This document shows positions 1 through 64,000 of a DNA stretch of 64,000 nucleotides, in pieces (position 1 is the first letter of the stretch; every line of letters begins with the position of its first letter). The stretch comes from Argopecten irradians (Eukaryota; Mollusca; Bivalvia; Pectinida; Pectinidae): contig NC_091137.1 of the NCBI RefSeq assembly GCF_041381155.1, positions 16,735,765 through 16,799,764 of the forward strand, given 5' to 3'. The position numbers and the translations under genes were made by a program. The notes beneath the pieces are model-generated. The model saw only the letters and a program-made list of their open reading frames with translations. It was not told the origin of the DNA and searched no databases.

Positions 1-134
1 TCTTTGCTAAATTAGGAGACCCCATTAAAAACTTAACTCTATTATATTATATAATGATTGACTGTTGGACGACTTTATAATTACATTAACTTAACCCTAC
101 ATGTACCAACATTTATTACAATAAGAAACATCAA

Positions 135-478
135 AGATGCTCCACCGCCGACAGAGCATAAATTATATTCATCATTCGAACAATAATTTGTGTTTAATCA
201 TGTATACATATGCCCAATTAACACAAAAAATAATATAAAATAATTTATTTCGCCTTTGGTGCATGTTCAATCAGTACTTCATTTCATGCCACGGAATTTT
301 TTCGGGATGCAATTAATTGTTTTTCATGTTTTTAAGTTGAAGTAAAATTAGAAGCTCAAACTTTTCAATGGTGGTAATGGTGTAAAGCAAGTAACTTTTG
401 TAACAGAACAAAAATACTAAATCGTCTGCTCCTGTTTTTGATAGTGAAAAAATACCATTTGTTAGCTGTGGAGCATCT
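135..478 (+). mobile_element. TTAA-type MITE, copy 1
   Basis: Non-autonomous element of about 344 bp bounded by inverted ends: AGATGCTCCACCGCCGACA on the left and the complement (TGTGGAGCATCT) on the right. The flanks are TCAA and TTAA, consistent with a TTAA target duplication that has mutated on one side. Four more copies lie in this window (36648, 42961, 49134, 51036). A short minus-strand open frame inside it is shared with the other copies and is not a gene. The TTAA target suggests mobilisation by a piggyBac-like transposase; that is inference. Confidence 0.75.
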
Positions 479-482
479 TTAA

Positions 483-1953
483 ACATTGCTATATTATGTA
501 TTATTTTATTCCTAACTATCCATAGATCCCATATGTACACATACATGCAGTCTACATATAACAATAAAACCAAAATGTAAATCATCGACAGAAAGATAGA
601 GATCTTTAATAAGGTTGCATTCATGAATATTCAGTAGTTGTGGCGCTGCTGTATATGTGCATTTTTTCTGTGATTGTATAGTATAATATTGTTTGTGATA
701 TTAGTTGTATCCCTTCAGCAGAGAGAATTCCACTTACTTTCTGTTACTCGAAAACGAATCTCGTGTGAAACTTACCGAGTGTAAGATGCGGTAATTCCGG
801 GTTAATTCCACAGTGTAATCTCACTCTGTTGGGCCAAGGTTACTGGTAATCGATCTGGAATGTACAACACTATATAGTGCCTGTTAATTGGAATCCATCA
901 TGATTTATTAACTAGACCTTGTATCCGGTCCGTAACACAGTACACATTTACTATGGGAACTTGGTTGATGTTCAACTTTCACAAAGTTATCTATAATTCT
1001 ACTCTTGTGTCTTTTTAACTATTTAAACGCTATTACAAATCGGAGTGATATCATATTAAAGGTCTTTTTGAACAAAAAACAAAAAACAAAACAAAAAAAA
1101 ACAAAAAAAAAACGCATGCTTATATCATTTTATGTCAAATTTTAAGCAATGCACGTTTATATCTTTTTTTTCCATTTCATGACAGTAAGGACACAGAGAT
1201 GGCCTGTATCAGTGTACGAGAATACTTTTATTCTGCGTTATATTAGTATAGAACTACTACTGTTGTCTCCCGAAACAAAAAATCCAAGTCGGTCTTCCCA
1301 CCTAAACACAATAGCTATTGTGAAATGAATGGCCGAAACTCTTTTGTGTATTATTTGTCAGGATTATTTAAACAATATATATATAATAATAAAAAAAACT
1401 AAACAAGCATTTTGATGTTGTGGAAAATAAATTTTGCTTTACCTAGGTTTCGTGATAAGTCTGAGATCATATGTGCCTAGACACAAACAATACACACTTA
1501 AAATGAAATATCATCTGGGAATTTCAATTCCATACAATTTAAATCTAACCTGTCAGATTTCAATGTGAGTGCTAATGTCAATGTTTGTCATTATTTCTTT
1601 GACAGTCACCTGAGTTGTGTAGACAGTGGACCTACTTCCAGAAGCTCTCAGTCATTCGATCATTATATAAAGACTAGTCAAATCAATATTGAACTTTCTC
1701 GTGAACAAATCGTATATGTAACTGTGTTTCCCGACAGATTTCGAGATAAATTTTCGAAATGACATTTTTATCAAGATAAATCTTCAATTACTTAACAAGA
1801 ATTGCGTATTTGTTGTGTGAAATGTAATGACAAAATAGGGTAATTCGAAACTTAATGTACCTATCTGCGTGAATATAGATGAATTAACGGCTAAGTCTAC
1901 ATAGTGAATAGGATTAACAGTGTGTTATTAAATAATACTGATAAAGATAGCCT
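483..1953. other. No gene seen; AT-rich spacer
   Basis: AT-rich sequence with a poly-A/AC-rich stretch near 1075-1112. Short open frames (for example 1565-1762) lack splice context or any recognised similarity. It may be an intron of the plus-strand gene whose exons begin at 6099, because that gene lacks its 5' end. Confidence 0.4.
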
Positions 1954-4900
1954 AGCCTATGTAAAAGTGTTGTAACATTACATGTACATTGTACACCACA
2001 GCGTATGTAAAAGTGTTGTAACATTACATGTACATCACAGCCTATGTAAAAGTGTTGTAACATTACATGTACATTGTACATCACAGCCTATGTAAAAGTG
2101 TTGGAATATTACATGTACATCACAGCGTATGTAAAAGTGTTGTAATATTACACGTACATCACAGCCTATGTAAAAGTGTTGTAACATTACACGTACATCA
2201 CAGCGTATGTAAAAGTGTTGTAACATTACACGTACACCACAGCCTATGTAAAAGTGTTGTAACATTACACGTACACCACAGCCTATGTAAAAGTGTTGTA
2301 ACATTACATGTACATCACAGCCTATGTAAAAGTGTTGTAACATTACACGTACACCACAGCCTATGTAAAAGTGTTGTAACATTACATGTACATCACAGCC
2401 TATGTAAAAGTGTTGTAACATTACACGTACACCACAGCCTATGTAAAAGTGTTGTAACATTACACGTACATCACAGCGTATGTAAAAGTGTTGTAACATT
2501 ACATGCACATTGTACATCACAGCCTTTGTAAAAGTGTTGTAACATTACACGTACACCACAGCCTATGTAAAAGTGTTGTAACATTACACATACATCACAG
2601 CGTATGTAAAAGTGTTGTAACATTACATGCACATTGTACATCACAGCCTATGTAAAAGTGTTGTAACATTACATGTACATCACAGCGTATGTAAAAGTGT
2701 TGTAACATTACATGTACATCACAGCGTATGTACAAGTGTCGTAACATTACATGCACATTGTACATCACAGCCTATATAAAAGTGTTGTAACATTACATGT
2801 ACATTGTACATCACAGCCTATGTAAAAGTGTTGTAACATTACATGTACATCACAGCGTATGTAAAAGTGTTGTAACATTACATGTACACCACAGCCTATG
2901 TAAAAGTGTTGTAACATTACATGTACACCACAGCCTATGTAAAAGTGTCGTAACATTACATGCACATTGTACATCACAGCGTATGTAAAAGTGTAATAAC
3001 ATTACACGTACACCACAGCCTATGTAAAAGTGTTGTAACATTACATGTACATTGTACATCACAGCCTATGTAAAAGTGTTGTAACATTACATGTACATCA
3101 CAGCGTATGTAAAAGTGTTGTAACATTACACGTACATTGTACATCACAGCCTATGTAAAAGTGTTGTAACATTACACGTACACCACAGCCTATGTAAAAG
3201 TGTTGTAACATTACATGTACATTGTACATCACAGCCTATGTAAAAGTGTTGTAACATTACATGTACATTGTACATCACAGCCTATGTTAAAGTGTTGTAA
3301 CATTACATGTACATTGTACATCACAGCCTATGTAAAAGTGTTGTAACATTACACGTACATTGTACATCACAGCCTATGTAAAAGTGTTGTAACATTACAC
3401 GTACACCACAGCCTATGTAAAAGTGTTGTAACATTACACGTACACCACAACCTATGTAAAAGTGTTGTAACATTACACGTACACCACAGCCTATGTAAAA
3501 GTGTTGTAACATTACATGTACATTGTACACCACAGCCTATGTAAAAGTGTTGTAACATTACATGCACATCACAGCGTATGTAAAAGTGTTGTAACATTAC
3601 ATGTACATCACAGCCTATGTAAAAGTGTTGTAACATTACATGTACATCGCAGCGTATGTAAAAGTGTTGTAACATTACATGCACATTGTACACCACAGCC
3701 TATGTAAAAGTGTTGTAACATTACATGCACATTGTACATGACAGCCTATGTAAAAGCGTTGTAACATTACATGTACATCACAGCGTATGTAAAAGTGTTG
3801 TAACATTACATGTACATCACAGCCTATGTAAAAGTGTTGTAACATTACATGCACATTGTACATCACAGCCTATGTAAAAGTGTTGTAACATTACATGTAC
3901 ACCACAGCCTATGTAAACGTGTTGTAACATTACATGTACACCACAGCCTATGTAAAAGTGTTGTAACATTACATGTACACCACAGCCTATGTAAAAGTGT
4001 TGTAACATTACATGTACACCACAGCCTATGTAAAAGTGTTGTAACATTACATGTACACCACAGCCTATGTAAAAGTGTTGTAACATTACATGTACACCAC
4101 AGCCTATGTAAAAGTGTTGTAACATTACATGTACACCACAGCCTATGTAAAAGTGTTGTAACATTACATGCACATTGTACATCACAGCCTATGTAAAAGT
4201 GTTGTAACATTACATGTACATCACAGCGTATGTAAAAGTGTTGTAACATTACATGCACTTTGTACATCACAGCCTATGTAAAAGTGTTGGAATATTACAT
4301 GTACACCACAGCCTATGTAAAAGTGTTGTAACATTACATGTACACCACAGCCTATGTAAAAGTGTTGTAACATTACATGTACATCACAGCCTATGTAAAA
4401 GTGTTGTAACATTACATGTACATTGTACATCACAGCCTATGTAAAAGTGTTGTAACATTACATGTACATCACAGCCTATGTAAAAGTGTTGTAACATTAC
4501 ATGTACATCACAGCCTATGTAAAAGTGTTGTAACATTACATGTACATTGTACATCACAGCCTATGTAAAAGTGTTGTAACATTACATGTACATTACAGCC
4601 TATGTAAAAGTGTTGTAACATTACATGTACATCACAGCCTATGTAAAAGTGTTGTAACATTACACGTACATCACAGCCTATGTAAAAGTGTTGTAACATT
4701 ACATGTACATCACAGCCTATGTAAAAGTGTTGTAACATTACATGTACATCACAGCCTATGTAAAAGTGTTGTAACATTACACGTACATCACAGCCTATGT
4801 AAAAGTGTTGTAACATTACACGTACACCACAGCCTATGTAAAAGTGTTGTAACATTACATGTACATCACAGCCTATGTAAAAGTGTTGTAACATTACATG

Positions 4901-5452
4901 TACACCACAGCCTATGTAAAAGTGTTGTAACATTACATGTACATCACAGCCTATGTAAAAGTGTTGTAACATTACATGTACATCACAGCCTATGTAAAAG
5001 TGTTGTAACATTACATGTACATCACAGCCTATGTAAAAGTGTTGTAACATTACATGTACATTGTACATCACAGCCTATGTAAAAGTGTTGTAACATTACA
5101 TGTACATCACAGCCTATGTAAAAGTGTTGTAACATTACATGTACATCACAGCCTATGTAAAAGTGTTGTAACATTACACGTACATCACAGCCTATGTAAA
5201 AGTGTTGTAACATTACACGTACACCACAGCGTATGTAAAAGTGTTGTAACATTACATGTACATCACAGCCTATGTAAAAGTGTTGTAACATTACATGTAC
5301 ATCACAGCCTATGTAAAAGTGTTGTAACATTACACGTACACCACAGCCTATGTAAAAGTGTTGTAACATTACATGTACACCACAGCCTATGTAAAAAGTG
5401 TTGTAACATTACACGTACACCACAGCCTATGTAAAAGTGTTGTAACATTACA
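1954..5452. repeat. 39-bp minisatellite array, about 85-90 units
   Basis: The tandem unit reads CACAGCCTATGTAAAAGTG followed by TTGTAACATTACATGTACAT (39 bp). An interspersed 46-bp variant has the 7-bp block TGTACAT duplicated. Point variants (CCTATG/CGTATG, ATGTAC/ACGTAC, TCACAG/CCACAG) are shuffled along the array. Because 39 is a multiple of three, both strands show long open frames with a 13-residue period; these are artefacts. Each unit contains a donor-like TAT|GTAAAAGT and an acceptor-like CATCACAG. Confidence 0.97.
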
Positions 5453-6098
5453 GTAAATGTACGTACTCGTTTAAACTTGTTTACATGGTTCTTATACGGT
5501 ACGGTATAATATGATGATGATCAGATTAGAATTCGAATGTTTGAATCATCGCTCCAAGAAATACCCGTGTAGTACATGTGACTGATGGCTCTCCCTGTTC
5601 TACGTTTACCCACTTTTTTAAGAACAAAGAAAAGTGTCGGTATATGGGTACAATGGAAAACTAATTATAGTCTGTTCCATATTAATTGTTACAAGTGATT
5701 AGTAGGCCCGTCACGATCAGTCAGGATAGCTAAAGCTATTGCTTTAATATTAACTGGTCATTATTCGCCAACCTAGTGAATTAATCTTTGATATCATGCA
5801 AAACTAAACAGTGCAGGATGAATTCAAATGTCTAAACTATGTCTTCCTTGGATACCCTATTAACTGTACAGTGGATATATATCCGCTGGTCAATGTATGG
5901 TGGTCACATGGTAGTGATTTGAAAACATTCCTATCTGTGAAGGAAGACTATCAAAAGAGAAGCCTTTGGTCAAATCGGTGTGGTCAGCAACTACTTATGT
6001 GTACCGAAGTCCATATATATGTTATGTGTATTTAATATATACACGTACTTTCATCAACTAACATTCATTACCCATTGATTGTATATATTATCTGTCAG
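5453..6098. other. No gene seen; probable intron
   Basis: AT-rich sequence leading to the polypyrimidine tract and acceptor (TATCTGTCAG) of the exon at 6099. An open frame at 5811-6035 has no splice support or recognised similarity. Confidence 0.35.
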
Positions 6099-6185
6099 GT
6101 GTTCAATTACAAAAATTCAGACTCTAATCTGGCACCGAGAGTGCGACGTTTTATGATAGACAATAGTCCATCTGTTCAAAGCTAC
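6099..6185 (+). CDS. Exon of unrecognised gene (phase 0-0)
   Basis: It follows acceptor TATCTGTCAG and ends before donor GTTAGT (AGCTAC|GTTAGT). It encodes 29 residues beginning VFNYKNSDSNLAPRV. The other two frames contain stops. A second donor 7 bp downstream would put the next exon out of frame, so GTTAGT was chosen. Confidence 0.45.
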
Positions 6186-8844
6186 GTTAGTGAAGGTTCG
6201 TTCAGATAATATATACTTTGTTTTCCATATTTAATTTTATATTAAATCATTAAAAATTAGCAAATTTAATAAATATTGATATATTTATCCCACAAAGTCG
6301 CCAAATATTGTTCCTAGTGATGAAAAAGTCATCATTTGCTTAAAATTGAAAATCAGTAAAATACTTTTCAAATCATTGATTGGTATGTACACATAGTTTG
6401 TGAATAGGATACTTATATTCGTCTCTATATGATATATGGGTTATTGGATATAATGTACACAATACCGAAATCGATTATTTCACAAGATAAACACACGAGG
6501 TGCCGATTTCATTAACAACGGTACCTTCGATTAGCTATTGGAAACACGAACTTCTCACAATTCGGTATGTCTCCTCTGTAATCAAGGATTTATCTCATAA
6601 ACGTCCTTGCTGTAATGAAGCGTTCTTTAAATGGAAAACTACACGGATAGATTCACGTACTATCGTTATGCATGTGTATCTGTGACGCTAGTTTCCTCCT
6701 ATGTTAGAAGAACCTCTTAGGAGTAGAACAAGTCACTGGTCTGTACACAATACCACAACATTATGCCTAACTACGCCTCTTTCTTTGACCTTGCGTTGAG
6801 TGTGAAACTCGCCCGTACGAGGAAGCTCACGTTTTGTCCCCTTGCCGAGACACGTCATAGTATTAAAAATGGCAGTTTGGTGGATCTTTTGGTTTGCCCG
6901 TTACCAGAATAATATGAGCGAGTGGGGTGTGTTGTGTGGTGTCTTTGGTGGCATGCTTCAGTGAAATAGCACTATAAAAAGGGCAATAGTTCCACTATAC
7001 AAGAAGACACCACACGAATACAGGGGATACCATCCCTAAATAACCCTGGATGATAAGACCAACCAACCTAATACAGACAACTAGATATATCTATTTATCG
7101 CCTAACGTAGACATAATGACATTTTATTAGTCGACTACCGTTTATCAAACACGGGGTTTAAGTCATTAAATCTAAATCAATTTCGAAAAAAACCTTTATG
7201 TGATTTTCGGAGTTGTTAAGTGTGTGTATAGGAGGTCTACAGAGGAATGAGATCAATATTATAAAACTCTTTATTGGATTTGTGACTATCTGTTAGTGTT
7301 ATTACACAACTGTAAATCCTGTATATTGATTAATGTCGTCACACAGGTAGAGGTATCACCGACAGAGAGATCACAGGAGGTTTCTGGTCATGTTATATTT
7401 ATCTCGGCGAAGAATTAAATTGATGTATGATTTGACAAGCCAATTTAACGTTTATTGAAGGAGCAAGGTCTATCCCGTATTTAATCGAATAATATAAGAT
7501 ATCTTATATAATTATATATCTTATATTTATATGAGATATCTTATATCTATATAAGATATCTTATAAAATATATAAGATATCTCATAATGTATGATATGAT
7601 ATATATATATAACATATAATTTGTCTTATTTAGCATATAAGATAACTCATAAAGTATATAATATATATCATATCTTACATGTATAAAGTATATAAGATAT
7701 CTTATAAGAATATAAGATATCTCATTTAGTAAATAAGGTATCTTGGAAAAATAAAATGGAATTAGTCAGTCTAATGAGTTTGGCTGAATATAAACTTTCT
7801 ACAACGCGAAAGAAAAGTATCCTTATTCTTTACGGACATTCTAACAGATGCATTATGGATGGGTCTAATATAGACAACCATAGATATCTTACAGATCTAA
7901 TGAAAGTATACATTAAAACACAGAGATAGACACAGATATTAATTAAAAAATGAAATCTATTGCGTACAATTACGGTGGCAAATAATGTGCAAGCTCAAAA
8001 AAAAAAAAAAAAAAAAAATACACAAGTGAATTGATATTGTCAAAGGCAAACAGACTTGAATTGTCAGTGTTCGGAGTTGAGTTAAATATCCCATTGTCTT
8101 TATTTATATATTTGAGACCAAACTTTATTGTGTGTTCCAGGACCCCCCAGGCTGCTCGATAGAGGGACCCGTAGCAGACGATTTCACTGATAAAGGAACC
8201 GGTTACCAGTATTTATCGTTACGGAATAATTTTGGAGCAGGTAAATCAGATATAAGTACAAAAGGTTTTATGATAAACGACACTGAATACATTACTCAGA
8301 AACTGTAAGTCGAACACCCTGATCTATCAGAGTCACCTCCCTTCGTTTTACCAACAGTGAAACGAAGGAACGTAAGTATGATAGATCAGAACACAATTCG
8401 CATTGATTGTTACATCAAATTATAAACAATTTCTCAAGGCCCTGTGAAGACAATACAGGACCGAGTCTTAGAAATATCCATCAATTATGAACAACAACAG
8501 TTTCTTTTTTCTTATCACAAACTGTCAACAGAAGTAACATATAACACAATATAGTATATGGACGTTCAAAACATGTATGTCTGTAAAAGAATTAAAATAT
8601 CGGAACCAATCCTTTTATACTGAGTTAAACATCATATTTTCATTGCATAGATGCATATTAAGTGTATAATTGATTTTGTTTTGAAGGTCATTCACGGGAG
8701 CTGGTTGACGGACATTCACAGTTTATGAAAGGCATTGTACCAGTGAATGGCTATAATGGACCTTATGGATATCGCCGTAATACACCTTGGCTCAGGGCTG
8801 AACCATCACCATTCGGAACTGCAAGCCGATCAGCCACTCATTGA
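6099..8844 (+). CDS. Unrecognised protein, three 3'-terminal exons (5' end not found)
   Basis: Three exons join in phase: 6099-6185, 8143-8242 and 8687-8844, giving about 114 C-terminal residues before TGA at 8842-8844. The 5' end was not located and may lie left of the 39-bp array. The predicted peptide is hydrophilic, with no signal peptide, membrane segment or cysteine pattern. It is rich in Gly, Pro, Tyr and Arg, and has phrases such as NGYNGPYGYRRNTPW and a C-terminal PSPFGTASRSATH. That style recalls short microtubule-inner or cilium-associated proteins, but I do not recognise the family. Support comes from GT-AG boundaries, matching phases (0, 1) and an AATAAA 60 bp after the stop. It could instead be a chance chain of open segments. 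Confidence 0.5.
6186..7491. other. Intron, nothing recognised
   Basis: AT-rich intronic sequence. The stretch around 6950-7060, where a CACTATAAAAAGGGCAA motif occurs, may be an old dispersed repeat, but no second copy is present in the window. Confidence 0.3.
7492..7740. repeat. Cluster of ATAAGATATCTTAT palindromes
   Basis: About 250 bp of AT-rich sequence in which the 14-bp palindrome ATAAGATATCTTAT and near copies recur roughly every 20-40 bp. Intervening TATATA runs could extend any cruciform or RNA hairpin. It lies within the intron between the exons at 6099 and 8143. Confidence 0.8.
7997..8018 (+). repeat. Poly-A tract (22 A)
   Basis: Uninterrupted run of A. It may be the tail of an old retrocopy, but no flanking target-site duplication was found. 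Confidence 0.9.
8143..8242 (+). CDS. Exon of unrecognised gene (phase 0-1)
   Basis: Acceptor TGTGTTCCAG and donor GTAAAT. It encodes DPPGCSIEGPVADDF and continues to NNFGAG. Only this frame is open across the whole exon. Confidence 0.5.
8687..8844 (+). CDS. Terminal exon of unrecognised gene
   Basis: Acceptor TTTTGAAG. It starts in phase 1 and encodes 52 further residues (HSRELVDGHSQFMKG onwards), ending at TGA 8842-8844. The Tyr/Gly/Pro-rich stretch in the middle is the most distinctive part. Confidence 0.5.
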
Positions 8845-8903
8845 TACCCTAACATTTATGTCCAATGGAATTTGTTAAATTGATTTTCTGCTCGACACTG
8901 GCC

Positions 8904-8909
8904 AATAAA
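8904..8909 (+). promoter_or_regulatory. Candidate polyadenylation signal AATAAA
   Basis: A canonical hexamer 60 bp after the stop codon at 8844, consistent with a short 3' UTR. Confidence 0.5.
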
Positions 8910-10663
8910 CTTCCGTGTTACATTGATAGAGCTATAGCTGTGATAGATTTTTGATTGATTCAGCTGTGATGTTTTACACCAATCAATACGTTGATTTACC
9001 TACATGATGAAGATTATTATAGAAGTTAGACACGTTAATCGATATTGTATGTAAATCACTTCTCGTTTTCCATTCCATCTATACGTACCCCCATCCAACT
9101 GCAAGCTATCGTATGCCATGGCCCCTTTTTGTCATGCTCTTTATGATAAAAAACCGTATTCGTCAGAATCAGGCTGCAAGACCATATCTTATAAGAAGTT
9201 AGGAGCCTTTGGTTTCTCATACTTATTGTCATCATGGTATCTGTACCCACACAATCATGTATTCCAAATGAAGAGCTGTTGGCGGCCAATAAAATAAACA
9301 ACGGTAATACATTTGTTAAAATGGACGTTCAACTTAACACCTACATATCAAAACCAAATTACAACAAAGACGTAATTTGTCAAAGATAAAACTTAATTTT
9401 GAATGCATGTCTTTGAAGTAGGCTTTAAAATACGGGGTGCCAAGATTTATACTAATTTCTATGTGAGACCAGTCTTAGCCGTAAGAAAGTAATATCTACC
9501 GATACAATCCAACATATGTCTCAAATTGTATATATACAAAAATTTACAAGTATATCTTGATATGTCATATTATCTAATATTATATATGGCTCAAAGTGAG
9601 TATTATAATTTATCTTTTAAGCGTATCAGATATGTATAATGGTATATCGAAATGACATTTTATCATTTACAGACAAATTACATCTTAATGCTTATATTAG
9701 CTCATTTTAACAGTTATCCGGAATTGTTATCCGGATTACGACTTTATATTTGTTAATTCCAGACGAACTAATCGCTGTGTTATGTAAAGCGATGTTTGGG
9801 CGACCACCTGAATTTGATGAATTTGATGTAATTGTAGTCGGGACTTATATTAGACAAGCTAGTTGATTATATGCTACATATATCCCTAGTAATGTGTTAA
9901 TCAATATGTTTCAGTATTATGTAACGTTGTATATTTCCCCTGTCATATTTTCTTTGACATTAAAATTATTAAATATGACTGCGTGTTGTTGTTACAATAT
10001 ATACGTGTATTGTCAGTGGGTGTTTTAGTACATCAGGTGCAAAACGGAAGTGCCCATATATCAGCCTAATTTTGCAATCAATTTTCTTATCATTTAAATA
10101 ATTTTTCAGAGATGCGATGGGATTCAGGATTCAGGGGAGGTTCTAGGAAAAGAATATATCAATTAGTTTGATTCCTCAGCTTGGTTCGCGTCCTACAATA
10201 AAACAACATGATACTGTCTGTACTGAAACGGTTCTTCATTGATGTCATATTCACTCCTCACAAATATCCATTTGTCATTACCATTATGATAAGTGACTTC
10301 TTTTAGTTTTCTTATTTTCTTGTGAATGGAAATCAGCAAAGGTGAGGGACGTATCTTGTCACAATTAACAAAAGACCTAATGTATCACATTAGCATGCTG
10401 AAAAGCAAAGAGGACAGCTAGAACATATCACTAATTCCAAGAAAATGATGAAAGAGAAAATACAGCATTTGGGCAAAGGCAAGTTTAACGTCATTTAATA
10501 AATAATAAAAAGAAAAGACAAGCCAACGAAGTAGTAAAAATGGTTTTAGCCGTGAACAATAATTATCTACTTTATCATAGTTTATTTCTTTCGCCAGCTC
10601 GACCTCAATTGGATGCTCGGTCCTATCGATATAGGTATAACTTGTTCTCAAGTTCATCTTTGA
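8910..10663. other. No gene seen; intergenic
   Basis: AT-rich sequence with only short open frames (9056-9301 and 10418-10657 on the minus strand). None shows recognisable similarity or splice structure. Confidence 0.35.
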
Positions 10664-11865
10664 ACTCTAGTATCAGCCGGAATGTCCAACGTGGAACGTG
10701 TTCGCACGGCTTGTGATAAAGGAAGAAGAACCATCCACTCGATCATTGGCATTGACCCATCCAATTTCATTAATCCGCTCGTCAAGACAAATTCGAACAA
10801 AAAAGTGGTTTTGCCATCTGTTCTCTATGGATGCGAACATTGGGTGCAGTTGAGTGTGAGCGATCTTTCACAACTAGCTCGTTTCCAACACTACGCAGCA
10901 AAACTTATTCTTTGTGTACACCGGCGATCAAGATCGGACATGATCGAGCCCATGCTTGGATTATTTTGTATATCTGCCGAAATTGACAGAAGAAAGTTGC
11001 GTTTCCTTCAGAAACTGATATCCTTAGAACAGTCGTTTTTAGTTAAGCGAATCTTCACCGCACGATTGTATTCATATTTAAATGTACAAGCAGTACAACC
11101 AGGATCTTCTTGTGGCAAAGGATACCTTCCAGATATCGTTGGAGTCCTTCAAAGATACGAGCTACTCTCATATCTTGACACGTACCTCAGGTCATGTTCA
11201 TTCCCCTTTAATTGTAAATGGAAGTCGATAGTGAATACCGCAATATCATCTACTGAAAACGCGGCCTTGAAAGTCCGTATGACAAATGATTCAGATTTTG
11301 AGATGTTTCGGCAGTGTCATTCATCCTACAAACCGTACGTCATGTTGCAAGCAGCAACATCCTTATTGGATGTTCAGGTAATTTACTCCTTGTGTTCCAT
11401 GTTGACATTATCAGTCACCCATGATACTATAGTGTGTGTTTTGTGCCTTCAGCACTTCCACGACGCCATAGTTCATTTCTGTGCTAGCTGTGATCATTCC
11501 AGAGCTCTCCGTGACAGGTTTCTGCAGGAAATCATGACTGAATTTGGGCCCGGTGTCTTCACCACTATCCTAAGCAAAATGACATTTCATTTGCTGGAAC
11601 CCTTTTAGGCGAAACGGCAGGAGTCCCTTTCCAGGATGCTGCTGATAGAAAGACATACCTGATGAAATCGGCTCGGTTCATCTTGAACGCTTTGCGTTTA
11701 TTCCATCCGTGAATGTGACTTTGATAAAAATTCATTCAAAAGAGCAATGGCTTGCCTATTACTCTTTTATTTATACTAATTGAACTTTTCTCTTTGTTTT
11801 CTTTTTTTTTTCCGATTTATATTGTATCTCCACGGGGAGGAAATAAAGTTTGATGATCATTCATA
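10664..11865 (+). mobile_element. 5'-truncated non-LTR retrotransposon, 3' end
   Basis: A fragment holding the C-terminal third of an ORF2-type protein plus a short 3' UTR (AATAAAGTTTGATGATCATT near 11841). The endonuclease and the reverse transcriptase catalytic core are missing. This 5' truncation is typical of target-primed insertion. The 3' boundary is approximate and no target-site duplication was identified. Confidence 0.7.
10682..11608 (+). pseudogene. Non-LTR retrotransposon ORF2 C-terminal fragment
   Basis: A 308-codon open frame that continues upstream without a stop to 10664. The N-terminal part has the post-RT signature of Jockey/CR1/RTE-like elements: VRTACDKGRRTIHS, then VLPSVLYGCEHW and a Leu-rich region (LARFQHYAAKLI). 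The C-terminus has a zinc-knuckle-like cluster, CVLCLQHFHDAIVHFCASC. The usual YADD-bearing catalytic core would lie upstream and is absent, so this is a dead fragment despite the intact frame. The clade was not determined. Confidence 0.7.
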
Positions 11866-12614
11866 AGACTGGACATATTAATAAGGTATTATATCTATCA
11901 TTTTTACAAAAGTTTTCAAATGAAAATGAAATTTATTTATCAAACTTAGCACACACTTCGGATGACATTCTAAATAATACATGTAACTGAAACATGGATA
12001 TCTAAAAATGGTAGTTTTCCTTCTCGAATGCAATAAATTTGATATGCCTTTTTTCAAATAAGAAACCATATCTTTACGTCCATCAATCGAAGCATGTTTT
12101 TAATTTGAATGATCAGTTTCTTCAACTAACACGCAATTGTAGCATTATACATATACCATGCAACCTTCTTGTTTCGTGTAACATGTCTACTTTTCTGTTC
12201 TATGTAGTCCTACAGATACCCTATATGTATCCATTTTTCTCTCTATAATTGCTGACTGCTGTTACTACGTTTCTTTCTGTCAACATCTGCTGTTTGATGC
12301 ATTATTTGATAATTTGAATGTGTTTTAGGAGACACTGTACATATCTTTCATTAAATGCTATGTAACAGTCGTCTTACTTAATGTCGTTAATCAATCGCTG
12401 GCTTATCCACATGTAAGTAGACATTTGGAGCCTTTGATTTGTTGTCTGCTCCCAATCTGAACCACATGCAAACGAACACAATTTATTTTTTATTTTTGTT
12501 ATTATATATTTTTTTACAAAAATATTTTCTTCAACTACGTTACAGCATAAATAATGTTGTACTACTATAAAACAATTAAACACTATTAAGCATGATCTAA
12601 TGGGACTTATAAAA
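11866..12614. other. No gene seen; intergenic
   Basis: AT-rich sequence with short open frames only. None resembles a known family or has splice support. Confidence 0.35.
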
Positions 12615-12750
12615 TGTGATCTGGTCCGCCGATATAAAGGGAAATAATCCTTTTCTTTAGATCATGTGACATCAATCATATAACTCGAGGTAAACAGATA
12701 ACATGATAGATTACATTTTTTATGGAGTATAAACAGTGCATCACCAGTGC
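12615..12750 (+). repeat. Dispersed repeat, copy a
   Basis: It shares an ordered set of motifs with 13064-13160: TGTGATCTGGTCCGCCGAT, GGGAAATAATCC, TAACTCGAG, TATGGAG and CAGTGCATCA. The spacing between motifs differs. This looks like two diverged copies of one short element. Confidence 0.6.
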
Positions 12751-13063
12751 ATTACGCGGATAGCAAGTTATTAAAATAATTCACCTATGTTTGAGTAATT
12801 AAATATGGATTTCAATAAGATGCTAATGACTGATAATGTTTAAGAAGAGACGTCTGGAGCTGGGTAATTAATGTTTCTTTCATGAAAGCTTGCTTAACAG
12901 ACTCCGAAAAATGTAACCTTTGACCTTGTTGTCTGCAATCGCCTTGTTATCAATGTTCAAAATAACATATTTTTTGTTTTTTCGAATAAAATTCTAAAAA
13001 AAAAACCACCCAACTCTACAGCATCCTTAATGTTGTTCCATATAACAATAAACAAAAACCTTT

Positions 13064-13160
13064 ATGTGATATGGTCCGCCGATCAGAAGGGAGATAATCC
13101 TTCTAACTCGAGTATAAACAGGGTAACTTGTTATGGAGCTTAACCAGTGCATCATCAAGG
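13064..13160 (+). repeat. Dispersed repeat, copy b
   Basis: The second, more compact copy of the element at 12615-12750 (TGTGATATGGTCCGCCGAT ... CCAGTGCATCATCAAGG), in the same orientation about 450 bp downstream. Confidence 0.6.
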
Positions 13161-14444
13161 AGACAAAGGACTGGTCATGGGAGGTCAGGAAAACACATTT
13201 TTATTTGGGAAGATGGAAAAACACTGTTGCTGTTTTGTGTGCCTTAGTGTCCTAATTATAAACAAGTATTACAGAGATGTCAAGGTCATAATACTTTTGT
13301 AAAGAAGACATATCTATTACGAAAACTTGTCTATCGCAGACCTAGATCTTGTGAAAGGTGACATATATGCATCAATTGATGAATATGTACTTTACATGTT
13401 GCTATTCTTAATTTTGGTTTAGAATTTCGCTGTTTATGCCCACTGATCGGCTGAAACAATAGCATAGAATTAAAACTTTGTTAACGTACATGCATAACCT
13501 ACATGAATTATGCCGCGAGAACATTGACCAAGGACAAAACTACAATGGTCTTTACGTCCGTGACACTTATACAGAATCTTAAATGAGTGAAGTTAATAAG
13601 GGAATCCAATAATTTCATTTGCTACGAGCCTTTAGGGGAGTGACTTGTCGAATTATATAACGAGTTGGATCAATTTAATATTACGGCGAGTAGCCGCGAG
13701 TGTAAGATTATCTTTATCACATAACTTAAATACTAATGTAAATGCAACCTTAACTTTCCATTATGCTTCTATACAAATAGAGTGGTAATGGAATCCGGCT
13801 AGAAAATGATGTTTATTCTATCGCGACAAACACGTGACGTCATTTATAGATCATCACGTTAGGATTGTTTTTAATGTCACCGATATGTTATTACGATATT
13901 GATGACATGGACGTATGACATAGCCAGTTATGTGACAAAAATATTTAACAAAACCCTATGAAGTCTACAGCTTAGAATATTTGCAGATGTCATAGTTAGT
14001 CAGAATTTCGAGGATGGCGGGCGGAGCAAAACGGTAGCCTCTGCTGGATATTTGCTATGTATATCTTGGCGGGTGATTCTTAGAATTGCCAGTTGATAAA
14101 AGTTTGTTAAATTTGTGTCCATTTCATAAGAAACTTTATGAAATCGTCTCGAATTCTTCAGTTTTGCTCATCAAGGCTTCTAAGTCTCATTCAATAAAAT
14201 CTCATATGAAATGTATATTTATGTTACTTACCTAGTTTTTATTTTTTGCGAAAATCTCATGCGAAACATAACACGACCCGCATTATGAAAAATATTTTAA
14301 ACTGTTTAGGAGTTTTGAATATATTACTCACCTTCAAAACTTACCAGCATTATGAGAATTTCTATACTTATAATGCATATGTTTTAATTTTACAAGTACA
14401 AATAAGAGCTGGAAATAACAGACTCTACATTGCAGTGAAATGAG
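13161..14444. other. No gene seen; intergenic
   Basis: Low-GC sequence without recognisable coding signal, RNA gene or array. Confidence 0.35.
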
Positions 14445-14540
14445 TACCGTATTTTCCGGAGTATAAGCCGCTACTTTTTTACCTGAAAATCGGTAGTGCG
14501 GCTTATACATCAGTGCGGCTTATCCGTGGACGAAAACAAA
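14445..14540 (+). mobile_element. MITE-like terminus (TACCGTATTTTCCGGAGTAT)
   Basis: The motif TACCGTATTTTCCGGAGTAT, then AAGCCGCTACTTTTTT, with internal repeats of GCGGCTTAT. It resembles a terminal motif common in animal DNA-transposon-derived repeats; that is from memory and unsearched. The far end of the element was not found, so only the terminus is annotated. Confidence 0.45.
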
Positions 14541-14610
14541 AATCTGACCGTGTTTTTGCATGATTACGTCGTGATTCACATGTGAAAATCTTTAGTTTTA
14601 CTCGCCAGTT

Positions 14611-14971
14611 TTGTAAAGTTATACATCGACCAAATCACTGTAAAAAGTGTTTAAAAGATAAAATATGCAATGAAAATATATTAAAGATGAAAATAATCAC
14701 GTATCAGATGCATGTTCATTCGTAAAATTGTTTAATTCATGGCAAATCGGCCGACTGAAGCGTGGTTGTCAGTCACAACACAATGGCGGTTTAGTAAAGT
14801 TCTACATCGAAAAAATCACTGTAAAAGTGTTTAAATATAAAATATGTGATGAAAATATAATAAAGATAAAAATAATAACGTACCAGATACATGATCAATC
14901 GTAAAATTGTTTAATTCACGGAAAATCGGCCGACTGAAGCGTGGTTGTTTACAGTCACAACAAAATGGCGG
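14611..14971 (+). repeat. Tandem duplication of a ~180-bp unit
   Basis: Units 14611-14790 and 14791-14971 align along their whole length. Both run from GTAAAGTT(A/C)TACATCGA through AATCACTGTAAAA, AAAATTGTTTAATTCA and AATCGGCCGACTGAAGCGTG to AATGGCGGT. They differ by scattered substitutions, so the duplication is not recent. Confidence 0.8.
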
Positions 14972-16189
14972 TACATACGGCCTGATCATTTGTGGTCTAC
15001 AATTCCATGTCACATTTAACAGTGTTTTAAGCAACTGTAAAGAAATGCATGTATGTTTCCTACTAAACACACATAAGCCATAAAACGAATTTACAAGGCA
15101 TCAAAAATGTGTGTCTGTCCATAGAATGATGATCGCAGTTTAATAAATCAAATCTAGAGACTTTTAATAGATTACTGAAGAAAAAAATAACATGTCATTT
15201 ACAATGTATGTTCGCCAAGTTACTGCACATATAACTTTGAGTTGATAAATTATGCGAATCTACAAAATTATCAATCTCGTTTTACATTCCTATTTAAAAA
15301 TACCGAAAGCCATTTCGAAAAGGTAGTGGGCCTTAAAGATATTGTATTTATCAAACTACTTCAGTTTTCTATTTATCATTGATAAGCTTTTTGACAAAAT
15401 CTGAATATTGAATGACTTAAAAGCCTTTTTATATTGCTCCTCTTATAATTGGCTTGTAAATATTCATCATCCACTTTGCGCAAAAATACAATGTTTCATT
15501 AGAAATGCAATGGCCATTTCTCTGTATCAACTTCTGCTTTCTTTATAGATTTTCCCCTTTGTTTTGTATAATCTATTTTCTCCTTTTTCAGCTGTGTCGA
15601 TTTGAATCTAGTTAAAGTATATCATTAATCAATATAGTATTCTTTGATCCTTTTGGACGAGATAGCTTTGTTTTAAATGGTATATGGTTTATCGTGCAAC
15701 AATACTGTGAACCAACCATTTTCGAGTGCGATTTACTTTCGCGAATTTCACGATCCAAGTAAATTCGCAAAAGATGAACTTGCCGAACTTAATCGCGAAA
15801 TTTAGTTGCCGCCAGAGAAAGTTGGAATACAGTAAGTACCAGGAGTGTTATTTTACAGTCTGGTATGATGTGTACACACTGACGTAGTATTTAGAATTTA
15901 TTTTGAGAAATGACCTAGCTCTAGACTGTGAGAAGCCTGATAACATTTTAATTAGCTACATCATTCTCTCCTGTACCTGCGGCAGAGCCACTGTGATATG
16001 TACAAAACGAGCTCGAGAGTACCTCGTCAATTTACCCAGGTTAATACGGATTTAATGGAAAGGTTAATGGGATGGTTTCGCCTGTAACACGTTATCAAAC
16101 AACCCACATTATAGGGCGATTTGTCATTCTATTAAAATACTTAAAAAAAGACACAAATAACAGTACGTTACCTGTCTCACAAACAAATC
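14972..16189. other. No gene seen; possible MITE fragment inside
   Basis: Intergenic. Around 15702-15830 the text ATACTGTGAACCAACCATTT followed by TTCGCGAATTTCACGA-type motifs looks like an old dispersed repeat. A loosely similar TTTCGCG-rich stretch sits near 60880-60970 and 61640-61720. Nothing else was recognised. Confidence 0.35.
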
Positions 16190-16204
16190 AAGTTGGGTTT
16201 CTTT
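16190..16204 (+). repeat. Target-site duplication of LINE, left copy
   Basis: AAGTTGGGTTTCTTT, identical to 19912-19926 directly after the poly-A tail. It marks the 5' junction of a target-primed insertion. Confidence 0.8.
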
Positions 16205-18471
16205 TGGCGACCTATTACATTACTTAATGTTGATTACAAAATTATTGCTAAAATATTTGCTAACAGACTAAAACCAGTTCTTAAAAAACTAATTCATCCC
16301 GATCAATTTGGTTTTGTTCCTGGAAGAAATATAATGGAAGCTAATAGAATGATTCAAGATATTATAGAATACTCTGATATGGAAAATCAAAATGGCTCAA
16401 TTATTTTTTTAGATCAGCAAAAGGCATTTGATAGAATGGAATGGGAATGGGTCATGCATTGCTTGAAAAAATTTAATTTTGGGAACACTTTCTGTGGATG
16501 GATATATATGCTTCTAAAAAATTCGAAAACTTGCATTGAAACAAATGGATTTATTTCAAAATATTTCGATATTTCAAGATCTGCACGACAGGGCTGCCCA
16601 ATTGCCCCGCTCTTGTATATAATTCAAGCCGAACCTCTTGCCTGTGCAATTAGAGCCAATCAAAATATAAAAGGTGTTAAGCTACCAAGCCATGAAAATA
16701 GAGAAGCAAAAATTACCATGTTTGCAGATGATACACAACTTTATAATGAAAATGACCAATCCATCACACATGCCTTTGAAATTTTGAAATTATATGAAAA
16801 GGCGTCTGGTGCAAAAATAAACTACGAAAAAAACTGAAGGTTTATACATTGGGGCTTCCAGAAATAAAAATCCAACTTTTGACTTAATTAAATGGACTAA
16901 AACAAATGTCAAAACTCTGGGAGTCCATCACGGGTATGATATTGATGATGATAAAATATGGAGAACAAAAATTACAAAACTAGAAAATTGTATACATATC
17001 TGGAAGACAAGAAATCTTACATTCAAAGGAAAAATACTTATTATCAAAACCTTTATAATATCTATGATAGGATATGAAATTGAAGCTCGAGGAATTCCCC
17101 AGAAATATGTACAAGAATTGAACAGCCTCATTTGGAACTTTCTGTGGGATTGGAAAACACATCAATTAGATAGAAAGATATGTTGTAGTAATATAGAGTA
17201 TGGAGGTATGGGAATGATAGACATTGAAACCTTCATACAGTGTAAACAGTTAAAAACAATTTTCAAAATACTCCATTCAAATATGGATAAATGGAGTATT
17301 ATTGGTAAACATTTTTTAAGAAAATTGGACGAGTTTGGTTATGAATACTTTCTGTGCTCCTGCTCAGATCTAAAAGGCATAATCAATGAACAAACAATTT
17401 CTAAATTTTTATTTAAACTGTCTAAAGGCATGGTCCAAATTTTTAAGTCAAGTACAAATACAGGTATACAGTAAAACTGATGTACTTAACCAAAATCTCT
17501 TTGGTAATATTCATATTCAATATCAGGGTAAACCGCTTTACTTCACTTCTTTTCTAAAAAGTGGCATGAAAAATGTTTCAGATATTTGGGATATTGAAAA
17601 TAATGATTTCATAGTAAGTGAGAGACTTTTCGAAAAACTTGTATCTAGGAGAAACTGGATAGCTGAGTATGCTCAGATAAAAAAATCAATTCCAAAATTT
17701 TTTATTAGAATTCTAAAAGAAGATAACCAAGAGATTGTAGATACTCAAGCATCAAATCCCAAACAAGTTATATCCATTAACAACAATTTTGAACTGCTAC
17801 TTAGACAGAAATGTAACACTAAAACAATGAATTCAAAAGATTTGAAATCCAACTGGTACAACAGGTCCTGTTACAAAACAATAGACCAAAAGCAGAATCT
17901 AAATGGGAAACTGAATTTCAAAGAACATTTAATTGGAAAATAATTTGGACAAACAGTTTAGGTAAAATGACAGCAACAAACAACAAGATAAAAGAATTTA
18001 ACTGGAAATGTTTGCACAAAATTATATACACTGAATATAAATTAAGAATCATGAACAGATCCAATGGTAAATGTCACATGTGTAATAACCAGATAGAAAC
18101 ACAAAGTCACATGTTCTACCACTGCCCGTTCGCAACACAGTTATTTCAGTTAATATGTGATTTATTAGCAAATTTGATCGACACACGCACGTTTAGAAGA
18201 CAAGGACATTTTGATTGGTGTAGACGACGATGAAAATCCGTTTGTCAGTACAATAACTTTCACTTTTAAATGGGTCATATGGAAAGTTAGAAATATAATT
18301 AAATATCAAAACAAACGACAGACACCCTTATCAGCCTTCAAAATATTTAAAGCGGTCCTATCAGAAAACCTTCACTTATTTTTACAAGTTAATAATAGAG
18401 TGCACTTGACTGGAACCAAAATTTCAACCCTCCTAGAAAAATACTCCGAACTCAAAAACATTCTGACATAA
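16205..18471 (+). pseudogene. LINE ORF2 reverse transcriptase, frameshifted
   Basis: The reading frame is split by at least four frameshifts, near 16830 (an A-run), 17400, 17940 and 18210. Motifs in order are RPITLLN, DQFGFVPGRN, motif A FLDQQKAFDRMEW, motif B RQGCPIAPLL and motif C FADDTQL at about 16720, then a long thumb/linker region. It ends in a CCHC-type knuckle CHMCNNQIETQSHMFYHC near 18073-18123. The N-terminal endonuclease is absent through truncation. The DQQKAFD and FADD wording suits the L1/Tx1 group. It cannot encode an active enzyme. Confidence 0.85.
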
Positions 18472-18810
18472 TCAGCTGATAATTATGTAACACTGCCTAT
18501 AGTTTCCAATTTTTCTAATTTTTCATAATCACAGACAATCAAAATACTTTGACGAATGTGTAATATGTAAGACATGATAATATGATACAAATGTGGATAT
18601 ATTTACCATTTTATTCAGCGTTAGTATAATCCAGGACCTCGTGTTTTTGAACCGGATGTTATGTGGTACTACCTAATAAGTTTTGCTATGGATCCGGAAA
18701 GGTGTATTATATCCGGATTTTCTATCAATGTACTTTTTTCTCTGACCGTCTTCTACTTACTTACTTACTTACCAAAATAATATCAATATAATATACTAAG
18801 TAATTACAAA

Positions 18811-18903
18811 AGGCCTGGTCAATTGTACAGATAGCCAGATCGATGTGGCTAGAGTTGATATGACCAACACGGAAATTTGGCTCTCTGTGCAATTGATCAG
18901 GCT
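18811..18903. repeat. Inverted pair, 27-bp imperfect arms
   Basis: AGGCCTGGTCAATTGTACAG at 18811 is complementary to CTGTGCAATTGATCAGGCT ending at 18903, with a loop of about 40 bp. It lies in the 3' region of the LINE and would fold as a stem-loop in RNA. Confidence 0.6.
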
Positions 18904-19154
18904 CCGCGCGCCTTCGCCTGCTTTCGTTATATGCTTACATTACTTATCAGCATCCATGATGGATGAATTGTATTTATTTCTTTACTTATCAATATTTGAA
19001 AAATATGTAAATAAAATAATAATCGTTCAACCACTATGATGAAACGAGAATATTAAGTGAGCAAATTAAACTAATCAATTATATTATTTGATGAATGAGT
19101 GATTATTTTCAAATGTTACAAAAGGTATTTAGATGTAGATAATAAATGTGTACA

Positions 19155-19228
<74 letters not shown>

Positions 19229-19541
19229 TGGTGTGTGTGTGTAGGTATGTAAGTATGTATGTGAGTGTGTGTGTGTGTATTTGTGTATGTATGTATGTAT
19301 GTATGTATGTATGTATGTATGTATGTATGTATGTATGTATGTATGTATGTATGTATGTATGTATGTATGTATGTATGTATGTATGTATGTATGTATGTAT
19401 GTATGTATGTATGTATGTATGTATGTATGTATGTATGTATGTATGTATGTATGTATGTATGTATGTATGTATGTATGTATGTATGTATGTATGTATGTAT
19501 GTATGTATGTATGTATGTATGTATGTATGTATGTATGTGTG
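19155..19541. repeat. (TATG)n/(GT)n compound microsatellite
   Basis: TATG repeats, then a (GT)n run with interruptions (19186-19282), then about 64 uninterrupted TATG/ATGT units to 19541. It is open in several frames on both strands, which creates Met-Tyr-Val-Cys and Ile-His-Thr-Tyr periodic open frames that are artefacts. Confidence 0.97.
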
Positions 19542-19626
19542 TATATTGCATGAATCGGTATTTTTATGAAAATGAAAAGAATAAAAGAAAATGCTCAAAA
19601 AATTAATATTCTCAACTCTGAGTGGG

Positions 19627-19659
<33 letters not shown>
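19627..19659 (+). repeat. Poly-A tract (33 A)
   Basis: A long A run within the LINE 3' region. It could be an earlier tail or that of a nested insertion. Confidence 0.9.
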
Positions 19660-19661
<2 letters not shown>

Positions 19662-19911
19662 AGTGTGTTTGTGGAAAATGAAAATGATCGTACAAAGGTA
19701 GACAACTCAAAATGGTCGTCTCATTTCTTGATTTATAACGGATATATCTAAATTTCCAACGATTTGAAATAATTCATTGTAGGATTCCTTTTTTTTTAGT
19801 TATTACGATTGATAATAATAATATAATAATTTATTTAGAATTATACAGTACCTAATACATAAATTATACAATAAAAAATTATTTTATGTTAAAAAAAAAA
19901 AAAAAAAAAAA

Positions 19912-19926
19912 AAGTTGGGTTTCTTT
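19912..19926 (+). repeat. Target-site duplication of LINE, right copy
   Basis: AAGTTGGGTTTCTTT directly after the poly-A tail; it matches 16190-16204 exactly. Confidence 0.8.
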
Positions 19927-20427
19927 AATTTTTTTCTCTCTACAATTTAGTTCAAAAAGAAAAACGGATGTGGCGCATGCGTACTGAATTAATGCAAACT
20001 TAGTGCCAAAGCCACAACCAATTGAAATTAAGTTTTAAAAATGGTTGTTTTGGGCATGTGCGATAATTAGTACAAAGATACTCTCTCCTTTTGTAAAACA
20101 TAATTTTTCAGCAAGTGGATATGGTATAAAAAATTATTTTGCTGAAATTAATCGAAACTCGAATGGACAGTTACGTACGTGTGAACCTGTTAATTGGATA
20201 TACAAGGCGACCCGTGCCCCCGGGACGTTCGGACAATTTACTCCGTGGTGCTACAAACTAGAAGCAGGAAGTCTCCTTTAGGGCAATCACTATCTATATA
20301 TCTACGTTATATGGTATAGCTAACGTATCAAGTGTCTAACATCGAATAAGCCGAGCGTATGCTACCTGGTTTTTACACTACAAAGCTTGGTGATCCAGTG
20401 AGAGATACTACCACACTTTAAGACACA
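19927..20427. other. Upstream region of the ENPP6-like gene
   Basis: About 500 bp between the LINE and the start codon at 20428. It should contain the promoter and 5' UTR, but no clear TATA box or initiator was recognised. An open frame at 20045-20281 has no recognisable similarity. Confidence 0.35.
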
Positions 20428-20689
20428 ATGCTGGGAAAATTTAATTATTTACCTATGTGTCATCTGCTCCTAATTAGTGCTTTATTTGGGTTTGTCTCAA
20501 TGCATTCCATTCGTAAGGATAACAAACTTCTGCTGTTTTTGATGGACGGATTCCGGTGGGATTATTTTGATCGAAAGGAACTCAACTTACCTGGTTTCCA
20601 AAGAATGATCAGGGAGGGATCAAAGGCGGAGTATCTTGTCCCAGACTTCCCTTCTCTCTCCTACCCTAACTACTACTCTATCATGACAG
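20428..20689 (+). CDS. ENPP6: ENPP6-like exon 1
   Basis: Start codon, hydrophobic leader ([14 protein letters not shown]), metal ligand D40 and nucleophile S78. It ends in phase 1 at donor GTAAGG. The ATG is the first in frame before a convincing signal peptide. Confidence 0.9.
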
Positions 20690-23600
20690 GTAAGGAGCGA
20701 TTAAACAGATTCGTATCCACGTTATCAATTATTAAATGTCATCTTCAAATAATTTATCAAATCTAGATTGGGTTAATTACGGATTCATATATCAATGTCC
20801 AATTCGGAAAGGAATGTATTCATTTTTATTTATATTCGGAACAAAAAACAAGCTATATGATAACGTAAAAATGATTTCAAAGTAACAAACTCTGAACGGT
20901 GGAAACATCGCTATTTCAAACTTTTCATAATTGATGGCTGACATCTGATCGTGTACATGTAAGTTTTAAAATAAATAGAACGAGAAAAAGAACGTATGAA
21001 ATAATTACAAAGTGATCTTGTATCTACTCGTCAACCGTTCGGATATAGCTCGTAATTTTATTGTTAATGTTAGCTATGTAAGTTTAAATTTGAGTGTCTT
21101 CATTTTTTACGTTTACGAATTGACAGTGTATAACAAATATTTCATGACCTTTTCTGCCTCATACATTCATTCATTGTCTGTAAAGGTAAGATGGAGGAGC
21201 AGAATAAGATACTATCTCTATAGTGTATATTGTGATTCGTGTTTAAGTTACCTAGTTAGACCAGTATAAATAGCATATTGTTCAGCAGGAGGTCAGTCAT
21301 CCCCTTGGGACATATTTTATATATTATGATACATTGTGTGTACAAGTGTATATCATTAAGTCTTACAGTTACATCTAGACTAACGTGACTATATGTGTTG
21401 TGTAAAGGTGCGTCAGTGTTTGTATTGATGTCATGTTTTCTGTATTAGACTTTGACATTTTTAAACTTTTTTTTTTAATTTTGAAATTTACTTGTTTTAA
21501 CTTTTAGAATCTATTTGTTTGAAATTTTCATTTTTTTGTTTTAAACCGCGAACCACTCCTTTGTATACTCCAATTATTAATTTGATTGTGATTATTTCAA
21601 TAAAACATTTTTATGACTAATCAATACATTCTTATTTTCTTAATCTCTAGCATAGATATACGAGAAAATATTAATTTTCTTCTAATTTTGTTGAAAATGA
21701 CACCAGGTATTTCCCAAGGAAACGTTTAAAATCAAATGTCTGTGAAATAGGACATGTGCATTATCTCGGGAGCTATTCCATTTCCTCTGATATTTGTTGG
21801 TTTCTTCAGGTTTACACTGTGAAGATCATGGAATGGTTGGGAACTACATGTTTGATACAAAACACAATGAGTCTTTCCTGATAGGGATTAACAAGGCACA
21901 ATACCACTCGTATTGGTGGGATGATGGAGAACCTCTGTGGGTCACAGCTGAGAAACAGGTAACTATATATCACTGCTGGTGGGATGATGGAGAACCTCTG
22001 TGGGTCACAGCTGAGAAACAGGTAACTATATCACTGCTGGTGGGGTGATGGAGAACCTCTGTGAGTCACAGCTGAGAAACAGGGAACTATATCACTGCTA
22101 GTGGGATGATGGAGAACCCCTGTGGGTCACAGCTGAGAAACAGGTAACTATATATCAGTGCTGGTGGGTGATGGGGAACCTCTGTGGGTCACAGCTGAGA
22201 AACAGGTTATTATATCACTGCTAGTGGGATGATGGAGAACCTCTGTGGGTCACAGCTGAGAAACAGGTAACTATATCACTGCTGGTGGGTGATGGGGAAC
22301 CTCTGTAGGTCACAGCTGAGAAACAGGTAACTATATCACTGCTGGTTGGATGATGGAGAACCTCTGTGGGTCACAGCTGAGAAACAGGTAACTATATATC
22401 ACTGCTGGTGGGATGATGGAGAACCTCTGTGGGTCACAGCTGAGAAACAGGTAACTATATCATTGCTGGTGGGGTGATGGAGAATCTCTGTGGGTCACAG
22501 CTGAGAAACAGGGAACTATATCACTGCCAGTTGGAGGATGGAGAACCTATGTGGGTCACAGCTGAGAAACAGGTTACTATATCACTGTTAGTGAAATGAT
22601 GGAGAACATCTGTGGGTCACAGCTGAGAAACAGTTTAATATATCACTGCTAGCGGGATGATGGAGAACCTCTGTGGGTCACAGCTGAGAAACAGGTAACT
22701 ATATCACTGCCAGTTGGAGGATGGAGAGCCTATGTGGGTCACAGCTGAGAAACAGGTTACTATATCACTGTTAGTGAAATGATGGAGAACCTCTGTGGGT
22801 CACAGCTGAGAAACAGTTTAATATATCACTGCTAGCGGGATGATGGAGAACCTCTGTGGGTCACAGCTGAGAAACAGGTAACTATATCACTGCTGGTGGG
22901 TGATGGGGAACCTCTGTGGGTCACAGCTGAGAAACAGGTAACTATATATCACTGCTGGTTGGATGATGGAGAACCTCTGTGGGTCACAGCTGAGAAACAG
23001 GTAACTATATATCACTGCTCATGGGATGATGGAGAACCTCTGTGGGTCACAGCTGAGAAACAGGTAACTATATCATTGCTGGTGGGGTGATGGAGAACCT
23101 CTGTGGGTCACAGCTGAGAAACAGGGAACTATATCACTGCCAGTTGGATGATGGAGAACCTATGTGGGTCACAGCTGAGAAACAGGTAACTATATATCAC
23201 TGCTGGTGGGATGATGGAGAACCTCTGTGGGTCACAGCTGAGAAACAGTTTAATATATCACTGCTAGCGGGATGATGGAGAACCTCTGTGGGTCACAGCT
23301 GAGAAACAGGTAACTATATCACTGCTGGTGGGTGATGGGGAACCTCTGTGGGTCACAGCTGAGAAACAGGTAACTATATCACTGCTGGTTGGATGATAGA
23401 GAACCTCTGTGGGTCACAGCTGAGAAACAGGTAACTATATATCACTGCTCATGGGATGATGGAGAACCTCTGTGGGTCACAGCTGAGAAACAGGTAACTA
23501 TATCATTGCTGGTGGGGTGATGGAGAACCTCTGTGGGTCACAGCTGAGAAACAGGGAACTATATCACTGCCAGTTGGATGATGGAGAACCTATGTGGGTC

Positions 23601-26600
23601 ACAGCTGAGAAACAGGTAACTATATATCACTGCTGGTGGGATGATGGAGAACCTCTGTGGGTCACAGCTGAGAAACAGGTAACTATATCATTGCTGGTGG
23701 GGTGATGGAGAACCTCTGTGGGTCACAGCTGAGAAACAGGAAACTATATCACTGCCAGTTGGATGATGGAGAACCTTTGTGGGTCACAGCTGAGAAACAG
23801 GAAACTATATCACTGTTAGTGATGGAGAACCTCTGTGGGTCACAGCTGAGAAACAGGTAACTATATATCACTGCTGGTGGGATGATGGAGAACCTCTGTG
23901 GGTCACAGCTGAGAATCAGGTAACTATATCATTGCTGGTGGGGTGATGGAGAACCTCTGTGGGTCACAGCTGAGAAACAGGAAACTATATCACTGCCAGT
24001 TGGATGATGGAGAACCTATGTGGGTCACAGCTGAGAAACAGGTTACTATATCACTGTTAGTGATGGAGAACCTCTGTGGGTCACAGCTGAGAAACAGGTA
24101 ACTATATCACTGCTGGTGGGTGATGGAGAACCTCTGTGGGACACAGCTGAGAAACAGGTAACTATATCACTGCTGGTGGGTGATGGAGAACCTCTGTAGG
24201 TCACAGCTGAGAAACAGGGAACTATATCACTGCCAGTTGGATGATGGAGAACCTCTGTGGGTCACAGCTGAGAAACAGATTACTATATCACTGTTAGTGA
24301 AATGATGGAGAACCCCTGTGGGTCACAGCTGAGAAACAGGTACTATATCACTGCTAGCGGGATAATGGAGAACCTCTGTGGGTCACAGCTGAGAAACAGG
24401 TAACTATATCACTGCTGGTGGGTGATGGAGAACCTCTGTGGGTCACAGCTGAGAAACAGGTATCTATATCACTGCTGGTGGGTGATGGGGAACCTCTGTG
24501 GGTCACAGCTGAGAAACAGGTAACTATATCACTGCTGGTGGGTGATGGAGTGTCTCGTGACAATGTGATATGGGATTTATCAAACTCGTTTAATAATCTG
24601 ATAAGCCACTCTCCTTAACGCTCATGGCATATCGTTTGATAAATTTCATATCACATAGCCACTCATGTAAGATCTTCTATTTCGAAATCATTCGGTAGCA
24701 ATTGAAATGTATTTCAGGGAAAGCGGACGTATTTCTACCACTGGCCAGGTTGTGAGGTTACCATTCGTGGCGTAAAGCCTACCTACTGTCTGAAATACCC
24801 GATACTGGGCTACCCCAAACTGAAGGACATGCAGAATGCTATATCAGAGGGTTTGGAACTCTTCTCCAATGGATCTGCAGAAGTCGTAGGTCTGTTACAA
24901 TGTATCATAACAAACTATCAAATGTCGTAGGTCTGTTACAATGAATCTTAAAAAACTATCAACTGTCGTAGGTATGTTACAATGTATCGTAACAAACTGT
25001 CAAATGTCGTAGGTCTGTTATGATATATCATAAAAAACAGTCAAATGTCGTACATTTGTAGGTCTTTTACAATGTATCACAGGAAACTATCAAAGGTCGT
25101 AGAACTGTAACAATGTATCATTACAAACCATGAAATATCGTAGTTCTGTAACAATGCGTATCACAGGAAACTATCAAATATCGTAGGTCTATTACAATGT
25201 ATCATAACAAACTGTCAAATGTCGTAGGTCTATTACAATGTATCATAACAAACTATCAAATGTCATAGGTCTGTTACAAGGTATGACAGGAAAAACAAAT
25301 GTCGTAGGTCTGTTATAATGTATCACTACAAATCAACAAATGTCGGAGGTCTGTTACAATGTATCACTACAAATCAACAAATGTCGGAGGTCTGTTACAA
25401 TTTATCTCACGGAACCATCAAATGTCATAGGTCTGTTATAATGTATCATAAAAAACTATCAAATGTCGTAGGTATGTTACAATGCATCACAGGAAAACTA
25501 TCAAATGTCGTAGGTATGTTACAAGGTATAACAGGAAAAAACAAATGTCGTAGTTCTGTTAGAATGTATCATAGGAACTAGCAAATGTCGTAGGTCTGTT
25601 ACAATGTATCATGAAAAACTGTCAAATGTCGTAGGTCTGTTACAATGTGTATCACAGAAAACTATCAAATGTTGTAGGTCTGGTACAATGTATCACACGA
25701 AACTATCAAATATCGTAGATCTGGTACAAAGTATCACAGGAAACTATCAAATGTCGTAGTTCTAATAGAATGTTTCATAAAAACTGTCAAATGTCGTAGG
25801 TCTGTTACAATGTATAAAAAAAAACTGTAAAATGTCGTAGGTCTGTTACAATGTATCACAGACAGCTATCAAATGTCGTAGATATGTTACAATGTATCAT
25901 AGAAACTAGCAAATGTCGTAGGTCTGTTACAATATATCATGAAAAACTGTCAAATGTCGTAGGTAGGTCTGTTACAATGTATCATTACAATAATCAAATG
26001 TCGTAGGTCTGTTACTATGTATCACACGAAACTATCAAATGTCGTAGGACTGTTACAAATTTAACATACCAAACTATCAAATGTCGTAGGTATGTTACAA
26101 TGTATCACATGAAACTATCAAATGTCGTAGGTCTGTTACAATTTATCATAACAAACGATGAAATGTCGTAGGTCTGTTATAATTTATCATAACAAACTAT
26201 CAAATGTCGTAGGTCTGTTACAAATTTAACATACCAAACTATCAAATGTCTTAGGTCTGTTACAATACATTACAGGAAACTATCAAATGTAGTAGGTCTG
26301 TTCTGTGACAATTTATCATAACAAACTATCAAAGGTCGTAGGTCTGTTATAATACATTACAGGAAACTATCAAATGTCGTAGGTCTGTTCTGTTACAATT
26401 TATCATAACAAACTATCAAATGTAGTAGGTCTGTTCTGTTACAATTTATCATAACAAACTATCAAATGTAGTAGGTCTGTTACAAATTTAACATACCAAA
26501 CTATCAAATGTCGTAGGTCTGTTACAATACATTACAGAAAACTATCAAATGTCGTAGGTCTGTTCTGTTACAATTTATCATAACAAACTATCAAATGTCG

Positions 26601-29600
26601 TAGGTCTGTTTCAATACATTACAGGAAACTATCAAATGTCGTAGGTCTGTTCAGTTACAATTTATCATAACAAACTATCAAATGTCGTAGGTCTGTTACA
26701 ATACATTACAGGAAACTATCAAATGTCGTAGGTCTGTTCAGTTACAATTTATCATAACAAACTATCAAATGTCGTAGGTCTGTTACAATACATTACAGGA
26801 AACTATCAAATGTCGTAGGTCTGTTCTGTTACAATTTATCATAACAAACTAACAAATGTCGTAGGTCTGTTACAAATTTAACATACCAAACTATCAAATG
26901 TCGTAGGTCTGTTACAATACATTACAGAAAACTATCAAATGTCATAGGTAGGTCTGTTACAATGTATCAAAGGCAACTATCAAATGTCGTAGGTAGGTCT
27001 GTTACAATGTATCAAAGGCAACTATCAAATGTCGTAGGTAGGTCTGTTACAATGTATTAAAGGCAACTATCAAATGTCGTAGGTAGGTCTGTTACAATGT
27101 ATCAAAAGCAACTATCAAATGTCGTAGGTAGGTCTGTTAGAATGTATCAAAAGCAACTATCAAATGTCGTAGGTAGGTCTGTTACAATGTATTAAAGACA
27201 ACTATCAAATGTCGTAGGTAGGTCTGTTACAATGTATTAAAGACAAATATCAAATGTCGTAGGTAGGTCTGTTACAATGTATTAAAGGCGACTATCAAAT
27301 GTCGTAGGTAGGTTTGTTACAATGAATTAAAGACAACTATCAAATGTCGTAGGTAGGTCTGTTACAATGTATTAAAGACAACTATCAAATGTCGTAGGTA
27401 GGTCTGTTACAATATATTAAAGGCAACTATCAAATGTCGTAGGTAGGTCTGTTACAATGTATTAAAGACAACTATCAAATGTCGTAGGTAGGCCTGTTAC
27501 AATGTATTAAAGACAACTATCAAATGTCGTAGGTAGGTCTGTTAGAATGTATTAAAGGCAACTATCAAATGTCGTAGGTAGGTCTGTTACAATGTATTAA
27601 AGACAACTATCAAATGTCGTAGGTAGGTCTGTTACAATGTATTAAAGACAACTATCAAATGTCGTAGGTAGGTCTGTTACAATGTATCAAAGGCAACTAT
27701 CAAATGTCGTAGGTAGGTCTGTTACAATGTATTAAAGGCAACTATCAAATGTCGTAGGTAGGTCTGTTACAATGTATCAAAAGCAACTATCAAATGTCGT
27801 AGGTAGGTCTGTTACAATGTATCAAAAGCAACTATCAAATGTCGTAGGTAGGTCTGTTACAATGTATTAAAGACAACTATCAAATGTCGTAGGTAGGTCT
27901 GTTACAATGTATCAAAAGCAACTATCAAATAAAGAAATTTTGGTGTTAGTTCTCCTCTCCCCAAATATTAGTATCTTGTGATATCTACAAACTAAAATAA
28001 TGCTATTTATTAACGCTTCCTACACATGGTTTTTTACATTTATTATTTTCTTTACATTTATTTTGCAGTTCACTTTATTTACGCTTTCTTTATCAGCCAA
28101 AGACAACAACAACATTGACAATCAATCCTTTATTGAAAGCGTCATTTCATTCTAAGTTTTTTCCCCAAAGTTCCTTTCCCCAGTGTTCTTTGTATTTTGA
28201 CTAGCTACCTCATCCATCTGTTTCCCGTTGCTTACTTGTTTTACACTAATACAAGTTATACAAGTAATTACTAAAAATATGCAACCCATATGACACCGTA
28301 AATTAGGATAATTTGGATGTGTACATATCTTGGCTAATTGGCATGAAGTTATTTTAAAATGAATTGTGTGAAAAGGTGTACGTATGTAGCTACAATAGGC
28401 GCATGACAACGCTAAATCTAAATACGTCAAAATTTACGATACAAATTTGTATATTTAAATAATTATTTATGCAAGACAAGCACACTTTCTTTAGCATATA
28501 AATGTACCGACTGGCAATGGCATATGTTGTTATCCTTTGGACAGGTATATACGTTGAACTGCCTGACAAATACGGACACAAATATGGACCTTCATCACAA
28601 CAACTCAATCAGAAATTGGAGGAAATCGACGCAGAGATGGGAAAGTTATTGGACGAGCTTGAGACGCGTCACCTGAGAGATGAGGTCAATGTGATGATCT
28701 TCTCCGACCATGGGATGACCGAAGTGAGTCCGAACAGAGTTATTAACATCACAGACTACATAGACACAGATGATCTCCGGGTAGTACTAGATGCAGGGGC
28801 GAACGTTTATATATGGCCCAATCCTGGAAAACTGGATAAGGTAAGATATGATATTTCACTTAATATTATATGTATCTATTAGGTATAGTACATAGCCGAA
28901 TCACAAAGAACAGTCCATACGAGAATATCCAAAAAGCTTCATGAAAAGGTTTCAGCTATGTTTACTTCACATCCTTCTGTGGTCGTCGATTAAAAAGCAG
29001 ACAATTCTCAAGAGGAATCCCGTCCTCGATCCTCAGGACACATAATCGCTATCCCATCCTCGATCCCCTGAACACACTATCGCTATATCATCCTCGATCC
29101 CCTGAACACACTATCGCTATATCATCCTCGATCCCCGGGACACACTTTCGCTATCCCTTAATTCTCAGGACACACTATTGCTATCCTATCCTCAGTCCCC
29201 AGGACACACGATCGCTATATCATCCTCGATCCTCAGGGTACTCTATCGCTACCCCATCCTCGATCCCTAGGACACACTATCGCTATTCCGTCCTCGATCA
29301 TCAGGACACACTATCGCTATCCCATCCTCGATCCCCAGAACACATTATCGCTACCCCATCCTCGATCCCCAGGACACACTATCGCTATCCCATCCTCGAT
29401 CCCCAGGACACACTATCGCTATCCCATCCTCGATCCCCAGGACACACTATCGCTATCCCATCCTCGATCCCCAGGACACACTATCGCTATCCCATCCTCG
29501 ATCCCCAGGACACACTATTGCTATCCCATCCTCGATCCCCAGGACACACTATCGCTATCCCATCCTCGATCCCCAGGACACACTATCGCTACTCTCATCC

Positions 29601-32600
29601 AGGACACACATGCTATCATCCTCGATCCCCAGGACACACTATCGCTATCCCATCCTCGATCCCCAGGACACACTATCGCTACCCATCCTCGATCCCCAGG
29701 ACACACTATGCTATCATCCCAGGACACACTATCGCTATCCCATCCTCGATCCCCAGGACACACTATCGCTATCCCATCCTCGATCCCCAGGACACACTAT
29801 CGCTATCCCATCCTCGATCCCCAGGACACACTATCGCTATCCCATCCTCGATCCCCACGGCACACTCTATCGCTATCCCATCCTCGATCCCCACGACACA
29901 CTATCGATATCCCATCCTCGATCCCAAGGACACATTATCGCTATCCCATCCTCGATCCCCAGGACACACTATCGCTATCACATCCTCGATCCCCAGGACA
30001 CACTATTGCTATCCCATCCTCGATCCCCTGAACACATTATCACTATATAATCCTCGATCCCCAGGACACACTTTCGCTATCCCTTGATCCTCAGGACACA
30101 CTATCGCTATCCCATCCTCGATCCCCTGAACACACTATCGCTATATCATCCTCGATCCCCGGGACACACTTTCGCTATCCCTTGATCCTCAGGACACACT
30201 ATTGCTATCCTATCCTCAGTCCCCAGGACACACGATCGCTATATCATCCTCGATCCTCAGGACACACTAATGCTATCCCATCCTCAGTCCCCAGGAGACA
30301 TTATCGCTATCCCATCCTCGATCCCCAGAACACATTATCGCTATCACATCCTCCATCCCCAGGAAACACTATTGCTACCCCATCCTCGATCCCCAGGGTA
30401 CTCTATCGCTATCCCATCCTCGATCCCCACGACACACTATCGCTATCACATCCTCGATCCCCAGGACACACTATTGCTATACCATCCTCGATCCCCAGGG
30501 TACTCTATCGCTATCCCATCCTCGATCCCCACGACACACTATCGATATCCCATCTTCGATCCCAAGGACATTATCGCTATACCATCCTCGATCCCCAGGC
30601 ACACATTATCGCTATCCCATCCTCGATCCCCAGGACACACTATCGCTATCCCATCCTCGATCCCCAGGACACACTATCGCTATCCCATCCTCGATCCCCA
30701 GGACACACTATCGCTATCCCATCCTCGATCCCCAGGACACACTATCGCTATTCCATCCTCGATCCCCAGGACACATTATCGCTATCCCATCCTCGATCCC
30801 CAGGACACACTATCGCTATTCCATCCTCGATCCCCAGGACACATTATCGCTATCCCATCCTCGATCCCCACGACACACTATCGCTATCACATCCTCGATC
30901 CCCAGGACACACTATTGCTATACCATCCTCGATCCCCAGGGTACTCTATCGCTATCCCATCCTCGATCCCCACGACACACTATCGATATCCCATCTTCGA
31001 TCCCAAGGACATTATCGCTATACCATCCTCGATCCCCAGGACACATTATCGCTATCCCATCCTCGATCCCCAGGACACACTATCGCTATCCCATCCTCGA
31101 TCCCCAGGACACACTATCGCTATCCCATCCTCGATCCCCAGGACACACTATCGCTATCCCATCCTCGATCCCCAGGACACACTATCGCTATCCCATCCTC
31201 GATCCCTAGGACACACTATCACAATCCCATCCTCGATCCCCAGGACACACTATTGCTATCCCATCATCGATCCCCAGAACACATTATCGCTATCACATCC
31301 TCGATCCCTAGGACACACTATCACAATCCCATCCTCGATCCCCAGTACACACTATTGCTATCCCATCCTCAGTCCCCAGGAAACAACTATCGCTATCCTA
31401 TCCTCGATCCCAAAGACACACTATCGCTATCCCATCCTCGATCCCCAGAACACACTATCGCTATCCCATCCTCGATCCCAAGGACACACTATCGCTACCC
31501 CGTCCTCGATCCTCAGGACACACTATCGCTATTCCATCCTCGATCCCAAGGACACACTATCGCTATCCCATCCTCAATCCTTAGGGCACACTATCGCTAT
31601 CCCATTCTCGATCCCCAGGACACACTATCGCTATCCCATCCTCGATCCACAGGACACACTATCGCTATCCCATCCTCGATCCCCAGGACACACTATCGTT
31701 ATCCTATCCTCGATCCCCAGGACACACTATTGCTATCCCATCCTCGATTCCCAGTACACACTATTGCTATCCCATCCTCGATCCCCAGAACACACTATCG
31801 CTATCCCATCCTCGATCCCTAGGGAACATTATCGCTATCCCATCCTCGATCCCCAGGACACACTATTGCTATCCAATCCTCGATCCCCAGAACACGCTAT
31901 CGCTATCCCATCCTCGATTCCCAGGACACACTATCGCTATCCCATCCTCAGTCCCCAGGACACACTATCGCTATCCCATCCTCGATCCCCAGGACACACT
32001 ATTGCTATCCCATCCTCGATCCCCAGGACACACTATTGCTATCCAATCCTCAGTCCCCAGGACACACTATTGCTATTCCATCCTCGATCCCCAGGAAACA
32101 CTATCGCTATCCCATCCTCGATCCCCAGGACACACTATCGCTATCCCATCCTCGATTCCCTGGACACACTTTCGCTATCCTTTCCTCGATCCCCAGGACA
32201 CACTATCACTATCCCATCCTCGATCCACAGGACACACTATCGCTATCCCATCCTCGATCCCCAGGACACAATATCGCTATCCCCTCTTCGATCCCCAGAA
32301 CACACAATTGCTATCCTATCCTTGATCCCCAGGACACATTATCGCTATCCCATCCTAAATCCAAAGGACACACTATCGCTACCCCATCCTCGATCCCCAG
32401 GACACACTATCTTTATGCCATCCTCGATCCGCAAGACACACTATCGCTATCCCATCCTCGATCCCCAGGACACACTATCGTTATGCCATCCTCGATTCTC
32501 AGGACACATTATCGGTATCCCATCCTCGATCCCCAGGACACACTATCGCTATCCCATCCTCGATGATGCAGGGCACACTATCGCTATCCCATCCTCTATG

Positions 32601-35600
32601 CCCAGGACACACTATCTCTATCACATCCTCGATCCTCAGGACACATTATCGCTATCCCATCCTCGATCCCCAGGACACACTATCGCTATCCCATCCTCGA
32701 TCCCCAGGACACACTATCGCTATCCCATCCTCGATCCTCAGGACACACTATCGCTATCCCATCCTCGATCCCCAGGACACATTATCGCTATCCCATCCTC
32801 AATCCCCAGGACACATTATCGCTATCCTATCCTCGATCCCCAGGACACACTATCGCTATCCCATCCTCGATCCCCAGGACACACATCGCTATCGCTATCC
32901 CATCCTCGATCCCCAGGACACACTATCGCTATCGCTATCCCATCCTCCATCCCCAGGAAACACTATCGCTATCCCTTCCTCGATCCCCAGGACACACTAT
33001 CGCTATCCCATCCTCGATCCCCAGGACACACTATCGCTATCCCATCCTCGATCCCCAGGACACACTATCGCTATCGCTATCACATCCTCCATCCCCAGGA
33101 AACACTATCGCTATCCCATCCTCGATCCCCAGGACACACTATCGCTATCGCTATCACATCCTCCATCCCCAGGAAACACTATCGCTATCCCTTCCTCAGT
33201 CCCCAGGACACACTATTGCTATCCTATCCTCAGTCCCCAGGAAACACTATCGCTATCCCATCCTCGATCCCCAGGACACACTATCGCTATCCCATCCTCG
33301 ATCCCCAGGACACACTATCGCTATCCCATCCTCGATCCCCAGGACACACTATCGCTATCCCATCCTCGATCCCCAGGACACACTATCGCTATCCCATCCT
33401 CGATCCCCAGGACACACTATCGCTATCCCATCCTCGATCCCCAGGACACATTATCGCTATCCCATCCTCGATTCCCAGGACACACTATTGCTGTCCCATC
33501 CTCGATCCCCAGGAAACACTATCGCTATCCCATCTTCGACCCCTAGGACACACTATCGCTATCCTCGATAATCCAGGATACCACTGACGTAGTATCCACC
33601 CCTAGGCTATCTAATATTAAAACTCGAGGCAGTTCAGGATAGAAATTAAAACTGACCAATTACAGGTCTGTATGAAATCAATTTGAAGAATACAGAGATA
33701 GCTTTAAAGCAACATGTCAACCACAGTGTTCCGTTACTTAATTTGTTATGATGTACATGAAAGAATAAAATTACTTGTGTCTCCTGAACTGCCTTCAGTT
33801 TTACTATGATATAGACCAGGATGGATATGACGTCATTGATAGTAACCCCTGGAGTATCGAGGGTGTCGTCATTCTTCAGGTGAAGGATCTGTGTGCGACA
33901 CCTTGAATATATAATGACACAAGGTAGTTTGTTATTTGATGCACATTAAAAAGAATTGAATGTAGATATGGCTTAATCAATTTAAAATCTAACGTCGAAA
34001 GTTGAGAAGTACTTTTTTTTCTAAATTAAATTGTTATTTGCACATGTTTGTACTATGCCATGCTTGTATGGAGAAATCTAGTTACCAAATTTTGTGATAC
34101 CTTGATGTCTACCAGGTGTATAACGATCTGGTCGCTATGGACAACCCCCACTTGACCGTCCTGAAGAAGGAAGACATTCCTGACAAATGGTATTACCGTA
34201 ACCATTATAGGACTTCCCCTATACTACTGGTGGCCGAGAGTGGCTGGTATATTACAACGGTAGGTACAATATTATATGAGTTATCTCCCTTGATACACTA
34301 ATAATGTATGTTATGACTACCTGATTTATCTTATTTAGGATCGAAATATTATTCTTTCTGAGACATTTAATTACATCGAATGTTCTCTTGAGTTAAGCAT
34401 TGATGTCACTATTTTTTTAACTTCAGCGGGGTATGAACTAAATTTTGTTTGCAAACTGTGTGTATTCGCGTAGCTACTTGGTAATTTAAAAATAAACGAA
34501 CGATTCCATTATTTTTTTCCAGTAGATTGTCTTTCTAAATCAATACGCAACGTCGACGTCTTTATTGGGTTTCCGCGCCATTCTCGGCTTTTTTTCTTCA
34601 TAGTGTATGAAGGAAAAAAAATCTGCAAATCAGAAAGTAGGATTTAGTATGAAAACAAATAAAAATCAATTATTGTATCAATAATATAAGTTTTTTATAG
34701 GTTTTATTTCCAATTTATTGTTTTTGCAATCAAGATATCGAAGTATTTTGAACTCAACATTATCATTAAAAATTTCATTTCAGCCATTACTCCCACAATA
34801 TTATTCGTACTTCGGGTCTGGACCGATGCAGGGAACACATGGATTTGATAATTTTGAGATCGACATGAGGGGTATATTTCTAGCCACGGGACCAGGTAAT
34901 ACACCCGTTTATATAACTCGAGTATAATGTTCTAACGTATTTTTGCCACATGGCTGTTGTCATGAGTAATATTAATCAATTCAAGAAACATTAAAGAAAC
35001 AACAAAACAAAGCAATTAGTATTGTATGATAGCGAAGTACTGTCACTAAAAAACTCTAGTAACTTTCCAAATTAGGTGTTTCCTCACTCGAGCGTATGAA
35101 TAAATATGACGGATTTACTTACGTTTATGATATTGTAATCTATTATCTTCATTTTCTGTTATTACATGTTAAGTTTTTACTCCAAGTTTTACTGATCGTG
35201 TCATAACCTGTATACGTAAATTATTCTTTTATAATATCATATTTGGCTTTGTCTGATATCTTTTCCTACTGACATGCATACATCGTTATACAGGACTAAG
35301 ATAGGCTATGTCTGATGTTAAATTTTATTATGATAAACATTATATCTAATTATTTGTTAATATCATTTGTTATTGGTCTTTCCAGATGTCGCCCAGAACG
35401 TGGTACTTAAAGGGTTCTCAAACATCCATATCTACCAGGTCATGTGTTACATGCTGGGGATCAATCCCAGTCCAAACGATGGTGAGTGGGGTGCTGTACA
35501 CGGAATTCTGCCAGAGGATGTTTCATCAGCCACTTCCACTGTAGCTGATTACGTCACCCTGATGGTGGTGATGACGATATCGGCCCTTATAGGGGCCATG

Positions 35601-35606
35601 CTGTGA
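20428..35606 (+). CDS. ENPP6: ENPP6-like glycerophosphocholine phosphodiesterase, 7 exons
   Basis: Exons 20428-20689, 21810-21958, 24718-24889, 28545-28840, 34116-34259, 34784-34895 and 35386-35606 join in phase to 451 aa (human ENPP6: 440). A signal peptide covers residues ~1-26. The phosphodiesterase domain follows: [10 protein letters not shown] (D40), the nucleophile in [12 protein letters not shown] (S78; ENPP6 uses Ser where ENPP1 has Thr), D202/H206 in [11 protein letters not shown]249/H250 in FSDHGM and H360 in GTHGFDN. All six metal ligands and the nucleophile are present. The hydrophobic tail from ~434 fits a GPI signal. ENPP6 releases phosphocholine from choline lipids outside the cell. 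Introns 2, 3 and 4 carry giant minisatellites. Residue similarity is closest to ENPP6 within ENPP; choline specificity is inferred. Confidence 0.92.
20690..21809. other. ENPP6-like intron 1
   Basis: 1.1 kb, AT-rich, ending in acceptor GGTTTCTTCAG. No repeats or genes were recognised. Confidence 0.7.
21810..21958 (+). CDS. ENPP6: ENPP6-like exon 2
   Basis: Residues 88-137: [15 protein letters not shown] to [13 protein letters not shown]. Phase 1 to 0, donor CAG|GTAACT. The last ~45 bp plus the donor are the parent of the intron 2 minisatellite. Confidence 0.9.
21914..24547 (+). repeat. 61-63-bp minisatellite copying exon 2 end and donor, ~43 units
   Basis: Each unit repeats the exon 2 tail (TGGTGGGATGATGGAGAACC ... 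GCTGAGAAACAG) followed by GTAACTATATCACTGC, so nearly every unit holds a copy of the CAG|GTAACT splice donor. The first intronic unit is 63 bp; using its donor (22022) would add 21 in-frame residues. Later 61-bp units shift frame and meet stops. Some units have mutated donors (CAGGGAACT, CAGTTTAAT, CAGGAAACT). The array lies in the sense orientation immediately after the real donor. Confidence 0.95.
24718..24889 (+). CDS. ENPP6: ENPP6-like exon 3
   Basis: Acceptor GTATTTCAG. It encodes [18 protein letters not shown] to SNGSAEVV, matching the YYWPGCEVEILG region of ENPP6. It ends in phase 1 at the weak donor GTCTGT (GTCGTAG|GTCTGT). Confidence 0.9.
24883..27930 (+). repeat. 41/45-bp minisatellite copying the exon 3 donor, ~70 units
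   Basis: The unit starts with the last 7 exonic bases and donor (GTCGTAG|GTCTGTTACAATG) and runs to AACTATCAAAT. The left part (to ~26940) is mostly 41 bp and heterogeneous. The right part (~26940-27930) is a homogeneous 45-bp subfamily in which GTAG is duplicated (GTCGTAGGTAGGTCTG). Using the second donor (24931) instead of 24890 would add 41 nt with an in-frame TAG. Confidence 0.95.
27931..28544. other. Rest of ENPP6-like intron 3
   Basis: Unique AT-rich sequence with one dispersed-repeat copy at 28065-28130. Its acceptor is TATCCTTTGGACAG. Confidence 0.6.
28065..28130 (+). repeat. Dispersed repeat (GCAGTTCACTTTATTT), copy a
   Basis: It aligns with 39636-39712: GCAGTTCACTTTATTT, then CTTTCTT(T/C)ATCAG and AACAATGACAA-type motifs to CAATCC, with small gaps. 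Confidence 0.6.
28545..28840 (+). CDS. ENPP6: ENPP6-like exon 4
   Basis: It supplies D202/H206 and D249/H250 ([19 protein letters not shown]) and ends in WPNPGKLDK at donor GTAAGA, phase 0. The join to exon 3 aligns residue for residue with ENPP6. Confidence 0.92.
29018..33570. repeat. 34-bp minisatellite in ENPP6-like intron 4, ~134 units
   Basis: The unit is CGATCCCCAGGACACACTAT followed by CGCTATCCCATCCT (34 bp). It has no stop in any plus-strand frame when intact, so all three frames stay open for long distances, including one 1105-codon artefact with a 34-residue period. Higher-order structure: ~175 bp at 30426 recurs at 30868 (442 bp = 13 units), and a block near 29098 recurs near 30121. 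Units with an extra CGCTAT occur at 32885-33170. Each unit has an acceptor-like pyrimidine tract ending CCCCAG|GACA. Confidence 0.95.
33571..34115. other. Rest of ENPP6-like intron 4
   Basis: Unique sequence between the 34-bp array and exon 5, containing the candidate cassette exon at 33799-33879. The exon 5 acceptor is GATGTCTACCAG. Confidence 0.6.
33799..33879 (+). CDS. Candidate 81-bp in-frame cassette exon
   Basis: It is bounded by acceptor CTGCCTTCAG and donor GTGAAG, open in phase 0, with phase 0 at both ends. It lies between exons 4 and 5, which also meet at phase 0. It would insert 27 residues after WPNPGKLDK. The peptide [17 protein letters not shown] has a D-x-D-x-D-G pattern like calcium-binding loops. 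Human ENPP6 has no such insert at this point. It could be an alternative exon, a decayed exon of something else, or chance. Confidence 0.35.
34116..34259 (+). CDS. ENPP6: ENPP6-like exon 5
   Basis: 48 codons, phase 0-0: [20 protein letters not shown] to [12 protein letters not shown]. It corresponds to the IYNKLS ... LTLVADEGWFIT region of ENPP6. Donor GTAGGT. Confidence 0.9.
34260..34783. other. ENPP6-like intron 5, with dispersed repeat
   Basis: 524 bp. The segment 34398-34560 is a dispersed repeat shared with 54985-55160. Acceptor AATTTCATTTCAG. Confidence 0.6.
34398..34560. repeat. Dispersed repeat shared with 54985-55160
   Basis: GCATTGATGTCACTATTTTT ... TATGAACTAAATTTTGTTTG matches 55097-55155 directly. 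TTTCTAAATCAATACGCAAC followed by GTCGAC is the inverse of 54987-55015. The two copies therefore share parts in different relative orientation. Confidence 0.6.
34784..34895 (+). CDS. ENPP6: ENPP6-like exon 6
   Basis: Holds metal ligand H360 ([18 protein letters not shown]), matching [16 protein letters not shown] in ENPP6. Phase 0 to 1, donor GTAATA. Confidence 0.92.
34896..35385. other. ENPP6-like intron 6
   Basis: 490 bp, AT-rich, nothing recognised. Acceptor TTGGTCTTTCCAG. Confidence 0.7.
35386..35606 (+). CDS. ENPP6: ENPP6-like exon 7 (C-terminus)
   Basis: [20 protein letters not shown] (VDVYNVMCNVVGITPLPNN in ENPP6), a Ser/Thr-rich linker, then hydrophobic [18 protein letters not shown] and TGA at 35604-35606. 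This fits a GPI-attachment signal. Confidence 0.9.
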
Positions 35607-36080
35607 TAGGGATTCCTTCCCCTGTCACCTCTAAATCAATCTTCTAACAATTAACGTCTCGGGTGATTCTGTATGATAGCGGAATCGGTCTTTGCCAAAT
35701 AATCATATATTGTATACAACCAAATATATTATTGTTCCTGACTAACAGTATGGAATATCGTTTCACTTCATATTTCTATACCCTTGTGTCTTAACAAGTA
35801 TGACAAGAGAGCTACTGGGTTTTTCTTCGTTTTGAAAGGGAAAAAAAACTACGTATGGTTTGGGTCATTTTGGTACAAAAGCCTATTAGTATCACTTTGA
35901 AAAATTAAATGAAATACTTTTCTCGTTAAACGCGATCATTATCTCGTTGAAACGCAATAAAATTTCTCGTTTTAATGTGTTAGTTATCTAGTTTAATCGC
36001 GTTAATTATCTCGTTTAACGCGTTAATTATCTCGATCTCGTTTTAAAGAGATAACTAACACGTTAAAACGGGATACTTAA

Positions 36081-36643
36081 AGGGACAATTCAGTCTAAGA
36101 GAACAAATTTGTATATATATCAGATAAAACAACTTCTAATGGAAATTAGATCAGTCGGTTTTACTGTGATATGCCTGAAACGCCTATGGTGGTGACACGT
36201 GTGTGAAATATTTAAACTTGCTCGCTGTCCGCCATTACACACTGTGGTCGAACTTCTTGTATGCCGAACCCTGTCCCTTGCTCGTAAAGTAATGCAACTT
36301 ATGGCTAGAACTGCTCAAATCGCTCTGACAGTAGTGTGTTTACCTTATTAGGTGAATTGTCTTGCCTAAAAATCATTTTATCACCTTCTGAGTGGTTATG
36401 TAGTTCATTTGTTTAACGTGCGTGACTTTGGCTCGGGTATGGGTACAGAGTTAATATTGTACCTGCTTAATCGTATTGATCAACGATTTGATATTTCAAC
36501 GATATTAATTAAAATACTTAACAATGTTGTGGAATTTGTCAATGTTTTACGTTATATGTTTCATAAGAAATGTAGAACAATACATTTATGCTATAGTTTG
36601 CTTATTGGTTATGTAAAAGAATTTGCCTGAGTGAATTGTCTCT
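36081..36643. mobile_element. TTAA-flanked MITE, second family
   Basis: Ends AGGGACAATTCA and TGAATTGTCTCT are inverted and flanked by TTAA at 36077-36080 and 36644-36647. About 563 bp with no coding capacity. Only one copy is in the window. Confidence 0.7.
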
Positions 36644-36647
36644 TTAA

Positions 36648-36945
36648 AGATGCTCCACCGCCGACAGAGCATACATGATATTCATCATTTGAACAATAAT
36701 TAGTGTTTAATCATGTATACATAAGTCTAATTAACAAAAATAATATAAAATAATTTATTTTACCTTTGGGTCATGCGCAATCAGTACTTCATTCCATATA
36801 GGATATAGTGCCACGGAATATTTTCGGGATTTCAACGGTGATAATGGTATAAAGTAAGTAACTTTTGTTACTGAAGAAAAATACTAAATCGTCTGCTGCT
36901 GTTTTTGATAGTGAAAAAATACCATTTGTCAGCGGTGGAGCATCT
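36648..36945 (+). mobile_element. TTAA-type MITE, copy 2
   Basis: Same family as 135-478: AGATGCTCCACCGCCGACAG ... GTCAGCGGTGGAGCATCT. TTAA is on both sides (36644-36647 and 36946-36949), and the left TTAA is shared with the neighbouring MITE. It carries an internal deletion relative to copy 1. Confidence 0.8.
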
Positions 36946-37035
36946 TTAACGTGTAACGAAATAAATATCACGTTTTAACGAGAAACTTGTTTCATTATTC
37001 AATGTGACACTAACAGGCTTTCGTGTATTTTTGGC

Positions 37036-39593
37036 TCCCAAAGTTCATTGAATGTGTTATTTAGTTGTTTTTGCGATACACGTATTTAGTTCACCCCTGA
37101 TTTAATTGTAATGGAACATTTCTAATTTTTGCACCTTTAGTTGTCATGCTTACCATCCGAGATACATGTATACATAAATTCAGCGAAGTTTAAAAGAAAA
37201 ATTGTCATTTTTGGCGTTTTGATAGCTTTTGTCTAAGAAATTATAGAGCCCAATTTCGAATTGATATTTACCGATAATATTTAGAAGCTAGAAATAGTAT
37301 GTGATCAATAGTGATATTCTTATCGAGGGTCACACAATTTGATAAAACCGAGGCTTGATCCCAAGGTATAATGTCCGTATCCTTCATATTTAGTAAAATA
37401 CCCCGTCATTTTGAAATAATATTATATGTATATAGTAATATGTTCTAAGAACGCTGCGATTGTAGGTCATTTCTCCATAAGTGAACCTCAAGTTTTACCG
37501 AGTACTAATCCTTTTGTTGATTGCTTAGATAGTTGTGATGAGAGATAACCAAGTTCTACACTCGTAGGTTAAAGTTTAATCAGTAATGCTAAGTTTGCAT
37601 TTTCCCATAAATATGTGTTTCAGTGCGCATTTATATATGGAACACAAAATGCATAGGAACTTGCAGCTTTATGTGATTAAACAATTAATAAGGCATGCAT
37701 TCATACCGTTATAAGTTCAATGAAGATATTTATTATTTTATTACTTGTTTATGAGCATGTGAAGTAAATTCACGTATTATGAATATCTTTAATATATTTA
37801 TTGTATTTTAACACAGAATTAGATAATCGAAAAAGGTTGTCGTAGGAACAACTCTGGTGTTTACTTCAAAAGTGATGGTGTGAGAATGGAAATTATTATT
37901 TATCATTGTGTGTTCCTATAGATATTTCTGTTATGTAACTTCATGTATGAAATGTTTGAATCATCAAATAATATACTTTGTACCCACTCAGAGAGTCATT
38001 TAGACTTGTATGAAGTATATGGTACATGTATATAAAATAAGTTGTTATTGACTTTGTTTATATGTTATTGTTAGTGTCTTGTATCACTGAATAAAAACAT
38101 TTTATTCCTGTAACCAGGCTTTTGTTATCAACTTACCTGTATTTGTCTTACTATATGTCTCTATCAAACCCAAGCCAATTTAGGACACCAGTGAGCGAGG
38201 CCTAATCTATTGTTTTGACCAGTGTGACGCCAACCTGAATGGCTCTATTAATTGTTTCGTTACTTAACCAAAAACGGCAGACCATTGCCTACTGATTGAT
38301 ACGTGATCCCCTTTTTGACCTTTATAACGATATATTTACCTTTTCACTTCGCTCCGCCTCAACGAAACTAGTATACTCCGATCACTTCATTTCCCACTGA
38401 CTGGCGTGAGAATACATTTTGACATTGTTTACATTTTGACGTTGTTTTATGCCGCTTCAGCTTTGCATGAACTTTCTGCGATGTGGCCTATCGTTGTACT
38501 TTAAGAAACACAGACAGAAATGCTTGACAAAGATAAGATAAGAAATTGTCTGTAGCATATTATTATACAGATATTTTACATGTGTTTCGATGAAACACTG
38601 ACTTAGGCTCAAGGCCCGGAAAAATACTGAGCATACAATTATATAGGCTAACGAAGGCAGTGAGGTTCACCAATCATCGCAAGTAGACATGATCGAACGC
38701 AAATAGTTACGATAATGTGTACTCTAGTTTAGAAGCGATAGATTCCATGAAAATACGCTCAAATAGCAAACAGTCTGATTTCAGTGACATTAAACCTAAC
38801 GAAACGATTCTGTGAATGTCAAAAACCACGGTATTGGAGGGTCGTTAGAAACTGCCAACATTTCAAATAAATGTTTCTCTACATAATTTATACAGAATTT
38901 TGATCCCAAAACTCCAGCGAAGTTCTCAGATTTCAAGAATAACACGGAAGTCTTCTAGTGATTTCGACTAAATCCTACATTTTAACACGTTTTAGTGAGC
39001 CCCGGAAGGATTTTGTTATTGGACTGCATCGCATACCATGGACACAGGGGTTGGATTTAACAACAGGTTTAGTTAATAAACATTCAAATGTCAGGTACAA
39101 ATAATTACCAGACGAAAATACAGCATTTAGTTTAATTATATTTAGATACCAACTGTTCAGCATTTTCACCACAATCGTCATTTTCTTTAAATCCGGACCA
39201 CTGCTAATTCCAGCAACCGGATTACACATTGACTGCACTGCTAGTACTGCGCAGCAATTTTTGTATTAAATCAACATAATAATGTTTGTATGAGAAGATT
39301 TAAGCCATTAATTCTTGTACGTAAAAACAATATTTCAAAATCGTTGCTTTTACTCGTAACAACGCACAAAGAATGAAGTTATTTCCGGAACTACATTTTG
39401 TGTGATGAGAACATTTGACTAGCGGCAGTTCCGTAGCTGTACATACATGTACGATTACTTGTACAATGTTGCAAATTTGTATATATCTTATATCGAATAT
39501 AAATAATTTGATTTTTTTTGAACAGCGGGATTTTTAAAGTGGTTAACGTAAATATAAGGATTGATTATCAATTTTGTTTCTTACATTACATGA
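37036..39593. other. Gene-free stretch downstream of ENPP6-like gene
   Basis: No coding signal or array. An AATAAA with a downstream T-rich stretch at 38090-38095 could end a long 3' UTR. Short open frames (for example 38975-39238 minus) are unsupported. Confidence 0.35.
38090..38095 (+). promoter_or_regulatory. Possible polyadenylation signal
   Basis: AATAAA followed by a T-rich stretch about 2.5 kb after the ENPP6-like stop codon. Assignment to that gene is speculative because a transposon cluster intervenes. Confidence 0.2.
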
Positions 39594-39595
39594 TT

Positions 39596-39670
39596 AAGAA
39601 AGTTAATCTCGTGCCAATGGTATATGAACTGCCTCGCAGTTCACTTTATTTTCACGAGATTAACTTTCTT
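39596..39670. repeat. Hairpin with perfect 18-bp arms
   Basis: AAGAAAGTTAATCTCGTG at 39596-39613 and its exact complement at 39653-39670, with a 39-bp loop. The right half continues into the dispersed repeat also found at 28065. Confidence 0.75.
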
Positions 39671-39712
39671 CATCAGTCAATGCAAGCAACACAAATGACA
39701 ACCAATCCCTAA
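39636..39712 (+). repeat. Dispersed repeat (GCAGTTCACTTTATTT), copy b
   Basis: Matches 28065-28130. Here it contains the right arm of the 18-bp hairpin, which the other copy has lost or never had. Confidence 0.6.
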
Positions 39713-41284
39713 TACTTGGTGATTACACGAGGAAGTGATCATATGTTTGATGTTGGAAAAGGCTACTTCATTCTCAGGAAGAAATCTATTGCAGTGGTCA
39801 TGAATCGTAAGATGGTATATTGGCAAATAGAAATGATCGTTACATGATCACCAATGTCCAATACCCCCGCATCACAACTGTATTACGAAACGCAACCTGC
39901 TGTAGACACCAATTGCAAGGTGAGAAATGAATAGAGGTCATGCATAGTGGTACACAATGCAGCAGTCATCCTAGCTAAAGGGCACCTGCACCACAAGGAG
40001 TATATATCGTAGCAGTCACTCATTCCAGATAGTTATAACGCTCATATATTGGAATACGCAACTGCAATGCCCATGTTCATGAATCGACATAATAATAGTA
40101 CTAAATTATGGAATCAGTCAATTTACATTTAATTAAGTCAATGTTTACATTTGCTTCGTATTTACCGTTGACACAATCTACTAACACATTTCCTTATTCT
40201 TATTCTTAACTGGATCAAATTCAGCTCGATACAATAATGTACTATTTACACGTTTTGATATTTTGATACAAGCGGACATGGATTGTATGCTTTAATAATG
40301 TAGACATTTCGTACATTTATACTTGATATTCATAAATCTGTTTTTGTATTTAGCTAGCTGTCCCATTAAGTTATATTATAACGTGTACAACAGAATTGCC
40401 AAGTTATACCGCTGTGATCACTTAACAAACACCAACGTTATCATAACTGAACTAAGGGCGTATGATATGCACTGACGTTAGCAATTTAGCTATTTATAGC
40501 ACGTTTGTTACCACACAAATAATCAACTTCAACAAGGAAGTTTAATACCTTATGTTCACTCTAACCTGGCCGGTACAGAGATAACACTGATGGTAAGTCG
40601 TGTTTATAATGTTCGCTTGTTTAAATCATACATATAACACATAACAAACAACACATCATCCTACACACCCAAACACGTAATGTCTGAGTTAGATAATCCC
40701 ATTTTGTGATTTGGTCGCTTTGTCAGAGAGAAAGACAACTCTATACATCGACCCCTGATGTTAGGTTTTGTTTGTATATATATATAATGTGTCACATTAC
40801 TGGGATACTCATATCTCCGATACAACATGAAAGCAGTGCACTACACTGTAGAAGTCTTTATAAAGGGACATTAAAATGCGTCATAATTTCTAATATTGAT
40901 ATATACTCATAGTAAATTAACAGAGACCTAAATATTCAAAACAAAAGCTCTTTATTGATTAAATGTTTATAATGACGCCGGGTACTTTTTCTATCAGGGT
41001 CCTTCCTACACGATACGCAGCCTTGAGAGAGTGTATGTTTACAAATCCATTGCGGACGTTTGTTGTCGACAATAGGGCGTTTGGTACTTAAGTAGTTTGT
41101 TTCTTCATATATAACACATATGGAACCATGTCGTATTATCATTAAATTGCACTGTGAATGAGTCAAATCGATTACTTGAGCATTATTTCTTTGTCAAACA
41201 TATTGGTTATATTGACGCAGATGATTAGAACATTTTACACAATATTGTTACATTTTCAGACATCATACTTCATATGATCATAAT
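39713..41284. other. No gene seen; upstream of ankyrin/protease gene
   Basis: AT-rich spacer expected to contain the promoter of the gene starting at 41285. No clear core promoter was recognised, and short open frames at 40706-40912 and 40936-41166 (minus) are unsupported. Confidence 0.35.
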
Positions 41285-42440
41285 ATGGATCCAAGTCGAA
41301 AGCCAAAATCGCACAAAAAACGACATTGTAAAGCTAAATCAAAGGATGTAAAACAAAAACGAAACAGCTCCTCTTCGAACATCATAGATAATGAGAGCTA
41401 CCAACGCAAACTGGATGAATACAAAGAGCAAAAAAACGGATTATGGCCTCAAACAAAAAAAATAGTCATCTATGCTACAAAGCATAATAAGCACAAGGAC
41501 CTAAAATACCTTCACCGTTTAGGAAAGTTAAAAGATCATTTGAATACTATTCTAAGATATGCACTACTGCACCAACATGAAAATCTGGGAATTTGGGCTC
41601 TTAACAAGGGAGCGAATTTGATACATATATTTGGCCAATTTCCGTTACTGCATTTTGCATCTAGCAAAGGTTATTTGCAGTTCACCCTTGCACTTCTGAA
41701 ACAAAGTTCGGCAGATGAGATTATCAATGCTAAAAACGCAGATCGTGAAACAGCTCTTCATATAGCATTGAGAAATGGAAACCCCGAAATTTGTAGACTA
41801 CTCTTACAATTGGGTGCCAAAACTGATCTCCCCGATCGATATGGATTGCAACCTTTGCATCGCGCAGTCCAAATAGAAAATAGTGGTAAAATGATTGATC
41901 TTCTACTGGAGTTTAACGCCGACATAAATGCTGTTGACAAATACGAAAAATGTCCTCTTGAATATGCATTCGGGAGATCTTTCAACAAACAGACAGTTGT
42001 TTGTCATCTTATAGAAAGAGGAGCAAACGTCGGAATAAAGTTTGTATCAAATGGACCATTTCGCGGTAAGAACGCCGTCCAGGTTAGTCACATGCTTGGG
42101 ATGACAAAATCACTTCTGCGTGCTGTGCGGAGCAGGAATTCAAAAGCCAATAAACATGATTTATCAGTTATTGACTGTGTTGATTCAACAGGAGATATCG
42201 GAGCACTTGTCGATATCTTACAGGAAAACGGCGATATATCGTCTTTGTGTGCTTTAGACACCTGTGATACAATCAAGCGATTGCTCAGCTATGTGAGGGT
42301 AACTGGCAGTCATCGCCTTCATCAATGTCTGAAAGAGAGGGGTCTCTTAGTTGCGAGCACTCCGTCGAATGAACTTGAGCGGGCCAGTACCCAAGTAGAA
42401 TGTTCCACTGGCAATGATATATCAACGAATGGTGTCGAAG
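41285..42440 (+). CDS. Ankyrin/protease gene exon 1
   Basis: 385 codons plus one base. Basic N-terminus, helical region and the first ankyrin block, then a degenerate repeat region (~230-350). It ends at GAAG|GTAAGT. The first ATG of the open frame was used. Confidence 0.85.
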
Positions 42441-45400
42441 GTAAGTGCGTTCTATATCCAGTGATATCTCGTGTTAATCACTTAGTAACTGACTGAATAT
42501 GAAGACACACTGTGTATTGACGATTTCTTATATTTTGTTCTCTACCAAAGCTTTCAATTATGCCATAATTGACACGTTTTGTTGCATATGTTTAGATATC
42601 TCTGCTTCATCGAGTGACCATATGCAGATTATCCATTTCGAAGAAGTAGATGATGACCAGTTTCTTCTGTCAAGAGGAAAGGTAAGCCTATGCTACATTT
42701 AAGGTTGTGTTTAACTGTTAACCACCATTGTTTCATCCATCTACTGGAGACATTGGGGCATTCCAAAAACAAAATCTGAACCCAAAGCTAAAGATTCAAA
42801 GGCAAAATGTGAATAAAGGCAACGGTGCAACTAACGAGAATTACGAATTATCATGTTTACAGGAAAATGTGCCACGTAACAGTAAACAATACATAATTAG
42901 CAGATAACATTTGTAAGATTGCATGGTCATTTACACGAAACACTGAATTACACACACAAATGTGAAACGACAAAGCATAAATGAAACTCATCATTTGAAC
43001 AATAATTGGTGTTTAATTTATATACAATATATGTTTAATTAACACATACAATGATTTATCTTGCCTTTGGTGCATGACCAATCAGTACTCCATCAGTACT
43101 CCATTCTATATTAAACAGTGCCACGAAATTTTTTGGGGACCCAAATAATTATTTTTGATATATTTAATTTAAAGCAAAATTAGAAGCTCAAACTTTTTGA
43201 TGGTGGTAATGGTGTAAAGTAAGACACTTTTGTAAATACTAATTCGTCTGCTCGTTTTTATTGAGAAAAATATATTTGTCAGCGGTGGAGCATCTCTTGA
43301 TTTTTAGATGATAGGATTGAAGGATTTAATTGATATTTGATTTAATGGTATCTCATAATGTAACAGAGTTTGTAATTTAATTTGGGGTCAGAAGTTCATA
43401 CGATCATACCTTATGATGTAGCACAACCCGGGATCGACTTTGAGTTTAACGGGTCAATTACAAAGATTAATGTTAGATAATAGATTAATTAATAGTATTT
43501 TTCCCAAGTTAAAACGGCCCTAGTGCAATAATTGCGTCAGAACGGCCCTAGTTATAAATAGCCATAGTAGTTAGATACTTTTAAAGACATATATACTTAG
43601 TATATTGTCCATTTACTTGAAGTTTATCTAAAAGATGAATCTAAAGAAGGTAATTTGATGAAATTGATCAGCCAAGGTATATATATATAATGTATAAGAT
43701 AATGATTACATATATTATTATACATAAACATATACATATTGATTATTACACTTATACCAAGTGTATAAATGGTAAAATATATCTAAATTTTATAAAACTT
43801 TGCACATGTATTGAAAATAAATGTATAATTATATATTTATTACCTTTTTCACATAATTTTAATTTGAAAGTTGTGAAACGATTGATTTCATTGTGTTAAA
43901 ATGCATAGATACGGCATAGATACGGATAAGTAATTAAGACTAATTTTCCACAAAATTCGAAATCATAGCAATATTAACAAATAAAGTATGAAGACCAGTT
44001 AAATAAGTCTTTTAACCGGATAAACTTCAACAAAATATGTGAACTTCCTATCGCGATGATCATAAGGTCAAAGTTCAGCACGCGCGTGAAGTACCAGCTC
44101 GAGGTCGAATGTGATATTGATTTTCCAATTACTGCACAGGTTACTTTCATATTTGCATATGACGTCTTACAACTTCAGGTTTATCACGCGAATATGTTCT
44201 ACGCGTGCACGCTCAGAGAAATCATACCCTCACCGGAATTGCAGATATCTCTGTCCGATGGGGTAGAAGTCTGTGTAATAACGCGATGCTTCAGCCTTAC
44301 TCAGACAGCCTGTTTATCAAGTTTTCATAAAAAAACTTTTTCAGAAAGAACACCTGATGAAGTCAAAAGAAAATGTTGTAGTCGTTTCGTCGTCAAAAAA
44401 CGAACGTTGTGTTCAGAAAGTGATAGCACTTGCAGCTCAACACATGATACACGAAGCTCGTGGCATCATTGAAGATTGGCCAATACAATTCATGCATCTG
44501 TACACAAACACATTCCTGACAGAAACGTCACTAGAGGCCAAAACCGCCTATAATCTTAATTTCAAACAACATTTCAAAGTGGAGATGACCTCACCTTACG
44601 GTAAGTAACAGTTAGTATGCACATATAGGGTTTTATAATTGTATATATTCCACTGAGAGGATAAACAGAATAAATATGGAAAAAAATCTAAATCACATGT
44701 CATATCGATAAGTTCAGAACTAATATCTGACCTCTCGTTTAAGCCCTGATATTGACTCCTCGCACTGTTTTGACATGTGACATAGATATTTCCATATATA
44801 TTATGTTTATCGTCCTAATGGAATATAATGAATGAAATTCCAAAACCAGTTAAAAAGGGCATATAACTTTTTATGAATATTGTTTCTCTTTTTTATTTAC
44901 CATTTTTTAAAATTGTCAGTATTTGGAAAGTAAAGCATATAGCAAATGTGTTAATTGATCAGGCGATTAATGAAATTATATAATATGTCAATTTAAATGA
45001 ACAGACGGGGATTCGCTCCATCATTACATTCTTCAACAACAAGTCAGTGAGTTGACTAAAACTCTAGACAGCTGTGATGTAAACACCAAGGATGGAGCTG
45101 GATGGACGCCATTAAACCTTGCTATTCTCATGGGAGACAAAGAAATGGTGGAGATATTGCTTGACAGAGGAGCTACTCCAACGTCCGACGTGGCAAAATG
45201 TCTTCCAGCATTTGTTTGTGGAAACTGGGATGAAAATCTGCACATAGAAATATCCTCGTTTATTCTTGCAACTCGGTTTAATCTTGAAGCCATCGTTCAG
45301 ATGTTGGTTGAAAGTTACCCATGGCATCTCGCTATCGACTCCTGTATTAAGCTTTCATATGGAATGTCGGTGGAAAGGACATTGCTTGAAGCAGTCTGTA

Positions 45401-48400
45401 AGGAAGCCGAAAGAAAGTATCAAAGTATCGGATCTAGGTTTCAGCCTACGTACACAGCCCGTGTAGGGAAACCGATTCAGAGAGTTTGTCTGGGATTTTC
45501 TGAACATGTGTGTGGTATAGAAGATAACGGACACATCAGTGGTGTACAGGTCGACATTATCAATAAGGAGATTTCTCCTGAAACTGTTTGGAGAGAAGAC
45601 ACCGAAATGACAGAAGATGAGAGAACTCTTTCAAAAGAAATCATTCATCATTGGGCAGATTATCTTTGGGATCATTATTCCAATCTAAATGCTATCTCTG
45701 CTGGAAGTATTGCCAGAATTAGTCATCCTGATATGACACCAACGGGGCACATCATTTTACATTGTTCACACAAAGGCTTTATTCCACTTGAAAGTATGCC
45801 TTTTCCACCTGAATTAATGTGTCAAAATAGAACCATGCCTGTGGCTGTTCTGGAGGGAGAATTTAGACTTGGCCCTATTGATCATTCTTCGGGTTCGCGA
45901 TGCAAAAAGAATCCTACAGATGAAAACACAGAAACACAGAGAGAACCAGTCACGGGAGATGCAGTGGGGACATCGAATACATCAGTGGGGAAGGATTTAG
46001 ACACAGATGGAGCAGGTGCATCAGTGGGCGATGAAACGGAACATAACTTGCCCGAGACGAGTGATCGAACAGCTAACGTCACGATAGCAGTAGGTAGACG
46101 ATACCCGATGGCAACAAAAGAACATGTTCCTTTGAAAGTAGGAATGCATTTATGCAAATCCGAGGGTGCAAATGACTATCCTGATGAGGGCACACTAGGA
46201 ATTTTTGTTGACATGGATGAAGATAAAACGGGATTCGTAACATGTGCTCATCTATTCTATAAGGACGATATTCGTACAGGGAGGAATCAGATATATTTCC
46301 CAAATTCACATGGAAGACACGGAGCTGCCGTCATTGCCCCGCTGGATCACTTTGAAGAAGAAGTTATACGGAAGATAGAACCAATGGAGGTAGATGATGA
46401 ACCTGTGGCTGAAGTTGATATTAATATAGCAAACAAGTTAGTTAACTTATTTTATTTATAACGTACCTGTTCTCGATTTTTATAAACATCTACGTGATAA
46501 ATCTCCACTAAAATATGCGCTATATCTACTGTATAACAAATATTGCATCAATTTGATCAAATTGACTCGGTATTAATACATTTTTTTATCGCTATCTGTT
46601 TTCTACGCTTAACATTTTACACTGGAATCTTAATTGATTTTAGGCCCCGAAACAGTCAAAGGTTATAATGTTGTCCGTGATATAAAGAGATTCATAACAT
46701 TGTGTCTTATTTTACATAGTATCTACTGGGAGTGTGGAACACTAGTTCGAGCCGTATTGGATTCAACATTGGAAACTGGTATTGATGCAGCTCTTATAGA
46801 GATCGATCCATCAAGAGTGCCGAAAGATGGAGCCTTTGATAACATCAAAAACACCCATCTCCGAAATGCAGGTAAAATATATGCTTCCTGAATTCTATAT
46901 GAGATATGTTCCCACAGTTATTTTCCAGTAATTACAGTTAATGGCTGGCGTGCGTCTCCTTGAAACCACTGTGTCAATGGAATAAGTGGCCTAAGTAGTT
47001 TGAATACTTTTTGAGTTCAACATACTGTTCTGTAAGGGCGTTTTTAACTTAATTAATGTTTTGACCTACGTACAGTAAGATAATTGAGGAAATTATTAAA
47101 TAATGCATTGAAAAGAATATACAAACAAGTATATTACAATCATCGACATTTTATAGATAATTATATTTTAAATCGCTTTCGAATTTAAAACGCATTCTCA
47201 TCGTTATTAGCATAACTTGCAATATAAATAGTTTGGAATTTATTTCTGTTTGAGTTACTTCTCTTACCCCCGTGTGTAATTAATACTAAGGTACTGTTCA
47301 TCTTATAAGCAAACATGAAATACGTGCAGCTCGATTTTTACTTTACAACGGATTTGAGGATAGAAGTCGTGGCTGAAATATATATGAATGATTATCCCGG
47401 CGGTAAAAACAGAGTGGTTGAACGAGTCGCAGAGTTTGGTAGACACATATGCAATATTTATATGGCCAATAGTACGCTGCCACTAGTGAATCCTACTTTT
47501 GGCGGCGTTAAAGTCCCGTTATGTTTTTTTGGGGAAAAATATCGGCATAAAATACCAAACTTTGCTCAATGACAGACATTTATCCTTATGAAAATATCCG
47601 GTAATGAAAAATGCCCAACGCTTCCATGTATTTCAAAAACAATAGAAAAACTCTCGTAACAGATGGAGTATTCCGACTCATTGCTACAGAGTATAAACAG
47701 AGCTAAACATATCGAGTTCGCATTCACAGCCAGAAAAAGTGGAATTTCCCAAACAGACGTCACGATTACATGACAGATTCCGAAATTAGCCTAAAACTCA
47801 CTGAATACGAGTAAAATAACACAACAGTCTATCGTGTACACTGTCTACACTTGGACTTAGCACGACCATCAAACCGCCAGTCAATATTAATCTGTATACT
47901 GTATCAGAAACAATTAAAATAATGTGTTGAGGCTTTTTAAAAATTTATATCATTATTTACTTGCCTGATTTTCGGTCTATTTAAGCTTATTAGCTTTAAG
48001 GCTACCATTAATTCTCCAATTTTGAATTACATGTCTGGGTTGCGCATGTTGAAATTATTAACAATACATCCTTAGAAATAGTCATTTTACAGATATGAAG
48101 TGTACAATGTATACAAGTACATGTTAAATTATTAAACATTGTCACTTCTGATTAACAAACTTAAATTTTGTGTAACATCATTTTGAAGCACTGGGTACTT
48201 CATTCGTAGCTCCAGTTGTAATATCTTATTGTATGTCTTGTATTGCACTTACTATACTATTAACTTTGGTGAATAAGCGTCAGTATTTATCGTCAATACG
48301 AGTCTCTAATCTTTGAAGAGGTAAATTCGTGCCGTGTATATTGTATATTTCATATTCGAAATAAACATACTGTATATGGTAATTAATAAATACTTTTGTA

Positions 48401-50674
48401 ACATTACTACTATTCTGGTTGTATAGAAGAATATTTTTTAATCATGTATATCATGAATATATCGTATTTTTAAATGTGTAGATCTATTGTGTATAGGAAT
48501 ATAAGCTACGAACTTGTGAGCAAGTTTCAGCCAGAGAAAAGACAACTTACTGATACCGAACGTTATTGAAGCGGTTTTACATGAACGCTAAAATATCCCA
48601 CTTTGTGGCCCAATGAATGCATTTCACAATTAATACACAACATTTCTTGATTAGTTCACTTTTAGTATTAGCTGTTAATGAAGCACAATAAACATTTTAG
48701 GAGCCACAGTCGATATATGTGGAAAAATGAGTGTCAAACGTTTAAACAGTTATAGTACTAACCGCTTACTCGCTTACCCTATGTATGGGAATCAACCCGT
48801 TCTATTTTAAGAATTCTTTTATTATCAATGTAATTATCCTCATTAGAAACAAACCAAAATGAAGTACGTTTCATAAGGGATGTAAATGTAGATTTAAGCA
48901 AAGTTTTGTGAAAGCATAATGGGACTCTTAGATCATCGTTTAATGCGTTTTATGTTGGTTGCCCAAAAATGTATTTCAATTGTGGCATATTTCTGGCATC
49001 GTGTTATGTACAGATGATTATGTCTACCAGTCGAGTATTAAAACGACTTGTTCATATACATGTATGTAATCATCTTGGAAAGTTAGTTATAATATCATTC
49101 AATATCATAATGAATCTCGTCGTAATAATTTAAAGATGCTCTACCGCTGACAAATGATATTTTTTCACTTCAAAAACAGGAGCAGACGATTTAGTATTTT
49201 TCTTCTGTTACAAAAGTTAAACTTTACACCATTACCACCATTATAAAGTTTGAGCTTCTAATTTTACTTCAAGTTAATAATATGAAAAATAATTAATTGC
49301 ATCCCGAAAAAAATCCGTGGCACTATATTCTATATGAAATGAATTACCAAAGGCGAAATAAAATATCTATTATTATTTTTTTGTGTTAGTTAGGCATATA
49401 TATACACGATTAAACACAAATTATTGTTCGAATGATGAATATCATTTATGCTCTGTCGGCGGTGGAGCATCTTTAAGTCAACTGGTTAAGATAAATGTCT
49501 CACATAAATATTTCAACAAGTCACTCATTTTTCGACATAATTATCTCGGCAAAACTGAGATAATTATGTCGGCTAAAATAACACAATGGCAGAAATATGC
49601 GACCATAGATTAAGGATTTTTAAGTTACATCCAAACGTCTTATTATCAGGAAAGGTAAAAAAAAATATATATGTAGCTATGGAAAAAGGAAATAGTTTTA
49701 TATAGCCGTATGTTCCAATTCTTCATGAAATAAATAAAATAGTTAAATATGCAGAAAGTCTCGAAGCAGACTCTTGTGAAAATATAAAGAATAAATCAAA
49801 AGTATAGGAGGCTCCGACCAGCCCTTTATAATTAACGTCCAGTAGATAGAAGTGATGGTGATTTACATGCTGTTTTTATTTTTGACTTAATCGGATTGCC
49901 ATAAAGTGTACAATTGTAAAATAATCGGTAAAAATATATTCCGGGTTTTTTAGGCTTTCGCCGGATACATCCACCTACATTCACATCTGGGAAACCTGCT
50001 GATGAGAGATACATTAGTTCTATAGGTGAGTAGTTTTCAGAAACTCGTATAATAACATATCTCATTTTGTCAATAATGCACTCTTCAATATCAGGTATGA
50101 TTTGCTTTTAAGATTAAAAGCTTCAGAATGTTAACAAATCATATTAAACATTTAATGATTAATCAAGTTAAGAATCAGCTGAAGGGCACTTGCTCAAATA
50201 ATAGAGAAGATTATACGAAGAACCTAGCATCAATGCCATCAAATCTATCCTATACGGTTAAAGGGCTTAGTGCAATATGTTCAAAAACTCACATGTTCAC
50301 GTTTCGTTCTAGCTGATGTGGAGCGTCCGGTTAAATGTATGAAGCTCGGAGCAAGTTCTGGTTTGTCTGTTGGTATACTTACATGTGAAGTTGGTCAGGT
50401 TAGGTTTCATACCGATCTTATCGCCGATAAGTACATTTTCAAAAACCAGTATGTCATAAGTGAATATAACAGAAAGCAATTTTTCGAACATGGAGACTCC
50501 GGGTCAGCTGTTTTTGTTATTAGGAAAGACCAAGGATATCCTTACCCAGATGCCTGCCTTGGTATTGCAATCGGCTTTTTGAATAAGAAAACATTTGTTA
50601 CTCCTATTGGAAGTATTCTGCAGAAACTTAAAACACACAATGAACAAGAACTCAAGCTAAAAAAGTTTCAGTGA
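41285..50674 (+). CDS. Ankyrin-repeat protein with C-terminal trypsin-fold domain, 7 exons
   Basis: Exons 41285-42440, 42596-42681, 44345-44600, 45005-46436, 46720-46871, 49954-50025 and 50313-50674 join in phase to about 1171 aa. The N-terminus is Lys/Arg-rich (~6-26). Ankyrin repeats span ~85-230 (DRETALHIALRNGNPEICRL, LLEFNADINAVDKY), with another repeat at ~520-560 (DGAGWTPLNLAILMGDKEMV). A Ser/Thr/Asp/Glu-rich linker (~810-870) leads to a PA-clan-like domain. Its candidate triad is H915 (FVTCAHLF), D999 (TGIDAALIEID) and S1114 (EHGDSGSAVFVI), in chymotrypsin order. There is no signal peptide or membrane segment, so it is probably intracellular. The substrate is unknown, and I do not recognise a named family with this architecture. 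Least certain are the exon 4 donor and the exon 5 acceptor. Confidence 0.75.
42596..42681 (+). CDS. Ankyrin/protease gene exon 2
   Basis: Acceptor CATATGTTTAG, donor GTAAGC, phase 1 to 0. Encodes an acidic stretch (HFEEVDDDQFLLSRGK). Confidence 0.65.
42682..42960. other. Intron 2, left part
   Basis: AT-rich; nothing recognised before MITE copy 3. Confidence 0.4.
42961..43295 (+). mobile_element. TTAA-type MITE, copy 3 (5' end degraded)
   Basis: Same family as 135-478. The right end (GTCAGCGGTGGAGCATCT) is clear. The left end is eroded to GACAAAGCATAAATGAAACT, and the flanking TTAA is no longer visible. It lies in intron 2 of the ankyrin/protease gene. Confidence 0.7.
43296..44344. other. 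Intron 2, right part, with possible extra exon
   Basis: AT-rich except for 44040-44344, which is less AT-rich and open in one frame (from 44056). A phase 0-0 segment from acceptor TTACAACTTCAG (exon start 44180) could be an additional exon, but the donors after it are weak. Confidence 0.3.
44345..44600 (+). CDS. Ankyrin/protease gene exon 3
   Basis: Acceptor AACTTTTTCAG, donor GTAAGT, phase 0 to 1. Encodes KEHLMKSKENVVVV to FKVEMTSPY, predicted helical, with no recognised domain. Confidence 0.7.
44601..45004. other. Intron 3
   Basis: 404 bp, AT-rich, nothing recognised. It ends in ATGAACAG, a weak acceptor. Confidence 0.55.
45005..46436 (+). CDS. Ankyrin/protease gene exon 4
   Basis: The largest exon: an ankyrin repeat, a long unassigned middle (WREDTEMTEDERTLSKEI, HHWADYLWDHYSN), an acidic Ser/Thr linker and the start of the trypsin-like fold with H915. 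The donor chosen is GTTAGT (AACAA|GTTAGT, phase 2), which keeps frame with the exon at 46720. Confidence 0.75.
46437..46719. other. Intron 4
   Basis: Ends in a T-rich acceptor TTATTTTACATAG. An alternative acceptor at 46643 would add 25-26 residues in the same frame but needs a phase-1 donor. Confidence 0.45.
46720..46871 (+). CDS. Ankyrin/protease gene exon 5
   Basis: Carries the candidate catalytic Asp: CGTLVRAVLDSTLETGIDAA, then LIEIDPSRVPKDGAF. Phase 2 to 1, donor GTAAAA. Confidence 0.7.
46872..49133. other. Intron 5, left part
   Basis: 2.3 kb. An 86-codon open frame at 47315-47572, with slightly higher GC, has no recognised similarity; it is noted but not called. The rest is AT-rich without features. 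Confidence 0.4.
49134..49472 (-). mobile_element. TTAA-type MITE, copy 4 (inverted)
   Basis: Same family as 135-478 in opposite orientation, with perfect TTAA on both sides (49130-49133 and 49473-49476). It lies in intron 5 of the ankyrin/protease gene. Confidence 0.8.
49477..49953. other. Intron 5, right part
   Basis: AT-rich, ending in acceptor CCGGGTTTTTTAG. Confidence 0.5.
49954..50025 (+). CDS. Ankyrin/protease gene exon 6
   Basis: A 72-bp exon, phase 1-1, between TTTTTTAG and GTGAGT. Encodes FRRIHPPTFTSGKPADERYI. The phase agreement on both sides is the main support. Confidence 0.65.
   Translation, partial: AFAGYIHLHSHLGNLLMRDTLVL
50026..50312. other. Intron 6
   Basis: 287 bp, ending in acceptor CGTTTCGTTCTAG. 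Nothing else was seen. Confidence 0.55.
50313..50674 (+). CDS. Ankyrin/protease gene exon 7 (C-terminus)
   Basis: Encodes the second beta-barrel with the GDSGSAV nucleophile motif (S1114) and the following strand (CLGIAIGFLNKKTFVTPIGS). It ends with a Lys-rich tail and TGA at 50672-50674. Confidence 0.8.
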
Positions 50675-51035
50675 ATGTGCAGTATCCTACAATATATAAC
50701 GAACCACAAGGCCCCCTCCTCTGGATCGCCATTTTGAATCCCATGAGGGGCAGCGGTCAGGTACTAACCGCAAGTCGTTGGTTTGTGTCCGGATTTTCGG
50801 GTTTCCTCCACGTACAAATTTGATACGGCCTCATATAGCTGTTAACATGACGTTTGGCTAGTCATACGAAACCAAACCAATATATGGACATACATAATAC
50901 CAATATATTACATACTGATTGAACGAAATCAAAATGAAGACTGATGGCCAGATGACGCAATTTTGGTCGAAATCTGACCACAGTGCTTTGTATCGTAGTA
51001 CTTTATCAAGATCCTAGTCATTATTAATTAGTTAA
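50675..51035. other. 3' flank of the ankyrin/protease gene
   Basis: About 360 bp without coding signal. No canonical AATAAA was seen close to the stop. Confidence 0.35.
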
Positions 51036-51389
51036 AGATGCTTCACTGCCGACAGAGCATAAACGATACACATCATTTGAACAATAATTGGTGTTTGATC
51101 GTCTATATACAAAAATGTATATGTCTAATTAACAAAAAAACAATAAAAAATAATTTATTTTGCTTTTGGTGCATGCGCAATCAGTATTTCATTCAATGTA
51201 GGACATAGTGCCATTGAAATTTTTCGGGATGCAATCAATTATTTTTAATTTTTTTTTATCTTGAAGCAAAATTAGAAGCTCAAACTTTTTAATGGCAGTA
51301 ATGGTGTAAAGTAAGTAACCTTTGTAACTGAAGAAAAATACTAAATCGTCTGCTCCTGTTTAATACTATCTGTCAGCAGTGGACCATCT
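51036..51389 (+). mobile_element. TTAA-type MITE, copy 5
   Basis: Same family as 135-478, with TTAA on the left (51032-51035) and a mutated CTAA on the right. The terminal repeats are more diverged (AGATGCTTCACTGCCGACAG ... GTCAGCAGTGGACCATCT), suggesting an older copy. Confidence 0.8.
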
Positions 51390-51953
51390 CTAAGATATAG
51401 TTTAGTTAGAATAAGTACCCAGATAACAAATAGCTGATCATGCAAGAAAATATTATTTTTATACTATTTGGTCACAATTTAGTATACCTATTTTAACTTT
51501 AATTCAATTCAAAACTTTCATTTTAACGACCATGAAATACTCCGATCTGGTCTGACCCTGCCCGATCCCGTAAATTGTCTATACGCTCTGTATCACGCTC
51601 AGGGATTTAGATCTGGAGGCGGATAGATTACGAATCAGGAACGCCCAATCAGAATATTTTATTAGACAAGTAACATTTCCAGCTGATTTTGTGAAGTGAA
51701 AGTATTGTATATATTTCCTAATTAAAAATAAAAAAAACCCAATCTATTATTGTATTTCCTGCTTGAATTCTATTCAGGCCAGGATATGAAGCATAGATAT
51801 ACATATATATTTTATTTTGAGACATATCTGGCATTTCAAACGCATAAGAGATAAAAGAGGCTTAGCTCGAAGTATGATATGGCCCGACACATAAGCATAG
51901 CAATATATCCGACTACCTTCAAAATATTTGTTTGTTGTTACATATATCAACTA
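51390..51953. other. No gene seen
   Basis: AT-rich spacer before the 52-bp array. An ATG-initiated stretch at 51879-51953 runs directly into a GTAAGA donor-like site at the array start, but no other exon evidence exists. Confidence 0.35.
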
Positions 51954-54308
51954 GTAAGACATGTCCAAATGTTGATTTATGTGATACTGTCTTTACCATA
52001 CTTAAGTAAGACATGTCCAAATGTTGATTTATGTGATACTGTCTTTGCCATACTTAAGTAAGACTTGTCCAAATGTTGATTTATGTGATACTGTCTTTGC
52101 CATACTTAAGTAAGACATGTCCAAATGTTGATTTATGTGATACTGTCTTTGCCATACTTAAGTAAGACATGTCCAAATGTTGATTTATGTGATACTGACT
52201 TTGCCATACTTAAGTAAGACATGTCCAAATGTTGATTTATATGATACTGACTTTGCCATACTTAAGTAAGACATGTCTAAATGTTGATTAATGTGATACT
52301 GTCTTTGCCATACTTAAGTAAGACATGTCCAAATGTTGATTTATATGATACTGACTTTGCCATACTTAAGTAAGACATGTCTAAATGTTGATTTATGTGA
52401 TACTGTCTTTGCCATACTTAAGTAAGACATGTCCAAATGTTGATTAATGTGATACTGACTTTACCATACTTAAGTAAGACATGTCCAAATGTTGAGTTAT
52501 GTGATACTGTCTTTGCCATACTTAAGTAAGACATGTCCAAATGTTGAGTTATGTGATACTGTCTTTCCCATACTTAAGTAAGACATGTCCAAATGTTGAT
52601 TAATGTGATACTGTCTTTGCCATACTTAAGTAACACATGTCCAAATGTTGATTTATATGATACTGACTTTGCCATACTAAGTAAGACTGTCCAAATGTTG
52701 ATTAATGTGATATTGACTTTACCATACTTAAGTAAGACATGTCCAAATGTTGAGTTATGTGATACTGTCTTTACCATACTTAAGTAAGACATGTCCAAAT
52801 GTTGATTTATGTGATACTGTCTTTACCATACTTAAGTAAGACATGTCCACTGTTTACCATACTTAGTAAGACATGTCCAAATGTTGATTTATGTTACTGT
52901 CTTTACCATACTTAAGTAAGACATGTCCAAATGTTGATTTATGTGATACTGTCTTTGCCATACTTAAGTAAGACTTAGTAAGACATGTCCAAATGTTGAT
53001 TTATGTGAGTATGTCCAAATGTATTTATGTGTGACTTTGCCCTTAATAGATGTCTAAATGTTGATTTATATGATACTGACTTTGCCATACTTAAGTAAGA
53101 CATGTCTAAATGTTGAGTTATGTGATACTGACTTTGCCATACTTAAGTAAGACATGTCCAAATGTTGATTAATGTGATACTGTCTTTGCCATACTTAAGT
53201 AAGACATGTCCAAATGTTGAGTTATGTGATACTGACTTTACCATACTTAAGTAAGACATGTCCAAATGTTGATTAATGTGATACTGACTTTACCATACTT
53301 AAGTAAGACATGTCCAAATGTTGATTTATGTGATACTGTCTTTGCCATACTTAAGTAAGACATGTCCAAATGTTGAGTTATGTGATACTGTCTTTGCCAT
53401 ACTTAAGTAAGACATGTCCAAATGTTGATTAATGTGATACTGTCTTTGCCATACTTAGGTAAGACATGTCCAAATGTGATTTATGATACTGACTTTGCCA
53501 TACTTAAGTACTGTCAAATGTTGTTTGATACTGCTTGCCATATAAACCAATGTGATATGATACTGCTTTGCATACTTAAGTGACATGTCCAAATAGTAAG
53601 ACATGTCCAAATGTTTTATGTGATACTGACTTTGCCATACTTAAGTAAGACATGTCCAAATGTTGATTTATGTGATACTGTCTTTGCCATACTTAAGTAA
53701 GACATGTCCAAATGTTGATTTATGTGATACTGACTTTGCCATATTTGTACTAGTAAGACATGTCCAAATGTTGATTTATGTGATACTGACTTTGCCATAC
53801 TTAAGTAAGACATGTCCAAATGTTGATTTATGTGATACTGTCTTTGCCATACTTAAGTAAGACATGTCCAAATGTTGATTTATGTGATACTGTCTTTGCC
53901 ATACTTAAGTAAGACATGTCCAAATGTTGATTTATGTGATACTGTCTTTACCATACTTAAGTAAGACATGTCCAAATGTTGATTTATGTGATACTGTCTT
54001 TGCCATACTTAAGTAAGACATGTCCAAATGTTGATTTATGTGATACTGTCTTTGCCATACTTAAGTAAGACATGTCCAAATGTTGATTTATGTGATACTG
54101 TCTTTGCCATACTTAAGTAAGACATGTCCAAATGTTGATTTATGTGATATTGACTTTGCCATACTTAAGTATGACATGTCCAAATGTTGAGTTATGTGAT
54201 ACTGACTATGCCATACTTAAGTAAGACATGTCCAAATGTTGATTTATGTGATACTGTCTTTGCCATACTTAAGTAAGACATGTCCAAATGTTGAGTTATG
54301 TGATACTG
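51954..54308. repeat. 52-bp minisatellite array, ~45 units
   Basis: The unit is GTAAGACATGTCCAAATGTT followed by GATTTATGTGATACTGTC and TTTGCCATACTTAA. Variants (GTCTTT/GACTTT, GATTTA/GATTAA/GAGTTA) are intermixed. Two patches (~52840-53050 and 53480-53620) are scrambled by deletions. Every unit contains a near-consensus donor AA|GTAAGA. Open frames on both strands are artefacts. Confidence 0.96.
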
Positions 54309-54984
54309 ATTTGGCTGCAAGACATGCACATAAATTGGACACAAGGTACAATTGTCAGGTGTGGTAGCTGTTAGATCACTAATTAAATTAGTACACTTTT
54401 TAATCCAAATTTTGTAACGTGTGCTTGAATCCAGTTTTGTCTCTTAACATTCAACAAATACATGCCTTTAGTTTTATTTTCATGATTTGTTATTTGTTAA
54501 CGTACCAGCAGTACATACATTTATAAATATTTACTTATTACCATAGATACTCTCATTGCTCTAATGATTATCAAGATCTGCACTGCGAGTCAACACATGC
54601 AGCCCAGACTAATTGGTTTATTAACTCTTACTGTATGTGCAAGAATGGGAGATCTGTTTATTAACACCAAGTTAGTTCGCGCAGGAAATTTGACATTGTA
54701 GTTGAATGAACCAGTTTGTTTGAAACTATAAAAAAACTGTTATATGTCTGTATTTTTAGTAGGAAACTGAAAAGCTATGGAAAAACAATGGGTTTTTGTT
54801 GTCCTTTCAATTTTTTATACTGGGGACATTTTTTTATCACATAGATCTTGGCTGTTCAGGTTAAATGGCTTAAGCGGGAAATTCAAACGTTCATTCTGTT
54901 TTACTTTGTTAGATTGCAATCTGGGTGGCAAATATATATTCATAGAATGTCACGAAAACCCGACTTATCCTGACGTCACAATAG
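54309..54984. other. No gene seen; dispersed repeat inside
   Basis: A stretch at about 54411-54530 (GTGCTTGAATCCAGTTTTGT, CATGATTTGTTATTTG, TTTATAAATA) matches 61046-61150. The open frame at 54777-55103 overlaps a second dispersed repeat and is not called as a gene. Confidence 0.4.
54411..54530 (+). repeat. Dispersed repeat shared with 61046-61150
   Basis: The ordered motifs GTGCTT(G/T)AATCCAG, TTTCATGATTTG(T/C)TTATTTG and CAT(A/T)TATTTATAAATA occur in both places in the same orientation with moderate divergence. Confidence 0.6.
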
Positions 54985-55160
54985 AGCCATCGACGTTGCG
55001 TATTGTTTTAGAAAAATATTATCCATTTGAAAATCAATGGAATCGTAATTTAAAACTTTTTTTTATGTTACCAAGTAGTCTGAAAAATAGTAATAAGCAT
55101 TGATGTAACTATTTTGTAACTTCATCGGGTTATGAAATAAATTTTGTTTGGAAACTTTTG
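54985..55160. repeat. Dispersed repeat shared with 34398-34560
   Basis: CCATCGACGTTGCGTATTG, then the GCATTGATGTAACTATTTTG and TATGAAATAAATTTTGTTTG motifs. It overlaps the C-terminal part of an unsupported open frame. Confidence 0.6.
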
Positions 55161-55267
55161 TGAGAAACTACTACGCGGATTCACACAGTTTGCAAACACA
55201 ATTTTTATAGTTTATGTTAAAATGTGAAAGAAGAAAAAAATCGAAAAATATATGTAAATTCATTTTC

Positions 55268-55692
55268 TCTGTACGATTCATTAATGTACTCGGAATCATT
55301 CTGATGATTTTTACGCTTCAATAATGTAATTGGATATCATTCTGATGTTCTGGAGGATTTAATAATGTACCCGGGAATCTTTCTGATGTTCTGAACGAGT
55401 CAATAATGTACCTGATAACCTTTCTGATGTTCTGTATGATTCAATAATGTATTAGGAAATCATTCCCATGTTCTGAACAATTCAAAAATGTACCCAAGAT
55501 CATTTTCATGTTCTCTAAGATTCAATAATGTACGCGAGAATCATTCTGATGATCTGTACGAACTCAATAATGTACCCAAGATTATTCTCATGTTCTGTAA
55601 GATTCAATAATGTACGCGGGAATCATTCTGATGTTCTGTTCGATTTAATAATGTACTGGGAAATCATTCTGATGTTCTGTACTTTTCAATAA
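55268..55692. repeat. ~42-bp degenerate tandem repeat, ~10 units
   Basis: Unit approximately GTACGATTCAATAATGTAC followed by CCGGGAATCATTCTGATGTTCT, 40-44 bp, with many substitutions. It is older or less homogenised than the other arrays. Confidence 0.85.
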
Positions 55693-55785
55693 TAAATTGC
55701 TTGAATTAAACTCAATATATATTATACTAAAAATGAAGTTGGAGTTGTCCCTTTTTAGCTATTGATTAGTGTATTGTTTCTTATT

Positions 55786-56066
55786 TTATTTGTACATATT
55801 GTTGATAATATAATGAATGTTGAGTGTATATAATAATGCTGATAACTGATTTGAAATACTTTGGCGTAACGTGATGTCCAATCCATTTTAAAATAATAGA
55901 TTAAGTTAATCACAAAACATTTGCTTAAATTCTTACTTAAAAAATGAAATATCTTATTTGTATATATAGTTGATAATACAATGTTTAATGAATGCAGAGT
56001 GTATATAATGATGTTAATATTGGAATGGCCTTGAGTAGGCGTAGCCCGATGTCAAATCCATTTGAT
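55786..56066. repeat. Two diverged direct copies of a ~105-bp segment
   Basis: 55786-55890 and 55955-56066 share TTATTTGTA(C/T)ATAT, GTTGATAATA(T/C)AATG, GAGTGTATATAAT and GGCGTA(A/G)C(G/C)(T/C)GATGTC, ending in AATCCATTT. Confidence 0.7.
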
Positions 56067-56117
56067 GTATGTACATCAATACAATTTTGTTGAAATTAAT
56101 TAATTTATCAGGAAAAT

Positions 56118-56315
56118 GACAGAATATTTTATCAAATTCTTCGTACAAAAACAACATATCACGATATTCTAAAGTCAATGCTTAAATGTATGCAACGTGA
56201 TGATAAACATATGAAACAGCATATTTTATTAAATTCTTAGTACAAAAACAACATATCACGATATCTTTAAGTCATTGCTTACATGAAAGCAACGTAATGA
56301 TAAACATATGAAATA
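56118..56315. repeat. Tandem duplication of a ~100-bp segment
   Basis: TATTTTAT(C/T)AAATTCTT, GTACAAAAACAACATATCAC and GATAAACATATGAAA occur twice, 103 bp apart. Confidence 0.8.
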
Positions 56316-56536
56316 TAATTACGACAGTCATTCAGATACAATTGGAATCACAGGAAATTATATTGTAATAAGCCAACTTTAGCCTCACAAAATGTAAAAC
56401 ATTCTGAATTAACCGAATCGGAACATGGAATACTGTTTAACTCGATTTAGAAGATGTAACATGACGAACTTATATATCTCAAAGATAATGAATGTGTAAC
56501 AATTTTTCTTCGCGTTCATGACTCAAGGGCACGGTT
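56316..56536. other. 3' flank of the nrf-6-like gene
   Basis: Short 3' flank/UTR on the minus strand; no polyadenylation signal was singled out. Confidence 0.35.
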
Positions 56537-56686
56537 TCATTTTTTAGGTTTAGCTTTCGCATTTTTACGTTGACCTCCTCGTCGAAATATGACTTTTTCT
56601 AACGCCATCATTGGGGCTTCAAACGCCAAGGAGAGGACGAAGGCAACCATGTAGGACATAATCATGTAGCCGAGGAAGAGATAAAT
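56537..56686 (-). CDS. nrf-6-like: nrf-6-like last exon
   Basis: 50 codons including TGA (56539-56537). It begins IYLFLGYMIMSYMVAFVLSL after acceptor AATTAATTACAG and ends in a basic tail (FRRGGQRKNAKAKPKK). Its first ~24 bp and acceptor are the parent of the adjacent minisatellite. Confidence 0.9.
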   Translation of the reverse strand: MYLFLGYMIMSYMVAFVLSLAFEAPMMALEKVIFRRGGQRKNAKAKPKK

Positions 56687-59600
56687 CTGTAATTAATTAA
56701 ATATATAGATTTATCACATAGTAGAGGAACAGATAAATCTGTAATTAATTAAATATATAGATTTATCATATAGTAGAGGAACAGATAAATCTGTAATTAA
56801 TTAAATATATAGATTTAACATATAGTAGAGGAACAGATAAATCTGTAATTAATTAAATATATAGATTTATCACATAGTAGAGGAACAGATAAATCTGTAA
56901 TTAATTATGTATATAGAGTTATCATATAGTAGAGGAACAGATAAATCTGTAATTAATTAAATATATAGATTTATCACATAGTAGAGGAACAGATAAATCT
57001 GTAATTAATTAAATATATAGATTTATCACATAGTAGAGGAACAGATAAATCTGTAATTAATTAAATATATAGATTTATCACATAGTAGAGGAACAGATAA
57101 ATCTGTAATTAATTAAATATATAGATTTATCATATAGTAGAGGAAATCGATAAATTGTATTATAATAATCTGATTATAAATAGTAGAGGAACAGATAAAT
57201 CTGTAATTAATTAAATATATAGATTTAACATATAGTAGAGGAACAGATAAATCTGTAATTAATTAAATATATAGATTTAACATATAGTAGGGGAACAGAT
57301 AAATCTGTAATTAATTAAATATATAGATTTATCACATAGTAGGGGAACAGATAAATCTGTAATTAACTAAATATATAGATTTAACATATAGTAGAGAACA
57401 GATAAATTGTATAATAATAATAGATTACTATATAGAGGAACAGATGATAATATATAGACAGATAATCTGTAATTAACTAAATATATAGATTTAACATATA
57501 GTAGAGGAACAGATAAATCTGTAATTAACTAAATATATAGATTTAACATATAGTAGAGGAACAGATAAATCTGTAATTAACTAAATATATAGATTTAACA
57601 TATAGTAGAGGAACAGATAAATATGTAATTAACTAAATATATAGATTTAACATATAGTAGAGGAACAGATAAATCTGTAATTAATCAAATACAATTTGTA
57701 TATAGATTTAACATATAGTAGGGGAACAGATAAATCTGTAATTAACTAAATATATAGATTTAACATATAGTAGAGGAACAGATAAATCTGTAATCAATTA
57801 AATATATAGATTTAACATATAGTAGAGGAACAGATAAATCTGTAATCAATTAAATATATAGATTTAACATATAGTAGAGGAACAGATAAATCTGTAATTA
57901 ACTAAATATATAGATTTAACATATAGTAGATGAACAAATAAATCTGTAATTAACTAAATATATAGATTTAACATATAGTAGGGGAACAGATAAATCTGTA
58001 ATTAATCAAATACAATTTGTATATAGATTTAACATATAGTAGGGGAACAGATAAATCTGTAATTAATTAAATATAACATATAGCCAAGGAACAGATACAT
58101 ATGTAACTAATTAAATATAGATGCATTCGATAACACCAAGGAAGCAATAGATCTGTAATTGATTAAATATATTAGATATGCTCTGATTTTCCACTATTTT
58201 TATTGGCTAATACTTGGTCACGTGACGTTCAATATATAGCATATTGACTCGGTGTTTCTAAAAATGCTAATAACCCTTTGCGAACTGCATAGCCAAATGC
58301 TGCATTCTTCAGTCTTATAATGACCGAGGTCGTAGCCCGAGGCCATTATTTTAAATTGGACCGATACAAAGGTCCTTAACTTTTTATACTAGATATGTCA
58401 TTTCTTCACAAAGGAATATTAACTCTGTGTTTCTAAAAATGGAAATACCGAGTCGATATGCTATATAATGAAAGTCACGTGACCATGTATTAGCCAATTA
58501 AAAATAGTGGAAAATCAGAGCATACATTGTATCTAATATTTATCTTTAATGAATAGCTATAGAGAACGATCAGGAAATTATTTACTTATATATTTACCAA
58601 ATAAATGAATTTTCAAAATATGACATTATTTAAATGCTATAATAAAGCTCGTGTTCGACGATATTATAATATCTTTTTACGTTTATAGTTCGGACACAAT
58701 GGTCACAATGGCTGTGCTGAGGTTTGCTGTACTTACGAAAGCTGTGTCGGACGCGAAGACGTGCTCTCGTAGAGACAAAAGGTTCATCATCATAATAAGC
58801 ATATGGATCAGATAGGCACAGTAGGTTAGTCTACCGAGTGGTATAAACGGTTTCCACGATAGAATAGTGTTCACAAAACCTATCAAAGATATATTATGAT
58901 TATTATTAATAGATAGATAAATTAATAAATGAATAAATAAATAATTTAATCTAAAAAATACTTTCTCTCTTTCTTTATATTGCAAATATGTCTTCCATAA
59001 GATCAAGATAACGAACATATGATTTTCAATGAAATAAAGATTCGGTTTACCTCCATTTCCGGTGGCGCATGCGAATATCACCCAGCTAACACACGCTCCC
59101 CACAAAGTCCTGGAAGTGGAATTATAAAGGGCGGCTACTCCCACATCAACGCGGTCTCCGTTTGCAGCATCATAAATACCATACACAATTAGGCAAGCCA
59201 CAACTGTAGCTACCACCCAGATGAAGAAATTCACATACTGAAAATAAAATTACATTTCACATATGACGAACGTATACAATACTTAAAGTAAAAGAAGTTT
59301 TATATTACATTTTGTTGAATTCATATGATTCATGCAATAATCATTATCCATTAACTAAATATTTATGACCAATATAAAAGAATTGTTTTGTTTCAATTAT
59401 AACGTTAAAATTATTAGAATATATTTTCTGTTTGAGGTTTGATCAAATTTTAATATAGTTTGCTGTCTTTGTTACAATCAAACATGCGTGTCCACAGATA
59501 ATGCCATGTTGCTTACAACATTTTTGTGTGTATAAGGTAATTTGGTTGTTCGTGTTTTCCAACGAATGTCGGCTAATAACGATAATATTAGCAGTATAGA

Positions 59601-62600
59601 ATGAAGTATATCACGACTGCAAGGAAGTTCTAATATTGGCATGATAATATCATTGGAATTCTATTTTCATTTTGTGATAGGAGGCCAGACATTTACATTA
59701 ATTCTTGATATTCTTTATGGATGTGTTGTTGTCACTAGGGGGTTGTTATAGTTAACATACAAAGACCGTACACTCCTCTGGAACACATGGTTCTATATCA
59801 TATTTTTGAATGACATTTACATGGATTTATATCTGAATTCCATATACCCGTGGTTAATTAACCTGATGTTTCGTTATCAAATTTTTATAGATAACATTTA
59901 CGTTTACACTAGCCCCGATCCCAAAAATCGTAAACATGTTTTTCTTACAAAGATATGATGCACAGATCATGCTTTGTAAGTTAGGAACTTCTCGACTATT
60001 ACCGTTATTTACCAGAAATTCAACTGGAACTCTTTTTCGTGACAACATTATTGCATTTCAACTTATTAATAAATTGAATATTTTTTGCGTAGGTAATTTT
60101 GGAATTAAATGCATTGATGAGTCTAAAACTAATTATCTGTATAAAGTACATGTATAAGGTTTCCGTTCTGTAACTGAGATAGTTATTTATAACCCACCTT
60201 GTTAATTTTTACGTTCAGTCCCTTTTGATGGAGAAAGTATCCAGTGAGCATCCCAACAATGTATGGTCCCATCCGGCAGTATGGCTTGATGTAATACAAT
60301 TCCATGTACTCGGCAGATCCAGACCTGTAATATTATCATTATAAAATTAGTTTTAGGAAACTAGTTTATGATTAAAGACACTCAAATGTTCATACTACAT
60401 GTCTGTTCTGAAAGATTTTTGCCTAATTTATTTCGATTGTTAACTAAATTGTTCTAAAACAGACTACTCTTCTGGGAATATGACTTGTGTAATAAAGCCA
60501 TATTTTATGTTAATGTATGTGATAAATAAAAGTACTATACTAGTGTATTGTGGACAATTTTTGATAATCACAAATGTATATTTTATAGTAAATAGTAATA
60601 TTTACTTGCATTTGTGCCGTGCCGTACATGGCTATATTCGGTATAACTTTTTTATTAGTAGAAATAAAGATTAACACACATAAATTCTACCACTAAGCTT
60701 GTCAGATCGCTTGTATTAGATGTTATGACGATACACTTACACCATGTCGACGACTGTGATGGGCAGATCGTTTGTAGCCGATATGACAGCAGTGGTAACA
60801 GTCACGCCAAGCAGGGCCACAGCGACCACAAGGACCCCTATCTTCTTAAAACTACAAGTAAAAACAAATTCGCTATTGTAAAATACCGTATATTCGACTT
60901 GTTTCGCGGGTCAGACTTTTTTCTATTTTTGGCGATTATGACCGAATATTAAATTTTAGCAAACCAACCTTCGCGATCAAGAGCATGTAACGTGGCGCTA
61001 CCCTAATTGAAACATTTTTTGAAGATAATTGTAAAAAAATTCTTACTTGTGCTTTAATCCAGATTTTTTCCTTAATATTCCACAAAAAGATGCTTTTATG
61101 TTTAATTTCATGATTTGCTTATTTGTCAGCAATGCATATATTTATAAATACAGAGCTTGAAAGCATGCCCGGTCCAGCCCTGTGTTTCAGCAAGTTTGAG
61201 TATCCAAAATGAAACACCTCGTAAATTACGTTTGATTAATAAATGTCCAGGTAAAAATGTTTGAATTCATATTAGAAAGTTCAAACATTTTTTTAGTTTA
61301 TTCAAATCACATGTCTTTCTAAAATATTTCATTTAGAAATTATTTTTCTAATTTAAAATATATGGTGTTTTTAGGGTTGTCGCACAACGTCGTTTCCTGG
61401 AGTGTTTCAAAATTCCATTATTTTCATTTTTAAAAACATACAGTAAGCAACTGGAAAGAAAATGACATATTAAATTTGTCACAGTTATTAGCCAGCACCT
61501 TAATTTTTGTTCAGGACAGTTATTGTTAGTTTAGATTGTAAACTGAAAATTCTGTATCACATATTTTAAAAGTGATCCATTTCGGGTAGCGTTCCAAATT
61601 GGGTAGCGTCATGTTATATATCAATTATTGCATGTTATTTTACGGATCAGATTTTCGCGACCATGCCCAAGACCCGCGATTTCGTAAAAATATCACGAAA
61701 ATGGCCGGCTTTACCGTAATACTTATGACATGGCTGAATGAAGCCAATACAAAATAATTGAATCCATTCTATTTTCCTACGAAAAGTCCTATACCAGTGT
61801 TATGATACACTGACATAACGCACAATGTTCGGTCACTTTTACGTCACGCCGGAATTTCATTGGAAAAAGCGTTGAACAGTAAAATAATATAAGCGCAATA
61901 CTATTTTTTTAAATTGAAAAACAGAAAGGATATATTTATTCAATTACGGGAGGACTTTTATCAAAATATTTGTAATATTTATTTTTCTATTGATGTGTTT
62001 TTGTTGAGAAAATGACGTTTTTTGGCGCGACAGATGTAACACGCACCTGTATGCGGTTTCAGTTAAAGTGTCACTGTGGTCATACTGAACACCACATGGC
62101 GGTAAAATTTGACAAAGAGATTCCCCAAACACGAACTATCATAATGTCATTTCGTTATAATGAATTGTGACGTCATACTTCAAAATGGTGGACTTTGTTT
62201 GTAGACTTGCCGATCGACAGATCCGAAGAGAAAAGATAATAAAGTGAAAAAACACAAATACACACAGTACAAAACGGTACTAATACATGAGATAGAGACA
62301 TGAATTGTTAATATAAAAATACGTTTTTCTTCTATTTTAATAACATGTCAGAAAATATAGACTGCGACGTCGTTCTACTTTTTTATCGAACAAAACCTTT
62401 GTCTTGCAGAAATGACACAAAATGAAATTTTTAGATTGACTGTTCTATCACGCAAGTTCACGACGTTGAAAAATGACTTTATATTAGGAAGTATGTTTTC
62501 TATTCAGAATAAAAAAATACGTTTTTGCTCAAATATACGTGTGCGAAATCTCTACTGAAAATTCAAAAAAGTATTCGAAAAATTGCGTTTTTTCTTTGTC

Positions 62601-63849
62601 TTGCAGGTTTGCCGAATGTCGGAAATGACGTCAATTGCGCTCGTCATGTTATAAGATAATGACATCTTTTACATTCAATAACGTTACATAAAAGTGACCG
62701 AACATTGTGCGCGACGTCACTGTAGTTTTTTTTAAACATAACCATGGTCTTTCGCCATCTTTAGGACTAAAACGACAGATTATGTACGTCTAGAATATTT
62801 GTGTATCTTTGCTAGATCTATTACCTTTTCATAATATCCAATATTTTATGAGTCACGTTCGTAAGATATTATGTGAACAAATTCACCGAACAACAAAGCC
62901 ATTCTGTTTTAAAATGATACAATCATTACTGTTCCTATTTATCTAACTGTTTGGTAATGACAATATTAAACTTTTAATTACCAATAAACCTTATTCGAAT
63001 ATTTAAATGAGAGCCAGGAAGGTTAGTTTCGTTTAGATTGTACTTACAAATACAGAGGAACAAGCAGCAACGGACTCACTATGTAAAACTGCATATCATT
63101 GGCTAGATACCAAGTTACTCCCAGGCACTGAAACCGTCACATCAAGCCATTACAAATAAAAGGTTTACCCGGATACTATGTTATATCTCAAACAACGATA
63201 TAACATCGATAGCATTTCATTAACATTTAAAAGTTTGATGAGAATTTTCTTATACACCAAGGAAGGAAAATTACAACGAGACAACAATTCAATATACATG
63301 TAATATGAATCGTGGTTACTAAGTAATCGAAAAGAATAACTACACCCACCTGAAAATCAAGTAGTCATTTCATTGGAATAGGTGAGAATACATTATTTGC
63401 ATCGAAAATAATCACAACTTTCCGAAAGAGAATTAATTATTTTCCGTACTTACCATTTTATCAGAGTGAACAAAGTTATTCACATACAGAAGGTTTGTCC
63501 ACCACGTGGTTGAACAGGAATCGATCTCAAATCCGTCTTTCGGCCATTCAGGTCCGTCGCCAAGGTAACGAGTTAGCGTGGCACTGATCATCAATATCAG
63601 CATGTAAGCCGGGGTAAGTCTATGAGAAAAACAGATTAAATGAAATAACGAAGAACAATGAACAACAAATTAGCATCCATTCCATTGCATATATTCGTTA
63701 AAAAGATCATAAGCTGATAATTATTATTTCAATAATCAATTTGATAAAAGGCCTACCTCCAAAATCGATGAAAGTAGAACAAGAACCAGTTAATCCTTCC
63801 CTTTTCTTTCGTCATCTCTTTCATGAACACATACGCCACGAGTAGGCCG
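56537..63849 (-). CDS. nrf-6-like: nrf-6-like acyltransferase-3 family membrane protein, 3' part (8 exons)
   Basis: In transcript order the exons are 63849-63757, 63619-63454, 63127-63048, 60851-60741, 60324-60198, 59237-59051, 58879-58737 and 56686-56537. All phases agree and give ~351 C-terminal residues; the gene starts beyond the right edge. Family hallmarks in order are LTPAYMLIL, TRYLGDGPEWP, a TWWTNLLYVNNFV segment, TWYLANDMQFYIVSP, YCRMGPYIVGMLTGYFLH, TLWGACVSWVIFAC, ATGNGG/FVNTILSWKPFIPLGRL, TYCAYLIH and FEAPMMALEKVIF. About eight hydrophobic helices are visible. The family (acyltransferase 3, PF01757) includes C. elegans nrf-6/ndg-4, needed for lipid and drug transport in gut. Animals carry many paralogues, so orthology is not claimed. 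The N-terminal NRF domain would lie outside the window. Confidence 0.9.
56674..58176 (-). repeat. 52-bp minisatellite copying the last-exon acceptor, ~27 units
   Basis: Read on the minus strand, each unit is TTTAATTAATTACAG|ATTTATCTGTTCC, then TCTACTATGTGATAAATCTA. This is the branch/acceptor region plus a near copy of the first ~24 bases of the last exon. A few units carry TAACATATAG variants or insertions (57140-57180, 57400-57470). Splicing to a decoy acceptor would meet an in-frame TAA within the unit. The array occupies most of the last intron. Confidence 0.95.
58179..58522. mobile_element. TA-flanked MITE with long terminal inverted repeats
   Basis: 344 bp. TGCTCTGATTTTCCACTATT ... GGTCACGTGAC ... 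ATATAGCATAT on the left is the inverse of the right end, over about 75 bp at roughly 90 percent identity. TA dinucleotides flank both sides (58177-58178, 58523-58524), suggesting a Tc1/mariner-type target. It lies in the last intron of the nrf-6-like gene. Confidence 0.8.
58737..58879 (-). CDS. nrf-6-like: nrf-6-like exon (seventh of those visible)
   Basis: FVNTILSWKPFIPLGRLTYC, then AYLIHMLIMMMNLLSLRE to SDTAF. Phase 1 to 0, donor GTAAGT. Confidence 0.9.
59051..59237 (-). CDS. nrf-6-like: nrf-6-like exon (sixth visible)
   Basis: YVNFFIWVVATVVACLIVYG helix, then TLWGACVSWVIFACATGNGG. Phase 0 to 1, donor GTAAAC. Confidence 0.9.
59238..60197. other. nrf-6-like intron
   Basis: 960 bp, AT-rich, nothing recognised; open frames at 59854-60157 on both strands are unsupported. 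Confidence 0.6.
60198..60324 (-). CDS. nrf-6-like: nrf-6-like exon (fifth visible)
   Basis: SGSAEYMELYYIKPYCRMGP, then YIVGMLTGYFLHQKGLNVK. This contains the family motif KPYCRMGPYIVG. Acceptor AATATTACAG, donor GTGGGT. Confidence 0.9.
60325..60740. other. nrf-6-like intron
   Basis: 416 bp, AT-rich, nothing recognised. Confidence 0.6.
60741..60851 (-). CDS. nrf-6-like: nrf-6-like exon (fourth visible)
   Basis: KKIGVLVVAVALLGVTVTTA transmembrane helix, then SATNDLPITVVDMV. Donor GTAAGT. Phase 2 at both ends. Confidence 0.88.
60852..61807. other. nrf-6-like intron, left part, with repeat fragments
   Basis: Contains a TTTCGCGGGTCAGA-type stretch (60880-60970) loosely matched by an inverted relative at 61640-61720, and the dispersed repeat at 61046-61150. 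No coding signal. Confidence 0.45.
61046..61150 (+). repeat. Dispersed repeat shared with 54411-54530
   Basis: GTGCTTTAATCCAGATTTTT ... TTTCATGATTTGCTTATTTG ... TTTATAAATA, parallel to the copy at 54411. Confidence 0.6.
61808..62722. mobile_element. TA-flanked element, 915 bp, non-coding
   Basis: The ends are inverted. CACTGACATAACGCACAATG then TTCGGTCACTTTTACGT on the left is the inverse of AAAGTGACCGAACATTGTGC then GCGACGTCACTG on the right. TA flanks both sides (61806-61807, 62723-62724). The interior has no long open frame. It lies in an intron of the nrf-6-like gene. Confidence 0.75.
62725..63047. other. nrf-6-like intron, right part
   Basis: AT-rich; nothing recognised. Confidence 0.55.
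63048..63127 (-). CDS. nrf-6-like: nrf-6-like exon (third visible)
   Basis: CLGVTWYLANDMQFYIVSPL, a highly family-specific motif. Phase 0 to 2, donor GTAAGT. Confidence 0.92.
63128..63453. other. nrf-6-like intron
   Basis: 326 bp, AT-rich; nothing recognised. Confidence 0.6.
63454..63619 (-). CDS. nrf-6-like: nrf-6-like exon (second visible)
   Basis: LTPAYMLILMISATLTRYLG then DGPEWPKDGFEIDSCSTTWW and TNLLYVNNFVHSDKM. Phase 2 to 0, donor GTAAGT. Confidence 0.92.
63757..63849 (-). CDS. nrf-6-like: nrf-6-like exon (first visible)
   Basis: GLLVAYVFMKEMTKEKGRIN then WFLFYFHRFWR. Phase 2 at both ends, donor GTAGGC. The upstream exons are beyond the window. Confidence 0.88.
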
Positions 63850-64000
63850 CTGTATAGAATTCATGTCAAACGTTAAAGTCACATTGGATAAAAGAAAAGC
63901 AGGGAATATAATGACATTGTTGTGTTAATTTTTTCTTACAACATATCTCATTCCTTTATAATTCAATTTTGCTTGTTACGAGCATTTTCATTGGCTTAAA

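Follow-up and report, generated by a model that had tools for sequence, protein, structure and literature searches.

Why should long minisatellites lie against splice junctions, as they do at three places in one 64,000-nucleotide stretch of DNA (the window) of the bay scallop, Argopecten irradians? The first-pass annotation read them as tandem copies of exon-intron borders, two in an ENPP6-like gene and one in a nrf-6-like O-acyltransferase gene. TRF and unit scans confirm the three arrays, named here A1, A2 and A3, and their composition (Table 1). The exon ends proposed for both genes are upheld by protein matches. The spliced ENPP6-like model has 451 amino acids and differs from protein P0001 at a single one of its 451 residues; the source contig of P0001, with 2055 bases, is too short for the introns and we infer that it is a transcript. 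The acyltransferase exons are identical to the A. irradians protein P0121 at all 351 residues compared. For exon 3 of the ENPP6-like gene, a GTAGGT located four bases earlier was rejected as donor, since phase and protein match place the border at 24889/24890. The long array of intron 4 in the same gene begins 176 bp past the donor and is therefore not a junction array.

Table 1. Exons and tandem arrays of the ENPP6-like gene and of acyltransferase genes (positions refer to the window)
Feature	Position	Strand	Unit and copies	Remarks
ENPP6-like exon 2	21810..21958	+		spliced model, phase, unique GT-AG solution, protein P0001; its 45-bp end forms the first A1 unit
Array A1, exon 2 donor	21914..24550	+	61 bp, 43 copies	TRF and unit parse
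ENPP6-like exon 3	24718..24889	+		donor TAG/GTCTGT
Array A2, exon 3 donor	24883..27930	+	41-45 bp, ~70 copies	TRF and unit scans
ENPP6-like exon 4	28545..28840	+		
ENPP6-like intron 4 array	29017..33564	+	34 bp x 134	interior; TRF
P0121 last coding exon	56537..56686	-		includes stop codon; acceptor TTACAG/ATTTAT
Array A3, last-exon acceptor	56672..58119, decayed copies to ~58162	-	52 bp	TRF, unit scan
P0121 penultimate exon	58737..58879	-		donor GCTTTC/GTAAGT
P0121 intron 6 acceptor array			43 bp x 4.8	
P0204 intron 12 acceptor array			59 bp x 2	42 exonic bp, 52/59 identical
P0131 donor array			53 bp	34 exonic bp
P0131 acceptor array			60 bp x 9	21 exonic bp
P0131 donor array			102 bp x 7	84 exonic bp
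P0131 last-intron acceptor array			67 bp, at least 23 copies	true last exon outside the DNA analysed

In each array the first unit overlaps coding sequence, to a very different extent. The A1 unit joins the 45-bp end of exon 2 to ~16 bp of intron carrying the 5' splice site, while that of A2 has only seven exonic bases (GTCGTAG), followed by donor and intron. A3 is made of 28 copies, true and decayed ones included, of the acceptor and the start of the last exon; 15 periodic bases lie inside the true exon, and an edge copy can be aligned to 29 bases of the exon at the cost of five differences, a match reached by none of 2000 shuffles. Homology does not extend significantly further upstream into exon 2 for A1 (385 of 2000 shuffles as good) or into exon 3 for A2 (227 of 2000). 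Dozens of decoy sites thus stand next to the true one, as had been claimed: GT is kept in 31 of the 43 A1 copies and the exact CAG/GTAACT in 25 of 43, the true copy counted in, TAG/GT in 61 of 70 further copies of A2, and ACAG/AT in 24 of 27 further copies of A3.

The claim that the arrays grew from the junction is well supported. The reverse order, in which a repeat already present, alone or brought by a mobile element, gave rise to the exon border, is scarcely credible. It would suit A2, whose 7 bp in common with the exon give by themselves no direction, but the exonic part of A1 encodes 15 residues that are identical in Pecten maximus and align with the solved ENPP6 structure 5ege. Likewise, P0131 is the only one of the eight other acyltransferase models with a repeat row in the intron corresponding to that of A3; the seven others have this intron without one. 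The genome search with the A1 unit reported 43 matches, all inside A1, so that the unit is no dispersed element. Introner-like elements are dispersed families of similar introns or inserts, from which the A1 unit, the one compared, is set apart by this confinement.

What the sequences display is an exon border, comprising a stretch of exon, the splice site and some intron, repeated in tandem toward the intron. The exon-proximal copy stays coding and is the one found in the known protein, hence the extra copies are intronic. The protein matches are consistent with splicing at the outermost copy in the mRNAs of the ENPP6-like and acyltransferase genes. A first duplication may well have been neutral, since one intact border remains; the array would subsequently grow through slippage or unequal exchange, as a higher-order period suggests, and exon definition, by favouring the outermost copy, would make it the one that is spliced. 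Among the causes put forward in the first-pass annotation, the evidence singles out neither slippage, break repair nor splicing-linked instability.

Preservation of the splice signals in most copies (31/43, 61/70 and 24/27) could also mean that such arrays are kept more often than they are born. 5' splice sites recruit U1 snRNP, which guards long introns against premature polyadenylation, and extra sites might add to this shield or tune splicing. Both splice words enriched in arrays across the genome (see below) go in the same direction, but one of them is an acceptor word, for which recruitment of U1 gives no reason. Moreover, positions +1 to +5 of the A1 decoy donors are more variable than the exonic part (9 of 15 possible alternative states against 10 of 87, P 1e-4), which looks like decay. 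We regard retention for function as improbable and privilege the hypothesis that the arrays are minisatellites seeded at the junction.

Border-spanning repeats exist in human CBS, whose 31-bp VNTR covers the exon 13/intron 13 border and multiplies the donor site; it resembles the scallop arrays in this respect but is a single human locus. Arrays of such length had seemed unfamiliar in the first-pass annotation, but their kind is already described: the scallop arrays belong with the amphioxus "mirages", which two reports present as minisatellite-like tandem duplications across the exon-intron border, at either splice site (PMC3087553, PMC3902484). These reports name Adh3, the globins BflGb6 and BflGb9 and troponin C, with similar repeats in PGBD5, and mention splice signals in many but not all copies, with regular splicing undisturbed. 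Units of A1, A2 and A3 likewise span the border, the end unit being the true one, and carry splice signals in many but not all cases. Both borders are hit in the scallop as well, donors in A1, A2 and twice in P0131, acceptors in A3, P0121 intron 6, P0204 intron 12 and twice in P0131. Compared with amphioxus, the scallop differs by its bivalve host, by sizes of up to ~70 copies and 3 kb against 3 to 6 units in BflGb6, and by the number of genes concerned, several, together with a genome-wide word excess. Allelic and somatic length change of mirages was reported in amphioxus, whereas the scallop is known here from one haplotype.

Two other systems are related. In human segmental duplications, variable tandem repeats at exon-intron boundaries were proposed to create introns (PMC2812944); minisatellite expansion at the border is common to both cases, but the human repeats alter the gene structure of young paralogues while the scallop keeps its layout and has the additional copies inside introns. 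Tandem genomic duplication is also linked to introns as a route of intron gain (PMC4974935), yet in the scallop existing introns are enlarged. No new intron at a new position was found, the acyltransferase paralogues having a common intron layout with or without arrays. In molluscs, an abalone intron holds a 27-bp minisatellite, the part of the report at hand having nothing on junctions (PMC6905558), and an earlier report of junction-spanning minisatellites was not among the matches listed in the open-access literature.

Recurrence of the phenomenon was borne out, with six further junction arrays in acyltransferase genes: one in P0121 itself, outside the window, and the others in two paralogues, P0204 and P0131 (Table 1). 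The models of P0131 and P0141 cover 594 of 770 and 605 of 786 residues, respectively. Arrays in P0141 intron 10 and P0154 intron 4 end short of the junction, and in P0142 and its paralogue g5 intron 4 carries a 44-bp array with only 4 to 10 exonic bases in common; all were counted as interior. The paralogue regions g1, g4 and g5, which have no protein model of their own species, were inspected and left out of the count; g1 showed no junction array.

Whether recurrence exceeds chance is a separate matter. Duplications could land anywhere in genes, with no preference for junctions, and abundant minisatellites in short introns would then yield some junction arrays by blind seeding. The local comparison covers ten gene models with 130 introns, nine of the ten genes being of one family. 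Among the 19 arrays with a unit of 110 bp or less, nine span a junction against 1.81 expected (P 1.7e-5), under a null that counts placements reaching 5 bp or more to both sides of the junction, a choice on which the result depends. Leaving out the ENPP6-like gene and A3 gives 6 of 14 against 1.37 (P 0.001), which argues against blind seeding. When P0131 is also removed, no significant excess is left (2 of 10 against 0.75, P 0.17). With units of any length counted, 9 of 25 arrays span a junction where 4.31 are expected (P 0.011), a modest excess; junction zones account for a real share of the pre-array intron sequence. This excess loses significance once the initial arrays are set aside (6 of 20 where 3.87 are expected, P 0.15) and disappears without these and P0131, where the count is as blind seeding predicts (2 of 14 against 2.61, P 0.81). 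P0131 alone holds four of the nine junction arrays. The assertion that recurrence is not due to chance is thus supported, more weakly than it was made: some junction arrays are already predicted by blind seeding, given how frequent minisatellites are and how short the introns, and the local excess leans on this one paralogue.

Counts of words across the genome also bear on this question. The donor word GGTAAGT makes 26318 tandem triplets for 141817 single occurrences (18.6 per 100), against 7483/129344 (5.8) for the control TGAATGG, 5896/61810 (9.5) for GGATAGT and 12672/101627 (12.5) for TGATAGG. The acceptor word TTTACAG gives 21602/268945 (8.0), and its control GACATTT 11586/291271 (4.0). 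The excess is 1.5 to 3.2 times over the three normalised controls for GGTAAGT and 2.0 times over the single control for TTTACAG, in counts that are weighted by large arrays and with a two-fold spread between control words. For two more controls, GAGTTAG and GATTGAG, the raw triplets, not normalised to single counts, number 6664 and 3204. Among the first seven forward GGTAAGT arrays of contig 1, four start inside an open frame that ends at the donor, and so appear to start at exon ends, yet the word is present at only 5 of the 130 donors of the local gene models. Two of these exon ends are firm, in an enolase (Pfam 5.3e-10) and in an ABC transporter (Pfam 1.8e-12), which adds to the recurrence; for the other two (L035, L038) no family match is firm, and at the remaining three arrays no exon was seen.

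Over-representation of both splice words in triplets and the contig 1 starts make blind seeding unlikely. The genome-wide scan proposed at the outset, run in part through gene models and word counts, thus supports but does not prove that A. irradians tandem arrays arise or persist at junctions above blind placement, by 1.5 to 5 times according to the test, and junction arrays look common across the genome. Overall, the arrays are probably mirage-type minisatellites seeded at junctions, the bias across the genome being supported rather than proven. A wider reading, for which we would not quite offer even odds, makes the splice junctions of this bivalve preferred birthplaces of minisatellites genome-wide, with very many arrays at donors and acceptors. 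Such a junction-linked instability would either be common to the scallop and cephalochordates or have arisen convergently, and it would keep duplicate splice sites constantly available for alternative splicing and the gain of introns.

If junctions do seed minisatellites, what was observed in a handful of amphioxus genes would be a process of general occurrence, open to counting wherever a long-read genome exists, and one could directly test how introns grow and where alternative splice sites originate. The spliceosome seemingly passes over dozens of near-perfect decoys, which makes the arrays a natural experiment on its choice among identical sites. Junction arrays can also mislead exon finders: the aligner placed the last exon of P0131 on a decoy copy.

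The window, at C4:16735765-16799764 of an assembly of 846 Mb from the bay scallop Argopecten irradians, carries the two genes at issue. The first, with 7 exons, encodes an ENPP6-like glycerophosphocholine phosphodiesterase of 451 aa, for which ENPP6 is the best solved relative (E 8.8e-114), and the second an nrf-6-like O-acyltransferase whose exons are identical to the A. irradians protein P0121 at 351/351 residues compared. Most of ENPP6-like introns 2, 3 and 4 is minisatellite. The three arrays copying exon-intron borders that were proposed in the first-pass annotation are present (A1 to A3 in the table), and in all of them the unit adjoining the exon is the true border. The A1 unit holds the final 45 bp of exon 2 and ~16 bp of intron including the donor; its copies are spaced 56 to 63 bp apart with a higher-order period near 185. 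Aligned with the exon, an edge copy of A3 shows 5 differences across 29 bp.

Repeat arrays and other features in the window and at locus L035 (contig C1)
Feature	Position	Strand	Unit and copies	Place
A1	21914-24550		61 bp, 43 copies	ENPP6-like exon 2 donor
A1 copies with common replaced donor CAGTTTAAT	22631-22639, 22814-22822, 23246-23254
A2	24883-27930		41-45 bp, ~70 copies	starts 7 bp inside ENPP6-like exon 3
A3	56672 to ~58162	minus	52 bp, 28 copies	last-intron acceptor and exon start
Minisatellite	29017-33564		34 bp, 134 copies	ENPP6-like intron 4
Long minisatellite	1954-5452		39 bp, 86 copies	outside both gene models
Long minisatellite	51953-54308		52 bp, 46 copies	outside both gene models
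Open frames resembling LINE-type reverse transcriptase (by eye)	16145-18471
Repeat on both sides of one apparent exon	L035:39-500 (upstream), L035:1394-1601 (directly downstream)		41 bp

The spliced ENPP6-like protein differs from P0001, an A. irradians ENPP6-like protein, at one residue in 451. Since P0001 comes from a 2055-base contig, far shorter than the 15 kb gene, it probably derives from a transcript. Its junction residues, AEKQ|GKRT and EVVG|IYVE, indicate that the outermost A1 and A2 copies are probably the ones used. The probable acyltransferase last-exon border is taken from a public A. irradians protein. A splice signal is kept in 31/43 A1 copies (true copy included), 61/70 A2 copies and 24/27 A3 copies. 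Alternative states in A1 reach 9 of 15 possible at donor positions +1 to +5 versus 10/87 at exonic positions (Fisher P 1e-4); this greater variation is suggestive of decay of the decoys, but no proof of it because copies in higher-order repeats are related. The replaced donor common to three A1 copies is a sign of a variant spread within the array by duplication or conversion. Judging from the repeat structure, the arrays would have expanded by slippage or unequal exchange.

GT-AG models of the ENPP6-like gene and of nine acyltransferase paralogues, all ten from A. irradians itself, gave 130 introns (103 + 13 + 14), every junction having a single solution; the models of paralogues P0131 and P0141 are partial. 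They revealed six further junction-spanning arrays, at the acceptors of P0121 intron 6 and P0204 intron 12 and at two donors and two acceptors of P0131 (L028, L031), so that four lie in one paralogue. Copies of the last P0131 acceptor array run from the end of the intron through AG into the opening codons of the last exon. The true last exon lies outside the DNA modelled, and the last junction of the model is therefore a decoy copy. Its intron is the one that carries A3 in P0121, and this may reflect shared ancestry or recurrence.

We weighed these counts against blind seeding, in which tandem duplications are placed without preference for junctions. Repeat rows with units of at least 15 bp and lengths of at least 45 bp (27 rows, merged by the author to 25 arrays) were compared with a null of blindly placed units reaching at least 5 bp to each side of a junction, in a sample where nine of ten genes belong to the acyltransferase family. 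Nine of the 25 arrays are junction arrays versus 4.31 expected (P 0.011); restricting units to 110 bp or less, a cut set after the arrays had been seen, gives 9/19 versus 1.81 (P 1.7e-5). When the ENPP6-like gene and array A3 are excluded, the figures become 6/20 versus 3.87 (P 0.15) overall and 6/14 versus 1.37 (P 0.001) among short units. The claim that recurrence is not chance is supported for short units in this set, but no significant excess is left once P0131 is also dropped (2/14 versus 2.61, P 0.81; short units 2/10 versus 0.75, P 0.17), so the local excess leans on this one paralogue.

Over the whole genome, on both strands, we counted triplets, a word three times at 27 to 57 bp spacing. 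The donor word GGTAAGT has 26318 triplets for 141817 single occurrences, versus 7483/129344 for TGAATGG, 5896/61810 for GGATAGT and 12672/101627 for TGATAGG, controls of equal composition; GAGTTAG (6664) and GATTGAG (3204) give triplet counts alone. The acceptor word TTTACAG has 21602/268945 versus 11586/291271 for its reverse GACATTT. Triplets per occurrence are 1.5 to 3.2 times those of the three normalised controls for the donor word and 2.0 times that of the single control for the acceptor word, a genome-wide excess drawn from these two words and weighted heavily by large arrays.

The first 100 forward GGTAAGT triplets listed lie within the initial 2.76 Mb of contig C1, in seven arrays that differ in sequence. 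Examination of their left flanks showed that four start within an open reading frame ending at the donor. Two of these frames match a family firmly, one as an enolase exon with 31 exonic bp (5.3e-10 in Pfam, 1.1e-10 to PDB enolases) and the other as a nucleotide-binding exon of an ABC transporter with 33 exonic bp (1.8e-12 in Pfam). The remaining two are a frame located 5 kb further along without family match (19 exonic bp) and one with a weak V4R match only (8 exonic bp). No exon was found in the left flanks of the other three. Only 5/130 donors of the gene models have the exact word, so blind seeding would place few such arrays at true donors, against the 4/7 that appear to begin at exon ends. 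If 4/7 is typical, the remaining donor-word arrays would have a rate like that of controls, which fits, as a rough estimate from just seven arrays at a single contig end. Junction arrays are real and, with six more in gene models and others at enolase and ABC-transporter exons, recur beyond the window.

Arrays of this kind have been described before, as the junction-spanning minisatellites of amphioxus called mirages (PMC3087553, PMC3902484). The scallop arrays are longer than the globin cases, are found in a mollusc and come with an estimate of genome-wide excess. A function is not needed to explain them. A 44-bp array is common to intron 4 of paralogue P0142 (20 copies) and of paralogue region g5 (51 copies) on C5 (L006-L023) and reaches up to the acceptor, as if it had survived gene duplication while its length changed; paralogue region g4 has an array of the same period.
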